Shown here: in pieces, positions 1 through 46,455 of the stretch
Layout of the letters: each line of letters begins with the position of its first letter
Numbering within the stretch: the stretch's first letter is position 1
Source of the DNA: an uncultured Elusimicrobia bacterium
GTDB lineage: Bacteria > Elusimicrobiota > Elusimicrobia > Elusimicrobiales > UBA9959
DNA length: 46,455 nucleotides
Reading direction: 5' to 3'
Assembly (NCBI GenBank): GCA_903889965.1
Contig: CAISZM010000009.1
Coordinates: forward strand, 1 to 46,455
Made by a program: the position numbers and the translations under genes
Notes under the pieces: generated by a model
Database searches by the model: none
Told to the model about the DNA's origin: nothing
The model's input: the letters and a program-made list of their open reading frames with translations, nothing else

Positions 1-27
1 GCGCGGCGAAGAAGAAAATAAAGGGCG

Positions 28-273
28 TCCGGGTTTCCCGCAGGTAAAACAGCCGAGGGCCGGGCATGGGGTTACTCTGAAGCCAATGCTTGTGCAGGTG
101 CCGTGACAGGCGCTATGCGTATCAGACGGCCGCTTTGGGGAAGGGGTGGACTGGGCTTCCAGAGGTTTGCTACGGACACCGCAGTGCACCCGCTTCGGGG
201 GGAACCGCGCAACGGTTCCTGCGCGGCGGAATGGGCAACCCCATGCCCGGCCCGTACCCAGGCTAAACCCGGA
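28..273 (+). repeat. Dispersed inverted-repeat element, copy 1 (246 bp)
   Basis: The ends are inverted repeats. TCCGGGTTT at 28-36 mirrors AAACCCGGA at 265-273, and the 17-mer GGGCCGGGCATGGGGTT at 57-73 is perfectly complementary to 237-253. Inside are a small hairpin (GGAACCG/CGGTTCC near 201-219) and a 40-bp core at 143-182. A second copy lies at 12339-12586. Short frames across it look like by-products. The bases before it (1-27) may hold the end of an upstream gene, but two frames compete (stops at 21 and 45), so I call none. It could be a MITE-like element or a structured RNA. Confidence 0.8.
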
Positions 274-302
274 AGCCCCCAGCCCTGAAGAAGAGTAAAC
301 GC

Positions 303-869
303 ATGCCGACGATAATTTTCAACAAGCCTTATGGCGCGCTCTCGCAGTTCACCAGCGAGCACGGGCACCCGTCACTGGCGGACTTCGGCCTGCCGAAAGG
401 CGTCTACCCGGCCGGCCGTCTGGACCACGACAGCGAAGGACTGCTGCTGCTCACCTCGGACGGAGCCTTGCAGGCCCATATTTCCGACCCGCGCCATAAG
501 ACGCCGAAAACGTACTGGGCCCAGGTGGAAAGGGAGATCACCGATACGGCGCTGGCGCTGCTGCGCGGCGGTCTTACGCTCAAGGACGGTCCGACCCTTC
601 CCTGCGGCGCGCGCCGTCTGGACGACCCGGGCCTGCCGCCGAGGAACCCGCCCATACGCTTCCGGAAGACCGTTCCCACCTCCTGGGTGGAACTGGTGCT
701 GAAAGAAGGCCGCAACCGGCAGGTACGCCGGATGCTGGCCTGCGTGGGTTTCCCGGTGCTGAGGCTGGTGCGCCGCGCCATAGGGCCGCTGACCGGGGCC
801 GGTCTGGAACCTGGGCAATGGCGGGAGCTGGACGGCCGGGAAATAGAAAGTTTAAAATGCAAAATATAA
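303..869 (+). CDS. rluE: 23S rRNA pseudouridine synthase, RluE/RsuA family
   Basis: The 188-residue protein isomerises a uridine in rRNA to pseudouridine in the cytoplasm. It opens with the RluE-like IIFNKPYG segment and has the catalytic motif GRLDHDSEGLLLLTSDG near residues 39-55, where the Asp of RLD is the nucleophile. The family motif EGRNRQVRRML follows near residues 138-148. There is no N-terminal S4 domain, which fits RluE rather than RsuA or RluB. A purine-rich stretch (GAAGAAGAG) precedes the ATG. It stands alone, with the inverted-repeat element only about 30 bases upstream. The exact target (U2457 in E. coli for RluE) is inferred from the family. Confidence 0.88.
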   Translation: MPTIIFNKPYGALSQFTSEHGHPSLADFGLPKGVYPAGRLDHDSEGLLLLTSDGALQAHISDPRHKTPKTYWAQVEREITDTALALLRGGLTLKDGPTLPCGARRLDDPGLPPRNPPIRFRKTVPTSWVELVLKEGRNRQVRRMLACVGFPVLRLVRRAIGPLTGAGLEPGQWRELDGREIESLKCKI

Positions 870-959
870 GCTCCGGGGCCGGAAGGTCCCGCGCCTTACA
901 TTTCCCGCTTTGCGTAACAGGTTTCACTTCGGAGTTCAGTATCGTTTAAGGAGATAAAC

Positions 960-1847
960 ATGCCGCTTCCCACCCGCATAGGTTTCATCGGGCTTGGCAT
1001 AATGGGCCGGGCTATCGCCGCTAACCTGGTAAAAGCCGGGTTCCAGGTATCCGTATACAACCGGACCAGGGAGAAAACCATGGAGTTCGCGGACATGGGC
1101 TGCCAGGTGGCGGCCACGCCGGGCGCGCTGGCGAAGATGAGCGATACGATCATAACAATGGTTTCGGATCCGGCGGCCATGCAGGCCGTAATGGACGGAC
1201 CGGACGGTTTTTTCCCCGCCTTCTCCGAGGGTAAAGCCCTTATAAACATGAGCACCCTTTCCCCGGACTACACTTCCTCCCTGGCGGCTAAGTGCCTGGC
1301 GGCCGGCATCACCTTCCTCGACTGCCCGGTTTCCGGCTCCAAATCAGCCGCGGAGAACGCCCAGCTTGTTATACTGGCGGGCGGGGAAAAAATGACCGTG
1401 GGAAGATTCACCCCGCTGCTGAAAGCCATGGGGAACGCCGTGGTCTACGCCGGACCCGCGCCGGCCGGCACGGCCCTGAAACTCTGCATAAACCTTATAG
1501 TGGCGCAGTTGACCACCGCCTTGGCCGAGGCCGCGGCCCTGGCCGAAGCCCAGGACCTCAGCCCCGAGCTGATCTTTGAGACCCTCAAGGAGAATTCCGC
1601 GCTGAACTGCGGTTATTTCAGCCTCAAGAAAAAGAATATCCTCGGTAAAGAATATCCGCCGGCTTTCCCGCTTAAGCACATGCTGAAAGACGCCGGGTTC
1701 ATGCTGGCGGAGGCCGCCAAGAGGGGTTTGGAACTCCCGGTCACGGCCGCCGTGGAAAAGCTGATGGCTAAATCATATAATAGCGGCTACGGCGATAAAG
1801 ACCTCACCGTGGTGCTCGCGAACCTGACCGAGCCGCTGAGGCGTTAG
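960..1847 (+). CDS. NAD(P)-dependent beta-hydroxyacid dehydrogenase (HIBADH / glyoxylate reductase family)
   Basis: The 295-residue cytosolic oxidoreductase has an N-terminal Rossmann motif GFIGLGIMGRAIAANL (residues 8-23). The substrate-binding segment DCPVSGSKSAAENAQL is near residues 121-136, and the GTALKLCIN segment carries the expected catalytic Lys near residue 177. These are hallmarks of 3-hydroxyisobutyrate dehydrogenase and of the plant-type glyoxylate/succinic-semialdehyde reductases. The SGS rather than SGG variant and the length favour the latter group, but substrate cannot be fixed from sequence. AAGGAG lies 6 bases before the ATG. A small membrane-protein gene follows after 13 bases. 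Confidence 0.85.
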   Translation: MPLPTRIGFIGLGIMGRAIAANLVKAGFQVSVYNRTREKTMEFADMGCQVAATPGALAKMSDTIITMVSDPAAMQAVMDGPDGFFPAFSEGKALINMSTLSPDYTSSLAAKCLAAGITFLDCPVSGSKSAAENAQLVILAGGEKMTVGRFTPLLKAMGNAVVYAGPAPAGTALKLCINLIVAQLTTALAEAAALAEAQDLSPELIFETLKENSALNCGYFSLKKKNILGKEYPPAFPLKHMLKDAGFMLAEAAKRGLELPVTAAVEKLMAKSYNSGYGDKDLTVVLANLTEPLRR

Positions 1848-1860
1848 CCGGGAGAAAATA

Positions 1861-2052
1861 ATGCGCAAAAACATAGCCGCGGTGCTCAGGGCCTGGCTGG
1901 AGTTCACCAAAAGCCACCCGTTCATAAGCATAGTTGTTTCGCTGATAATTATCGCGGCCTCCGCATGCGGGATATATCTGGCCGCGCGCCAGATACCCAC
2001 GCTCATGCAGATGCCTTGCCTTATCAGCCCGGGCGGGGGCTGCGCGGGCTGA
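1861..2052 (+). CDS. Small single-span membrane protein, unknown
   Basis: The 63-residue frame starts 13 bases after the dehydrogenase stop, with GGGAG just upstream of the ATG. A basic N-terminus (MRKN) and polar stretch are followed by one hydrophobic helix at about residues 20-42, then a short tail ending in a Gly/Cys-rich segment (GGGCAG). I do not recognise a family. Position and ribosome site suggest it is translated with the dehydrogenase. It is short enough that a chance frame cannot be excluded. The 156 bases after it, up to the MFS gene, hold no gene. Confidence 0.45.
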   Translation: MRKNIAAVLRAWLEFTKSHPFISIVVSLIIIAASACGIYLAARQIPTLMQMPCLISPGGGCAG

Positions 2053-2208
2053 ACGCCGCGGAACGGGCGGAAGGCCCGCAGGCAGATGGATTTTAATACC
2101 CCGGCCGACCCGCTGAAATAACCGGCGCCGGCACGCCGGAACCTTCAGGTTAAAGCTGACTCCCTCTTTGAGCGCGCCATTAAGGAAAATTTTAAAAAGG
2201 ACTAACGC

Positions 2209-3402
2209 ATGGGTTTTTTTAAGGACATGAAGAGCGGCCTGACGCGCAATGTCACATTCCTGGGCGTCGTGAGCGGGCTGACCGACATCTCGAGCGAGAT
2301 GCTTTACCCGATAGTCCCGGTCTTCCTTACCACGGTGCTTGGCGCGCCCATGCAGGTGGTGGGCCTTATAGAGGGCGTGGCGGAGGCTACGGCCAGCTTT
2401 GTAAAGATACTCGGCGGACGCATGTCCGACAGGGCCGGGAAACGCAAACCGTTCGTGATCGCAGGCTATTCTCTTTCCGCCTTTTCGAAACCGGTACTGG
2501 CCCTGGCCGGCACCTGGCATTTCGTTCTTTTTTCCCGCTTCCTAGACCGCGTCGGCAAAGGCGTGCGCACGTCCGCGCGCGACGCCCTCATTTCCTCCTC
2601 GGTGGACAAGGAACACTGGGGAAAAGCCTTCGGCTTCCACCGCGCCATGGACACCATGGGCGCGGCGCTGGGCCCGCTGGCTGCTTTGGCCATGCTGCAT
2701 TTCATGCCCGTAAATTCCCCGAATTACCGCCTCATATTCATAACGGCATTTTTTCCCGCCCTTCTGGGGGTAGGCGTTCTGATGTATTTTGTAAGTGAAG
2801 CCGCGGCGGCCCCGGCCGCGGGCGCGGCGCCGGCCCCCCGCTCTCCTATGAGCGCCGATTTCAAGACCTTCACCGCGCTTTACGCCTTGTTCGCCATAGG
2901 CAACTCCAGCGACGTGTTCCTGATAATGAAAGCCAGGAACATGGGCTTCACACTCACCGGCGTCATACTGGCCTATACCGGCTACAACCTGGTTTACGCT
3001 TTCATGGCCACCCCCGCCGGCTGGCTCGCTGATAAGCTTGGCAAGCTGAAAACGATGATCTTCGGTTTCCTGATCTTCGCCTCTGTTTATCTGGGCTTCG
3101 CTCTGGCCGCAAAGACCTGGATGATATGGGCGCTCTTCGCCCTTTACGGTTTCTACGGCGCCTTCAACGAGGGCATAGCCAAGGCTGTGATCTCCCACCT
3201 GAGCGCCGGCGATAACCGCGCCTCGGCCATGGGCTACTTCCAGGGAACCCTTGGCTTCCTCACTTTCGCCGCCAGCGCCATGGCCGGGCTCCTCTGGGAC
3301 AAAGTCTCCCCGGCGGCCCCTTTCCTCGTCGGCGCCTCGATGGCGCTGCTCGCCGGAGCGTCGCTCACGGCCTGGACCCGCAGGCGCAGTTTCTCTTTCT
3401 AA
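2209..3402 (+). CDS. Major facilitator superfamily transporter
   Basis: The 397-residue inner-membrane carrier has about 11-12 hydrophobic segments in two halves, joined by an Ala/Pro-rich cytoplasmic linker near residues 200-215. The MFS loop-2/3 signature appears as GGRMSDRAGKRKP (about residues 69-81) and is echoed in the second half as GWLADKLGKLK. An RVGKGVRTSARDALI motif near residues 116-130 is typical of a bacterial MFS branch with no firm substrate. AAAAGGA precedes the ATG. Its stop is one base before the start of the cysteine-desulfidase-like gene, so the two are probably co-transcribed. Substrate unknown; an amino acid or sulfur compound would fit the neighbour. Confidence 0.85.
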   Translation: MGFFKDMKSGLTRNVTFLGVVSGLTDISSEMLYPIVPVFLTTVLGAPMQVVGLIEGVAEATASFVKILGGRMSDRAGKRKPFVIAGYSLSAFSKPVLALAGTWHFVLFSRFLDRVGKGVRTSARDALISSSVDKEHWGKAFGFHRAMDTMGAALGPLAALAMLHFMPVNSPNYRLIFITAFFPALLGVGVLMYFVSEAAAAPAAGAAPAPRSPMSADFKTFTALYALFAIGNSSDVFLIMKARNMGFTLTGVILAYTGYNLVYAFMATPAGWLADKLGKLKTMIFGFLIFASVYLGFALAAKTWMIWALFALYGFYGAFNEGIAKAVISHLSAGDNRASAMGYFQGTLGFLTFAASAMAGLLWDKVSPAAPFLVGASMALLAGASLTAWTRRRSFSF

Positions 3403-3403
3403 T

Positions 3404-4684
3404 ATGACCACACTGCTCAAGGAAGTTTTAGATCACGAAGTTTATCCCGCCATGGGCTGCACCGAGCCCGTAGCCGTGGCCTTCGCCGCCGCTTCCGCCG
3501 CCAAGCTGCTCGGCGGGCGCACCACCGGCGTCCTCGTCAGGATGGACCCCGGCACTTACAAGAACGGGTTAGCGGTGGCCATACCGAACACTAAAGGCCA
3601 GAAAGGGAACCTGCTGGCCGCGGCCATCGGCTCGGTGGCCCGCAAGCCGGAACTCGGCGCGGAACTCTTCAAGGGCTTGAGCGCGGCGCGTCTGAAAGAA
3701 GCCTCTATCCTGGTAAAGACCGGCAAAGCCGGCATAGCCGTGGATTACTCCAGGAAGGGCATATATATCTCGGCATGCGTTAAAGCCGGGCGGGAGACCG
3801 CGCTCTGCGTCCTCGAGGGAAGCCACAGCAAGATAGCCCTGCTGAAGCTGAACGGTAAAACCGTGAGCAGGTCCGGGAAAGCCGGCGGCAGAACCATTCC
3901 CCCGTACAAAAAAATTCTAAAGAAGTCCTCCCTTCGGGACCTTTTCCGCGAAGTGGAAAAAATAACGCCTGCGGAACTCTCCTACATAAAAAAGGGCGTA
4001 GAGATGAACCTGGCCGCCGCGCGCGAAGGCCTGAAACTTAAAAAGGTCGGCTACTACATAGAAGACCTGATTCAAAAAGGCTACCTTAAGCGCGACATCC
4101 TTTCAAACACGAAGTTGACCACAGCGGCCGCTACTGACGCCCGGATGGCGGGCTCCCCCGTTCCGGTGATGTCCAGCGGCGAGTCCGGCAACCAGGGCGT
4201 GGTGGCCGTACTCGTGCCATGGCTGGTGGGCAAGGCTTTCCGCGTGCCCGAAAAGCGGATCCTTAAAAGCATCGCCCTCTCGCACCTGGTCAACTCCTAC
4301 ATAAAGGTTTTCACCGGGGAACTGGCCCCCATCTGCGGCTGCGCGGTCGCCGCCGGGGTGGGCGCCTCGGTGGCGGTGGTCTGGCAGCGCTGCGGCGCGG
4401 ACTCGAAAAAAGCCGCGCTCGCAGTTAACACCGTTATAAGCGATATAGGCGGCATGCTTTGCGACGGCGCCAAGAGCGGCTGCGCCCTCAAGGTCGCCTC
4501 CTCAGCGGACTCCGCCATACGGGCGGCCTGGATGGCCTCCAACGGCGAGGGTATAACCGGCGCCGAGGGCTTCATAGGGGGAACCGCCGAGGCCACCATC
4601 AGGAACATCGCCCGCATCTCCAGCATAGGCATGGATAAGGTCGACCGGATAATCCTGGATATAATGTCCGCCAAAAAAAACTAA
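3404..4684 (+). CDS. L-cysteine desulfidase-like protein (UPF0597 / CdsB / YhaM family)
   Basis: The 426-residue cytosolic protein resembles the iron-sulfur L-cysteine desulfidase and L-serine dehydratase alpha-chain fold. Characterised relatives convert L-cysteine to pyruvate, ammonia and sulfide. Conserved features are HEVYPAMGCTEPVAVAFA at the N-terminus (first cluster Cys), GNQGVVAVLVP in the middle, CGCAVAAGVGASVA, and GMLCDGAKSGCALK near the C-terminus (other cluster Cys). I chose the ATG at 3404, one base after the MFS stop, because homology begins at once (LLKEVLDHEVYPAMG). A longer in-frame reading from 3251 only runs through the MFS gene. A serine dehydratase role is the main alternative. 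Confidence 0.85.
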   Translation: MTTLLKEVLDHEVYPAMGCTEPVAVAFAAASAAKLLGGRTTGVLVRMDPGTYKNGLAVAIPNTKGQKGNLLAAAIGSVARKPELGAELFKGLSAARLKEASILVKTGKAGIAVDYSRKGIYISACVKAGRETALCVLEGSHSKIALLKLNGKTVSRSGKAGGRTIPPYKKILKKSSLRDLFREVEKITPAELSYIKKGVEMNLAAAREGLKLKKVGYYIEDLIQKGYLKRDILSNTKLTTAAATDARMAGSPVPVMSSGESGNQGVVAVLVPWLVGKAFRVPEKRILKSIALSHLVNSYIKVFTGELAPICGCAVAAGVGASVAVVWQRCGADSKKAALAVNTVISDIGGMLCDGAKSGCALKVASSADSAIRAAWMASNGEGITGAEGFIGGTAEATIRNIARISSIGMDKVDRIILDIMSAKKN

Positions 4685-4698
4685 CCCGGTTTCCTTGA

Positions 4699-4704
4699 TA
4701 TAAT
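4699..4704 (+). promoter_or_regulatory. TATAAT box 7 bases before the GH57 start (leaderless type)
   Basis: A perfect TATAAT is followed by 7 bases and then the ATG at 4712. There is no Shine-Dalgarno between them and no clear TTGACA upstream. Transcription would start at or next to the ATG. Confidence 0.55.
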
Positions 4705-4711
4705 TACACTG

Positions 4712-5788
4712 ATGGAAAAACATCACGCCTCTCACAGCAGGTTTTTCGCGCTGCACGCCCATTTTTACCAGCCTCCCCGCGAGAATCCCTGGACCGGCCA
4801 GATAGACCCCCAGCCCTCCGCCTGGCCTTTCCACGACTGGAACTCCCGCATAGCGCGGGAATGCTACCTGCCCAACGCCTGCGCCAGGATAAACGATTCC
4901 TCGGGCCGCGTTCTCCAGCTCGCCAATAATTACCTGCACATGAATTTCAACTTCGGGCCCACGCTTTTCTCCTGGCTGGAGAAAAACTACCCTTTCTACT
5001 ACAGGAAGATAATACAGGCCGGCCGCGACTCGCTGGAACGCACGGGCCATTCCAATGCCATAGCCCAGGCGTATAACCACATGATAATGCCGCTGGCCTC
5101 TTTCCAGGACCAGCTCACGCAGGCCCTCTGGGGCATAAAGGACTTCGAGCACAGGTTCGGCTTCAAACCCGAAGCTATGTGGCTGCCCGAGACCGCCGCG
5201 TCGGACGACACGCTCCGCCTGATGGTGGACCTGGGCATGAAATACGTGATACTTTCCCCCTACCAGGCCGAAAAGATAAAAGCGCACAACGCGCACGCGT
5301 GGGAGGACGTCTCCTCCGGGGATTTCGACACCACCCGGCCCTACTCATGGCACGACACGCTTCCCGACGGCACCCGCATAAAGAACCGCAGCCTGGCCGT
5401 GTTCTTCTACGACGGCCCCCTCTCGAAAGCCGCGGCCTTTGAAGACCTCACCCGCGATTCCTCCGCTTTCGCCGAGCGCGTGGAGGGCTGCTACAGGCAC
5501 GGCAGCCAGGGGCCCCAGCTGGTCAGCATGGCCGTCGACGGAGAGACCTTCGGCCACCACCATAAGTTCGGCGAGATGACCCTGGCCCACGCCTTCCTGC
5601 ACGAGCTTAAGAAGCGCGGGATAGAGACCGTGAATTTCGGCCAGTACCTGGCCGCGAACCCCCCCGCGGCACGAGGTGCGCGTAAAGCCCGGCCCGGACG
5701 GCGAAGGCACCGCCTGGAGCTGCGCGCACGGGGTGCGCCGCTGGAAGGGGGGCTGCGATTGCGGAAGGGAGGACAGCTTCAACCTTAA
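4712..5788 (+). CDS. GH57 glycoside hydrolase, N-terminal part (catalytic domain), cut off by a frameshift
   Basis: This frame carries the GH57 catalytic domain of COG1449-type alpha-amylase/alpha-mannosidase-like proteins: FFALHAHFYQPPRENPW at residues 11-27, the nucleophile Glu in MWLPETAASDD (E160) and the acid/base Asp in MAVDGETFGHHH (D276). Homology ends at about residue 319 (AANPP). The remaining Arg-rich tail is out of frame. The true continuation (HEVRVKPG) lies in the next frame, read from 5676. One extra C in the C7 run at 5659-5665 explains the break; six C would read NPPRHEVRVK. Together the two parts make an intact protein of about 819 residues acting on alpha-glucans. It may be a sequencing slip or a true lesion. 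Confidence 0.85.
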   Translation: MEKHHASHSRFFALHAHFYQPPRENPWTGQIDPQPSAWPFHDWNSRIARECYLPNACARINDSSGRVLQLANNYLHMNFNFGPTLFSWLEKNYPFYYRKIIQAGRDSLERTGHSNAIAQAYNHMIMPLASFQDQLTQALWGIKDFEHRFGFKPEAMWLPETAASDDTLRLMVDLGMKYVILSPYQAEKIKAHNAHAWEDVSSGDFDTTRPYSWHDTLPDGTRIKNRSLAVFFYDGPLSKAAAFEDLTRDSSAFAERVEGCYRHGSQGPQLVSMAVDGETFGHHHKFGEMTLAHAFLHELKKRGIETVNFGQYLAANPPAARGARKARPGRRRHRLELRARGAPLEGGLRLRKGGQLQP

Positions 5789-7169
5789 CTGGCGCCTCCC
5801 CTTCAGGGCCGCCCTCAACAGCCTGCGCGACGCCGCCGCCGACATTTACTCCGCCGAGGGGGCCAAGTTTTTCCGCGCGCCCTGGGAAACCAGGAACGAT
5901 TACGTTTCCCTGATGCTCGACCGGTCCGGCGGGACCCGTGACGCTTTTTTCGAAAAACACTCCCGGCGGCCGCTTGAAAAAGCCGAAAAAACAAGGGCAC
6001 TGGAACTGCTGGAGATGCAGAGGCACGCGATGTTCATGTTCACCAGCTGCGGCTGGTTCTTCTCCGACATCTCCCGCATTGAGGCCGTTCAGAACCTGCG
6101 CTACGCCGCTCGCGCCGCGGAAACCATGCGCGAACTCGGTTTCGAGAACGCCGACCGCGGTTTCATGTCCCTGCTCGAGATGGCCCATTCGAACTACCCC
6201 GAGGCCGGGGACGGGCTTAAGCTTTATCACAAGATACTGTCAGAGAACGCCATGGCGCGCCAGAAAGCGGCGGCCCTGCTGATAGCGGAAACCACGCTTT
6301 GCGGCGATGAGCCGCCGACGGAGGGGTCCGTCCGCTCCGAAGAACGCATGAACAGGGACGGAGTGCTCTACCTGCGCGGGAAAGTTCCCGCCCCGGGCCC
6401 GGAGGAACCGTCCCACTTCTCCTTCTGCTACCTGCGCCGCGACGAAGAATTCCCGCTGATGTTTTTCTCCGGCAGCGGAGGCTCGGCCCGGTTCGGCGAG
6501 ATATTCGCCCTGGGCGAGCCCGCCGCCATCCTGGCCGCGCTGGAAAAAGAGCCGGGGACAGCTCGCGTCACTTTCGACGATTTCTCCTGGGAGGAGCGCA
6601 CCCTTTACGCCTGGATGCTGGCCGACGCGGCCAAGCGGAGCCACTCGGCCGCGATCTTCAAGATCCTCGACGACTACCTCTACCTGCTGGCCCGCCTTCC
6701 CGGCCGCGCGCTGGCCTCATGGGCCCCGCTGCGGGGCCAGGCGGCCATCTACGCCCGCCAGGCCGCGGAAATAGTTTTCGCGAGGTCGCTGCGCTCGGGC
6801 TCCCCCGGCGAAATCGAGAAGCTGGCCGTCCTTGCCGCGCGCATCAAAGCCGCGGGGCTGGAAGCGGGCTTCGACCCTTACCCCGAGGCCGCCTCGACCC
6901 TTGCCCTGAACACGGCCGCCGCGGCCATATCGTCCCCCTCCGCGCAAACGCTCGCGCCGCTCGTAAACCTGCTTAAGGCCGCGCGCGCCCTGGGCGCCCA
7001 TGACCTCATGTTCCACCTTCAGAACTGCCTTGCGGACCTCTTCGCCTCGGCGGAGAAGAACGCCCTCCCGCCCGACACGGCCGCATCGGTAAAGGAATTG
7101 TACTCCCTGTCGGGACTGATAATAGAAAGGTTCAACAGCAGGCTGGAAGAAATGGCGGCGAAGAAGTAA
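5676..7169 (+). CDS. GH57-linked DUF3536 domain, C-terminal part of the same broken gene
   Basis: This frame continues the GH57 protein after the slip at 5659-5665. It begins with TAWSCAHGVRRWKGGCDCG, the conserved junction after the catalytic domain in GH57-DUF3536 proteins, and the rest is a mostly helical domain of about 480 residues. The listed ATG at 5676 is internal to the natural protein, and there is no ribosome site in front of it. The mature protein would be cytosolic; no signal peptide is seen in the N-terminal part. A strong two-way terminator follows. DUF3536 has no assigned activity; its fusion to GH57 suggests glucan handling. Confidence 0.8.
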   Translation: MRVKPGPDGEGTAWSCAHGVRRWKGGCDCGREDSFNLNWRLPFRAALNSLRDAAADIYSAEGAKFFRAPWETRNDYVSLMLDRSGGTRDAFFEKHSRRPLEKAEKTRALELLEMQRHAMFMFTSCGWFFSDISRIEAVQNLRYAARAAETMRELGFENADRGFMSLLEMAHSNYPEAGDGLKLYHKILSENAMARQKAAALLIAETTLCGDEPPTEGSVRSEERMNRDGVLYLRGKVPAPGPEEPSHFSFCYLRRDEEFPLMFFSGSGGSARFGEIFALGEPAAILAALEKEPGTARVTFDDFSWEERTLYAWMLADAAKRSHSAAIFKILDDYLYLLARLPGRALASWAPLRGQAAIYARQAAEIVFARSLRSGSPGEIEKLAVLAARIKAAGLEAGFDPYPEAASTLALNTAAAAISSPSAQTLAPLVNLLKAARALGAHDLMFHLQNCLADLFASAEKNALPPDTAASVKELYSLSGLIIERFNSRLEEMAAKK

Positions 7170-7180
7170 CAGGCGGAAAC

Positions 7181-7220
7181 AAAAAAAACCGCGGCTCATG
7201 CAGGCCGCGGTTTTTTTGTT
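7181..7220. terminator. Bidirectional rho-independent terminator
   Basis: A 9-bp stem AACCGCGGC/GCCGCGGTT lies between an A8 run and a T7 run, so it can serve both the GH57 gene on the plus strand and the branching-enzyme operon on the minus strand. Confidence 0.92.
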
Positions 7221-7231
7221 TTCAGACGGGG

Positions 7232-8851
7232 TCAGCTGCGCTGCGCGCGCTCCATTTCCTCTGTGGAGAAAACCCTGTAGTTTATCTCGGGGAATATATT
7301 ATCCCGCCACTCTATATCCTTCAGGAAGTTTTCCTCTATCCTGTTGCCCATGATCTGCTCGTACAGGCCGTTGAAGCGGTTGGTATGGGAGACGAAGCGC
7401 TTAGTGGAGTAGCTCTTTGCCGTGCCGACCGTCATCAGGAAAGCCCAGTCGGAGGACATGCCGAGCACCACCTCGCGGGCGCACTGGTTGAGGGCGCGCC
7501 GCAGCGTCCCGTCGGCAGAAGGGAATTTGTTGGCCATTTCCACCATGCGCTCCACCTGTTTGTGCATGTGGCGGTACATCCAGTCATTGGTCCCGTTCAG
7601 CCATACCTCGTTATATCCCTTGTCCCCCCACGTGGACATTGAGGGCTGCACCACCTGATTGTCCGGATGGATAGCCAGGTATTCGCTCGGCGTCACCATC
7701 TTTACGGTCTTCTGGTCATGATGCATCTTCTTGAACAGGAACTCCAGGAAATCAGTTCCCTCGTACCACCAGTGGCCGTACAGCTCGGCATCGTACATGG
7801 AGACGACCATCGGTTTCCTTCCCAGGAAGCCGTTGAGATGCTCTATCTGGCGTTCGCGGTTGAACATGAAGTTGCCGGCGTGGCTGGCCGCTATCTCCCT
7901 GGCCTCGGCCGGGTTATAAGGAGCCTTCTCGTTCAGCCCGACCTTGCCGGTGATCTTGCAGTACTTCATGCCGATATTGCGGCGTACGCCGTCCTGGTGC
8001 AGGTAGGGTTTAACGTAATCGTATTCGAGGTCGTAGCCCAGGTCGCGGTAAAACTCGCGGTAGCGGTGGTCGCCCGGGTAGCCGGTTTCGGCGCTCCATA
8101 CCTGCTGGGCGCTTTCCATGTCGCGGCCGAAGGCAGCGACGCCGGTGGGGCAGTACACCGGGGCGTACACGCCGTAGCGCGGCCGCGGGCTGCCGTAAAT
8201 TATGCCGTGCGTCTCGAGGAAGAAGAAGCGTATGCCCTGCGCCTTCAGGAAGACGTCGTCCCCGGGGTTGTAGGCGCATTCTGCCAGCCAGATACCCCGC
8301 GGGCCGCGGCCGAAATGTTTCCGGTAATCGTCGGCCGCCAGTTTTATCTGCGCATGCACCGCTTCCTTGCGCAGTTCCAGCGGGAGGAAGCCGTGCGTCG
8401 CCCCGCAGGTTATTATTTCCAGCTTGCCCATATCCTGGAATTTTTTAAAGCCTTCCAGGATGTTCCCGTGATAGTAGTCCTCGTAGAGTTCCCGTATGCG
8501 GCGGAACTTGGTCTCGTACATCTTCGCCACATCGTAAAACTGCGTGTTGCGGTTGCGGACCACTTCCTTCTCGGCCAGCTCCAGGCGCAGGCTGTAGTAG
8601 CGTCGGAAGCGCTCACGGAGCAGGCTGTCCGCCATCATGTTGCAAAGCGGCGGGGTGATGGACATCGTAACGCGGAAATCCGTGCCCTCCGCTGTCAGAC
8701 GTTCGTATACGTCCAGGAGCGGCAGGTAGGTCTCGCACATGGCCTCGAAATACCAGTCTTCCTCGAGGAAGTCTTCGTACTCCGGGTGGCGTATGAACGG
8801 GAGGTGGGCGTGGAGAACCAACGCCAGATAGCCTTTTTCTTTATTTGGCAT
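7232..8851 (-). CDS. GH57-type 1,4-alpha-glucan branching enzyme
   Basis: The 539-residue cytosolic enzyme forms alpha-1,6 branches in glycogen. Its GH57 motifs match the characterised branching enzymes: LVLHAHLPFIRHPEYE near residue 11, TCGATHGFLPL near 148, the nucleophile Glu in GIWLAECAY (E191), the catalytic Asp in MYDAELYGHWWYEG (D354), and the branching-enzyme C-terminal domain with WLNGTNDWMY and SSDWAFL. The length is typical of this class (about 530). The start lies inside the DUF4912 gene upstream, with 11 bases of overlap, so the two are translationally coupled. Confidence 0.93.
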   Translation of the reverse strand: MPNKEKGYLALVLHAHLPFIRHPEYEDFLEEDWYFEAMCETYLPLLDVYERLTAEGTDFRVTMSITPPLCNMMADSLLRERFRRYYSLRLELAEKEVVRNRNTQFYDVAKMYETKFRRIRELYEDYYHGNILEGFKKFQDMGKLEIITCGATHGFLPLELRKEAVHAQIKLAADDYRKHFGRGPRGIWLAECAYNPGDDVFLKAQGIRFFFLETHGIIYGSPRPRYGVYAPVYCPTGVAAFGRDMESAQQVWSAETGYPGDHRYREFYRDLGYDLEYDYVKPYLHQDGVRRNIGMKYCKITGKVGLNEKAPYNPAEAREIAASHAGNFMFNRERQIEHLNGFLGRKPMVVSMYDAELYGHWWYEGTDFLEFLFKKMHHDQKTVKMVTPSEYLAIHPDNQVVQPSMSTWGDKGYNEVWLNGTNDWMYRHMHKQVERMVEMANKFPSADGTLRRALNQCAREVVLGMSSDWAFLMTVGTAKSYSTKRFVSHTNRFNGLYEQIMGNRIEENFLKDIEWRDNIFPEINYRVFSTEEMERAQRS

Positions 8852-9698
8852 CGGTATGTGTGGCCCTGGTGACCTTTATATCTATGGCCCGAGAATCCGT
8901 CTCGTCCTTCGAGATGGCTTTCACCGGCAGGTCCATTACGCCGTCCGGAAGCGCGAAGCGCATGGAGAAAGTGCCGTCGGGGTTCAGGTTCACTTTGCGC
9001 CCGGAAACGGTCACGAAAGCGTCCGGTTCGGTAGCCCCGTAAAGAATAATTTCGCAGTCCGCCACCAGCCAGAACTTTTTAGGCTGTTCGGTCTTCTGCA
9101 GGGCCTGCGAGGACATGGAGCTGACGCCCCAGGAAGAAGCGCGGGAGAAAACTGCGCGCAGCATTTCCCAGCGCTGCGCCAGGGACTTGGCGACCTCGCC
9201 GGAGCCCTTGCCGATATATTCCACTCCCGAAAGCTGCAGAAGTTTGTCGAAGTCCGCGGTAACGGCCATCCACTTTTCATCGGTCACGTCCGAGACGCGG
9301 CCCGCGGGGAGGCTTACGGTATTGGTCTTTACCAGGCCTATGAACGTGCCGTCCGGTTGCAGCAGGCCGACCTCGCAGCAGTAGGCGCGGCCGCTGTCCT
9401 GCACGTTCACATACCAGCTCTTGGCTTCCAGCATGACCGGGATATCGAAATACTTTGAGGCGTCGCCTCCGGTAACGTCGTAAACCCTGATGACCGGGCG
9501 GCTTTTATTGAAGATGTCGGCGCCGTGCTTACGGCACAGGTTAGCCTTGGAATTATCGGTGATCTCCCAGTATATGAACATCCAGTTGGGATCGCGCGGC
9601 ATAAGAGCCGCTTCGGTCGTGCCGTAACCTTCCGGCAGCGCCCTGGATTCCAATTCGGGCGCGGCATTGTCCTTTTTGATCTGCCCTGACGAGGTCAT
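8841..9698 (-). CDS. DUF4912 protein, glycogen-associated
   Basis: The 285-residue protein carries the DUF4912 signature LPEGYGTTEAALMPRDPNWMFIYWEI near residues 21-46. After a variable middle section, a C-terminal segment (ADCEIILYGATEPDAFVTVSGR) resembles a small beta-sandwich. GGAGGGAG stands 5 bases before the ATG. It is first in a two-gene operon with the branching enzyme. DUF4912 proteins recur beside GH57 enzymes; a glucan-binding or regulatory role is inferred, not shown. No signal peptide is seen. The 180 bases upstream hold a possible promoter and the terminator of the facing PLD gene. Confidence 0.85.
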   Translation of the reverse strand: MTSSGQIKKDNAAPELESRALPEGYGTTEAALMPRDPNWMFIYWEITDNSKANLCRKHGADIFNKSRPVIRVYDVTGGDASKYFDIPVMLEAKSWYVNVQDSGRAYCCEVGLLQPDGTFIGLVKTNTVSLPAGRVSDVTDEKWMAVTADFDKLLQLSGVEYIGKGSGEVAKSLAQRWEMLRAVFSRASSWGVSSMSSQALQKTEQPKKFWLVADCEIILYGATEPDAFVTVSGRKVNLNPDGTFSMRFALPDGVMDLPVKAISKDETDSRAIDIKVTRATHTDAK

Positions 9699-9833
9699 GT
9701 GTTCTCCCTCCGAATTTAAAAATAATTTCCCGGATAGACCGTTGGGGCGCGGCCGGCTCGTACAAAAACAGCGCTATTCCCCCCCCTTGAACCCTGCAAT
9801 GCTATATTAGCAAATTTAGAGTTGCCGGGAAAG

Positions 9834-9864
9834 AAAAAAGCCCGGAAAATCCGGGCTTTTTGTC
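9834..9864 (-). terminator. Rho-independent terminator of the PLD gene
   Basis: The stem GCCCGGA/TCCGGGC has an AAA loop and is flanked by A and T runs. It lies just past the PLD-gene stop at 9879 when read on the minus strand. Confidence 0.9.
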
Positions 9865-9878
9865 AAAGGCAGGCCTGA

Positions 9879-11120
9879 TCAGTCCGCCGCTTTGGTTCCA
9901 TCATCGGTTATAGCCGGTTCGGGCTGGAAAAAATCGGCCGTGGGCGCCGTGGAACTGGAGTAGAACCAGTCATACTTGGCCTGGTAGGCCTTGATAGCGC
10001 CCTGGTCGCTTACGAAAGCCACGTTCTCGAAGGAATTGACGCTGGCGTTGGTGGTCCAGTTAAAAGAGCCGGTTTCGAGTATTTTCCCGTCCAGGATAGC
10101 GAACTTGTTATGCATGGCGCCTTTGTCGGTACGGCCGCGCCTCACGCGAAAGTCCACCCCGCCGTCGAAAACATACTTGGCTATCGCGGAGGTCTTGGCC
10201 ATTGCCTCATCCATCATAAAGCGAACCTTGACCCCGCGCTGTTTGGCGCGGATAATGGCGTCGCCCAGCGGCTTAGATGAGAAGGTAAAGGTGACCGCAT
10301 CCACGCTGATCCGGGCCGCGTCTATAATAGCGGCAAGCCGGTTCTCGGTGCCCGAGCCCGGGGAAAAGAGGTAGGCGGGCACAGGCACGCCGTTAAGGGA
10401 CTGCTCGGGTGACGGATCCTGCGGCGGCACGCCGTAATACCCCTCCGGGAGCTCCGCCGGGCAGGGGCCCTGAGCCACCGGGCGGGCCTTGGACCACATC
10501 CACTCGAAATAATCGGCATAAGCCTTCACGTAAATAGGGTTACGGGCCACCAGCATGTTCTCATAGTTGGAGAAAGTGGCGCCGAAAGTCCAGTTGTAGG
10601 AGCCGAGCGTGGCGATGGCGCCGTCATAGACGCATATCTTGTTGTGGTTGACGCCGTACGCGCGGGTGCCGCGCAGGGTGCGTACTTCGATATTGCCGGC
10701 GTCGATCAGGCGTTTAACCTGGTCGTCCGCGCGCGGAAAAACATGGTGCTCGTCGATTATCACGCGCACCTTCACCCCGCGCGCCACGGCGCGGAGCAAA
10801 GCGTCCGGATCGTCCTTAAGATTCATGCTGAACATCGCTATGTCGACGCTCTGGCTCGAGGCGTCTATGATCTTTCCCGTGACGTCGTTAAGGTAGGCGA
10901 AAGCGTAATCCGGGACCTGGCTAAAATCGCCTCTTGAGAAAACTTGGGAGGGAGCGCCGATCGCCGGGGGCTCCGCCAGGTCAGGGACAACCGGTACCCC
11001 GGTAAAGCTGCGGGCGATGTCCGTTAACGAAAGAGGGGCGGTTTGCGGCGCGGGGGCCGCTAAAAGGTTGAGAGGGAAAGCGCAACACAGAAGCAGGAGC
11101 AAGAGGCGTTTATTGACCAT
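9879..11120 (-). CDS. Secreted phospholipase D-like protein with two HKD motifs
   Basis: The 413-residue protein starts with a clear signal peptide (MVNKRLLLLLLCCAFPLNLLA), so it acts outside the cytoplasm. It has two PLD-like domains. The first HKD motif is NHNKICVYDGAIATLGSYNW (about residues 170-190) and the second is MHNKFAILDGKILETGSFNW (about 345-365). Both keep His, Lys, Asp and the GSxNW that follows. The family includes phospholipases, cardiolipin synthases and Nuc-type endonucleases; two secreted domains of this size fit a phosphodiesterase or nuclease. I chose the ATG at 11120 because the signal peptide begins there. A longer frame to 11195 only adds a non-signal stretch through the promoter. 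Confidence 0.87.
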   Translation of the reverse strand: MVNKRLLLLLLCCAFPLNLLAAPAPQTAPLSLTDIARSFTGVPVVPDLAEPPAIGAPSQVFSRGDFSQVPDYAFAYLNDVTGKIIDASSQSVDIAMFSMNLKDDPDALLRAVARGVKVRVIIDEHHVFPRADDQVKRLIDAGNIEVRTLRGTRAYGVNHNKICVYDGAIATLGSYNWTFGATFSNYENMLVARNPIYVKAYADYFEWMWSKARPVAQGPCPAELPEGYYGVPPQDPSPEQSLNGVPVPAYLFSPGSGTENRLAAIIDAARISVDAVTFTFSSKPLGDAIIRAKQRGVKVRFMMDEAMAKTSAIAKYVFDGGVDFRVRRGRTDKGAMHNKFAILDGKILETGSFNWTTNASVNSFENVAFVSDQGAIKAYQAKYDWFYSSSTAPTADFFQPEPAITDDGTKAAD

Positions 11121-11127
11121 ATATATA

Positions 11128-11133
11128 ATTTTA
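11128..11133 (-). promoter_or_regulatory. TAAAAT box 7 bases before the PLD start (leaderless type)
   Basis: On the minus strand, TAAAAT is followed by 7 bases and the ATG at 11120, with no Shine-Dalgarno. Confidence 0.5.
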
Positions 11134-11151
11134 ACACAGCTGCGGGGTTTT

Positions 11152-11257
11152 GCCAGTGCCGGAGGGCCCATCAATTTATGGGCCAAAAGACCCATATATA
11201 ATTCAAAAATGGTCCCGACCTAAAGGCCCAGCGGATAGGGGGCCCTTTATCACTGGC
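11152..11257. repeat. Small palindromic intergenic element
   Basis: GCCAGTG plus GGGCCC at 11152-11169 is mirrored by GGGCCC plus CACTGGC at 11240-11257. An inner hairpin (ATGGGCC, AAAA loop, GACCCAT) lies near 11178-11195. The element fills the divergent gap between the PLD and MBL genes. I see no second copy in the window. Confidence 0.5.
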
Positions 11258-11318
11258 GGGATCTTCTTTAACTGCGTACAATATGCTGCGGACGAAATGA
11301 CAGCCGGGCTACGGAGAC

Positions 11319-12281
11319 ATTATAAAAACGATATTTTCACTTTTCGCTTTGATCCTTTTCGGCGTTGCGGCAGCGGATGCGCAGCTTAACGCCTATGTTG
11401 TGAACGTGGGACAGGGAGACGCCATTTACATAGAATTCCCCAACGGCACCAACGCCCTTATCGACGGCGGCCCGTCTGGGGAGCTCATCTCGAATTTCCT
11501 TAAATCCAAAGGCGTGACCAAGATAGACCGCGTCGCCCTTACGCACCCCCACAGCGACCATTACCGCGGCCTCAAAAAAGTCTTCGCGGATTTCGAAGTA
11601 AAGAATTTCTACGACACAAGGGCGGAGAACGTGGACGCGCAGGGCGACAATAACCTGCGCGACCTGGCTAAAGCCGAACCCGGCTGCACTACCTACTACC
11701 CCGAAGTCGGCAGTGAACTAAAGTGGGACTCGCACGTTACGGTTAAAGTCCTGAACTCCTGCAGCGCGCCGGTGCTGATGCACGACAACGAAGAAACCAA
11801 TAATTGCTCCCTGGTCCTGAGGTTGTATTACAATGGACACGGCATAATGCTTATGGGAGACGCGCAAAGCGATATAGAAAACACCATAATGAGCAGATTT
11901 AAATCCGGCCTTAATTCCACCTACCTCAAGGTCGCCCACCACGGTTCCCGTTACTCCTCAAGCGCCAAGTTCCTCGCCCGCGTGCAGCCCAAGTTCGCGA
12001 TAATTTCGGTCGGCAAGGATAATGTTTACGGCCACCCGCACAAAGAGGCCCTGGACCGCCTGCAGGCCGCAGGTGCGCAGATATTCACCACGCTCACAGG
12101 CACGCAGACCATAAACATACCCGCACCGGGTAGGGGCATGGAACTGCTGGTCGACGGGCAGCCCGAATTCGGGGACGTCACCTCCACAGGGGACCGGAAA
12201 TTCAACATGGAAGAGCGCGTTTTTGAAAGTGCCGACCTGGCCGCCCTCGGCCAGCTGAAAACCACGGCAGGGCAGAAGTAA
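11319..12281 (+). CDS. Secreted ComEC-like metallo-beta-lactamase-fold hydrolase; non-standard start codon
   Basis: The protein resembles the MBL domain of ComEC: VVNVGQGDAIYIEFPNG, then the metal motif THPHSDHYRG, a later GDAQSDIE and KVAHHGSRYSSS. It is probably a metal-dependent phosphodiesterase or nuclease. The standard frame would begin at a TTG (11349), inside a hydrophobic stretch. Reading back gives I-I-K-T-I-F-S-L-F-A-L-I-L-F-G-V-A-A-A-D-A-Q, a perfect signal peptide. The only possible starts for it are ATT at 11319 or ATA at 11322, because an in-frame stop lies at 11298 with no ATG, GTG or TTG between. GGAG at 11313-11316 supports initiation here, best spaced for ATA. Confidence 0.78.
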   Translation: MIKTIFSLFALILFGVAAADAQLNAYVVNVGQGDAIYIEFPNGTNALIDGGPSGELISNFLKSKGVTKIDRVALTHPHSDHYRGLKKVFADFEVKNFYDTRAENVDAQGDNNLRDLAKAEPGCTTYYPEVGSELKWDSHVTVKVLNSCSAPVLMHDNEETNNCSLVLRLYYNGHGIMLMGDAQSDIENTIMSRFKSGLNSTYLKVAHHGSRYSSSAKFLARVQPKFAIISVGKDNVYGHPHKEALDRLQAAGAQIFTTLTGTQTINIPAPGRGMELLVDGQPEFGDVTSTGDRKFNMEERVFESADLAALGQLKTTAGQK

Positions 12282-12300
12282 ACAAATATCCCACAAATAT

Positions 12301-12331
12301 AAGAACGCGCCCCCTGGGGCGCGTTCTTATT
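12301..12331 (+). terminator. Rho-independent terminator after the MBL gene
   Basis: An 11-bp GC-rich stem GAACGCGCCCC/GGGGCGCGTTC is followed by a T-rich tail, 20 bases after the MBL stop. Confidence 0.85.
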
Positions 12332-12338
12332 TGGCACA

Positions 12339-12586
12339 TCCGGATTTCTCGCGGGTAAATACCTGGTAGTCAGACAAAAAACTGCACATGCCGCATGGAA
12401 AACAGCCGAGGGCCGGGCATGGGGTTGCTCTGGAGCCAATGCTTGTGCAGGTGCCGTGACAGGCGCTATGCGTATCAGACGGCCGCTTTGGGGAGGGGGG
12501 CCCCGCTTCGGGGGGAACCGCGCAACGGTTCCTGCGCGGCGGAATGGGCAACCCCATGGCCGGCCCGTACCCATGCTAAACCAGGA
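12339..12586 (+). repeat. Dispersed inverted-repeat element, copy 2 (248 bp)
   Basis: This copy has the same termini as copy 1. The inner arm GGGCCGGGCATGGGGTT is at 12410-12426 and its complement at 12550-12566 has one mismatch. From 12402 to 12586 it matches the 5' to 3' order of copy 1 nearly base for base, except that it lacks the roughly 50-bp block holding the 40-bp core (copy 1, 143-182). It carries about 47 extra bases near its left end (around 12361-12401). It sits between the MBL terminator and the last codon of btuD. Confidence 0.8.
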
Positions 12587-12594
12587 AGTCCCTT

Positions 12595-13341
12595 TTATTT
12601 ATCCAGCAGGGGAGAATCCGCGGGAAGTCCGTAAGTCTCCGCCAGGCGCGGAGGCGCGAGCAGTTCGACCGCGGGGCCGAAAGAATACCGCCCCCCGCGG
12701 CCAAGCAACAGGACCTTATTGCAGCCCAGACGGGCAAGCGCCGGCTCGTGAAGGACCGCGGCCACCGCCATACCCCGGCGCGAGAGTCCCGAGAGCAGGG
12801 CCATTATATCGGCCTTGTATTTCAGGTCGAGGTGGGAAGTCGGTTCGTCCAGCAGCAGCAGCCGCGTTTCCTGCGCCAGGGCCTGCGCTATAAAAGCCAG
12901 CTGCCGCTCACCGCTTGAAAGCGCGTTTACGGACCTGCCGGCAAGCGCGGCTATCCCGGTCTCGCGGAGAGCCGATTCCGCCGCGGCCTCGTCCTCGGAG
13001 GAGTAACCGCGCCAGAAACCGGCCCGGGCGGTGCGGCCAAGCAGGACCATTTCCCTGACGGTAAAATCATAGGGCGTGGAAGTTTCGCTGGGCACATAGG
13101 CGAGCAGCCGCGCGAGCAGCCCGGCCGGCGCCAGCGAAGCGTCGGCCCCTCCTACCCTTACGACTCCCCGCCCGGCTTTTATAAACCCTGTCAGCAGCTT
13201 TAGGAGGGTGGATTTACCGGAGCCGTTCGGGCCCAGCACGCACAAAAAGTCCCCGGACCCGACCTCGAAAGACATATTGCTTATCAGCTCATCTTCGCCG
13301 TAAGAGAAGGACAAACCCGACACCTTGACGAGCGGCGTCAT
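12595..13341 (-). CDS. btuD: ABC transporter ATPase for cobalamin-type uptake
   Basis: The 248-residue cytosolic ATPase drives the BtuC permease. It has Walker A LGPNGSGKSTLL (about residues 34-45), signature ALSSGERQLAFIAQAL, Walker B LLLLDEPTSHLD and switch His in VLHEPALA. The start MTPLVKVSGLSFSYG overlaps the btuC stop in an ATGA junction; a longer frame to 13374 is less likely. It is the third gene of btuF-btuC-btuD, controlled by the upstream cobalamin riboswitch. Family members also carry siderophores or heme; the riboswitch makes a corrinoid the likely cargo. The stop lies 8 bases from repeat copy 2. Confidence 0.9.
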   Translation of the reverse strand: MTPLVKVSGLSFSYGEDELISNMSFEVGSGDFLCVLGPNGSGKSTLLKLLTGFIKAGRGVVRVGGADASLAPAGLLARLLAYVPSETSTPYDFTVREMVLLGRTARAGFWRGYSSEDEAAAESALRETGIAALAGRSVNALSSGERQLAFIAQALAQETRLLLLDEPTSHLDLKYKADIMALLSGLSRRGMAVAAVLHEPALARLGCNKVLLLGRGGRYSFGPAVELLAPPRLAETYGLPADSPLLDK

Positions 13342-14273
13342 TGCTTCGCTCCCGCGCGCCGCCACAGCAGCCACATAAAGAACGGGGCCCCGGCCAGGGC
13401 CATAATGACGCCGGCGGGCACCTCCGCCGGCAGAAAGATAACCCTCCCGGCGGCGTCGGCCGCGGTAAGGATCGCGGCGCCGCCCAGTGCCGCCGCGGGG
13501 ATCATCGTCCTTGCCGACGGCCTCGTTATAAGGCGGATCATATGCGGAGTCATAAGTCCGACGAAACCGATGGTCCCCCCGATGGCTACCGCGGCCGAGG
13601 TTGCCGCGCAGGCCAGCGCGAAGAATATAACCCTTTCGCGCGCCGGGTCGGCCCCCAGGTGGTAGGCCTTTTCCTCCCCCAGGGCCATGGCGTCAAGGGC
13701 CCGCCAGCGTGAAAAAGCGAGTCCGGCGCAGACCGTTATTATGGCCCCCGAAACGGCCACGACTTCCGGCTCGACGGTATAAAGGCCGCCCATCACGAAA
13801 TAAAGAATGGAAAATGAGCGTTCGCGAGCCGCGCTCAAAGCGAGCATTACCAGAGCAGAGAGAAAAGCGCTTACAGCCACGCCAGCGAGCACCAGCCCGG
13901 CGTCGGACATGCGTCCGGCCAGCCTCGCGAGCCAATAGGAAAAGAAGGTGGCTCCGAAAGCGCCGCAGAACACCGCGGCGAAGAACAGCGGGGAAGTCCT
14001 CTCGATCCCGGCCAGGAAGCAGAAAACGGCCGCCGCGGTTGCGCCGGCGGAGGTGCCCAGTATGTACGGGTCGCTCAGGGGGTTCTTCAGTACTCCCTGG
14101 AAAAGCGCGCCGGCCAGCCCGAGCCCGGCCCCTACGGCCAGCGCGGCCAGGGTACGCGGCAGGCGCAGGTAAAGTATGACAGACGGGTCCGAAAGCCAGG
14201 CGGGTCCGGCCGCCAGGGAAAAAAGGCAGGCCGCCGCCAGCGCGGCCAGGATCACGGCTTTATTTTTGCCCAT
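13338..14273 (-). CDS. btuC: ABC transporter permease, FecCD/BtuC family
   Basis: The 311-residue inner-membrane permease has eight to ten hydrophobic helices. Family features are LRLPRTLAALAVGAGLGLAGALFQGVLKNPLSDPYILGTSAGA in the first third (split here by the LRLPR start) and the coupling-helix region GFVGLMTPHMIR near residues 240-251, which contacts the ATPase. It is shorter than E. coli BtuC (326), mainly at the N-terminus. It overlaps btuF by 14 bases and btuD by 4, so the three are one transcription unit. It imports the ligand handed over by BtuF. Confidence 0.92.
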   Translation of the reverse strand: MGKNKAVILAALAAACLFSLAAGPAWLSDPSVILYLRLPRTLAALAVGAGLGLAGALFQGVLKNPLSDPYILGTSAGATAAAVFCFLAGIERTSPLFFAAVFCGAFGATFFSYWLARLAGRMSDAGLVLAGVAVSAFLSALVMLALSAARERSFSILYFVMGGLYTVEPEVVAVSGAIITVCAGLAFSRWRALDAMALGEEKAYHLGADPARERVIFFALACAATSAAVAIGGTIGFVGLMTPHMIRLITRPSARTMIPAAALGGAAILTAADAAGRVIFLPAEVPAGVIMALAGAPFFMWLLWRRAGAKQ

Positions 14274-15084
14274 GCAGGATGTCCCTCAGTTTCTTTATCT
14301 CGCGAAAAAGACGCGGGCCGGGCCTTGTGAAAGCGTCCCGGTCGAGCGACGTGATTATCAGCCCGTTTTCGGAAGCCGGGAGCCGCGCGGCCATCGGCCT
14401 TGAAAGGAATTCATTCCGCGAGCCCGCCAGTAATATTACAGCCTCCGGCCTGGCCAGCAGCACGCGCTCCCATGAAGCCTGAAAATAGCCTTTTTTTTCG
14501 CCCGCGAAGATATTCTCTCCCCCGGCGAGCCGCACAGCGTCGGACAGGAAGGATCCCCCGCCGGTGGTCCAGCCTCCCGAGTCCTCCTCTATGTAGACCT
14601 TAACCCGCGGTCCCGGCAGCGCCGGCGGGATGGCGGCCGAAAGCGAGCGCACGAGCCTCTCTCCCGGGTCCCTGCGGCCCAGCTCGGCCGCTATAAGCCT
14701 TATGGAAGAGAATATTTCCGCCACGTTTTTTTCTTCAGGGAGGGACACGACTTTGATCCCGAGCGAAGAAAGCTTTCCGGCGCTGGCGCCGGCGGCCCAG
14801 GAGCCGGAGAATACGACATCCGGCTTAAGCGAGTAGATCTTCTCTATGTCAGGGCGCAGATAATCGCCGGTCCTCTCTATTTTGGCCGCGGCCGGCGGCC
14901 AGTCGCAAAAATTCGAAACCCCGACCAGCTCGCTCCCGGCTCCGAGGCCGAAGATGATCTCGGTATAGGACGGCATCAGCGAAACCAGGCGCCGCGCCTC
15001 GGCGGGAGCCGAAACAAGCAGCAGGGACAGGGGCGCGGCAGAAAATATCAGCCTGCGCACGATCTTTATTTTTTCCCGGTCCAT
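14260..15084 (-). CDS. btuF: Periplasmic cobalamin-binding protein, BtuF family
   Basis: The 274-residue solute-binding protein begins with a signal peptide (basic start, hydrophobic core to about residue 28, SAPAEA cleavage region). It follows the class III binding-protein pattern RRLVSLMPSYTEIIFGLGAGSELVGVSNFCDWP, with KPDVVFSG in the first lobe and WTTGGGSFLSDAVRLAGGENIFA in the second. It delivers corrinoid to BtuC. Its ATG directly follows the U-run of the riboswitch terminator, so there is almost no spacer; an AAGGG in the terminator's 3' arm is the only ribosome-site candidate. Confidence 0.9.
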   Translation of the reverse strand: MDREKIKIVRRLIFSAAPLSLLLVSAPAEARRLVSLMPSYTEIIFGLGAGSELVGVSNFCDWPPAAAKIERTGDYLRPDIEKIYSLKPDVVFSGSWAAGASAGKLSSLGIKVVSLPEEKNVAEIFSSIRLIAAELGRRDPGERLVRSLSAAIPPALPGPRVKVYIEEDSGGWTTGGGSFLSDAVRLAGGENIFAGEKKGYFQASWERVLLARPEAVILLAGSRNEFLSRPMAARLPASENGLIITSLDRDAFTRPGPRLFREIKKLRDILHGQK

Positions 15085-15115
15085 AAAAAAAGCCCTTTTC
15101 CAAAAGGAAAAAGGC
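15085..15115 (-). terminator. Riboswitch expression platform: terminator touching the btuF start codon
   Basis: On the minus strand the stem GCCTTTTTCC/GGAAAAGGGC with a TTTT loop is followed by seven T and immediately by the ATG of btuF. The 3' arm also contains AAGGG, 8 bases before the ATG. One fold could therefore both stop transcription and hide the ribosome site. Confidence 0.85.
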
Positions 15116-15121
15116 TTAACT

Positions 15122-15240
15122 TTCTCCCCCTCGGAATCCCGCGCTTTGCGCGGTTCGCAGTAGACCGGGCTTAGCCTTGCGGCATCACCGTTGCGGGGCA
15201 GCCGGGGATTCTCACCCCGTTCCTCTGCGTACGTCTCTCT
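15122..15240 (-). promoter_or_regulatory. Cobalamin riboswitch aptamer
   Basis: Read on the minus strand, the segment shows the cobalamin aptamer landmarks in order: GAGGAACGGGGTGAGAATCC, CGGCTGCCCCGCAACGGTGA, and AAGCCCGGTCTACTGCGAAC. These correspond to the GGTGAAAATCC, CCCCGCAACTGTAA and AGCCCGGAGACC boxes of the family. It lies between the btuFCD promoter and the terminator hairpin. Cobalamin binding is expected to favour the terminator and shut off uptake genes. Confidence 0.92.
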
Positions 15241-15241
15241 G

Positions 15242-15271
15242 AGTATATTATGCCAAAAAAAGCGGGTTCAA
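15242..15271 (-). promoter_or_regulatory. Sigma-70-type promoter of the riboswitch-btuFCD unit
   Basis: On the minus strand TTGAAC (15266-15271) and TATACT (15242-15247) are separated by 18 bases. The -35 box overlaps the stop region of the upstream kinase gene. Confidence 0.7.
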
Positions 15272-16557
15272 TGAAGATCCGGGGCGATGTGCGCCGGCAG
15301 CGTGATTATGGCGCTGATCCCCCCGGTCGTGCGGTTGCTTATGACAAGCTCGCCGCCGTTTCTCAGAAGCAGTTCCCTGACTATCGCCAGGCCGATGCCG
15401 GTGCCGTCTTTTTTTGTGGTCATCGGCCTGCGGGAAATAACGGATATCAGTTCCGGGGTCATTCCGGGGCCGTTGTCGGAAATAACTATTTTAACGTTCT
15501 TTTCATCCGGGATTATATCCAGCTCTATCCTGCGTTCCCTCGTATTCTCCCGCACCGCTTCCACGGCGTTCTGTATTATATTGAAGCAGACCAGCTGGAG
15601 GTCGCCGCGCGGAACCATGACGGAAGCCTTAACGTCCTCGTCATAAAGCTTTACAAAACGCACCCCCTTCGAGTTGCTGGAAAAGCATATTATCGCAAGC
15701 AGGTTGCGCATGAACTCCGGCAGAAGTATGACCTCGGCCCGGTTTTCGGAAACACGTCCGAACGCCGTGATGCTGGAAAGCGTGGCGGACATCCCCGTAA
15801 CCACTTCGTTAAGGTCCTTAAGCGCCTCCTTATCCTCCTGAGTATTGTCCGCGTCAAGCGCCTGCATCTGGAGGTAGCCGGAAATGGCGGCTAAAGGGCC
15901 GCGGAGATCGTGCACGATGCGGTGCGTCATAACACCTATATGGGAAGAGGCGTTGAGCTCGGAAAACTTCTTTAACAGCAGGGCTTTTTTCTCATTCTCC
16001 TCCGCGAGCCTGTCGCGCAGGTTCGATACCATGAGATCGGTAAAATAGTACGCGACTCCCATATAACCCGTGACGGTGACAAGTATCACCAGCGTTACGG
16101 GCACGCTTTGGTAGATCTGCGCCTCGAATTGATTCATCGAGGGCAGCAGCCCCATAAGCTTTCCGACAATAACGGAAGAATAGGATATTATCGCGAGCGG
16201 AAGGCTCGATGGGGTCCTGACCCCGTACAGGGTTTCCGAGATGAGGGCGCAGAAATAAAGGAACACGAAAGGCGAGACGATGCCCCCGGTAGCGTGGATC
16301 AGCAGCGTCAGGGCAATAAAGTTCGTAAGACTGGTTACCTGGGCGATAACCACCTGGTTCCGGTCCGAGAAAAGCAAAGCCGCGTAATAGACGGCGTAGA
16401 CGACCGAACAAATGGCGGCCAGCAAAGGCAATTTATCGGAGAACGGCATGCTCTTTACGAAATGAAAGGACACTCCCCCCAAACTGAGCAGCAGGGCCAG
16501 GAGTATCTGCTTGCGCAGAAGCGCGGGACGAAGTTTTCTGGAATAGATCGAGTCCAT
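15268..16557 (-). CDS. Membrane sensor histidine kinase, orphan
   Basis: The 429-residue kinase has about six membrane helices in residues 14-175 and no extracellular sensor domain. A short coiled segment (residues 180-203) leads to the phospho-acceptor HDLRGPLAAISGYL (His216). The ATPase domain shows the N box CFNIIQNAVEAV, the G1 box DNGPGM and the G2 box GTGIGLAIV. No response regulator is adjacent. The downstream riboswitch promoter overlaps its stop. I chose the ATG at 16557 (MDSIYSRK); a GTG in frame at 16584 is possible. Signal unknown; the second kinase at 29.7-31.0 kb has a similar layout. Confidence 0.85.
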   Translation of the reverse strand: MDSIYSRKLRPALLRKQILLALLLSLGGVSFHFVKSMPFSDKLPLLAAICSVVYAVYYAALLFSDRNQVVIAQVTSLTNFIALTLLIHATGGIVSPFVFLYFCALISETLYGVRTPSSLPLAIISYSSVIVGKLMGLLPSMNQFEAQIYQSVPVTLVILVTVTGYMGVAYYFTDLMVSNLRDRLAEENEKKALLLKKFSELNASSHIGVMTHRIVHDLRGPLAAISGYLQMQALDADNTQEDKEALKDLNEVVTGMSATLSSITAFGRVSENRAEVILLPEFMRNLLAIICFSSNSKGVRFVKLYDEDVKASVMVPRGDLQLVCFNIIQNAVEAVRENTRERRIELDIIPDEKNVKIVISDNGPGMTPELISVISRRPMTTKKDGTGIGLAIVRELLLRNGGELVISNRTTGGISAIITLPAHIAPDLH

Positions 16558-16645
16558 GATGGCAGTACCGCCCAAAACCGTCACCCGCTCGCTTAAGCGG
16601 GCTTTTGCGCAATAATTAGCAGGATCCCCCCTCCAAGGCTAAATA

Positions 16646-17392
16646 TTAGCAAATTTCAGCCGCAAAAATATCCAGGCGCTCCGCGGCCATAGCCAGGTCC
16701 GAAGCGAAGGCGGTTTTAAGAAGCGCGGCCGGGCGGCCGAGCGCCCCCTCGAGGCCGGCGTCAAAGCGCAGGTAGGCGTCGGCGCCCTTTTTCAATCCGG
16801 GGCCCGCCCGCATACCGCGGGCGCGGGGCGGGGACATGTTCTCCACGACTCCGATAACCGGCACATGAAGTTTTTTATAAAGCTCGATGGAGCGGGAAAG
16901 AACGTCGTGGGCCAGCACCGAGGGAGTGGTAACGGCCAGGACCTCGGCCTTGCGCGCGAAACGCATCACGTCGAGCGCGGCGTCGTTTATACCCGGGGGC
17001 ATATCCAGCACCAGGAAATCCAGCGCGCCCCAGCGGGTTATGGCGAGCAACTCTATGATGGCGTCAGAAACATTCGCGCCGCGCAGAGGGACGGCCCTGT
17101 TTTCGGAAAAGAAAGCCACGGACATAAAACTGACGCCCTCAAAAACGGGCGGCTCAAGCCCCTTCTCCTCTTTGGGGAAGAGCCCCCTGGCGCCGAGTAT
17201 CAGGTGGTCCGATGCGCCGGCGAAATCCAGGTCGAACAGGCCTGTTTTATAGCCTTTTTTGGCCAGCAGCAGCGCCAGTGTGCAGGCGGTTACGCTTTTG
17301 CCGATGCCGCCTTTCCAGCCGGTCACGGCTATAATGCGCCTGGCGCCCTTCAGCCTTTCCTCTATAACGGAGGGGCGGGGGTCCAGGTTCAT
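16646..17392 (-). CDS. MinD/Mrp-family P-loop ATPase paired with HypA (candidate nickel-insertion ATPase)
   Basis: The 248-residue cytosolic ATPase has the deviant Walker A motif GWKGGIGKSVTAC near residues 26-38, FDLDFAGASDH (Walker A' region), and DFLVLDMPPGINDAALD (Walker B). Unlike classical HypB it has no His-rich stretch and is not a SIMIBI GTPase of the HypB/UreG type. Its start overlaps the hypA stop (ATGA). In Thermococcus the HypB role is filled by a Mrp/MinD-type ATPase working with HypA, so I infer the same here, serving the group 3b hydrogenase at 23-27 kb. Alternatives are an Fe-S carrier of the Mrp/NBP35 type. Confidence 0.82.
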   Translation of the reverse strand: MNLDPRPSVIEERLKGARRIIAVTGWKGGIGKSVTACTLALLLAKKGYKTGLFDLDFAGASDHLILGARGLFPKEEKGLEPPVFEGVSFMSVAFFSENRAVPLRGANVSDAIIELLAITRWGALDFLVLDMPPGINDAALDVMRFARKAEVLAVTTPSVLAHDVLSRSIELYKKLHVPVIGVVENMSPPRARGMRAGPGLKKGADAYLRFDAGLEGALGRPAALLKTAFASDLAMAAERLDIFAAEIC

Positions 17393-17793
17393 TTTTCGCC
17401 CTTTATATAGCTGACGCTGACGCCGCGCCCTGCCGCTATCTCGAAATCCGGGCTCTTGCAGGCCGGGCATTTAAGGAAGGTGTGGGCCATTTCAGGAACG
17501 AAATGTATGAACTCGGCCTCGTCCTTGGTCTTCCTGAGGCCCTTAAGCGGGAACTCGTGACCGCAGGCCTTGCAGCGGAAGGCCGCCGGCTGTTTTATTA
17601 TTTTGAATTTGCAGGCTTTCGCCGCCGGGAACTGCCGGCGGAGTTCCTCCAGCGCGAAAGAGAAGATCTCCCCGTCGATGGCCTGCAGTTCGCCGAAAAC
17701 TACGCCGGCCTCTTTAAGTTTTTTTAATTTTTCGGCGGAGGCGTGTTCTACCACGCTTTTTATCACCGATTCGGCCAGTGCCCATTCATGCAT
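17389..17793 (-). CDS. hypA: Hydrogenase nickel-incorporation protein HypA
   Basis: The 134-residue nickel metallochaperone starts MHEWALAESVI; His2 of the MHE start is the nickel ligand in characterised HypA, which selects the ATG at 17793 over an upstream in-frame codon. The zinc domain has CKAC and CPAC pairs, with a stretch of about 35 residues between them, longer than in E. coli HypA (about 116 residues) and reminiscent of archaeal HypA. It acts with the overlapping MinD-type ATPase to load nickel into the hydrogenase large subunit. It is expressed from a leaderless-type box. hypB, C, D, E and F are not in the window. Confidence 0.92.
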   Translation of the reverse strand: MHEWALAESVIKSVVEHASAEKLKKLKEAGVVFGELQAIDGEIFSFALEELRRQFPAAKACKFKIIKQPAAFRCKACGHEFPLKGLRKTKDEAEFIHFVPEMAHTFLKCPACKSPDFEIAAGRGVSVSYIKGEK

Positions 17794-17799
17794 AATACA

Positions 17800-17805
17800 A
17801 TGATA
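17800..17805 (-). promoter_or_regulatory. TATCAT box 6 bases before hypA (leaderless type)
   Basis: On the minus strand TATCAT is followed by exactly 6 bases and the hypA ATG; there is no Shine-Dalgarno. Confidence 0.5.
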
Positions 17806-17837
17806 CAAAATGCCGCAAGCCGCGGACTACAGGAAGG

Positions 17838-17877
17838 CGCATACGCCACGGGCTAAACTTCGCCCGTGGCTATGGCG
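17838..17877 (-). other. Strong hairpin after the sigma-cpaB operon
   Basis: The 9-bp perfect stem GCCACGGGC/GCCCGTGGC has an 8-base loop and a partly paired base. It sits 12 bases past the cpaB-like stop. There is no T run on either side, so it is a transcript-end or stability hairpin rather than a clear intrinsic terminator. Confidence 0.55.
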
Positions 17878-17888
17878 CGGGCAGTCGG

Positions 17889-18380
17889 CTACTTTATCAG
17901 CCTGCGGAAACTGGCTATCTCCATCGGGTGCATCTCCACGTCGCCGGGAGCGCGAACGCTGATGGTTATCTTGCCCTGCGCTATGCTCAGCGCGGCGTAC
18001 TGTGCCTCATTCGGGTTGAGCAGCAGCTCCACAGCCCCGAATCCGTCCGCCTTTTCCGGCTTGCGCACGTTTATAACCAGGACGTTCTGCAGAATGGTCG
18101 CCGTGACCTTCTCCTGCCTCTCCGTCTTGTCATCGTCCTTCGTCTTGGCGTCGAAGGTTACCAGGACGTCCACCATATCATCCTTCTTCAGGAACAGGAG
18201 CTGGTCCCCGCCCAGCGGGATGGAAACGCCCCTGTAGCCCGCGATAATCCCCGCGGGGGACGCCTTGGAGGCGACGGCGGGAACGTCCGCCGGAGCCGCC
18301 GTAACCTTGTCGCCGGCAGATACCGCCGAAGTCGCCGCCAGCGCGGCCGCGCACACCATCACTATTTTGAACACTTTCAT
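17889..18380 (-). CDS. CpaB/RcpC-like secreted protein (Flp pilus assembly type SAF domain)
   Basis: The 163-residue protein has a signal peptide (MKVFKIVMVCAAALAATSAVSA). The segment GYRGVSIPLGGDQLLFLKKDDMVDVLVTF, followed by ATILQNVLVINV and VELLLNPNEAQYAALSIAQGKITISVRAPGD, matches the CpaB/RcpC core of tight-adherence pilus systems. It is much shorter than typical CpaB (about 250-300 residues) and lacks the N-terminal membrane/SAF extension. AAGGAGG lies 4 bases before the ATG. No other Tad genes are near. It follows an ECF sigma / anti-sigma pair, so an envelope role under that sigma factor is inferred. Confidence 0.7.
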   Translation of the reverse strand: MKVFKIVMVCAAALAATSAVSAGDKVTAAPADVPAVASKASPAGIIAGYRGVSIPLGGDQLLFLKKDDMVDVLVTFDAKTKDDDKTERQEKVTATILQNVLVINVRKPEKADGFGAVELLLNPNEAQYAALSIAQGKITISVRAPGDVEMHPMEIASFRRLIK

Positions 18381-18403
18381 AAGTCCTCCTTATTTCCCGC
18401 TTG

Positions 18404-19054
18404 TCAGATCAACCTGCGCTCAAAAATATCTTCCAGGGAGACAACCCGCCTTTTAATAATTAATATGTCGCCCCCGGTCTCCGGCATTATGACCGAATGC
18501 TTACCGGGGTTAACCTCGCGGCCCTTTGACAGGCCTATCGGGATCCGGCAACCGGCCGTCACTATCGGGAAATACTTTATCGGCTCGGTTTCAAGCCTGC
18601 CCATAGGCAAGGAAACAAAAAGTCCCCCGGCCTGCGTTACGGCGGACCGCGGCGCGTACGACAGGCCGGGAACCAGGCCCCGGGCCGCAGGCTGCGCGGA
18701 AGAAAACCGCAGCAGCGCGGGCCTGGCCGGGGCCGGAACTTCCGCGGAACGCGGGGACATGCGGTGAAACAGCGGCAGGAAAGCCACAAAAAGCGCGGCT
18801 GCGGCCAAGGCGGCGCGGGCGTAAGTGTTGGCGAACAGGGCGTGCAGTGATTCGGTGAAACACCGGGGGGTTGCGCCAACAAGCCGGCCACGCAGGCTTT
18901 CCCGGATAAGGGAATCGCAGCTGAAATCGGCGCGGGCAAGTTCCCCGGCCATTTCCATGGCTCCCGGGTCGGGGCTGAAAACCGGCTCTTTCCCCCCAAG
19001 GAGGAAAGCGTCCAGCTCGCTGTTAAAAAGTCCGGCTATCTCGGCCTCTTTCAT
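18404..19054 (-). CDS. Probable membrane anti-sigma factor
   Basis: The 216-residue protein overlaps the sigma-factor stop by 4 bases (ATGA), the usual arrangement of an ECF sigma factor with its anti-sigma. The N-terminal 72 residues are cytoplasmic and mildly acidic. One hydrophobic helix at about residues 75-96 is followed by a Pro/Ala-rich stretch and a C-terminal domain outside the membrane. No zinc-type HxxxCxxC motif is seen. I do not recognise a named family, so the role rests on gene order and topology. Confidence 0.6.
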   Translation of the reverse strand: MKEAEIAGLFNSELDAFLLGGKEPVFSPDPGAMEMAGELARADFSCDSLIRESLRGRLVGATPRCFTESLHALFANTYARAALAAAALFVAFLPLFHRMSPRSAEVPAPARPALLRFSSAQPAARGLVPGLSYAPRSAVTQAGGLFVSLPMGRLETEPIKYFPIVTAGCRIPIGLSKGREVNPGKHSVIMPETGGDILIIKRRVVSLEDIFERRLI

Positions 19055-19557
19055 AATTTTCCCGCGGCCTCTATTTCAGACCGCATGCTCTTCACGGCCC
19101 TGTAGATTATTATCCCCACATTGCTTTCGCCCAACCCCGTCATGGCCGCTATTTCCCTGTTGTTCATTCCCGAACTGAATTTAAGGGCTATTATATCCCT
19201 GGACCTTTCATCCAGGGCGGCCAGGGCTTTCAGCAGCAGCGCCTGTTCCGCTTTTCTCTCCTGCGCGGCTTCCAGTTTCGGGTCAGCCGCGGCCGGCTCG
19301 GGAGCCTCCTCCAGCGAAACCTGACTTCTGCGCCCCCGGGCCCAGTCTATCACAGCGTTGCGGGCTATACCGAAAAGCCAGCCCTGAACCGGCCCTTTCG
19401 CCTCGTCATAGGTCCCGAACCCCCGCAGCGCCGCTTCAAAGACCTTTCCCGTTATGTCGTCAGCCTCAGCCGCCAGCCGTACATGACAGCGTACATAGTT
19501 ATAGATACGGCTGAAGCAGGTGTCGTAGAGTTCGGCGAAATCCATAATGGGTTCCAT
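19051..19557 (-). CDS. ECF-type RNA polymerase sigma factor
   Basis: The 168-residue protein has only sigma regions 2 and 4. Region 2 reads LYDTCFSRIYNYVRCHV ... AEADDITGKVFEAAL ... GPVQGWLFGIARNAVIDWARGRR, and region 4 reads LLKALAALDERSRDIIALKFSSGMNNREIAAMTGLGESNVGIIIYRAVKSMR. It should direct transcription of its own operon (anti-sigma and CpaB-like genes) and other envelope genes. The start may be the first Met or the second (MDFAELYD, 19545); no Shine-Dalgarno decides it. It is read divergently from the strong promoter at 19654. Confidence 0.92.
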   Translation of the reverse strand: MEPIMDFAELYDTCFSRIYNYVRCHVRLAAEADDITGKVFEAALRGFGTYDEAKGPVQGWLFGIARNAVIDWARGRRSQVSLEEAPEPAAADPKLEAAQERKAEQALLLKALAALDERSRDIIALKFSSGMNNREIAAMTGLGESNVGIIIYRAVKSMRSEIEAAGKL

Positions 19558-19653
19558 CCATACTAGTAAATACGGGAGGCCGGGAAAAGTATTACACCGG
19601 ATCCGATGCCGGCGTGCGGGAGACGCGGATAAACCGCCGGAACCGCCCGTTTA

Positions 19654-19683
19654 TTGACTCGGTCGGCCACATATTGCTATACT
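19654..19683 (+). promoter_or_regulatory. Strong sigma-70-type promoter
   Basis: TTGACT at 19654-19659 and TATACT at 19678-19683 are 18 bases apart, one of the best -35/-10 pairs in the window. The expected transcript starts near 19690, leaving a leader of about 174 bases before the ATG at 19864. Confidence 0.8.
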
Positions 19684-19689
19684 GTTCAT

Positions 19690-19860
19690 GTTGGTTCCGT
19701 ACCTTACAAGCCGCAAGGGTATCCTAAAAGTCCAAAGACTACCGGCGCGGTGATGTTCTTCCCAGTTAGTATCAGGAAGACGCGTTAAGTTTCCCCCACC
19801 CAAAACGAAACTTAGCACAAAGTATCGGAAATATAAAAGATTATATTTCGGAGGCTTGTT
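19690..19860 (+). promoter_or_regulatory. Highly structured 5' leader with four tandem hairpins
   Basis: Four helices follow one another. H1: CCGC/GCGG with inner GGTA/TACC and AGTC/GACT (19711-19750). H2: TCTTCC/GGAAGA (19757-19780). H3: TTAAGTTTC/GAAACTTAG (19785-19814). H4: GAAATATAA/TTATATTTC (about 19828-19849), whose 3' end runs straight into the GGAGG ribosome site. None is followed by a T run. I could not match it to a known riboswitch class by eye. Apart from this and the promoter, the 300-base gap holds no gene. Confidence 0.6.
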
Positions 19861-19863
19861 GCT

Positions 19864-20568
19864 ATGAAAAAGTTGATGAATTCGTTTATTGTTATTTCCC
19901 TTATCGCCGCGCCGATCTGCGCCGCGGCCCAGTATGCCGGCATCGACAGCGTGCTGGCCAGGACCGACAGCGCCATTTCCTCCGGCATCAGCGAAGCCCT
20001 GGAAGGCATGCCGGTCTTCGCCGTGCCCGCCCCCGTAAGCATTGCGCCCGTCCGGGCCTCGGAGGCAGCCGCCGCGGACTACCTGCCGCTCGGCAGGCGC
20101 GCCGTCTACGAATATGAATACACCTCCAGCGAGTTCCCCGGTGTAAAGACGATACGCATAGAACACATGGAATACTCGCAGGAAACCGGCACCGCGAAGG
20201 TGAACATGATAATTTTCAATAAGACCAACCCGAAAGTCTCCAACTTCGTAATGACCGCCGGCGCTTCAGGCATACGATCCGCGGATTCCCCTCTCGCCGG
20301 CCCCAGGCTTGAAATACCTTTCCCCTGCACCTATAACCTGACCTGGTCCGAGGGTTCCGACCGCAGCCGCATATCGGCGCTAAACGGCAAAGTTACCGTG
20401 CCGGCGGGAACCTACGACAACTGCCTGAAGATAAGCACGAGGGTCGGGGGCGGGGACGCCGGTTCCGCCGAACGCTACTACGCCCCCGGCGTAGGGCTGG
20501 TTTACGAGCAGATAATCGCGGAAGACCGCCAGGAAACGATAAAACTCACCTCTTACCGGCTGAAATAG
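19864..20568 (+). CDS. Secreted protein of unknown function
   Basis: The 234-residue protein starts with a signal peptide (MKKLMNSFIVISLIAAPICAAA). After an Ala/Pro-rich stretch, a beta-rich domain begins near residue 72 (YLPLGRRAVYEYEYTSSEFPGVKTIRIEH) and ends with VPAGTYDNCLKISTRVGG and RYYAPGVGLVYEQI. That pattern recurs in bacterial outer-membrane-associated or lipoprotein-like proteins without known function. There is no lipobox, so it is probably periplasmic. CGGAGG lies 10 bases before the ATG. It is expressed alone between a strong promoter with a structured leader and a terminator, so expression is probably high or tightly controlled. Confidence 0.75.
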   Translation: MKKLMNSFIVISLIAAPICAAAQYAGIDSVLARTDSAISSGISEALEGMPVFAVPAPVSIAPVRASEAAAADYLPLGRRAVYEYEYTSSEFPGVKTIRIEHMEYSQETGTAKVNMIIFNKTNPKVSNFVMTAGASGIRSADSPLAGPRLEIPFPCTYNLTWSEGSDRSRISALNGKVTVPAGTYDNCLKISTRVGGGDAGSAERYYAPGVGLVYEQIIAEDRQETIKLTSYRLK

Positions 20569-20598
20569 CCGGGACCGCGCGGTTTGCTCGTCCGCCAA

Positions 20599-20636
20599 AT
20601 AAAGGACCCGGCTAAAAGCCGGGTCCTTTATTTTAT
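20599..20636. terminator. Bidirectional rho-independent terminator
   Basis: A 13-bp stem AAAGGACCCGGCT/AGCCGGGTCCTTT with an AAA loop is followed by a T-rich tail. It serves the secreted-protein gene and possibly the ybaB unit from the other side. Confidence 0.9.
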
Positions 20637-20666
20637 GCCGATGCCGCCGGGCGGCGGCAGCAGCCC

Positions 20667-20951
20667 CTAACCAAGCCCCGGCAATCCGCCCAGGGCGCTC
20701 ATCTTCTGGGCCGCGGCTTTCTGGCTCTCCCGCACCGCGCGGTTTATAGTTTCCGCCAGCGCGGCTTCCAGCTTCTTTTTATCGACGCTGGCCAGGTCGC
20801 ATTTTATCTCGACCCCCTTTACTTCCTGGGAGCCCGTTATACTTACCTTTACCAGATTGTCCTCGCTGGCAAGCACCAGGGAGTCCAGCCCCTTCTTTAT
20901 TTCGTCCATCTTGCTCTTCATCGCCCACAATTCCTTCATTTTATCCAGCAT
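20667..20951 (-). CDS. YbaB/EbfC nucleoid-associated protein
   Basis: The 94-residue DNA-binding protein matches the YbaB/EbfC family: an N-terminal helix with basic and acidic residues (MLDKMKELWAMKSKMDEIKKGL), a central beta region (VKVSITGSQEVKGVEIKCDL), and a C-terminal helix with Gly-rich tail (KMSALGGLPGLG). The ATG at 20951 is preceded by GGAGG at 5 bases, so it is preferred over an in-frame codon at 20963. In many genomes the gene lies beside dnaX and recR; here it follows an amino-acid permease. Confidence 0.88.
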   Translation of the reverse strand: MLDKMKELWAMKSKMDEIKKGLDSLVLASEDNLVKVSITGSQEVKGVEIKCDLASVDKKKLEAALAETINRAVRESQKAAAQKMSALGGLPGLG

Positions 20952-20986
20952 GTCAGCCTCCATTGATTTATTAAAATCCGGAACTT

Positions 20987-22465
20987 TTATTTCAGCAGCA
21001 GGTCGCCGGTCCTAAGGCGGGAATGTTTATAACCGTAAAAGAAGTAGATGACAAGCCCGATGGCAAGCCACCCAAAAAACCTCACCCAGGTCACCTTATC
21101 GAGGCCTTGCATAAGGAACAGGCAGAAAGCTATGCCCAGCACCGGGGTGACAAAGCCGCCCGGAGCCCGGAAGGGCCTGTGGCGGTCCGGGTCCTTGACC
21201 CTCAAAATAATAACGCCGAGGCAGACGAGCACGAAAGCGAAGAGCGTACCCACATTGCAGAGGTTCGCCATCTCGTCTATGTTGCAGAAGGCGGAAAGGA
21301 CCGCCACGAAGACCCCCGTCCAGATAGTGGTAACGTGGGGCGTCTTGAATTTTTTATGCACCCTCGCGAAATAGGAGGGCAGGAGGCCGTCGCGGCTCAT
21401 GGAAAAGAATATCCTGGGCTGGCCCATCTGGAACACCAGCAGGACCGCCGTATGGGCGACCACTGAACCCAGGGACACGATGACGATGATCCAGGTGGCC
21501 GCGTGATTATAGTCGAGCCCGGCTATAAGGGGCTCGGCTATTTTATTCTTCAGCTCGATGAAAGGCATCATGCCCGTCAGCGCGACGGTCACCAGTATGT
21601 ATATCAGCGTGCTTATGACGAGGGAGCCCATGATGCCTATCGGCATGTCCCTCTTCGGGTTGCGGGTCTCTTCGGCCACGGTGGAAACGGCGTCGAAACC
21701 GATATAGGCGAAAAAGATGGTGGCCGCCCCCACCTGTATGCCCTTCCAGCCTCCCGGCGCGAACGGTATCCAGTTCTCGAGCTTGAAATAATAAAAACCC
21801 ACGCCCACAAAAAGCGCGAGCACGGCCAGTTTGATAAGCACCAGGAAATCGTTGAACCTGGAGCTTTTCCTTATCCCCACGATGAGTATCGCCGTAATAG
21901 CCAGCACTATAAGCACCGCGGGCAGGTTGAACACTACCGGTACGCCGAGCACGTGCGGGGCGGCGGCCAGGTCGAACCCTTTCTGCACGAAGGTCCTGTA
22001 ATCAAGCCTTAGCCAGAGAGGTATATTTATGCCGAAAGCGCTGTTCAGGAAATCGTTGAAGTAGCCGGCCCAGCTGATGGCGACCGCCACGTTGCCTATG
22101 GCGTACTCTATGATCAGGTCCCAGCCTATTATCCACGCCACAAGCTCTCCCATGGTGGCGTAGGCGTAAGTGTAGGCGCTGCCGGAAATAGGCACCATGG
22201 CCGCCAGCTCGGCGTAGCACAGCGCCGTAAAACCGCAGGCGATTCCCGTAAGGACGAAAGAAATAATGAGGGCCGGACCGGCCGGGTGGCCGCTGGAGGC
22301 CCCCACCGCGGCTTCGCCTACCATGGCGAATATCCCGGCGCCTATGATGGCCCCGATGCCTATCATCGTAACGTCGAAAGCGCCGAGAACCCTGACCAGC
22401 TTGTGGCCCTTCTCGCCCGATTCGGCCATTATTTCGTCTACGGATTTTATCTGGAATATCGACAT
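20987..22465 (-). CDS. APC-family amino acid permease (cationic amino acid transporter type)
   Basis: The 492-residue inner-membrane transporter has 12 or more hydrophobic helices. The first, MIGIGAIIGAGIFAMVGEAA near residues 34-53, carries the APC substrate-binding GAIIGAGIF motif. FFAYIGFDAVSTVAEETRNPKRDMPIGI near residues 247-274 is characteristic of the CAT subgroup (YfnA/CtrA-like). It lies 38 bases downstream of the hydrogenase maturation protease on the same strand, so it may be read through from the hyd operon, though a function linked to hydrogenase is not evident. Exact amino acid unknown. Confidence 0.9.
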   Translation of the reverse strand: MSIFQIKSVDEIMAESGEKGHKLVRVLGAFDVTMIGIGAIIGAGIFAMVGEAAVGASSGHPAGPALIISFVLTGIACGFTALCYAELAAMVPISGSAYTYAYATMGELVAWIIGWDLIIEYAIGNVAVAISWAGYFNDFLNSAFGINIPLWLRLDYRTFVQKGFDLAAAPHVLGVPVVFNLPAVLIVLAITAILIVGIRKSSRFNDFLVLIKLAVLALFVGVGFYYFKLENWIPFAPGGWKGIQVGAATIFFAYIGFDAVSTVAEETRNPKRDMPIGIMGSLVISTLIYILVTVALTGMMPFIELKNKIAEPLIAGLDYNHAATWIIVIVSLGSVVAHTAVLLVFQMGQPRIFFSMSRDGLLPSYFARVHKKFKTPHVTTIWTGVFVAVLSAFCNIDEMANLCNVGTLFAFVLVCLGVIILRVKDPDRHRPFRAPGGFVTPVLGIAFCLFLMQGLDKVTWVRFFGWLAIGLVIYFFYGYKHSRLRTGDLLLK

Positions 22466-22502
22466 TATATATCGTGCCCGGCCGCTTCGGGGCAGGGCTC
22501 CT

Positions 22503-22982
22503 TCAGCCTATTTTATTAAAATACTCCGCAAGACGCGAGGCGGTGCTTTCCACTTCCGGTGAAAGGCCCTCTTTGTAATCGAGCGACGCGGCCTGCACGC
22601 CCACCACCACCAGCTCGGCTCCGGTATCCTCCTGTACTATGGAGAAAGTCACAGAAAGCGGAAAGCTGTGCGTGGACAGTACGGTCTGCCGGTTTATACC
22701 CGCAAGCGGTATCACCCGGGCCTCTCCGGCCGAACCGCCGAAGTGGGCCGCGTCTATAAGTATTATCTTATCCGGCTTCCAGTCTATGGCGGTCTGGGCC
22801 ACATTTTCCGGAGTGGTGCCGGCGTCAAGCAGCCTGAGGTCGGGGCTTTTGAACTTTACCCGGCCGCAAACGTAAGGGCCGACGCCATCGTCGGCCCTTA
22901 GCGTGCTTCCCAGCGTTATCACGAGCGTGCGGCCCTTCGGGGCCAGCGCCGCGGCGACTTCTTTAGTCCACGAATGAGACAT
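22503..22982 (-). CDS. [NiFe] hydrogenase maturation endopeptidase (HycI/HyaD family)
   Basis: The 159-residue protease trims the C-terminus of the hydrogenase large subunit after nickel insertion. Family motifs are ITLGSTLRADDGVGPYV near residues 22-38 (the family GN.L..DDG.G, with Asp as nickel ligand), ILIDAAHFGG near residue 74 (second acidic ligand) and STHSFPLS near residue 103 (His ligand). The canonical Gly-Asn is GS here. The gene overlaps the hydA 3' end by 20 bases, so it is dedicated to that subunit, whose predicted cleavage leaves the peptide YLDVSFVD. Confidence 0.9.
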   Translation of the reverse strand: MSHSWTKEVAAALAPKGRTLVITLGSTLRADDGVGPYVCGRVKFKSPDLRLLDAGTTPENVAQTAIDWKPDKIILIDAAHFGGSAGEARVIPLAGINRQTVLSTHSFPLSVTFSIVQEDTGAELVVVGVQAASLDYKEGLSPEVESTASRLAEYFNKIG

Positions 22983-24294
22983 CTAGATAATGCGCGGAGC
23001 ACGAAATGCACGGGTCGTAGGCCCTGACCAGCATCTCCAGCCGCAGGCGTATGGTGTCCTTCGGCAGGGTTATGATCTCCGGCAGGAGCTTGGCGAAGTC
23101 GTACTCTATGTTGTTTATGTTCTGGTTGGTCGGGATGATGCAGTTGGCCTGCTTTATCATGCCGTCGCGGTCGGTTTCATAGTTGTGGTAGAGTATGCCG
23201 CGCGGCACTTCCACGGCGCCCACGCCTTTCCCGGCGCGCACCGGCACCGCGCCCTTTTCATTGACCCCGACGGTGATCTGCTGGCTCATGTCCACGCCGT
23301 TCTTACGGAGGTCCTTAAGGATATCAAGCGCGTGATAATAGCAGTGAACTATCTCCACCACCTGGGCCACGGTGTTGAGATAGGGGTTGTGGCAGACCGG
23401 CTTCAGCCCGAGTTCCTTGGCGACCGCTTTAGCCTTGGGATGCAGTTTCTGGGAGTTCAGGTTGAAGCGGGCGAGCGCGCCCACGAAAAAGCTTTCGCGG
23501 GAGAGCTTGGTGAACTTGGCGGACGAGCGCGGGTCGATGAACTCGTTCGTGGCCTTCCTGTAGTCCTTCTTCTTGAAGCGCTTGCCGTCGGTGGAACCGA
23601 TATCCCCCATGAGCAGCGGGTATTCGCCGTCGTCGGAGACAAGGCCCACGAACTCCGTCTCGCGGTGGAAGTCCGGGAACTTAAGCGTTTTGGCCAGCTT
23701 GAGGGTCTCGGTCATGTCGTCCGCCATGCTTTCGAGCGCCGCTATCTGCGCGTCGAGGTCCTTCGGGCGAGGGAGCTTCGTGAACCCGCCAACTATGGCG
23801 GAGATCGGGTGGACGTGGCGCCCAACGAGGATGTCGCAGACGTCATTCACCGTCTTTTTCATGCGGAGCGCGCGGCGCACCACCTGGTTGTGCGTCTTTA
23901 TCAGCGGCACGAACGAGGGCACGCCGAGGATGTCAGGGGCGGCCAGCAGGTAGACGTGGAGGATATGGCTGTCGAGGAACTCGTAATCGAGCAGGAGCTT
24001 GCGCAGCTTTATCGTCTGCTCGGTGGGCTCGACGCCCAGCGCTTCCTCCGCCGCCTGTATGGAGGCCAGCGAGTGGCCGCAGGAGCAGATGCCGCAGATG
24101 CGCGAGGTTATGTGCTGCGCCTCGAAGATCGAGCGGCCGCGGAGCATGCCTTCGAAGAGCCGGGGAGATTCCACCACGTGGAACTCGCACTTCTCTATCT
24201 TACCCTTCGAGACGTTGACCACGATATTGCCGTGGCCCTCGACGCGGGTGACGTACTCGACTTTAATGTCCAGATCCTTGTTATTGGTTGCCAT
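22963..24294 (-). CDS. hydA: Group 3b [NiFe] hydrogenase large subunit (sulfhydrogenase alpha)
   Basis: The 443-residue catalytic subunit carries the NiFe centre. The L1 motif SRICGICSCGHSLAS is near residue 60 and the L2 motif DPCISCSAH near the C-terminus, each with both Cys ligands. The last eight residues form the removable tail. VEYVTRVEGHGNIVV at the start is typical of cytosolic group 3 enzymes. The complex oxidises H2 or evolves it with NAD(P)(H); archaeal relatives also reduce sulfur. The start ATG at 24294 shares one base with the hydD stop (TAATG). Order hydB-G-D-A matches Pyrococcus hydrogenase I. Confidence 0.95.
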   Translation of the reverse strand: MATNNKDLDIKVEYVTRVEGHGNIVVNVSKGKIEKCEFHVVESPRLFEGMLRGRSIFEAQHITSRICGICSCGHSLASIQAAEEALGVEPTEQTIKLRKLLLDYEFLDSHILHVYLLAAPDILGVPSFVPLIKTHNQVVRRALRMKKTVNDVCDILVGRHVHPISAIVGGFTKLPRPKDLDAQIAALESMADDMTETLKLAKTLKFPDFHRETEFVGLVSDDGEYPLLMGDIGSTDGKRFKKKDYRKATNEFIDPRSSAKFTKLSRESFFVGALARFNLNSQKLHPKAKAVAKELGLKPVCHNPYLNTVAQVVEIVHCYYHALDILKDLRKNGVDMSQQITVGVNEKGAVPVRAGKGVGAVEVPRGILYHNYETDRDGMIKQANCIIPTNQNINNIEYDFAKLLPEIITLPKDTIRLRLEMLVRAYDPCISCSAHYLDVSFVD

Positions 24295-25088
24295 TATTTG
24301 CCGCCCTCCTTGCACTTGTTGTACATGTCGAACTTGTTCTTTATAAGTTCGGGCTTCAGGTTATATTTGGCTATCACATCTTTAGCGGCGTTCTTGGCCG
24401 GGTGGTTAACTTCGCCCCGGCAGCCGTAGCAGATATTGCCGTTATTGACGCACCAGGAGTTGCAGCCGGCCTTGGTCCACGGGCCCAGGCAGGCCACGCC
24501 GCGCTCGTACATGCAGACGTTCTCGTTCAGCTTGCACTCGGAGCAGACGGGATTATCCGGCACGGTGTAGGGCAGGCCGCGCAGGGCGTGCTTGAGGACC
24601 TCCACTAATTCGGGCGGATATATGGGGCAGCCGTTTATAGTGTAATCGACTTTCACCACCTGGTGTATCGCCCGGGTCGGAGTGCTGTCGAACAGCTTAT
24701 AGTCCTTGCCGTAGACGTACTGGCGTATCTCGTCCAGCTTGAAGGAGTTTTTCATGCCATTTACGCCGCCTATCGCGGCGCAGGCGCCGTAGGCTATCAG
24801 CACCTTCGCGCGCGCCCTGATCTTCTTTAAGCGCTCCTCGGCGTGGTGGTCGGTTATTGACCCTTCTATTATGACAACATCGTAATCTTTGTCGTATTTT
24901 TCGCTCATCACTTCGCGAAATTCCACGACGTCGATGGCGCCCAGTATGTCCAGGAGGGCCTCTCCGATGTTGGCGACCTGAAGCTGGCAACCCTCACAAC
25001 AGGCGAAGTCAAAGAAGGCAACCTTAGGCTTCGCGGCGGCCTTGGGAGCCTTCGCCGGGGACTTTACGGGTGTTTTCGTTATTTTCAT
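24294..25088 (-). CDS. hydD: Group 3b [NiFe] hydrogenase small subunit (delta)
   Basis: The 264-residue subunit wires electrons from the NiFe centre through Fe-S clusters. After a Lys/Ala/Pro-rich N-terminal extension of about 20 residues, the proximal-cluster motif is FFDFACCEGCQLQ, with GACAAIGG and NGCPIYPPE supplying the other ligands. A Cys-rich C-terminal region (CSECKLNENVC, CLGPWTKAGCNSWC, CYGC) holds two more clusters. There is no twin-arginine signal, so the enzyme is cytosolic. The extension is longer and more basic than usual for this family. Confidence 0.94.
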   Translation of the reverse strand: MKITKTPVKSPAKAPKAAAKPKVAFFDFACCEGCQLQVANIGEALLDILGAIDVVEFREVMSEKYDKDYDVVIIEGSITDHHAEERLKKIRARAKVLIAYGACAAIGGVNGMKNSFKLDEIRQYVYGKDYKLFDSTPTRAIHQVVKVDYTINGCPIYPPELVEVLKHALRGLPYTVPDNPVCSECKLNENVCMYERGVACLGPWTKAGCNSWCVNNGNICYGCRGEVNHPAKNAAKDVIAKYNLKPELIKNKFDMYNKCKEGGK

Positions 25089-25101
25089 GTCTTTCTCCGT
25101 A

Positions 25102-25935
25102 TTAAAGTTTCTTCGAATCCTTCACCTCTTCATAGGTGAAGGTGGGGCCGTCCTTGCAGCAGTAGTAGTTCTTCGGATGGTCTATCTGGCAGTGGCCGCA
25201 TTTCCCCATGCCGCATTTCATATGCCTCTCGAGCGACAGGATTATCTGGCGCTCCGGCAGGCTCTTTTTGAGCAGTTCGGCGATGACGTACTTGTACATG
25301 ATAGGGGGGCCGACCACCACGGCGAAAGTCTTTTCCGGTGTGATGGTTACCCCGGGTATCAGGCTGGTGATCAGGCCTACGTTGCCCTTCCAGTCCGGGT
25401 CCGAGCGGTCCACGGTGCAGCGGAACTCGACATCCAGGCGCTTCTGCCAGCCCTTGATCTCGTCGCCGAACAGCATATCGGTGGGGGTCTTGCAGCCCAG
25501 CAGGATGTCCACCTTGCCGAACTCGCGGCGGTTGTCTATCACGTAATTTATAAGCGAGCGCAGCGGCGCTATGCCGAGGCCGCCGGCGACGAACAGCAGG
25601 TCGTTGCCGGTCATGAGCTTAACGGGGAAGGGCTTGCCGAACGGTCCGCGTATGCCCAGCCAGTCGCCTTTGCCGAGGCCCTGCATGTGTTTCGTCAGGC
25701 GGCCGGCGGAGCGCACGGTCAGCTCGAAGGAGCCGCGCTTGGTGGGACTTGAACAGACGGAAATGGGAGCCTCTCCCACGCCGTACAGTTCCACCTGCAC
25801 GAACTGCCCGGGCTCGTGGTCGAGATCGCCGTCCTCGAGCTTTATGTCGAACCACTTCTCGGCGGCCGTCATCTGCTTCGCGGCGATGATCTGTCCTTTG
25901 CGGAGTTTCCAGTTGGAATTTTTTATCTCGGTCAT
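25102..25935 (-). CDS. hydG: Group 3b hydrogenase FAD/NAD(P)-binding subunit (gamma)
   Basis: The 277-residue subunit passes electrons to or from NAD(P). It has a ferredoxin-reductase fold: an FAD-binding barrel (HEPGQFVQVELYGVGEAPISVCSS near residues 40-63), a pyridine-nucleotide domain (LLFVAGGLGIAPLRSLI near 113-129), and a C-terminal [2Fe-2S] motif with Cys in MKCGMGKCGHCQ and YYCCKDGP. It lies 13 bases before hydD and 9 bases after hydB. NADP versus NAD preference cannot be fixed from sequence. Confidence 0.93.
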   Translation of the reverse strand: MTEIKNSNWKLRKGQIIAAKQMTAAEKWFDIKLEDGDLDHEPGQFVQVELYGVGEAPISVCSSPTKRGSFELTVRSAGRLTKHMQGLGKGDWLGIRGPFGKPFPVKLMTGNDLLFVAGGLGIAPLRSLINYVIDNRREFGKVDILLGCKTPTDMLFGDEIKGWQKRLDVEFRCTVDRSDPDWKGNVGLITSLIPGVTITPEKTFAVVVGPPIMYKYVIAELLKKSLPERQIILSLERHMKCGMGKCGHCQIDHPKNYYCCKDGPTFTYEEVKDSKKL

Positions 25936-25944
25936 GATATCCCC

Positions 25945-26979
25945 TTATTTATTCTCGGCGACAAGGGCCTTCAGCGTATCCTTCAGGCTTATCTTGGCCA
26001 TGCAGGTGCGCGTGCAGCGGCCGCAGCCGGTGCAGAAGGAGCGGTAGAACTTGTCTATCGGGTACTTGAACTTGCGGTAGAGGCGGTGGCGCTGCCGCTC
26101 CGACCGCTCCGAACGGAAGTTCTCCCCCCCGGCCACGGTCGCGAAAGTCCCGAACTGGCAGGAATCCCAGGTGCGCGTGCGGAAGCCGGTCTTCATGTCC
26201 AGGTTGATGGTGTCGGCCATGTCGAAGCAGTAGCAGGTGGGGCAGACATTGGTGCAGTTGCCGCAGGAAACGCAGCGGTCGCCGACTTCTTTCCAGACCT
26301 TGCTGTCCGTGCCTTTCGCGAAGACGGCGGGCAGGTCCTTCAGCTCCGTGCCTATTTCGTTCTGAAAAGCCTTCTTCTTGCCTTCACGCACCGCGTCGAG
26401 CGCGGACATGTCGGCGGGGTTGGCTTTCGCCAGGCCCATCCCCTCGACCAGCTCCTCGCCCTTCTGGGTATTCACGTGTATAATAAAACGGTCTCCCAGG
26501 TCGGTGAAGAACAGGTCGTAACCGCCGTTGGGGTAGTGGTTGCCCACCAGCGCGCAGCTGGCGTGACCGTCGCAGTAAGCGTTGCACTCGAGCCCGATTA
26601 TAAGGACCTTCTCCTTACGGAGTATGTAGTTATAGTCGCGGGGCTTTTCGGAGAACACCATGTTCAAACATTGTATGCCGGCCAGGTCGCAGGTGTGCAC
26701 TCCGAAGATGGCCATACCCGGCGCCTCCAGGTTGGCCGCATCCTTCGGCTGGTCGCCCGTCAGGTCGAAGTCCAGCATTTTCTCCCGCTGGGGCATGAAA
26801 TATTTCTTGGGAGGGAGTATGGTGGGTATGTAGCTAAGGGCTATCTCCCCGGCAGAGGAAACTTCCTCAAAAGCGAAGTTGTTGTGCCCTTTGGCGACAG
26901 GGGCGCAGACCTTCATCTTTCTGGCCAGACTTTTTATAAAACCATCTAGTTTGTCTTTCCTGAGTATGTGATAATTCAC
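25945..26979 (-). CDS. hydB: Group 3b hydrogenase iron-sulfur subunit (beta)
   Basis: The 344-residue electron-transfer subunit has two C-terminal [4Fe-4S] ferredoxin motifs: CVSCGNCTNVCPTCYCF near residue 235 and CTGCGRCTRTCMAKISL near 318. It also has the family's N-terminal region (GVHTCDLAGIQCLN, GLECNAYCDG). I chose the GTG at 26979 (VNYHILRKDKLDG) because ACGGAGG lies 8 bases upstream and homology starts there. A longer frame to 27201 runs through the promoter. It is the first gene of hydB-G-D-A-protease. The sulfhydrogenase beta subunit is also linked to sulfur reduction in archaea. Confidence 0.93.
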   Translation of the reverse strand: MNYHILRKDKLDGFIKSLARKMKVCAPVAKGHNNFAFEEVSSAGEIALSYIPTILPPKKYFMPQREKMLDFDLTGDQPKDAANLEAPGMAIFGVHTCDLAGIQCLNMVFSEKPRDYNYILRKEKVLIIGLECNAYCDGHASCALVGNHYPNGGYDLFFTDLGDRFIIHVNTQKGEELVEGMGLAKANPADMSALDAVREGKKKAFQNEIGTELKDLPAVFAKGTDSKVWKEVGDRCVSCGNCTNVCPTCYCFDMADTINLDMKTGFRTRTWDSCQFGTFATVAGGENFRSERSERQRHRLYRKFKYPIDKFYRSFCTGCGRCTRTCMAKISLKDTLKALVAENK

Positions 26980-27021
26980 GCTGGTGGCCTCCGTTTTTAT
27001 AATAACGCTCACCGCCCATAT

Positions 27022-27027
27022 ATTATA
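27022..27027 (-). promoter_or_regulatory. -10 box of the hydrogenase operon
   Basis: TATAAT on the minus strand, about 42 bases before the hydB GTG. The -35 (AAGCAA, 17 bases upstream) is weak, suggesting a helper regulator. The leader contains the GGAGG ribosome site. Confidence 0.45.
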
Positions 27028-27257
27028 TTCAATTAAAGGCCGGCTTGCTTCCCCCGCGCGGCGCGGCGGCCGCAGGAAAGCCGTAAATATAAGAAAAGGT
27101 AATACTTCAGAGCCGGAAACCGGCCAGCTCTTCATATACAATACCGCGCCCCCGGCTTGCGCGGGTACCCGCGCAAAAGGATAAGAAGAATTAATAACCA
27201 CGCCATCCCCGCCGGCCTTTTAAGGCTGCTCCCCGGCAAGCGGACCCGGCAAATTAG

Positions 27258-27263
27258 TAGAAT
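27258..27263 (+). promoter_or_regulatory. TAGAAT box 6 bases before sixA (leaderless type)
   Basis: TAGAAT is followed by exactly 6 bases and the ATG at 27270; no Shine-Dalgarno is present. Confidence 0.45.
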
Positions 27264-27269
27264 ATACGG

Positions 27270-27761
27270 ATGACCGAAATAGTTTTCCTGCGGCATGGCA
27301 GGGCCCTCGGAACCCTTGAGGCCGGGGTAAAATCCGACTCGGAACGACCGCTCTCCCCCTTGGGCGAAAAAGAAGCGCGGGAGACGGCCGAACACCTCAA
27401 AACCGCCGGCTTCAGGGCGGAACTGATAATTTCAAGCCCCTACCGCAGGGCGGACAGCACCGCGCAAATACTCAGGGTGTTTTTTCCGGAAGCCTCCAGC
27501 CGCAAGTCGTCCGTCATCGCGGACGGCCCGGCGGATGACATGCTGGAGGCGGTACGGTCGGCCGCCGCCTCGGCAAAATCGGGAGTGATAATAGTGGGAC
27601 ACCAGCCCCTGCTGGGCTCCATTGCCGCTTTTCTTACGGGTTCCGCGCCTTTCAGCCTGGCCCCCGCCGGTTTTATAAGGATCAGCGGATCCGTAAACCC
27701 GGGTAAAAGTTCGCTTGTGGAATTCTATTCCCCGCCCGCGGCAAAGGGACCTTCTCTTTGA
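27270..27761 (+). CDS. sixA: SixA-type phosphohistidine phosphatase
   Basis: The 163-residue histidine-phosphatase-superfamily protein has the RHG catalytic motif at once (IVFLRHGRA, residues 4-12), the second conserved Arg in IISSPYRRADSTAQIL and the second catalytic His in IIVGHQPLLGS near residue 112. The size and absence of an insertion fit SixA, which removes phosphate from histidine-phosphotransfer proteins. The targets here might be phosphorelay or PTS-like proteins; two orphan histidine kinases are in the window. It is first of a compact three-gene run with the SpoIID-like and uppP genes, overlapping the former by 4 bases. Confidence 0.85.
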   Translation: MTEIVFLRHGRALGTLEAGVKSDSERPLSPLGEKEARETAEHLKTAGFRAELIISSPYRRADSTAQILRVFFPEASSRKSSVIADGPADDMLEAVRSAAASAKSGVIIVGHQPLLGSIAAFLTGSAPFSLAPAGFIRISGSVNPGKSSLVEFYSPPAAKGPSL

Positions 27762-28903
27762 AAATAACCGCACTGATAATACTTCTTGCCTGCTGCCCGG
27801 CCTCGGCCAGGGACAGGATGGTGGCAGTACGCCTTTACTCGCTCCACAGCATCTCCAGCGTGGACCTGGAGCCGGAAGGCGGGGCGGTTTTCGCCGGGGA
27901 ACGCGCGCTTAAAGCCGCGGCCCGCGTCAGCGCCAAAGGCTCTTCGATAATCTCGCAGGGCTCCCTGAAATACGGCCCCGCCAAAACCCTGAGAGTTTCC
28001 GCCATGGGCAAAGGCGTATGGCTTTCGGGGCGCGGATTGCCCCGCCGGCTCTATACCGGAGAAATTATCTTTTCGGCGGAGCGGGGTCTCCTGAAGATCA
28101 TAAACACCGTACAGCTGGAAACATACCTTGCCGGGGTCGTAACCGGGGAAGCCCAGGACCTTTCAAACCCGGAAACCTACAAGGCGCAGGCCGTGGCGGC
28201 CCGCACGTACACGTTAAACCATATGAAGAACCACTCCGGGCAGGGCTACAACCTATGCGACTCGACCCATTGCCAGCTCTACTCGGGGCTGGGGACCGTA
28301 AGCGCCAAGGCAAGGGCAGCCTGCGATTCGACACGGGGCGAAATGCTGCTATACCAGGGCAAGCCCGCTGCCACCTATTACCACTCCATCTGCGGCGGCC
28401 GCACGGAGGCCCTTACTTACGTATGGCCGTTCGAGAACAAACCTTACCTGGTGTCCGTGCAGGACGGACCGGCCGGTAAACCCTACTGTTCCATCGCCCC
28501 GAATTTCCGGTGGAAAACCCAGATCTATTACACCGGCCTGACCCGGCTGGCGCGCTCGGCCGGCTGGATAACTCCGGATGAAGAAGCCCGCGGACTGCGC
28601 GTAGCCGCATGGGCACCCTCGGGGCGGGCCGCTGAACTTGAAATGAACACGGGCGCGCGGCGCGTCAGGATCTCCGCCACCGATTTTTACCACGGCGTAG
28701 GACGGCGCGCGGGCTGGCAGGCGGTGCGAAGCTCTTTCTTCAAAATACTTTCGGCCAAAGATTACGTTATCCTCGACGGAATAGGCGGCGGGCACGGCGT
28801 CGGCATGTGCCAGTGGGGCGCGGAAGGCATGGGCCGGGCCGGATTCAAATACCGCGAGATACTGCGCCATTATTACCCGGGTACGGAGACAGGCTATGAC
28901 TGA
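27758..28903 (+). CDS. SpoIID/LytB-domain protein
   Basis: The 381-residue exported protein starts at a TTG overlapping the sixA stop and has a short signal peptide (MKITALIILLACCPASA). The SpoIID domain is clear: LLKIINTVQLETYLAGVVTGEAQDL, then AQAVAARTYTLNHM, YHSICGGRTEAL, and a C-terminal GIGGGHGVGMCQWGAEGMGRAGFKYREILRHYYPGTE (segments quoted in pieces, about residues 100-380). SpoIID and LytB relatives are peptidoglycan lytic transglycosylases or amidase enhancers. With uppP next door, a cell-wall role is likely in this non-sporulating context. It overlaps uppP by 8 bases. Confidence 0.9.
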   Translation: MKITALIILLACCPASARDRMVAVRLYSLHSISSVDLEPEGGAVFAGERALKAAARVSAKGSSIISQGSLKYGPAKTLRVSAMGKGVWLSGRGLPRRLYTGEIIFSAERGLLKIINTVQLETYLAGVVTGEAQDLSNPETYKAQAVAARTYTLNHMKNHSGQGYNLCDSTHCQLYSGLGTVSAKARAACDSTRGEMLLYQGKPAATYYHSICGGRTEALTYVWPFENKPYLVSVQDGPAGKPYCSIAPNFRWKTQIYYTGLTRLARSAGWITPDEEARGLRVAAWAPSGRAAELEMNTGARRVRISATDFYHGVGRRAGWQAVRSSFFKILSAKDYVILDGIGGGHGVGMCQWGAEGMGRAGFKYREILRHYYPGTETGYD

Positions 28904-29675
28904 ACACCAGGCGGTGATACTTGGAATATTGCAGGGCGCGGGGGAATTTTTACCTGTTTCCAGCTCCGCCCACCTGGCCCTGGCGCCGAAAGTATTCGGC
29001 TGGCCCGATCAGGGCCTGGCCTACGACGTCATGCTGCACCTGGGCACGCTCCTGGCCGTGCTGGCCTACTTCGCGAAGGACTGGCTTAAAATATTTTCGG
29101 ACGCGGCAAAACGCCCGTCCGGACCGGGGGGCCGGATGCTCTGGATGCTGGCCGCGGGCTCGCTGCCGGCGGGTATAGCCGGACTGCTGATGAAAAACGC
29201 GGCGGAAACAGCCTTCAGGGACCCGCGCTGGATAGCCTTCAACCTGCTGTTCTTCTCATTTTTCATCTGGCTGGCGGACAGGAAGCCGGCCCAGTCGCTG
29301 GGAGAGGACAACTTCACTCTTAAGAACGCCATGATAATCGGTTTCGCCCAGTGCCTGGCGCTCATGCCCGGCGCTTCGCGCGCCGGCATGACCATGATGG
29401 CGGCCCTTTTTTTGGGCTACACCAGGACCGCCTCCGCCAGATTTTCTTTCCTGCTCAGCACCCCGGTGATCCTGGGAGCGGGCCTGATGGAGGCGCGCAA
29501 GATAACTCCGGGAGACCTTAACGCGGCTTTTGCTTCGGGACTCGCGGCCTCCTTCCTGACGGGGCTGGCCGTAATATGGCTGTTCCTGGCCTGGATGAAA
29601 AAGCGCGGCCTCGCCCCGTTCATAGCGTACCGCGTGATCCTGGGAGCGGCGATAATGGTTTATTTCTGGAAATAA
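28896..29675 (+). CDS. uppP: Undecaprenyl-diphosphatase
   Basis: The 259-residue integral membrane phosphatase recycles the undecaprenyl carrier for peptidoglycan and glycan synthesis. Both signature regions are present: GAGEFLPVSSSAHLALAP near residues 15-32 (Glu and Ser-rich loop) and MPGASRAGMTMMAALFLG near residues 157-174 (the catalytic Arg loop). The length and about seven or eight helices fit the BacA/UppP family. It ends the sixA-spoIID-uppP unit. The 52 bases to the facing kinase hold no clear terminator. Confidence 0.94.
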   Translation: MTEHQAVILGILQGAGEFLPVSSSAHLALAPKVFGWPDQGLAYDVMLHLGTLLAVLAYFAKDWLKIFSDAAKRPSGPGGRMLWMLAAGSLPAGIAGLLMKNAAETAFRDPRWIAFNLLFFSFFIWLADRKPAQSLGEDNFTLKNAMIIGFAQCLALMPGASRAGMTMMAALFLGYTRTASARFSFLLSTPVILGAGLMEARKITPGDLNAAFASGLAASFLTGLAVIWLFLAWMKKRGLAPFIAYRVILGAAIMVYFWK

Positions 29676-29727
29676 AGGGACGAACGTGAAATTGCGGAAC
29701 TGAACAGCCCGGGGAACCGCCGGTCTT

Positions 29728-31002
29728 TCAATTTTCCTTAGGCCCGTCAACCGGCAGAGTAATGGTAACCCTGGCGCCCCCTCCCGGGAGATTGGCCAGC
29801 GTCAATTCGCCGCCGTGCCGCCGCGCGATCTGGTCGCAGACAAAAAGCCCAAGACCGGTCCCGCCTTTCTCCTTCCTGGTGGTGACGAAAGCCTTTACAC
29901 CCTCTTTAAGAAGCTTCGCGGGGAAGCCGGGCCCGTTATCCGTTATCACGGCGACAAGCATACCATCCGAGGCCCGGGCCGAAAGGCTCACGGCCCCGCC
30001 CTCGGGAACGAAGTCGAGGGAATTCGAAATAACGTTGAGGAGCATACGCTCTATATGGACCTTGCTGACCCGCAGCGGCGGCAGGTCGTCCGGAAGATCG
30101 AGCACTACCGAGGCGCCTTTCTTTAAGGCCGCGTACTCCATAAGCGACACGGCGTTGTCCGCAGGTTCCTTGAACTGCACCGTTTCGAAAACGTATTCCT
30201 GTCCGCGCACTATGCTGAGCGCGTTCGTGATCACGTTTTTGGCGAACTTGGCGGCCTTCAGTATGCGGACGATGTCTTTTTTATCAGGATTCTCATCCTC
30301 CACCCCTATCTGCGCGCTCAGCAGTATTACGGAAACCGCGTTATTCAGGTCGTGCATAACGCCGCTTACAAGCGCCCCGATCTCCCCGGTCGAGGCGGTG
30401 CGGACTATTTGCACGTCCTTCTCCAGTATCTCCCTCGCCAGGCGATCCACCTCGCTGCGCTTTGAGGCCAGGCTGAGTTCCGTTCTCTTTTTTGAAAGCG
30501 CGGTGTTGTAAACGACCCCGGAAGAAAAAGCCAGCACTGCCAGTTTAACCGACAGTGCCAGCACCTTGGCCAGGTCCCCGCTTTGGAGCGGCCACGACAT
30601 TACGGAGATCGCCAGAATGCAAAGGAAAACCACGCCGAAGGCGTCCTTGAAATTAGCCATCAGCGAAGCCCCGAACACCGGCAGGAGGTACAGCACCCAG
30701 AAATAGGACTCGCCGCGCCCGGAATAATACAGCACGCCTGTTATTATCCAGAAATTCGCCAGCAGCGTTACGTCTATCAGCCACAGGTTCACCGAAGCCC
30801 GGCGCCGGAGGAGGTAACTGAACATGAAATTAAAGCCAAGGAGCGTGAGGAAGAAGAAAAGAATGCGCGGGTAAACTATCTGCGGGTTGCTGCGGTAAAA
30901 ATACGCCACCGCGATCATGAAAATGGAAAACACTACTTCGTAAGAATTTCGCGAGAAATTGGTGACTTCCCCGCGGTAGAGTATCTTCAAGTATTTACGC
31001 AT
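29728..31002 (-). CDS. Membrane sensor histidine kinase, orphan
   Basis: The 424-residue kinase has six or so membrane helices in residues 20-175 with short loops, then a coiled segment. The phospho-acceptor is VMHDLNNAVSVILLSAQ near residue 218, of the HDLNN type. The ATPase domain has MLLNVISNSLDF (N box), DNGPGF (G1) and GTGLGLFV (G2). No response regulator is adjacent; the nearest receiver domain is in the MBL fusion at 33.7 kb. The overall layout (six helices, no periplasmic sensor) matches the kinase at 15.3-16.6 kb, although the two differ in detail. Confidence 0.86.
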   Translation of the reverse strand: MRKYLKILYRGEVTNFSRNSYEVVFSIFMIAVAYFYRSNPQIVYPRILFFFLTLLGFNFMFSYLLRRRASVNLWLIDVTLLANFWIITGVLYYSGRGESYFWVLYLLPVFGASLMANFKDAFGVVFLCILAISVMSWPLQSGDLAKVLALSVKLAVLAFSSGVVYNTALSKKRTELSLASKRSEVDRLAREILEKDVQIVRTASTGEIGALVSGVMHDLNNAVSVILLSAQIGVEDENPDKKDIVRILKAAKFAKNVITNALSIVRGQEYVFETVQFKEPADNAVSLMEYAALKKGASVVLDLPDDLPPLRVSKVHIERMLLNVISNSLDFVPEGGAVSLSARASDGMLVAVITDNGPGFPAKLLKEGVKAFVTTRKEKGGTGLGLFVCDQIARRHGGELTLANLPGGGARVTITLPVDGPKEN

Positions 31003-31069
31003 AGTGATTCAGGATTTAATATACCATTTTGCGCGGCCCGGCCGTCAAGCGTACGGGCGGTCCTTATGG

Positions 31070-31075
31070 TATAAT
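31070..31075 (+). promoter_or_regulatory. TATAAT box 6 bases before the AI-2E-family gene (leaderless type)
   Basis: TATAAT with an upstream TG (extended -10, TGG before it) is followed by exactly 6 bases and the ATG at 31082. The 6 bases include GGAG, but it is too close to the ATG to act as a ribosome site. Confidence 0.5.
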
Positions 31076-31081
31076 CGGAGA

Positions 31082-32245
31082 ATGCCAGGCAACATTCCCG
31101 CTCAGAAGCTGCTCCGGTTCGACAAGGCCCAGCTTTTTAATCTCTTTTTTTTCGGAATTCTTATATTCCTCCTGTACCAGCTGCTGCATGTACTATCCCC
31201 GTTCACGGGGGCCATACTGGTTTCGGCCACGCTCGCCCTTATCTTTTATCCGCTCAATCTCTGGTTCCGCAAAAAAGTTATAAAGAACCGCACAGCCTCC
31301 GCGGCGGCCATGACGCTCACGGCAGTGCTGACCGTGGTACTGCCGCTTATGATCTTCGGCTGGCTGCTGGTGCGGGAATCGCGGGCGCTCTACCCCAAAA
31401 CCAGCCAATGGCTTACCCACATCTCGCAAAACGACCTGCAGGTGCAGATCCCTGAAACTATAAGGGCGTACTGGGACCTGGACCTGGGGGACGTCATAAT
31501 AGGCAACCTGAAAACCCTCCAGGAAACGATAGCGAGTTCGGGAACCACTATACTTCGGAATATCTTTTTTTTCCTGGTCAGCCTCGTGGTCATGGTGTTC
31601 ACTCTTTTTATATTTTTCCGCGACGGGGAGAAATTTCTCAGCTGGCTGATAGACATAACCCCGATGGACCAGGAATACAAGCACCGGATATCCATGCAGC
31701 TGTATATCACCGCCATGGCCGTGGTGCGCGGCATGCTGCTTACAGCCGTTCTCCAGGGGATAATGGGCGCGGTAGGTTACTGGCTTGCCGGGGTGCCTGC
31801 TCCGGTACTGTTCGGAGTCCTCACGACTTTCGCCGCCATGATCCCGTTCCTGGGGACCAGCCTGGTGTGGCTGCCGCTTTCGGCCGTGATGTTCTTCCTG
31901 AAGGGGATGCCCACGGGGCTGTTCGTGCTGCTCTGGGGACTTGTCGTGGTAGGGCTGCTGGACAACGTGCTGCGGCCCATGCTCATCGGCAAGGGCGCAA
32001 AGCTGCCCGTCTTCCTGCTGTTTCTGGGAATTTTCGGAGGTCTGAAGGTTTACGGGCCGCTGGGACTCTTCCTGGGCCCGCTGCTGATCTCATGCGTTAT
32101 GGTTTTCCTTCAGATATACCGCGAAACTAAAAACATGCCGCATACCGGGCCTTATGAACGCCGCAGCCCGAAAGATCCTAAAATTATAAAGTCCGGAACC
32201 GGGATCGATATCCCCCCCGGCGGTTCAGCTTTCCCTGGCCAGTGA
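31082..32245 (+). CDS. AI-2E family transporter (PerM/TqsA-like)
   Basis: The 387-residue inner-membrane protein has the family pattern: two helices at the start (LFNLFFFGILIFLLYQLLHVLSPF), a third near residue 70, a long soluble central segment, then a dense C-terminal group of helices with FAAMIPFLGTSLVWLPL and LLDNVLRPMLIG. Family members export small molecules or act in Na+/H+ antiport; the substrate here is unknown. I chose the ATG at 31082 over an in-frame codon at 31004, which would read through the promoter. Its 3' end overlaps the convergent nuclease gene by 21 bases. Confidence 0.88.
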   Translation: MPGNIPAQKLLRFDKAQLFNLFFFGILIFLLYQLLHVLSPFTGAILVSATLALIFYPLNLWFRKKVIKNRTASAAAMTLTAVLTVVLPLMIFGWLLVRESRALYPKTSQWLTHISQNDLQVQIPETIRAYWDLDLGDVIIGNLKTLQETIASSGTTILRNIFFFLVSLVVMVFTLFIFFRDGEKFLSWLIDITPMDQEYKHRISMQLYITAMAVVRGMLLTAVLQGIMGAVGYWLAGVPAPVLFGVLTTFAAMIPFLGTSLVWLPLSAVMFFLKGMPTGLFVLLWGLVVVGLLDNVLRPMLIGKGAKLPVFLLFLGIFGGLKVYGPLGLFLGPLLISCVMVFLQIYRETKNMPHTGPYERRSPKDPKIIKSGTGIDIPPGGSAFPGQ

Positions 32246-32998
32246 TTCAGGGCAGAATTTCCTCGTGGGGCAGCGCGAGCACTCGCCTTTGCGCGACATA
32301 TCCAGAGCCAGCATTTTCTCCGCGGGTCCGCCTACCAGGCCGAGCGTAGCTTCCTCGGTAGAGGGGTCATAAGGCACGGAGATCTTCTCCGGGCCGGAAA
32401 GGACGAAGTAAGCTATAGCCCCGACCTTAAGGTTCAGCGCCCGCGACAGCCCGATGGCATACATGGAAAGCTGGAGGCTGGAGGAAACGTCTTTTGAAGT
32501 TTTTCCCTCAAAGCCCATTTTATAGTCTATGAGCTCCACCAGGCCGGCTCCCAGCCTGTCCACCCGGTCGATAGTGCCTTTAACCCGCCATTTCCCGAAC
32601 GGGAATTCGAATTTTTTCTCGGAGTAGATCGTTTCCGCCCTGTTGTTCTGGCTGTAAAGCCACCAGTTTTCCAGGACCCCGGCGCCGCGGTTGTAGAATT
32701 CCATGCTCTCCTGGGCCGTGGAATAGCCGTAGTTCAGCCACGCGTCCTCGTAATGGGCCAGCAGGTCGCTCAGATCCTTCCCGGCGGCGTGGTAGCGGGC
32801 AAGGGCCCTGTGCACGGAAAGGCCCAGCGAAGAGAAAGGTGTTTGCGGGGCGAACTTCCGTTCAACGTAGATATACCGGTAAAGGAAGGGGCAGTCAAGG
32901 TAGGCCTTGATCTTGCTGTAATTAATTTCCAGGGGGTCGAATATCATTTGGAAAAGAGAGCGCGGTTTTCCCGGCGGCTTACGCCGCCCGGCGGCCAT
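32225..32998 (-). CDS. PD-(D/E)XK nuclease-family protein, Cas4/RecB-like with an Fe-S Cys set
   Basis: The 257-residue protein belongs to the PDDEXK_1 type: INYSKIKAYLDCPFLYRYIYVERK near residues 25-48, FGKWRVKGTIDRVDRL (motif I Asp) and ELIDYKMGFE (motif D-x-K) near 155-165, then LQLSMYAIGL. One Cys after motif I (LDCPF) and three at the C-terminus (CSRCPTRKFC) could hold a [4Fe-4S] cluster as in Cas4 and AddB. No CRISPR array or cas gene is in the window, so a DNA-repair role is more likely. It starts 4 bases after the rsmD stop. Confidence 0.83.
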   Translation of the reverse strand: MAAGRRKPPGKPRSLFQMIFDPLEINYSKIKAYLDCPFLYRYIYVERKFAPQTPFSSLGLSVHRALARYHAAGKDLSDLLAHYEDAWLNYGYSTAQESMEFYNRGAGVLENWWLYSQNNRAETIYSEKKFEFPFGKWRVKGTIDRVDRLGAGLVELIDYKMGFEGKTSKDVSSSLQLSMYAIGLSRALNLKVGAIAYFVLSGPEKISVPYDPSTEEATLGLVGGPAEKMLALDMSRKGECSRCPTRKFCPESLARES

Positions 32999-33002
32999 GC
33001 GG

Positions 33003-33584
33003 TCATTTAGCTATGCGGAAGAAATCCACGACGCTGTCCCCGTACTTCTCGCTCCGGGTATGTTCAAGTCCGGCGGGGGCGGAAACCTTCTCCGTTTTGT
33101 GATGCTGCACCACTATGACGGCTGCCGGCGCGGCGATGCCCCCCTCCGCCAGAAGCTCCAGCGTTCTGACGCTGTAGGCCAGGGGCAGGTTCTCCTCGGT
33201 GCGGTAGGGCGGACCCATGAAGATGATATCGTAGCCTTTGTAGTCGGAAAAATGTTCCAGCCACTTCAGGCCGCTGAGAACGTCGGCCTTCAGCGCCTTC
33301 GCCTTTTCCCCGAAGCCGAGCTGGGCTATATTCTTTTCGATGATCTTCATGCAGACGCCGTCTTTTTCCACGAACACGACCTTGCCGGCGCCGCGCGACA
33401 GCGCCTCTATACCCACGGTTCCCACCCCGGCAAAAAGGTCCAGGAAGGTCGCCCCCGGCAGGTACGGGCGAAGTATATCGAAGAGGGACTGCCTTATCCG
33501 GGCCGAGATGGGTTTAACGAACTTGTCTTTCGGCACGGAGAAGATCTTTCTGCCGCGGTGCGTTCCTGCTATTATTCTCATCAT
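33003..33584 (-). CDS. rsmD: 16S rRNA (guanine-N2) methyltransferase, RsmD family, with an altered DPPY motif
   Basis: The 193-residue enzyme uses SAM to methylate G966 of 16S rRNA in known members. Family motifs are MRIIAGTHRGRK at the start, PISARIRQSLFDIL, the SAM motif FLDLFAGVGTVGIEALSRGA near residues 48-67 and VFVEKD. Motif IV, normally DPPY, reads FMGPPY here (near residue 125). A change of GAT to GGT would account for the Asp-to-Gly switch, which would be expected to harm catalysis. It may start at the first or second Met. The nuclease gene follows 4 bases downstream. Confidence 0.9.
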   Translation of the reverse strand: MMRIIAGTHRGRKIFSVPKDKFVKPISARIRQSLFDILRPYLPGATFLDLFAGVGTVGIEALSRGAGKVVFVEKDGVCMKIIEKNIAQLGFGEKAKALKADVLSGLKWLEHFSDYKGYDIIFMGPPYRTEENLPLAYSVRTLELLAEGGIAAPAAVIVVQHHKTEKVSAPAGLEHTRSEKYGDSVVDFFRIAK

Positions 33585-33678
33585 AAGATTTACAAGGGCT
33601 GACGGCTCCGGCCGGGTATCCGCGCGCGCTTTGCCCGCGAAACGGGCCCCGGCGATTTAACTTCGTTGAAACAATTCC

Positions 33679-33707
33679 TTAACGGCGAAAAGCGTATAAT
33701 GTATTAT
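33679..33707 (+). promoter_or_regulatory. Candidate promoter of the receiver-MBL gene
   Basis: TTAACG and TATTAT are 17 bases apart. A second TATAAT (33695-33700) overlaps. GTGGAGG lies before the ATG at 33737, so this gene has a normal leader. Confidence 0.4.
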
Positions 33708-33736
33708 AGTAAATAGACAGAGCGTGGAGGAAAACC

Positions 33737-35071
33737 ATGGCAAGCCCGGACATTCTTATAATTGACGACGACCCGATGGTAGGCGAACTCTCGCGCGACC
33801 TTCTTACGGACGCCGGCTATTCCGTTACTCTCGTCCAGGATTCCCTGGAGGCGATACCCACGATAAAAGCCCAGATGCCCCGCCTTATAGTGACCGATAT
33901 CATGATGCCCGGCATGAACGGAATGGACATCTGCAAACTGGTAAAATCCGACCCGGCGCTTAAGCACATCAAGATCATAATCGTGTCCGGCAAATCCTAC
34001 AAAATCGAAAAACAGCGCGCGCTGCAGTTCGGAGCCGATTTTTTCCTGCAAAAGCCTTACAACGTTGAAACCTTTTCGTCCACCGTAAAGAGCATCCTCT
34101 CCGGCGACGCCGCGGCGCTGGAGCCCGCCCCGGCCGAATGTCCCGCCCCCGAAGTGATACACGAGGAAGAGGCCGCGCAGGCGAGCGACCTTTACGCGGG
34201 CCAGCTGCGCGTAACGATATGGGGCGCCCGCGGCCTCCCCGCCGTCATTCCCAACTCAGCGTCGCGCTACGGCCGCCAGACCTCCTGCGTTTCCGTCGAG
34301 ACAAAAGAGCACCTTTTCATATTCGACGCCGGAACCGGCATAGTGGAACTGGGCAGGGAGATCGCCGCAAAAAAACGCTACTATAAGGACATCTGGATAT
34401 GCCTGACGCACTTCCACCTGGACCATATACTGGGCCTGGGCATGTTCGCCCCGCTCCACGACCCCAACTTCTCCGTCCACCTTATAGGCGCCAACGACCC
34501 GGAGAGGAGCCTTAAGGAAGTGGCGCAGTCTTCCCTGTACAGCTCCTTCGCCCTCACGAAGCAGCCGCCCAAGGCGAAGATAGATATCTATGAAATACTC
34601 GAAGACAACTACGAACTTTTTCCGGGAGTAAAACTCTCTTCCATGTACGCTAACCATCCCACCAGCACCATGATATACTCGCTGGAGACGCTCGGGAAGA
34701 AGATCGTTTACGCCCCCGACAGCGAGATCTGGGGGGACGCCACCGCCTTCCAGGACTACGACGAGAGATTGGGCATCTTCGCGCGCGGATCGGACCTGTT
34801 CATCCACGGCACGATGTACACCGATTGCGATTACGAGGCGCATAAACACGAAGGCCACTCGGGGCTTTCAACGGTAGTGGATTTCGCGGCCGAGAAGGGA
34901 CAGGTAAAGGAGCTTGTACTTTTCCACACCTCCGCGGACTACTCCGACGAGGATCTGGACAAGATGCTGGCCGACGCGAAAGCCCGCGCGCTGGCAAAAG
35001 GCTTCGCCCTCAGCTGCCGCCTCCCGGCCGAACGGGAAGCCATACTCCTCGAGGGTACCCAGCCGGTATAG
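33737..35071 (+). CDS. Response-regulator receiver fused to a metallo-beta-lactamase-fold domain
   Basis: The 444-residue protein joins two parts. Residues 1-122 are a receiver with acidic pocket DDD (10-12), phospho-acceptor D54 in VTDIMMPG and Lys106 in QKPY. After an Ala/Pro/Glu linker (125-150), residues 155-444 form an MBL domain with THFHLDH (H225, H227, D229, H230), later HGTMYTDCDYE and the final FHTSADYSDEDL. The MBL part resembles PhnP-like or cyclic-nucleotide phosphodiesterases. Phosphorylation would then control a hydrolase instead of DNA binding. Candidate partners are the two orphan kinases. It stands alone with its own terminator. Confidence 0.87.
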   Translation: MASPDILIIDDDPMVGELSRDLLTDAGYSVTLVQDSLEAIPTIKAQMPRLIVTDIMMPGMNGMDICKLVKSDPALKHIKIIIVSGKSYKIEKQRALQFGADFFLQKPYNVETFSSTVKSILSGDAAALEPAPAECPAPEVIHEEEAAQASDLYAGQLRVTIWGARGLPAVIPNSASRYGRQTSCVSVETKEHLFIFDAGTGIVELGREIAAKKRYYKDIWICLTHFHLDHILGLGMFAPLHDPNFSVHLIGANDPERSLKEVAQSSLYSSFALTKQPPKAKIDIYEILEDNYELFPGVKLSSMYANHPTSTMIYSLETLGKKIVYAPDSEIWGDATAFQDYDERLGIFARGSDLFIHGTMYTDCDYEAHKHEGHSGLSTVVDFAAEKGQVKELVLFHTSADYSDEDLDKMLADAKARALAKGFALSCRLPAEREAILLEGTQPV

Positions 35072-35104
35072 CCGGGAACGGCGCGGCCGGCGAACACGAA
35101 GCAA

Positions 35105-35138
35105 AGAAAAGGCCCGGATATCTCCGGGCCTTTTCTTT
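35105..35138 (+). terminator. Rho-independent terminator
   Basis: The stem AAAGGCCCGG/CCGGGCCTTT is followed by TCTTTT, 35 bases after the receiver-MBL stop. Confidence 0.87.
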
Positions 35139-35179
35139 TGGCGCATTCCGCGGGAGCGCCGCTTTCCCCGCCCCCCGGC

Positions 35180-35479
35180 CTAACTGTGCCCCTGCGTCAG
35201 GTTAACGGCCCGCTCCGGAATAACGCCGAAGCGTTCCTCGTAACGCTTAATATTCTCAAGAAGCGCGTTCAGAAAGCGCTTGGTATGGACCGGGCTTGAG
35301 ATTATACGGGCCCGCAGTTTGGCCTTAGGCTGGTTGGGCTGCAGAAAGAGAAAATCGAAGATAAACTCGGTCTCGCTGTGCGTCACCCCGGCGAGGTTGG
35401 CGTATATACCCTGCGCCGTGGCCTCATCCATCTGCACCTCAAGTTGTATGGGTTTATTATCCTGTTTATTTTCAGCCAT
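35180..35479 (-). CDS. DUF3467 protein
   Basis: The 99-residue protein follows the DUF3467 pattern: a Gln-rich start (LEVQMDEATAQGIYANLAGVTHSETEFIFDFLFLQPNQPKAKLRARIISSP, in pieces) and a C-terminal HTKRFLNALLENIKRYEERFG. The family is small, cytosolic and of unknown function. AAGGAGG lies just before the ATG, with TATACT 27 bases upstream, so it has a conventional short leader. It is read alone, between the terminators of the receiver-MBL and cold-shock genes. Confidence 0.85.
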   Translation of the reverse strand: MAENKQDNKPIQLEVQMDEATAQGIYANLAGVTHSETEFIFDFLFLQPNQPKAKLRARIISSPVHTKRFLNALLENIKRYEERFGVIPERAVNLTQGHS

Positions 35480-35505
35480 AAGGCCTCCTTATATCCGCTC
35501 CGGTT

Positions 35506-35511
35506 AGTATA
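35506..35511 (-). promoter_or_regulatory. -10 box of the DUF3467 gene
   Basis: TATACT on the minus strand, 26 bases before the ATG, followed by an AAGGAGG ribosome site; it contrasts with the leaderless starts elsewhere. Confidence 0.5.
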
Positions 35512-35546
35512 ATATATTTGAAGACCCGATATCCCTCCATGCGCGC

Positions 35547-35580
35547 AAAAAAAGCCGGCCCCGCTTTACGGGGCCGGCGC
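35547..35580 (-). terminator. Rho-independent terminator of the cold-shock gene
   Basis: On the minus strand a GCCGGCCCCG/CGGGGCCGGC stem is followed by seven T, 19 bases past the csp stop. Confidence 0.92.
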
Positions 35581-35598
35581 TGTTTACCAAGCTGTGGA

Positions 35599-35814
35599 TT
35601 ACTTGGCGGGCTGTGTTTTTTTGACGTTGATCGCCTTGGGGCCCTTGTCGGTGTTCTCAGTTTCGAACTCCACTTCCTGGTTTTCAGCCAGGGTTTTGAA
35701 TCCTTCGCCGAGTACGGAAGAGTGATGCACGAAGAGGTCCTTGGACCCGTCATCGGGTATTATGAAACCGAAACCCTTCTTGTCATTGAACCACTTAACT
35801 TTACCTTTTGCCAT
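35599..35814 (-). CDS. Cold-shock domain protein (CspA family)
   Basis: The 71-residue RNA/ssDNA-binding protein is a single cold-shock domain. It has RNP1 KGFGFI (residues 13-18) and RNP2 LFVHHSS (27-33, with the usual second aromatic replaced by the typical VHH pattern), after the [10 protein letters not shown] opening. The C-terminus is slightly extended (VKKTQPAK). GAGAGG lies before the ATG. The leader from the -10 box is about 50 bases, shorter than the thermosensor leader of E. coli cspA, so cold regulation by a long leader is not supported. Confidence 0.96.
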
Positions 35815-35870
35815 TTGCTTATTTACCTCTCTTTAATTATGCTACAGGGCCGCTTCCGGCCGCTGATAAC

Positions 35871-35876
35871 ATTATA
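35871..35876 (-). promoter_or_regulatory. -10 box of the cold-shock gene
   Basis: TATAAT on the minus strand, 56 bases before the ATG. No good -35 is visible. Confidence 0.45.
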
Positions 35877-35948
35877 TATCTTTTTTCGCGCAAGTGATAA
35901 GGCCGCTGCCGGCAAACACCGCCCTCCGGCCGCAACCCGCGCCCGGGC

Positions 35949-38495
35949 TTATTCCTCGCTCCACTTGATGAACAGCGGCATCAGCGCGTTAACCGCGTCA
36001 GGATGGCGTCCGATCACGCGCACCGCGAAGTCGTGCCTGCCGCTTTTGTAGCAGGGTATCTCGCCCTTGTAGACGTAGGCGTCGCCCATGCGTTCATCGT
36101 GCGCCATAGGGACGGAGCGCCCCTCCTTGAACAGCCCCTCGCCTCCGGCCACGCCGACGTGCAGCTGCACGTCCACATCCTCCGGTTTGAGGTCGCCAAG
36201 CCAGACCACGGCCCGCACTGGCAGCTTGGCCCCGGAGCGCACTTCCATCTCCGGCTTAAGCTGGTCTGTCACCGCTTTTACGCGCGGCCAGTTATCCTCC
36301 AGCTTCCTGCGCCAGCGGGCGATCTCCGCCACCCTGGTGCTGTCGGCGAACCGCACTGACGACCGGTGGGCCTTGGTGTAGAATTTTTCGTAATATTCGC
36401 GCAGCATCCGGTTGGTATTGAATTGCGGCACCAGCTTCTGCACGCACGCCTTCATCATCTTTATCCAGCCGCGCGGCAAGCCGTCCTTGTCGCGGTCATA
36501 ATAAAGCGGCGCCACCACCTTCTTTAAAAGGTTGTAAATGGACTCGGCCTCCACGTAGTCGCGTTCCTCGTCGCTGTTGTAGGATTCCGAGCCGCCTATG
36601 GGCCAGCCCACTTCGGGAGAGTACCCCTCCACCCACCAGCCGTCAAGCACGGACAGGTTCATCACGCCGTTTATTGCGGCCTTCATGCCGCTGGTACCGG
36701 ACGCCTCCAGCGGCCTTATCGGATTGTTCATCCAGACATCCACCCCCTGCACCATGTAGCGCGCCACGTTCATGTTATAGTCTTCCACGAAAATTATGCG
36801 GTTCTTGAACCGCTTGTCCATGGAAAGTTTTGCTACCGCCTTTATGTACTCCTTGCCGTGGGTGTCTGCCTGGTGGGCCTTACCCGCGAACACGAACTGG
36901 ACCGGCATTTTTTCGTCGACCACCAGTTCGATGAGGCGTTCCAGGTCCCTCATGAAAAGCGTCGCCCGCTTGTAGGTGGCGAAGCGCCGCGCGAATCCTA
37001 TCGTAAGGTACTCGGGGTTGAGCACGCTTTCAGCCTCGGCCAGCACGGTGCGGTCCGCTCCAAGGCGCTGGTGCTGGCGCTTGAGCCGCTCGCGCACCAG
37101 TTTCACCAGCTTCTGCTTGCGCAGTATATGGGTATCCCACATCTCCCGGTCGTCTATATCCCCCACCTTGCCGAAGTCGCAGGAGTCGGGTATGCCGTTG
37201 ACCCCTCCGGCCAGCGTTTTGCTGTAAAGCTGGTGATGCTCGTGGCTGATCCAGGAGCAGGTGTGCACGCCGTTCGTGATGCCCTCTATCGGGATCTCGT
37301 AGAGCGGCAGCTGCGGCCAGAGCTTGCGCCACATTTCGCGGGAGGTGTCGCGGTGCAGCAGGCTGACGGCGTTAAGGAAGGCGCACAGGCGCATAGCGAC
37401 CACGGTCATGCAGAAGCCCATGGAGGTATGCTCTTCTTTCCCTATGTCCAGGAACTCCGGGAAAGTCAGGCCAAGTTCCCTCGAGTAGCCTTCAAGGTAC
37501 TTGTGCACCAGCTCGAATTCGAAATGCTCGTTGCCGGCCATCACGGGGGTATGCGTGGTGAACGCGGAAGATGCCCAGACGGACTCGCGGGCTTCGGCGT
37601 ACGACAGGCCGCGGCTCCTCATCAGCTGGCGTATCCGTTCGAACAGCAGGAACGCGCTGTGCCCCTCGTTCACGTGGAAAACGGTGGGGTTAAGCCCCAT
37701 GGCCTCGAGCGCCCTTACGCCGCCTATGCCCAGGACTATCTCCTGGCGTATGCGGTTTTCCCTGTCTCCGCCGTAAAGCTGCTCGGTTATCGTCCGGGCC
37801 TGGGGAGAGTTCTCCGGCAGGTTGGTGTCCAGCAGGAACAGCGAAGTGCGGCCGACCGGGACCTTCCACACGCCCACCTGCACGCGCTCCCCCGCCAGGT
37901 CCACTTCCACGCGGAGCGGGCTGCCCGCGGCGTTATTCACTATCTCCACCGGCATATTGTACCAGTCGTTCTCAGGATAGTGTTCAACCTGCCAACTGTC
38001 GCGGTTAAGCACCTGCTGCACGTAGCCTTTCCGGTAAAGCAGGCCCACGCCGACGACAGGCAGCCCCAGGTCCGAGGCTGATTTGAGGTGATCGCCGGAA
38101 AGCATGCCGAGGCCGCCCGAATATATCGGCAGCCCCTCGCCTATGCCGTACTCCATCGAGAAATAGGCCACCTGCATGTCTTTGTCCTGTTCCTGGCGGT
38201 TCCGGGCGAACCAGGTATCCTTGAGCGCCATGTAGGACTCGAATTTTTGTTTTATTTCACCGAGTTTCCCCAGGAAATTCGCGTCCCTTCCCAGTTCATC
38301 CAGGCGCTCCGGCGGCAGCGTACCCAGTATCCACTTGGGGTTGCGGTGGGAGCGGTGCCAGAGATCCTCGTTCATGCTCACGAACATCATTATCGCGTCC
38401 CAGTTCCAGGTGAACCACATATTGGTGGAAAGTTCTTCCAGGGCCTTAAGGCTGTCCGGAAGGTTGGGTATGACGTTAAAGGATTTAATTTTCAT
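35949..38495 (-). CDS. Alpha-glucan phosphorylase (GT35, DUF3417-type)
   Basis: The 848-residue cytosolic enzyme releases glucose-1-phosphate from glycogen or maltodextrins using PLP. It begins with the DUF3417 domain (FNVIPNLPDSLKALEELSTNMWFTWNWDA) seen in the Thermotoga/Thermus-type phosphorylases. The catalytic part shows YFSMEYGIGEGLPIYSGGLGMLSGDHLK near residue 110, HVNEGHSAF, and the PLP-Lys motif ASGTSGMKAAINGVMNLSVLDGWW near 610. The ATG at 38495 starts homology exactly; a longer frame to 38756 runs across the tRNA gene and is wrong. It complements the branching enzyme at 7-9 kb. Confidence 0.95.
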   Translation of the reverse strand: MKIKSFNVIPNLPDSLKALEELSTNMWFTWNWDAIMMFVSMNEDLWHRSHRNPKWILGTLPPERLDELGRDANFLGKLGEIKQKFESYMALKDTWFARNRQEQDKDMQVAYFSMEYGIGEGLPIYSGGLGMLSGDHLKSASDLGLPVVGVGLLYRKGYVQQVLNRDSWQVEHYPENDWYNMPVEIVNNAAGSPLRVEVDLAGERVQVGVWKVPVGRTSLFLLDTNLPENSPQARTITEQLYGGDRENRIRQEIVLGIGGVRALEAMGLNPTVFHVNEGHSAFLLFERIRQLMRSRGLSYAEARESVWASSAFTTHTPVMAGNEHFEFELVHKYLEGYSRELGLTFPEFLDIGKEEHTSMGFCMTVVAMRLCAFLNAVSLLHRDTSREMWRKLWPQLPLYEIPIEGITNGVHTCSWISHEHHQLYSKTLAGGVNGIPDSCDFGKVGDIDDREMWDTHILRKQKLVKLVRERLKRQHQRLGADRTVLAEAESVLNPEYLTIGFARRFATYKRATLFMRDLERLIELVVDEKMPVQFVFAGKAHQADTHGKEYIKAVAKLSMDKRFKNRIIFVEDYNMNVARYMVQGVDVWMNNPIRPLEASGTSGMKAAINGVMNLSVLDGWWVEGYSPEVGWPIGGSESYNSDEERDYVEAESIYNLLKKVVAPLYYDRDKDGLPRGWIKMMKACVQKLVPQFNTNRMLREYYEKFYTKAHRSSVRFADSTRVAEIARWRRKLEDNWPRVKAVTDQLKPEMEVRSGAKLPVRAVVWLGDLKPEDVDVQLHVGVAGGEGLFKEGRSVPMAHDERMGDAYVYKGEIPCYKSGRHDFAVRVIGRHPDAVNALMPLFIKWSEE

Positions 38496-38502
38496 ATCGA
38501 TA

Positions 38503-38508
38503 ATTTTA
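38503..38508 (-). promoter_or_regulatory. TAAAAT box 7 bases before the phosphorylase start (leaderless type)
   Basis: On the minus strand TAAAAT is followed by 7 bases and the ATG at 38495, with no Shine-Dalgarno. Confidence 0.5.
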
Positions 38509-38581
38509 CGAAATTTAGGGAGAAGGTGACAGGGCACTTTTGTGCGGCGTGCGTTTTCCGCCTCCTTTTTCCGCCTGTAAT

Positions 38582-38610
38582 TTGAACTGCCGCAGGTTTT
38601 TTCGTATAAT
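38582..38610 (+). promoter_or_regulatory. Sigma-70-type promoter of tRNA-Ala
   Basis: TTGAAC (38582-38587) and TATAAT (38605-38610) are 17 bases apart, giving a near-consensus promoter about 50 bases before the mature tRNA. Confidence 0.8.
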
Positions 38611-38660
38611 ATTGTCAGGTCATTCAATCGTTTACCGCGTTTAAAGCGGTTTACTATTTC

Positions 38661-38736
38661 GGGCGTGTAGCTCAGTTGGGAGAGCGCCTCCATGGCATGG
38701 AGGAGGTCGCAGGTTCGATCCCTGTCACGTCCACCA
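38661..38736 (+). tRNA. tRNA-Ala (anticodon GGC)
   Basis: A 76-base cloverleaf. The acceptor stem pairs GGGCGTG with CACGTCC (one G-U). The D arm contains AGCTCAGTTGGGAGAGC. The anticodon stem CCTCC/GGAGG encloses ATGGCAT with GGC at positions 34-36, and the T arm contains GGTTCGATCC. The CCA end is encoded in the gene. The strong promoter upstream and the terminator downstream make it a single-gene unit. Confidence 0.97.
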
Positions 38737-38743
38737 GATTTAA

Positions 38744-38768
38744 AAACGCCCCGCAAGGGGCTTTTCCT
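38744..38768 (+). terminator. Terminator after tRNA-Ala
   Basis: The short stem GCCCC/GGGGC with a GCAA tetraloop is followed by TTTTCCTTT. Confidence 0.75.
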
Positions 38769-38788
38769 TTAGTAAGCGCAAAGTTGAA

Positions 38789-39853
38789 ATGGTCAAAAAG
38801 CCGAAAATTCTGCTTATAAGAACCGACAGGATAGGCGACGTGACGCTTACCACTCCTTCGGTTTCCGCCCTGCGCGCCGGGTATCCGGGCTCGGGGATCT
38901 ACTTTCTCACCAGCTCCTACGCCTGTGGAGTGCTGGAAAACAACGGCGACCTGGACGGCATAATAACGGAAAAAGGTTTTTTCAGCACATTAAAAGAGCT
39001 GCGGCGCGGCAAATTCGATATTGCCGTTATTTTCTTTTTGAATTTTAAAGTAGCCCTCCTTGCATTTTTGGCCGGCATCCCGCTGAGGATAGGTCCGGCT
39101 TCAAAGCTCTGGGCCGTTTTCCTTAACAAGCCGGTCTTCCAGCACCGCTCGGAAATAAAAAAGCACGAAGCTGATTACAACCTCGACCTGCTTGCGGGCC
39201 TGGGAGTTGAACCCCGGCCGGGAGAAGCGAAGATAAACCCCGGCGCCGCGGAGCGTGACTCGGCGCTGCGTGTTCTCGCCAGGCTTGGCCTTAAACCCGG
39301 AGACTTCATAATCGGCATACACCCGTGCAGCGGCGGCTCCGCCCTTAACTGGCCCGGGGAAAATTTCGCCGGCCTGGCCGGCAGGCTTTTAAAAGAATTC
39401 AATGTCCGAATATTATTGACCGGGTCGCCGTCCGAAACCCCGGTCCTGGAAGAGATCTCCGCCGGAGTCGCGGGAAAAACGTTTATACTGAGGGAAGCTT
39501 TAACGCTGCCCGAGTTCATAGGCGTGATAGCGAGATGCAATATGTTCATAACCAACAGCACCGGGCCGCTGCATCTGGCCTCCGCCCTGCGCGTGCCTAC
39601 GCTTTCATTTTTCCCCCCGATAAAGGCGTGTTCCCCCCTGCGCTGGGGCCCTTACGGAAAAGGCCTTAACAAAGTCCTGGTGCCCTCCGGGGCGGGCTGC
39701 CCGCGCTGCGAAAGGGAAAAATGCCCGCGCTACAGCTGCATGGCCGAAATAACCGTCGAAGACGCTTTCAAAGCTTCCGCTGGCATACTGAAAACCATAC
39801 ACATGCCGTCCGCCGGCGCCGCCGAGCTGAACAAAAATGACCGCTCCGCTTAA
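38789..39853 (+). CDS. Glycosyltransferase family 9 (heptosyltransferase-like)
   Basis: The 354-residue GT-B enzyme matches the ADP-heptose:LPS heptosyltransferase family: ILLIRTDRIGDVTLTTPSVSALRAGYP near residues 7-33, FIIGIHPCSGGSALNWPGENFAGLA near 170-195, and the donor-site region FITNSTGPLHLASALRVPTLSFF near 250-272. It implies lipopolysaccharide-type glycan assembly and hence a diderm envelope. A C-terminal Cys group (CPRCEREKCPRYSC) is seen in many relatives. It overlaps the next glycosyltransferase by 17 bases. Confidence 0.9.
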   Translation: MVKKPKILLIRTDRIGDVTLTTPSVSALRAGYPGSGIYFLTSSYACGVLENNGDLDGIITEKGFFSTLKELRRGKFDIAVIFFLNFKVALLAFLAGIPLRIGPASKLWAVFLNKPVFQHRSEIKKHEADYNLDLLAGLGVEPRPGEAKINPGAAERDSALRVLARLGLKPGDFIIGIHPCSGGSALNWPGENFAGLAGRLLKEFNVRILLTGSPSETPVLEEISAGVAGKTFILREALTLPEFIGVIARCNMFITNSTGPLHLASALRVPTLSFFPPIKACSPLRWGPYGKGLNKVLVPSGAGCPRCEREKCPRYSCMAEITVEDAFKASAGILKTIHMPSAGAAELNKNDRSA

Positions 39854-40901
39854 TATCCTGAGCCTCATAGACATCCCCTGGAACAGCGGGCTGGCGGCCT
39901 ACGCTTTTGACCAGGCGCTAGCCTTGCGCGAAGCCGGGCACAAGCCGTCTTTCGCCTGCCACCGGGACAGCGCCGCGGCCGGCTTCGCGGCGCGGGAGGG
40001 TTTCCCCCTCTTCCCGCTCAGCGACCGGAAAACGATCTTGACCCCGCTTGAAATTTTACGCCTGCGCCGCCTGGTAAATACCCGCGGCTTCGATGTACTG
40101 GCCCCGCAGACGGGACGGACCCAGACCCTGGCCTGGCTGGCTTCATTTCTGCCCGGCAGGCCCTTTGCGATAATACGCACAAAATCGGACGCCAGCCTGC
40201 CGGCGGGCGGCCTGACCTTCTCAAGGGTAAAGCGGGTGATCGCCGCCTCTGAATACATAAGGAAGTCTTATCTCAAAAAAGGTTTTACACCTGCCGGCGT
40301 AATTACCGTGCGCCAGGGGATAAAACCGCCGTCCTTACCGCCGCTCAGGCAGCCCCCCCCGTTTAAAATAGGCCTGCTGGGGCGCCTGGACCCGGTTAAA
40401 GGCCATGAATGTTTTCTTAAAGCCGCGGCGGAACTGCTTTCCGGAGGGGCAAGCGCGGAATTCCACATCGCCGGGGAAGAGGTTAACGTCAAATACGCGG
40501 ATCTGCGCAAAGCCGCGGCCGGGCTGGGCATAGAGGAAAAAGTGTTTTTTCACGGCAGGGCGAAAGACAGTTTCGAGTTCATGTCCGCCTGCGATATAGG
40601 CGCGGTCCCTTCGCTGGGCAGCGAGGCCGTCTCCCGGGCCGCCCTTGAGTGGCTGGCCTGCGGTAAACCGCTGGTCGCTTCCGCCGTGGGCAGCCTGCCG
40701 GAATTCGCCGGCGAACAATGGCTGGCGCGGCCGGGCGATCACCGCGGGCTGGCGGAAAAACTTTCAGAACTTATCGCGGATCCGCAAAAGGCCAGGGCCC
40801 TTGGAGAAGAGAACCGTACCCGGGCGGAACGCGATTTCTCACAAAAAGCCTTCACCTCGGCCACCTGCGCCGTATTCGAAGAAGCCGCCGGGAAACCTTA
40901 G
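39837..40901 (+). CDS. Glycosyltransferase family 4 (group 1)
   Basis: The 354-residue GT-B enzyme probably adds a sugar to the same envelope glycan as the overlapping GT9. The acceptor-side Rossmann domain starts at residue 5 (LNILSLIDIPWNSGLAAYAFDQALALREAGH). The donor domain includes FKIGLLGRLDPVKGHECFLKAAAEL near residue 175 and the E-x7-E type motif GSEAVSRAALEWLACGKPLVAS near residue 260, whose Glu residues bind the nucleotide sugar. Donor and acceptor cannot be told from sequence. Confidence 0.88.
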   Translation: MTAPLNILSLIDIPWNSGLAAYAFDQALALREAGHKPSFACHRDSAAAGFAAREGFPLFPLSDRKTILTPLEILRLRRLVNTRGFDVLAPQTGRTQTLAWLASFLPGRPFAIIRTKSDASLPAGGLTFSRVKRVIAASEYIRKSYLKKGFTPAGVITVRQGIKPPSLPPLRQPPPFKIGLLGRLDPVKGHECFLKAAAELLSGGASAEFHIAGEEVNVKYADLRKAAAGLGIEEKVFFHGRAKDSFEFMSACDIGAVPSLGSEAVSRAALEWLACGKPLVASAVGSLPEFAGEQWLARPGDHRGLAEKLSELIADPQKARALGEENRTRAERDFSQKAFTSATCAVFEEAAGKP

Positions 40902-40914
40902 CCCGGAAGTTACA

Positions 40915-41637
40915 TCAGGATATCTTATCGTTGTATTTCTTAATGTAGGTGAGGATCTCTCCGAAAAGGTCCATAACGGCCGCCGCGAACCCCTGCCAGC
41001 CGTCCAAAAATCCGCCTCTCAGGAAATAGTTCACAAGGAAACGCCGCGGCCCCCGGGAGAAGCGCATTTCAACCGGACTTTTGGCCTTAATGGTGGAGTA
41101 AAAATCCATCTTCCGCACCATGTCGGAGGCGTCATCGTACGGGTAATGCTCAAAAGCCTCACCCAGCGCGCCTATCCGCCCATCCACCTGCAAGCGCTCA
41201 TGAACATCGCGGCAGGCGAAAGAGGCATGCCCCCTTTTGAAGAACCGCAGCTGGGTGTCCGGGTACTTTCCGCCCCGGGCCAGCCAGCGGCCAAAGTAAA
41301 AATTCCTGCGCGGCGCCGTATAGGCGGCGAATTCTCCGCGCTCCGCAGCCTTCATCACGGCTTTGGCGAAAGCCGGAACGCATCTCTCGTCGGGGTCGAG
41401 GTACAGCACCCAGTCCCCTGAGCACTGCTGGACCGCGAACTGCTTATTTATATTGAGGTTGGGCTCGTTCCTGCGGACGAACACCCTGGCGCCAGCCGCC
41501 CGGGCGATCTCACCCGTGGCATCCCCGCTCTCGCAATCCACCACCACCACCTCGTATGCCCATGCTACGCTGTCGAGGCAGGCTTTGAGGTGTTTCGCCT
41601 CGTTCCTGGCTATAATGGACACGGAAATTTTAGGCAT
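40915..41637 (-). CDS. Glycosyltransferase family 2 (WaaE/KdtX-like)
   Basis: The 240-residue GT-A enzyme opens with ISVSIIARNEAKHLKACLDSV and has the donor-site VVVVDCESGDATGEIA and the metal motif YLDPDERC near residue 80. Size and the NINKQFAVQQCSGDWVLYLDPDE segment resemble the WaaE-type LPS core beta-1,4-glucosyltransferases. I chose the ATG at 41637 (MPKISVS): a TTG five codons upstream is in frame, but it lies inside a perfect TATAAT box. It converges on the GT9-GT4 pair, so all three probably build one glycan. Confidence 0.9.
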   Translation of the reverse strand: MPKISVSIIARNEAKHLKACLDSVAWAYEVVVVDCESGDATGEIARAAGARVFVRRNEPNLNINKQFAVQQCSGDWVLYLDPDERCVPAFAKAVMKAAERGEFAAYTAPRRNFYFGRWLARGGKYPDTQLRFFKRGHASFACRDVHERLQVDGRIGALGEAFEHYPYDDASDMVRKMDFYSTIKAKSPVEMRFSRGPRRFLVNYFLRGGFLDGWQGFAAAVMDLFGEILTYIKKYNDKIS

Positions 41638-41643
41638 CGCGTA

Positions 41644-41649
41644 ATTATA
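41644..41649 (-). promoter_or_regulatory. TATAAT box 6 bases before the GT2 start (leaderless type)
   Basis: On the minus strand TATAAT is followed by exactly 6 bases and the ATG at 41637; no Shine-Dalgarno. Confidence 0.55.
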
Positions 41650-41743
41650 CAAAACAAGCCGCCGGCCCGGGCTTCCCCGGCTTGCCCCAAGGACCTACCT
41701 AAGCCGGGGACTTTTAACCCTGTATATTCATTTTATCAGCGGT

Positions 41744-41749
41744 TATAAT
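41744..41749 (+). promoter_or_regulatory. TATAAT box 6 bases before the amidase start (leaderless type)
   Basis: TATAAT is followed by exactly 6 bases and the ATG at 41756; no Shine-Dalgarno. It is divergent from the GT2 box about 100 bases away. Confidence 0.55.
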
Positions 41750-41755
41750 TTACCT

Positions 41756-42892
41756 ATGGTTTCCCCGGCAATTAAAACCGCCCTGGCGGCGCTGCTGCTT
41801 GCGGGCGCTTTTTCCTCCGTAAAGGCCCTTGAAATGGAAGACGGCCTGGTCTTCGGCACTCTGCCGTACCCGATAGAGATAAAACTGCCGGGAGGCCGCA
41901 AGCCCGGCGCCGTGCTTTTTGAGAGCCCCTCCAGCGAACCGACCGCTTTTGACTACGACACCGTGCTTATACAGGGCGAAATGCCCGCCCCCGCGATATC
42001 GATACGCCTGGAGACCGAAACCCGCGGCACTTTGTCGGGAGGCCAGGTTTACAAACAAGCGGCTTTCCACCGCGCCCCCGGGGGCCGCTTCTGGATGAAG
42101 TACAGCCTCCCCGGCACCCGGAGCGCGCTCCGGCTGGTCGTCACGAACCAGGATCTGAAAGAGGATTCCTCCCTGACCATTTATTCCACGGAATTCCTGC
42201 GCGCGGATTCCATGCGCGAGGAACGCGAACCCGCTGCGGCGGACACCGGCGTATCGCGGGAACCGCTTTACCTGCCGGCGGACGCCCCCTTTAACGCGGT
42301 AAGGCGGGCGCAGTGGAACGCGGCCCCCCCTAAGGAGCCGTATTCTCCGCACACCCCTTTCTATTTCACGCTCCACCACACCCAGGGCCATTATCCCAAA
42401 AACCTGGAGGAAGCTTCGGCCGAGATGCGGTTCATTCAGGACTACCACCAGAACGCCAAGGGCTGGATAGATATCGGCTACCATTTCCTTATAGACCCGA
42501 TGGGGGACATTTTCGAGGGGCGCCCTATAGGGGCGGTAGGCGCGCACGTCAAGGGCCGCAACACCGGCAATATCGGCATATCGATAATGGGAAATTACCA
42601 GCCGCCGGTGTCGGACACTTTTACCGGTTCAGCTTTAAGTTCTTTCGTGGCCCTGGGCCGCTACCTCAAAGACACCTATTCGGTCGACGTCAGCAGTTTT
42701 TACGCCCACAGGGACATCGGTCCCACGGACTGCCCGGGCAGCGACTTGTACGCGAGGAAGGAACTCCTGCGCAGCCTCATATTCGACCCGCAGACGCGGG
42801 GAATTCCGGCTGATCCGGCTTCCGCCCCGCCACTTACCCCGGCCCAGAGCCTCAGCCTGGAAAAGCTGATGCGCTACCTTTCCGGTAAATAG
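41756..42892 (+). CDS. Exported N-acetylmuramoyl-L-alanine amidase (Amidase_2 / PGRP fold)
   Basis: The 378-residue protein has a signal peptide (MVSPAIKTALAALLLAGAFSSVKA). An N-terminal beta-rich part of about 170 residues is of unknown role. The Amidase_2 domain starts near residue 185, with zinc ligands His in FTLHHTQGHYP and His plus Cys in FYAHRDIGPTDCPGSDLY (about 320-337); WIDIGYHFLIDPMGDIFEGRP follows the first ligand. It cleaves the bond between muramic acid and L-Ala in peptidoglycan. A strong two-way terminator follows. Confidence 0.92.
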   Translation: MVSPAIKTALAALLLAGAFSSVKALEMEDGLVFGTLPYPIEIKLPGGRKPGAVLFESPSSEPTAFDYDTVLIQGEMPAPAISIRLETETRGTLSGGQVYKQAAFHRAPGGRFWMKYSLPGTRSALRLVVTNQDLKEDSSLTIYSTEFLRADSMREEREPAAADTGVSREPLYLPADAPFNAVRRAQWNAAPPKEPYSPHTPFYFTLHHTQGHYPKNLEEASAEMRFIQDYHQNAKGWIDIGYHFLIDPMGDIFEGRPIGAVGAHVKGRNTGNIGISIMGNYQPPVSDTFTGSALSSFVALGRYLKDTYSVDVSSFYAHRDIGPTDCPGSDLYARKELLRSLIFDPQTRGIPADPASAPPLTPAQSLSLEKLMRYLSGK

Positions 42893-42901
42893 CCCCCAAA
42901 G

Positions 42902-42929
42902 CGAAAAAACGCCCGGGGGCGTTTTTTCG
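42902..42929. terminator. Bidirectional rho-independent terminator
   Basis: The stem GAAAAAACGCCC/GGGCGTTTTTTC lies between the convergent amidase and lysA genes and has A and T runs on each side. Confidence 0.92.
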
Positions 42930-42951
42930 GTCGCGGACAGCGCGTCCTCGT

Positions 42952-44172
42952 TCAGAGAACTTCTAAGGCCACCAGATCTTTATAGTTTTCCCGGCGGCGT
43001 ATCAGCCGCCAGGAGGACGGACCCGTTATCAGCGCCTCGGCGGCGCGCGGCCGGGAATTATACTGCGAGCTCATGGAAAAACCGTAGGCCCCGGCCGAGT
43101 AAACTACCAGCAGCCTGCCGCCGGCCGGCTCCCGCAGGACCACGTCCTGCGCCAGGAAATCCCCGCTCTCGCAGACCGGTCCTACTATGTCGTAAACGTT
43201 TTTTTCCCCGCCGCCGGTTCCCACCAGCGCCACCGGGTGCCTGGCCCCGTAGAGAGCGGGCCGTATCAGGTCGTTCATAGCCGCGTCGACGATCAGGAAA
43301 TTTTTGCGCCCCCCGCGCTTGCGGTATAGAACGCTTGTGAGCAGCGCTCCAGAGGGAGCGGCGATGGAACGGCCGGGCTCCACAATGATCTTCAGGCCCG
43401 CGCCCTTAAAAGCCCCTCCTACGGCCGCGGCCAGCGCGGAGGGGTCCGCCATTTCGGCGCCTTCCCTTACACCCCAGCCGCCTCCCACGTCGGCGTAATT
43501 AAGATTTACCCCGCGCGAAGCCAGTTTCAACAGGAAAGCCGCGAGACGCCCGGCCGCCAGCGCGTAAGGGGCGGAGGAATGCACCTGCGAGCCTATATGG
43601 AACTGCGCCCCCACCGGCCTTAAGTGTTTCGATCCCGCCGCGTACATGTAGATCTTTTCCGCTTCGGTGAAAGGCACGCCGAACTTGCTGTCCAGCCTGC
43701 CTGTGCTTATGAACTTGTGGGTGTGCGGGTCCACGTCGGGATTTATACGCAGCGAGAACGGCGCCGGTTTTTTCAGCCTGGCGGCGGCGCGCTCCAGCTC
43801 CAGCACCTCCTCGAAAGACTCCGCGTTTATGAGCAGGATGCCGGCCGCCAGGGCATATTCAAGTTCCGCCGCGGTCTTGCCCACCCCGGAAAATATTATT
43901 TTATCGGGGGCGAAGCCGGCGCGGAGCGCGCGGTAAAGTTCCCCCCCGCTCACCACGTCCGCCCCTAAGCCCTCTCCGGCCGCCAGGGCGCACAGCGCGC
44001 CGCTGGAGTTGGCCTTCATTGCGTAGCAGAAAAGCGGGTCCAGGGAACGGAAGGCCTTTTTATAGGCGGCTATCTGCTTCAGGAATACCGGCGCGGAATA
44101 GACGTAGACAGGCGTGCCGGCGCTGGCGGCTATTTTCTCCAGAAGCTGATGTTTGAAGTATTTTCCCAGCAT
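42952..44172 (-). CDS. lysA: Diaminopimelate decarboxylase
   Basis: The 406-residue PLP enzyme makes L-lysine from meso-diaminopimelate. The PLP Lys is K53 in FCYAMKANSSG. The barrel shows VDPHTHKFISTGRLDSKFGVP, QFHIGSQVHS, VGGGWGV and VEPGRSIAAPSGALL, and the active-site Cys is in GPVCESGDFLA. The C-terminal AGAYGFSMSSQYNSRPR completes the family pattern. The MxGK-start is short, with no ribosome site; a TATCAT box lies 6 bases upstream. It is read alone, towards the amidase. Confidence 0.95.
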   Translation of the reverse strand: MLGKYFKHQLLEKIAASAGTPVYVYSAPVFLKQIAAYKKAFRSLDPLFCYAMKANSSGALCALAAGEGLGADVVSGGELYRALRAGFAPDKIIFSGVGKTAAELEYALAAGILLINAESFEEVLELERAAARLKKPAPFSLRINPDVDPHTHKFISTGRLDSKFGVPFTEAEKIYMYAAGSKHLRPVGAQFHIGSQVHSSAPYALAAGRLAAFLLKLASRGVNLNYADVGGGWGVREGAEMADPSALAAAVGGAFKGAGLKIIVEPGRSIAAPSGALLTSVLYRKRGGRKNFLIVDAAMNDLIRPALYGARHPVALVGTGGGEKNVYDIVGPVCESGDFLAQDVVLREPAGGRLLVVYSAGAYGFSMSSQYNSRPRAAEALITGPSSWRLIRRRENYKDLVALEVL

Positions 44173-44178
44173 AGGCTT

Positions 44179-44184
44179 ATGATA
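44179..44184 (-). promoter_or_regulatory. TATCAT box 6 bases before lysA (leaderless type)
   Basis: On the minus strand TATCAT is followed by exactly 6 bases and the ATG at 44172; no Shine-Dalgarno. Confidence 0.5.
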
Positions 44185-44224
44185 TAAAAAAACATTACGG
44201 GTTTATATCGGTTTATCCACAGCA

Positions 44225-44402
44225 TGTCCGCCTGGGTGATGGAACGCAAAACACGGGGTCGGTCACACCGTGACCGCGCCTCCCCACTCGGCCTCCGCGC
44301 TTACGCAAGCGTCGAGCGAAAGCGGTGTCCGTGGTAAACCTTTGGTAGCCCAGTCCACCCCGTGAGGGTTTTGCTAACCCATCAACCCAGGCGGACTGGA
44401 CA
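44225..44402 (-). repeat. Third inverted-repeat element, shares a 40-bp core with copy 1
   Basis: The termini are GTCCGCCTGGGTGATGG (44226-44242) and its near-perfect complement with one extra base (44379-44396), so the ends differ from those of copies 1 and 2. Inner hairpins: GGTCAC/GTGACC (44260-44274) and CTTACGCAAG. The segment 44322-44361, read on the minus strand, matches copy 1 (143-182) at about 35 of 40 positions. Both are followed by a hairpin and a GCGCGG block. It lies between lysA and the tRNA-Leu terminator. Confidence 0.72.
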
Positions 44403-44403
44403 T

Positions 44404-44432
44404 AAAAAAAGCGGGGGTTTCCCCCCCGCTTT
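44404..44432 (-). terminator. Terminator after tRNA-Leu
   Basis: On the minus strand the stem AGCGGGGG/CCCCCGCT with a short GGAAA loop is followed by a T run, about 15 bases past the tRNA 3' end. Confidence 0.88.
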
Positions 44433-44446
44433 AGCGTTTTTAAATT

Positions 44447-44528
44447 TGCGCGGGGGGGGACTTGAACCCCCAAGCCGTTAGGCACACGCCCCTCAAACGT
44501 GCGTGTCTACCAGTTCCACCACCCGCGC
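44447..44528 (-). tRNA. tRNA-Leu (anticodon GAG)
   Basis: An 82-base class II tRNA. The acceptor pairs GCGCGGG with CCCGCGC. The D arm is TGGTGGAACTGGTAGACA. The anticodon stem CACGT/GCGTG encloses TTGAGGG with GAG. A variable arm GCCTAACGGC follows, and the T arm contains GGTTCAAGTCC. CCA is not encoded, unlike the tRNA-Ala in the same window. A TAGAAT box about 75 bases upstream (near 44600) may be its promoter. Confidence 0.96.
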
Positions 44529-44689
44529 GCGAATCGGTTTTAAGACGGGACTAAACGCCCGCCGTAAACGCTTAAACTGCCGTTAAAAGAACCGTAGATA
44601 TTCTACCAAATTTAATAAGAATTGCATAAACAGCGTACCTGCCGGTTTTAACAAGAACGGCTTTCTGTGACAATACCCCGGAGCGGCAC

Positions 44690-45904
44690 TTATTTTTGGT
44701 CCATATGGCAGCGTATGCAAGTGACCATGCCCTTGTAAGAGCCTGTTTGGGCAGGTATGGCGACCGTATTGCCGTTCCCGGAAAGGTAATAGACACCGTT
44801 GCCGGAATATATGCAGTCCCGGGTGCTGCTGTGCGCGAACTCCATCTTGTAACCGCCCTGAATGAATATTTCCCACTGAACCCTATCCGGTATCCGCGAC
44901 GGCCCGCCTGTCTCAACGTAAGTCCCGTGCTCAGGCATGTAAGATAACGGGGTAGCCTTGTATCCGGTCACTTGTTTGCCGATGATATTATCGTCGCCGA
45001 ATTTATCAGCGAACAGCTGCGCCGCTCCCGGAAGGGCGCGTTCCGCCGGTTTTCGCCAATTCCCGTCCGCGAACATGCCGTCATCGAACTGGAATACGTG
45101 CTTTCCGCCGGCGGTGATCCAGCACATCAGATTACCCCGGCCTGTATGGTTATTGTTCTTGGCGGGAACCAGATTGACGCAGGCCCTTACTATTTTTTTA
45201 TCATCCTGGGCGGCCGGCGGAACACGGATATTCGGATCGCTTTCACCCGCTGCAGGACCTTCGGAAACGTCCGCATCCCCGGCGTTCCCCCCCGGCATGG
45301 AGCCGGGGCCACCCGACTGAGCGCCCGAGAGGCCGCCGCCCGAAGCGGAAGAATTTTCCGTGCCCGCCAGGAAGCCTCCTTTGGCGAGGTGCCGCCGGAA
45401 GCCGGCAGCGGAGGATTTGGAGGCCAATGCCGCGCTTTGCCGGCCTAGGCCGTTAGGGGCTTTGCCGGCGGGCGTTCCCCGGGATTTACCGGGAAGACCA
45501 GTGCCTGCATATCCCGGGGCTGACACCGGGCCCGCCGCACCGGGAGACAGTGTGCCGGGAGCATCGTTGGAGCCGGCGGAACCCTGTACGCCCTCCGCTT
45601 CCGAAATACGCGTGGCATTTCCCTGTTTTGCGGCGCCATCTTCTGCCGAGTCCTTCCGTTCGGAACCGCTGGGCAGTGCGTTGGCCTCGACCGAGAGGGC
45701 GCCTTCGTACAGCTCGGGGGCGACATGTTCCGGCTCGCCGAATTTTGGGATTACCGCCTTTGCCGTGTATTGACCCAATGGTCCGCTCATGGCGCCAAGC
45801 GTGTCGCCAGACCCCTTTTTTGCTGCCAGCATGAACACCGGGATGGAGATCATTACACAAAGCGGTGTAACAGCAACCCACATCTTCCAGTTATTTTTTG
45901 CCAT
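44690..45904 (-). CDS. Membrane-anchored or exported protein with a long disordered linker and a C-terminal CxxCH
   Basis: The 404-residue protein begins with a hydrophobic helix at residues 8-27 (anchor or uncleaved signal). Residues 60-225 are low-complexity Gly/Ala/Ser/Pro, probably disordered. A folded C-terminal domain (about 235-400) has four other Cys residues or so (ACVNL, MCWIT, DCIY) and ends with MVTCIRCHMDQK, a CxxCH heme-attachment motif 8 residues from the end. I do not recognise the family. If exported, it could be a monoheme c-type cytochrome or a Zn-ribbon-like protein. It is the last gene before the tandem array. Confidence 0.7.
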   Translation of the reverse strand: MAKNNWKMWVAVTPLCVMISIPVFMLAAKKGSGDTLGAMSGPLGQYTAKAVIPKFGEPEHVAPELYEGALSVEANALPSGSERKDSAEDGAAKQGNATRISEAEGVQGSAGSNDAPGTLSPGAAGPVSAPGYAGTGLPGKSRGTPAGKAPNGLGRQSAALASKSSAAGFRRHLAKGGFLAGTENSSASGGGLSGAQSGGPGSMPGGNAGDADVSEGPAAGESDPNIRVPPAAQDDKKIVRACVNLVPAKNNNHTGRGNLMCWITAGGKHVFQFDDGMFADGNWRKPAERALPGAAQLFADKFGDDNIIGKQVTGYKATPLSYMPEHGTYVETGGPSRIPDRVQWEIFIQGGYKMEFAHSSTRDCIYSGNGVYYLSGNGNTVAIPAQTGSYKGMVTCIRCHMDQK

Positions 45905-46269
45905 AACATTGTTCCCGCCTTAAAATAACCCGTCCGCCTTGCATTTGGGATGTTTTCAGAAAGTATTCGGCCTTAAGTTGATGCTAAATATTTGCCCGCA
46001 TATCCAACAGAGTTGAACGGACGAATCCAGCCGGGCTCGATGTGCAGACACCGATTTTACGGACCAAAGTGAACTTGCGGATAGGGAAACGATATCAAAA
46101 AGCGGTTGGCTGTTCAAGGTGGTAAAATCGCAGTATCGCTATGATGTCCGCCGCAGCCGACTCCGGCAGCCAGGTCGAATCCACCTCACAAGGCCATCCG
46201 ATGCACATAGTGCTTAATATGGGCGTCCGGCCGCTGACGGCGCCATAGGCCATCGGCACACCAGAGGTA
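45905..46269. other. Intergenic stretch without a recognisable gene
   Basis: About 365 bases with no convincing coding frame, RNA gene or terminator. A 70-codon minus-strand frame at 46095-46304 runs into the tandem array and has no ribosome site, so I do not call it. Confidence 0.5.
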
Positions 46270-46285
46270 GATACGCATAGCGCCT
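46270..46285 (-). repeat. 16-bp block shared with repeat copies 1 and 2
   Basis: Read on the minus strand, AGGCGCTATGCGTATC is identical to 108-123 in copy 1 and 12461-12476 in copy 2. It directly precedes the tandem array. A chance 16-base match in 46 kb is very unlikely. Confidence 0.7.
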
Positions 46286-46287
46286 GA

Positions 46288-46455
46288 GTGGAGCGAAGCG
46301 ACACAACTCAGTGAACGGTGGAGCGAAGCGACACAACTCAGTGAACGGTGGAGCGAAGCGACACAAGTTAGTGAACAGTGGAGCGAAGCGACACAATTCA
46401 GTGAACGGTGGAGCGAAGCGACACAATTCAGTGAACGGTGGAGCGAAGCGACACA
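46288..46455 (+). repeat. 30-bp direct tandem repeat array, running off the window
   Basis: Five full units (46288-46317, -46347, -46377, -46407, -46437) and 18 bases of a sixth. Each begins GTGGAGCGAAGCGACACAA and ends in CAGTGAACG with 1-3 changes, mostly in the middle (ACTC, GTTA, ATTC). There are no spacers, so it is not a CRISPR. Each unit contains GCGAAGC, a sequence known to form a very stable DNA mini-hairpin. The array continues beyond the window edge. Confidence 0.92.

Follow-up and report, generated by a model that had tools for sequence, protein, structure and literature searches.

Nine genes in the 46,455-nucleotide stretch of DNA analysed here (the window), which is one contig of an Elusimicrobiota genome 2.24 Mb in size, carry a −10-like hexamer of the form TANNNT that ends 6 or 7 bases before the ATG, and boxes in this position are enriched in the genome, are conserved at orthologous starts and avoid positions inside operons. 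The interpretation of the nine starts as leaderless is supported, and the boxes are very likely −10 elements, belonging to sigma-70-type promoters in which no −35 element was recognised and with +1 on or beside the AUG. Such promoters frequently show a T-rich or TGn segment immediately ahead of the box. Given the 6–7 base spacing and the usual distance between a −10 element and +1, RNA polymerase would begin at the A of the AUG or roughly one base earlier. The resulting mRNA would have no leader and its 5′-terminal AUG would be taken directly by ribosomes, not via a Shine-Dalgarno (SD) site, while other genes of the same genome retain leaders and SD sites.

All nine hexamers lie where the initial annotation had placed them, and reading by eye confirmed that none of the starts has a properly placed SD site. 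The spacer is 7 bases at starts 4712, 11120 and 38495, and 6 bases at 17793, 27270, 31082, 41637, 41756 and 44172. On the plus strand, TATAAT at 4699–4704 precedes a predicted leaderless GH57 gene (4712–5788, its frame broken near 5676–5788 relative to relatives), and a box at 6–9 is found in 25/28 genus orthologues. TAGAAT at 27258–27263 precedes a SixA-like histidine phosphatase gene (27270–27761), also predicted leaderless, with a box at 5–8 in 16 of the 19 orthologues that start with ATG; one further orthologue has no ATG start. The putatively leaderless AI-2E family transporter gene (31082–32245) has TATAAT at 31070–31075, matched at 6–10 in 22/23 genus orthologues and present in other genera too. 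A GGAGA lies within the spacer of this gene, too near the ATG, and is not kept in the printed orthologues. An N-acetylmuramoyl-L-alanine amidase gene (41756–42892, predicted leaderless) has TATAAT at 41744–41749, with 17/23 genus orthologues at 6–10.

The amidase gene is divergent from a family 2 glycosyltransferase gene on the minus strand (40915–41637), whose TATAAT at 41644–41649 recurs in only 3/19 relatives. Also on the minus strand, TAAAAT at 11128–11133 precedes a phospholipase-D/NucT-like nuclease gene (9879–11120, predicted leaderless); by eye, seven of its nine printed relatives have a box at 6–8, and L393 and L397 are not clear. TATCAT at 17800–17805 precedes hypA (17389–17793), encoding a hydrogenase nickel chaperone and predicted to be leaderless, with a strong box at 5–9 in 24/26 genus orthologues, a count in which L233 is a miss only because fewer than 50 upstream bases are present, its box being visible in the printed alignment. 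Because the N-terminus MHEWALA is conserved in 27/27 printed rows, the hypA start codon is fixed independently. TAAAAT at 38503–38508 lies before the alpha-glucan phosphorylase gene (35949–38495, predicted leaderless in the window). The predicted leaderless lysA (42952–44172, diaminopimelate decarboxylase) has TATCAT at 44179–44184; a strong box is present in 10/25 genus orthologues, and several more have TATCCT by eye. A start caller blind to upstream DNA agrees with seven of the nine starts and calls the other two at 38693 and 41652. The TTG at 41652, where ORF tools begin the glycosyltransferase, had been described as one of several upstream starts falling inside a box; this was mistaken, as 41652 adjoins its box from upstream without lying in it, and so does 17808. 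These two TTG calls illustrate how start finders can misplace leaderless starts.

The initial annotation had named enrichment at this spacing across the genome as the test of its reading, and such enrichment was found in a 597 kb sample from other contigs (470 called genes; about 27% of the genome, with the window left out). Relative to dinucleotide-shuffled upstream DNA of ATG genes, a strong box at 6–7 occurs in 19/397 genes of this sample (2.14 expected, sd 1.56) and in 7/40 genes of the window (0.29, sd 0.57); loosening the hexamer to any TANNNT gives 27 versus 10.2 and 7 versus 1.20, respectively. Using as a second null the mean gene count per offset outside 5–9, the sample has 19/470 called genes at 6–7 versus 1.72, and an equally high peak at spacing 9 (10/470 genes), where the boxes would give leaders of 2–3 bases. 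The predicted leaderless mode would thus be genome-wide, at roughly 3–5% of genes. Box genes are about four times as frequent in the window as in the rest-of-genome sample (7/40 versus 19/407, Fisher p 0.005), so the window overstates how common they are. When TANNNT is counted without reference to genes, there is little excess: 13 and 14 occurrences at k 6 and 7 in the window (mean of other offsets, 10.4), and 57 and 106 in the own-genome sample (mean 72.6). Gene-free counting of box-N(k)-ATG was rejected as too noisy: a 327 kb sample gave 26 TANAAT boxes at 6–8, where the other offsets predict about 17. The coexistence of two initiation modes claimed previously is borne out, with an SD 4-mer in 15/45 window genes. 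An SD 4-mer was found at none of the 6–7-box genes, either in the own genome (0/26) or in a sister family of the order (0/21).

Twenty other genomes of the genus, represented by a single stretch each, have a box at 6–7 in 13/230 genes, versus 0.86 per offset. These unselected stretches were used in place of the named genus loci (66/408 genes versus 3.94 per offset; 14% of genes), a set that is biased because most loci come from the same neighbourhood. The genomes sampled from the sister family likewise peak at 6–7, and other genera of the same family give a weak excess only (9/268 versus 2.11 per offset). No signal was seen in twelve stretches from seven other Elusimicrobiota families, chosen by hypA match and not at random (3/213 versus 1.67), or in a small E. 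coli control of one 50 kb stretch (0/44 genes). The mode would accordingly seem limited to the window's family and the sampled members of its sister family, as opposed to the remaining Elusimicrobiota families that were sampled. Two results count against a clean distribution: the spirochaete control loci are not empty (8/314 versus 1.03), and the named Elusimicrobiaceae loci L072 and L073 have no box at 6–7 in 33 genes and two at spacing 8.

At orthologous starts within the genus, both the box and its distance from the ATG are retained while the flanking DNA diverges. Pooling five genes (125 rows, own genome left out), the box lies at 6 in 59 rows, at 7 in 20, at 8 in six and at 9 in eight, with 0–8 rows at each other offset. 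The spacing described as exactly 6–7 bases is thus the commonest one but not the only one, since orthologues also use 5 and 8–10. Rows L177–L180 and L205–L210 (paralogues, 25–27% identity) and L238, L263, L264 and L384 (partial or second copies) were left out of the orthologue counts. Conservation is weak for two genes, with no strong box in 15/25 lysA relatives and none in 16/19 glycosyltransferase relatives. Window control genes starting at 28896 (plus strand), 35479 and 35814 (both minus) have the box in 0/25, 0/33 and 0/38 relatives and SD in 23/25, 33/33 and 38/38, respectively. Neither element is common at 39837 on the plus strand (box 0, SD 0/23) or at 33584 and 32947 on the minus strand (box 0 at both; SD 1/31 and 2/28), so that the absence of SD is uninformative by itself.

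Judged from gene layout, the box genes begin transcription units. A same-strand neighbour lies within 25 bases upstream of 2/26 box genes, compared with 188/469 others, and a divergent neighbour is found for 13/26, compared with 73/469. The scarcity of operon-internal positions and the many divergent ones fit a role of the boxes as promoters. At each of positions 3–5 upstream of the box, T is found in 53–75%, and TGn precedes 12/32 start-adjacent boxes versus 10/66 boxes further upstream. In a −35 search with TTGACA as the only motif, four or more matches were found for 2/32 start-adjacent boxes (mean 2.66 versus 2.77 shuffled) and 11/66 boxes further upstream (mean 2.80 versus 2.77), with no −35 signal emerging for either promoter class. 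A motif GG.CYTTT...CC was seen upstream of two of the predicted leaderless genes. A changed anti-SD sequence was considered and rejected: the 16S 3′ end was located in 6/32 genus genomes, all six with an intact anti-SD (GGCTGGATCACCTCC), and in the remaining 26, among them the own genome, that end may be unassembled.

The phosphorylase gene, for which leadered SD and predicted leaderless forms alternate among close relatives, has a box at 5–8 in 11/40 relatives and SD in 28/40, and half of the genus rows show the SD-led form. Among five aligned pairs, two (L031/L033 and L032/L037) have a common promoter core with the leader absent in one member: the same core, ATAATTT..TAGAAT, lies about 30 bases further upstream in the other, with an SD in between. 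The remaining three pairs are not clear. On the phosphorylase tree we count nine state changes, versus 10.5 with shuffled labels (80/500 shuffles as low), little below the shuffled value, and turnover therefore appears fast; the direction of change is only suggested, from SD-led outgroups. A second locus pairs two predicted leaderless genes, dgt and coaD, which are divergent in three relatives, with starts 22–24 bp apart and a box for each. We lean slightly towards the view that leaderless initiation in Elusimicrobiales is an interchangeable alternative to SD, in which the promoter core persists and the segment carrying the leader and SD has repeatedly come and gone within a single genus. The extreme form would be dgt/coaD, where overlapping or adjoining −10 boxes in the shared 22–24 bp would start two leaderless mRNAs. 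The closely related phosphorylase pairs in both states allow a test of the effect of leader loss on expression. In palindromic bidirectional bacterial promoters, a single symmetrical −10 region can be used for both strands; at dgt/coaD, the distinguishing features are that both products are predicted to be coding genes without leaders and that their start codons lie so close together.

Alternatively, the hexamer may not be part of a promoter: the mRNAs could begin further upstream, with leaders but no SD, and use the AT-rich hexamer as an unstructured site on which ribosomes land. AT-rich sequence around starts can aid SD-less initiation, the boxes at 6–7 do occur without SD, and other SD-less genes exist in the genome. 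However, a landing site does not readily explain why hexamer identity and spacing are kept against diverging flanks, or why box genes shun the operon-internal positions where such sites would be most needed, and the upstream phosphorylase core with an intervening SD in two of the five pairs fits a promoter; we regard this alternative as quite improbable. Slightly less probable still is that the true start codons lie downstream, leaving short leaders with a ribosome site. Blind calling is certainly imperfect, as only 28/44 annotated E. coli starts were called identically and two of the nine starts here differ from the calls, but in HypA, LysA, GH57 and the phosphorylase the similarity of the protein to its orthologues sets in at these very ATGs. 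Chance hexamers near an ATG, noticed in a box-rich window, would be in keeping with the local richness of the window and the small excess in the loose gene-free count, yet the independent genome sample, the other genus genomes and the sister family all peak at the same spacing, which orthologues conserve, and coincidence is hardly credible.

A leaderless start is a known mode; what is new is the lineage, in which the predicted leaderless starts are conserved between species of the phylum, and we found no earlier description of leaderless genes in Elusimicrobiota in the open-licence literature. For Elusimicrobium minutum, the literature on transcription starts yielded one paper, which concerns sigma-54. 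The present predictions would extend leaderless gene expression to this phylum. The Mycobacterium tuberculosis leaderless transcriptome reportedly includes leaderless genes with a TANNNT motif, to judge by title and term counts; there transcript starts were mapped, whereas those of Elusimicrobiota, a different phylum, are predicted. The initial annotation named Deinococcus and actinobacteria as known lineages, but more are on record: in the survey of Zheng et al. 2011 (PMC3160421), leaderless genes are reported for 207/953 bacterial genomes, covering nine named groups and one RefSeq-unclassified genome. That unclassified genome aside, the main text of the survey does not contain Elusimicrobi, Termite, Rs-D17 or TG1. 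Its TA-led genes resemble ours in that a TA-like signal about 10 bp upstream is read as leaderless and SD and TA replace each other between orthologues; in the sections covered, it differs in giving no gene-by-gene history around the same promoter core. In Deinococcus-Thermus, where leaderless genes have a TANNNT −10 motif adjoining the ORF (PMC12340547), almost one third of D. radiodurans ORFs are involved, compared with roughly 3–5% predicted for the Elusimicrobiota genome, and the evidence is experimental, where ours is drawn from sequence alone. The Elusimicrobiota boxes, from another phylum, are also nearer TATAAT. In other respects that work describes a similar arrangement, with the −10 element a few bases before the ATG, no requirement for a −35 element, no need for SD, and classical genes in the same genome.

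The window makes up the entire contig C9 of a 2.24 Mb genome (87 contigs, 90% complete) and has a G+C content of 58.9%; its alpha-glucan phosphorylase (35949..38495, minus strand) is 82–88% identical to proteins from records most of which carry the name Elusimicrobia or Elusimicrobiales bacterium, which places the uncultured source organism in the phylum Elusimicrobiota. The initial annotation placed a −10-like box six or seven bases before nine ATG codons, a spacing that would put the first transcribed base on or beside the AUG, and all nine boxes are present, with a spacer of six bases in six cases and seven in three. On the plus strand, the genes encode a GH57 enzyme (4712), a SixA-like phosphatase (27270), an AI-2E family transporter (31082..32245), and an amidase (41756), and on the minus strand a PLD/NucT-like nuclease (11120), HypA (17793), the phosphorylase (38495), a family 2 glycosyltransferase (41637), and LysA (44172). 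A start caller that makes no use of upstream DNA chose seven of the nine starts. Starts called further upstream had been said to fall inside the box, but the TTG at 41652 adjoins its box instead, as does the TTG at 17808 in the ORF listing. The GH57 gene (4712-5788 and 5676-7169, plus strand) appears disrupted: similarity to relatives, most of which have frames longer than 800 residues, covers its first ~326 residues, and the remainder lies in another frame, reflecting either an assembly error or real damage.

To test the spacing across the genome, 40 stretches totalling 596,883 bases were drawn from its other contigs, genes were called by a hexamer model that takes no account of upstream sequence, and strong boxes were counted at every distance from the ATG. 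A strong box is TATAAT or a variant that differs from it at no more than one of the three middle positions. Among 470 genes, a strong box occurs at spacing 6 in 10 and at spacing 7 in 9, compared with a mean of 1.72 and a maximum of 4 at offsets outside 5–9. Spacings 6 and 7 together account for 19 of 397 ATG genes, against a mean of 2.14 in dinucleotide-shuffled upstream regions; when any in-frame ATG within 75 bases was allowed, the counts were 13 and 11 genes of 463 versus 3.11 per other offset. The enrichment that had been proposed as a check is thus present outside the window, and the mode is real, comprising roughly 3–5% of genes. The window is richer than the rest of the genome (7/40 ATG genes versus 19/407, p 0.005), which is why it was noticed. 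A second peak in the same sample, at spacing 9 (10/470 genes), would mean leaders of two to three bases.

The surroundings of the boxes bear on their nature. A close upstream neighbour on the same strand (25 bases or less) occurs for only 2 of 26 box genes, compared with 188 of 469 other genes, while a divergent neighbour is found for 13/26 and 73/469, respectively. The sister family f2 behaves alike, with close same-strand neighbours for 2/20 box genes versus 89/210 others, and divergent neighbours for 10/20 versus 42/210. This layout is what should be expected of a promoter, not of a ribosome site. In 32 box genes of the genome, T occupies 53–75% at the three positions 3–5 upstream of the box, and TGn precedes it in 12, compared with 10 of 66 boxes located further upstream. 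Neither set of boxes shows an excess of −35 hexamers over shuffled DNA. A GG.CYTTT...CC motif, possibly a regulator site and noted for the window and L391-L399, lies 72 bases before the NucT-like ATG (11120, minus strand) and 48 before the amidase ATG (41756, plus strand), and recurs ahead of amidase genes in relatives.

As the initial annotation held, two initiation modes coexist: the neighbouring genes at 28896 (plus), 35479 and 35814 (both minus) carry Shine-Dalgarno (SD) sites and no box. The gene for a response regulator receiver fused to a metallo-beta-lactamase fold domain (33737-35071, plus strand) has an SD in 19 of 31 relatives and a box in one, and neither signal was found in relatives at 39837 (plus), 33584 or 32947 (both minus). 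Upstream of the Cons_hypoth95 methyltransferase gene (33584, minus strand), many relatives (L032, L033, L040, L044, L050 and others) have in common an element like GTTAAGGAAATGTT, with ATGATG starts and no SD. The window further holds a cobalamin riboswitch above the Rfam cut-off (15142-15272, minus strand), upstream of gene 14260-15084, and a 404-residue reading frame without Pfam match (44690-45904, minus strand).

Conservation was assessed as a strong box at the orthologous ATG among 31 other genomes of the genus searched per gene, the own genome excluded. The box is found in 25/28 GH57 (spacing 6–9), 24/26 HypA (5–9), 22/23 AI-2E transporter (6–10), 17/23 amidase (6–10), and 10/25 LysA orthologues (6); of the two HypA rows scored as lacking it, L233 was excluded because its upstream sequence is too short, and its box can be seen in the alignment. 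Among named loci, it precedes the SixA gene in 16/19 and the glycosyltransferase gene in only 3/19. In the printed alignments, box, distance, and ATG are constant while the surrounding bases vary freely. Outside the genus, the AI-2E box occurs at six loci (L054, L056, L057, L064, L067, L068), and that of HypA in genera g11 and g12, where three of the four members have it and L265 is ambiguous; 18 further HypA rows, read by eye, show no box at the same spacing. The kinase gene divergent from the AI-2E gene (31002, minus strand) has a box in 3/15. In L040 and L050, the two genes lie 46 bp apart with a box at each start, and in the window a box at 6–7 exists only on the AI-2E side. Some lysA starts (L152, L161-L163) are preceded by a GC-rich stretch and a T-run without a strong box, with an apparent tRNA 3' end upstream in L152, as judged by eye; the lysA −10 region may have been derived from, or lost into, a terminator T-run.

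The phosphorylase has changed state within the genus. In a tree of 41 phosphorylases, the 17 rows from outside the genus comprise 16 SD-led ones and one lacking both signals; the genus itself divides into 12 genes that are leaderless by sequence, that of the window among them, and 12 that are SD-led. At least nine state changes are needed, four of them forced by well-supported branches (shuffled labels average 10.5), and L040 and L050 have opposite states at ~0.02 changes per residue. Two of five aligned pairs (L031/L033 and L032/L037) have the core ATAATTT..TAGAAT in common, the leaderless copy being without the stretch 3' of the core that carries the SD; the alignments of the other three pairs are ambiguous. 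The plain reading would be repeated leader loss; leaders may also have been regained.

Sampling one stretch per genome, boxes at 6–7 precede 13/230 genes in 20 genomes of the genus (0.86 per offset), and 9/268 in 20 genomes from other genera of the family (2.11 per offset). The sister family (13 stretches, 7 genomes) has 21/234 compared with 3.97, of which 17 are at spacing 6, and its 1.64 Mb single-contig genome G090 has 14/130 versus 2.56. Two further named Elusimicrobiaceae loci have no box at 6–7 among 33 genes. There is no excess in 12 stretches representing seven further families of Elusimicrobiota (3/213 genes versus 1.67). As far as the sample goes, the signal belongs to the order. In G090, the divergent genes for CoaD (pantetheine-phosphate adenylyltransferase) and a dGTPase have start codons 23 bp apart, and the palindrome ATGATATCAT (L329:10652-10680) provides a TATCAT box each way, leaving 7 bases to one ATG and 6 to the other. 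Two of nine other relatives have this layout, with 22 and 24 bp, and in all three cases (L329, L401, L409) each start has a −10-like box 6–7 bases upstream. Five of the nine keep the genes divergent at a distance of 30–32 bp and have, as judged by eye, an SD-like stretch ahead of coaD; the other two do not show the divergent pair. Altogether, 3.94 Mb of partly overlapping loci contain seven distinct pairs of box-led frames with starts 22–54 bp apart, these three included. This predicted back-to-back leaderless pair and the phosphorylase switch are the parts most worth following.

Searches of the open-licence literature on leaderless genes, SD sites or transcription starts in the phylum or in Elusimicrobium minutum yielded no description for this lineage; a table of anti-SD types in PMC10783764 includes the phylum. 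"Elusimicrobi" does not occur in the main text of Zheng et al. 2011 (PMC3160421). Of the 953 bacterial genomes surveyed there, 207 were found to contain leaderless genes, with SD and TA signals steadily replacing each other between orthologues. For Deinococcus-Thermus, a 2025 paper (PMC12340547) reports experiments in which ORF-adjacent −10 motifs served leaderless genes as promoters. Judged from sequence, the conserved mode described here is very probably leaderless and applies to a few percent of genes; it is of a kind already known, in a new lineage.
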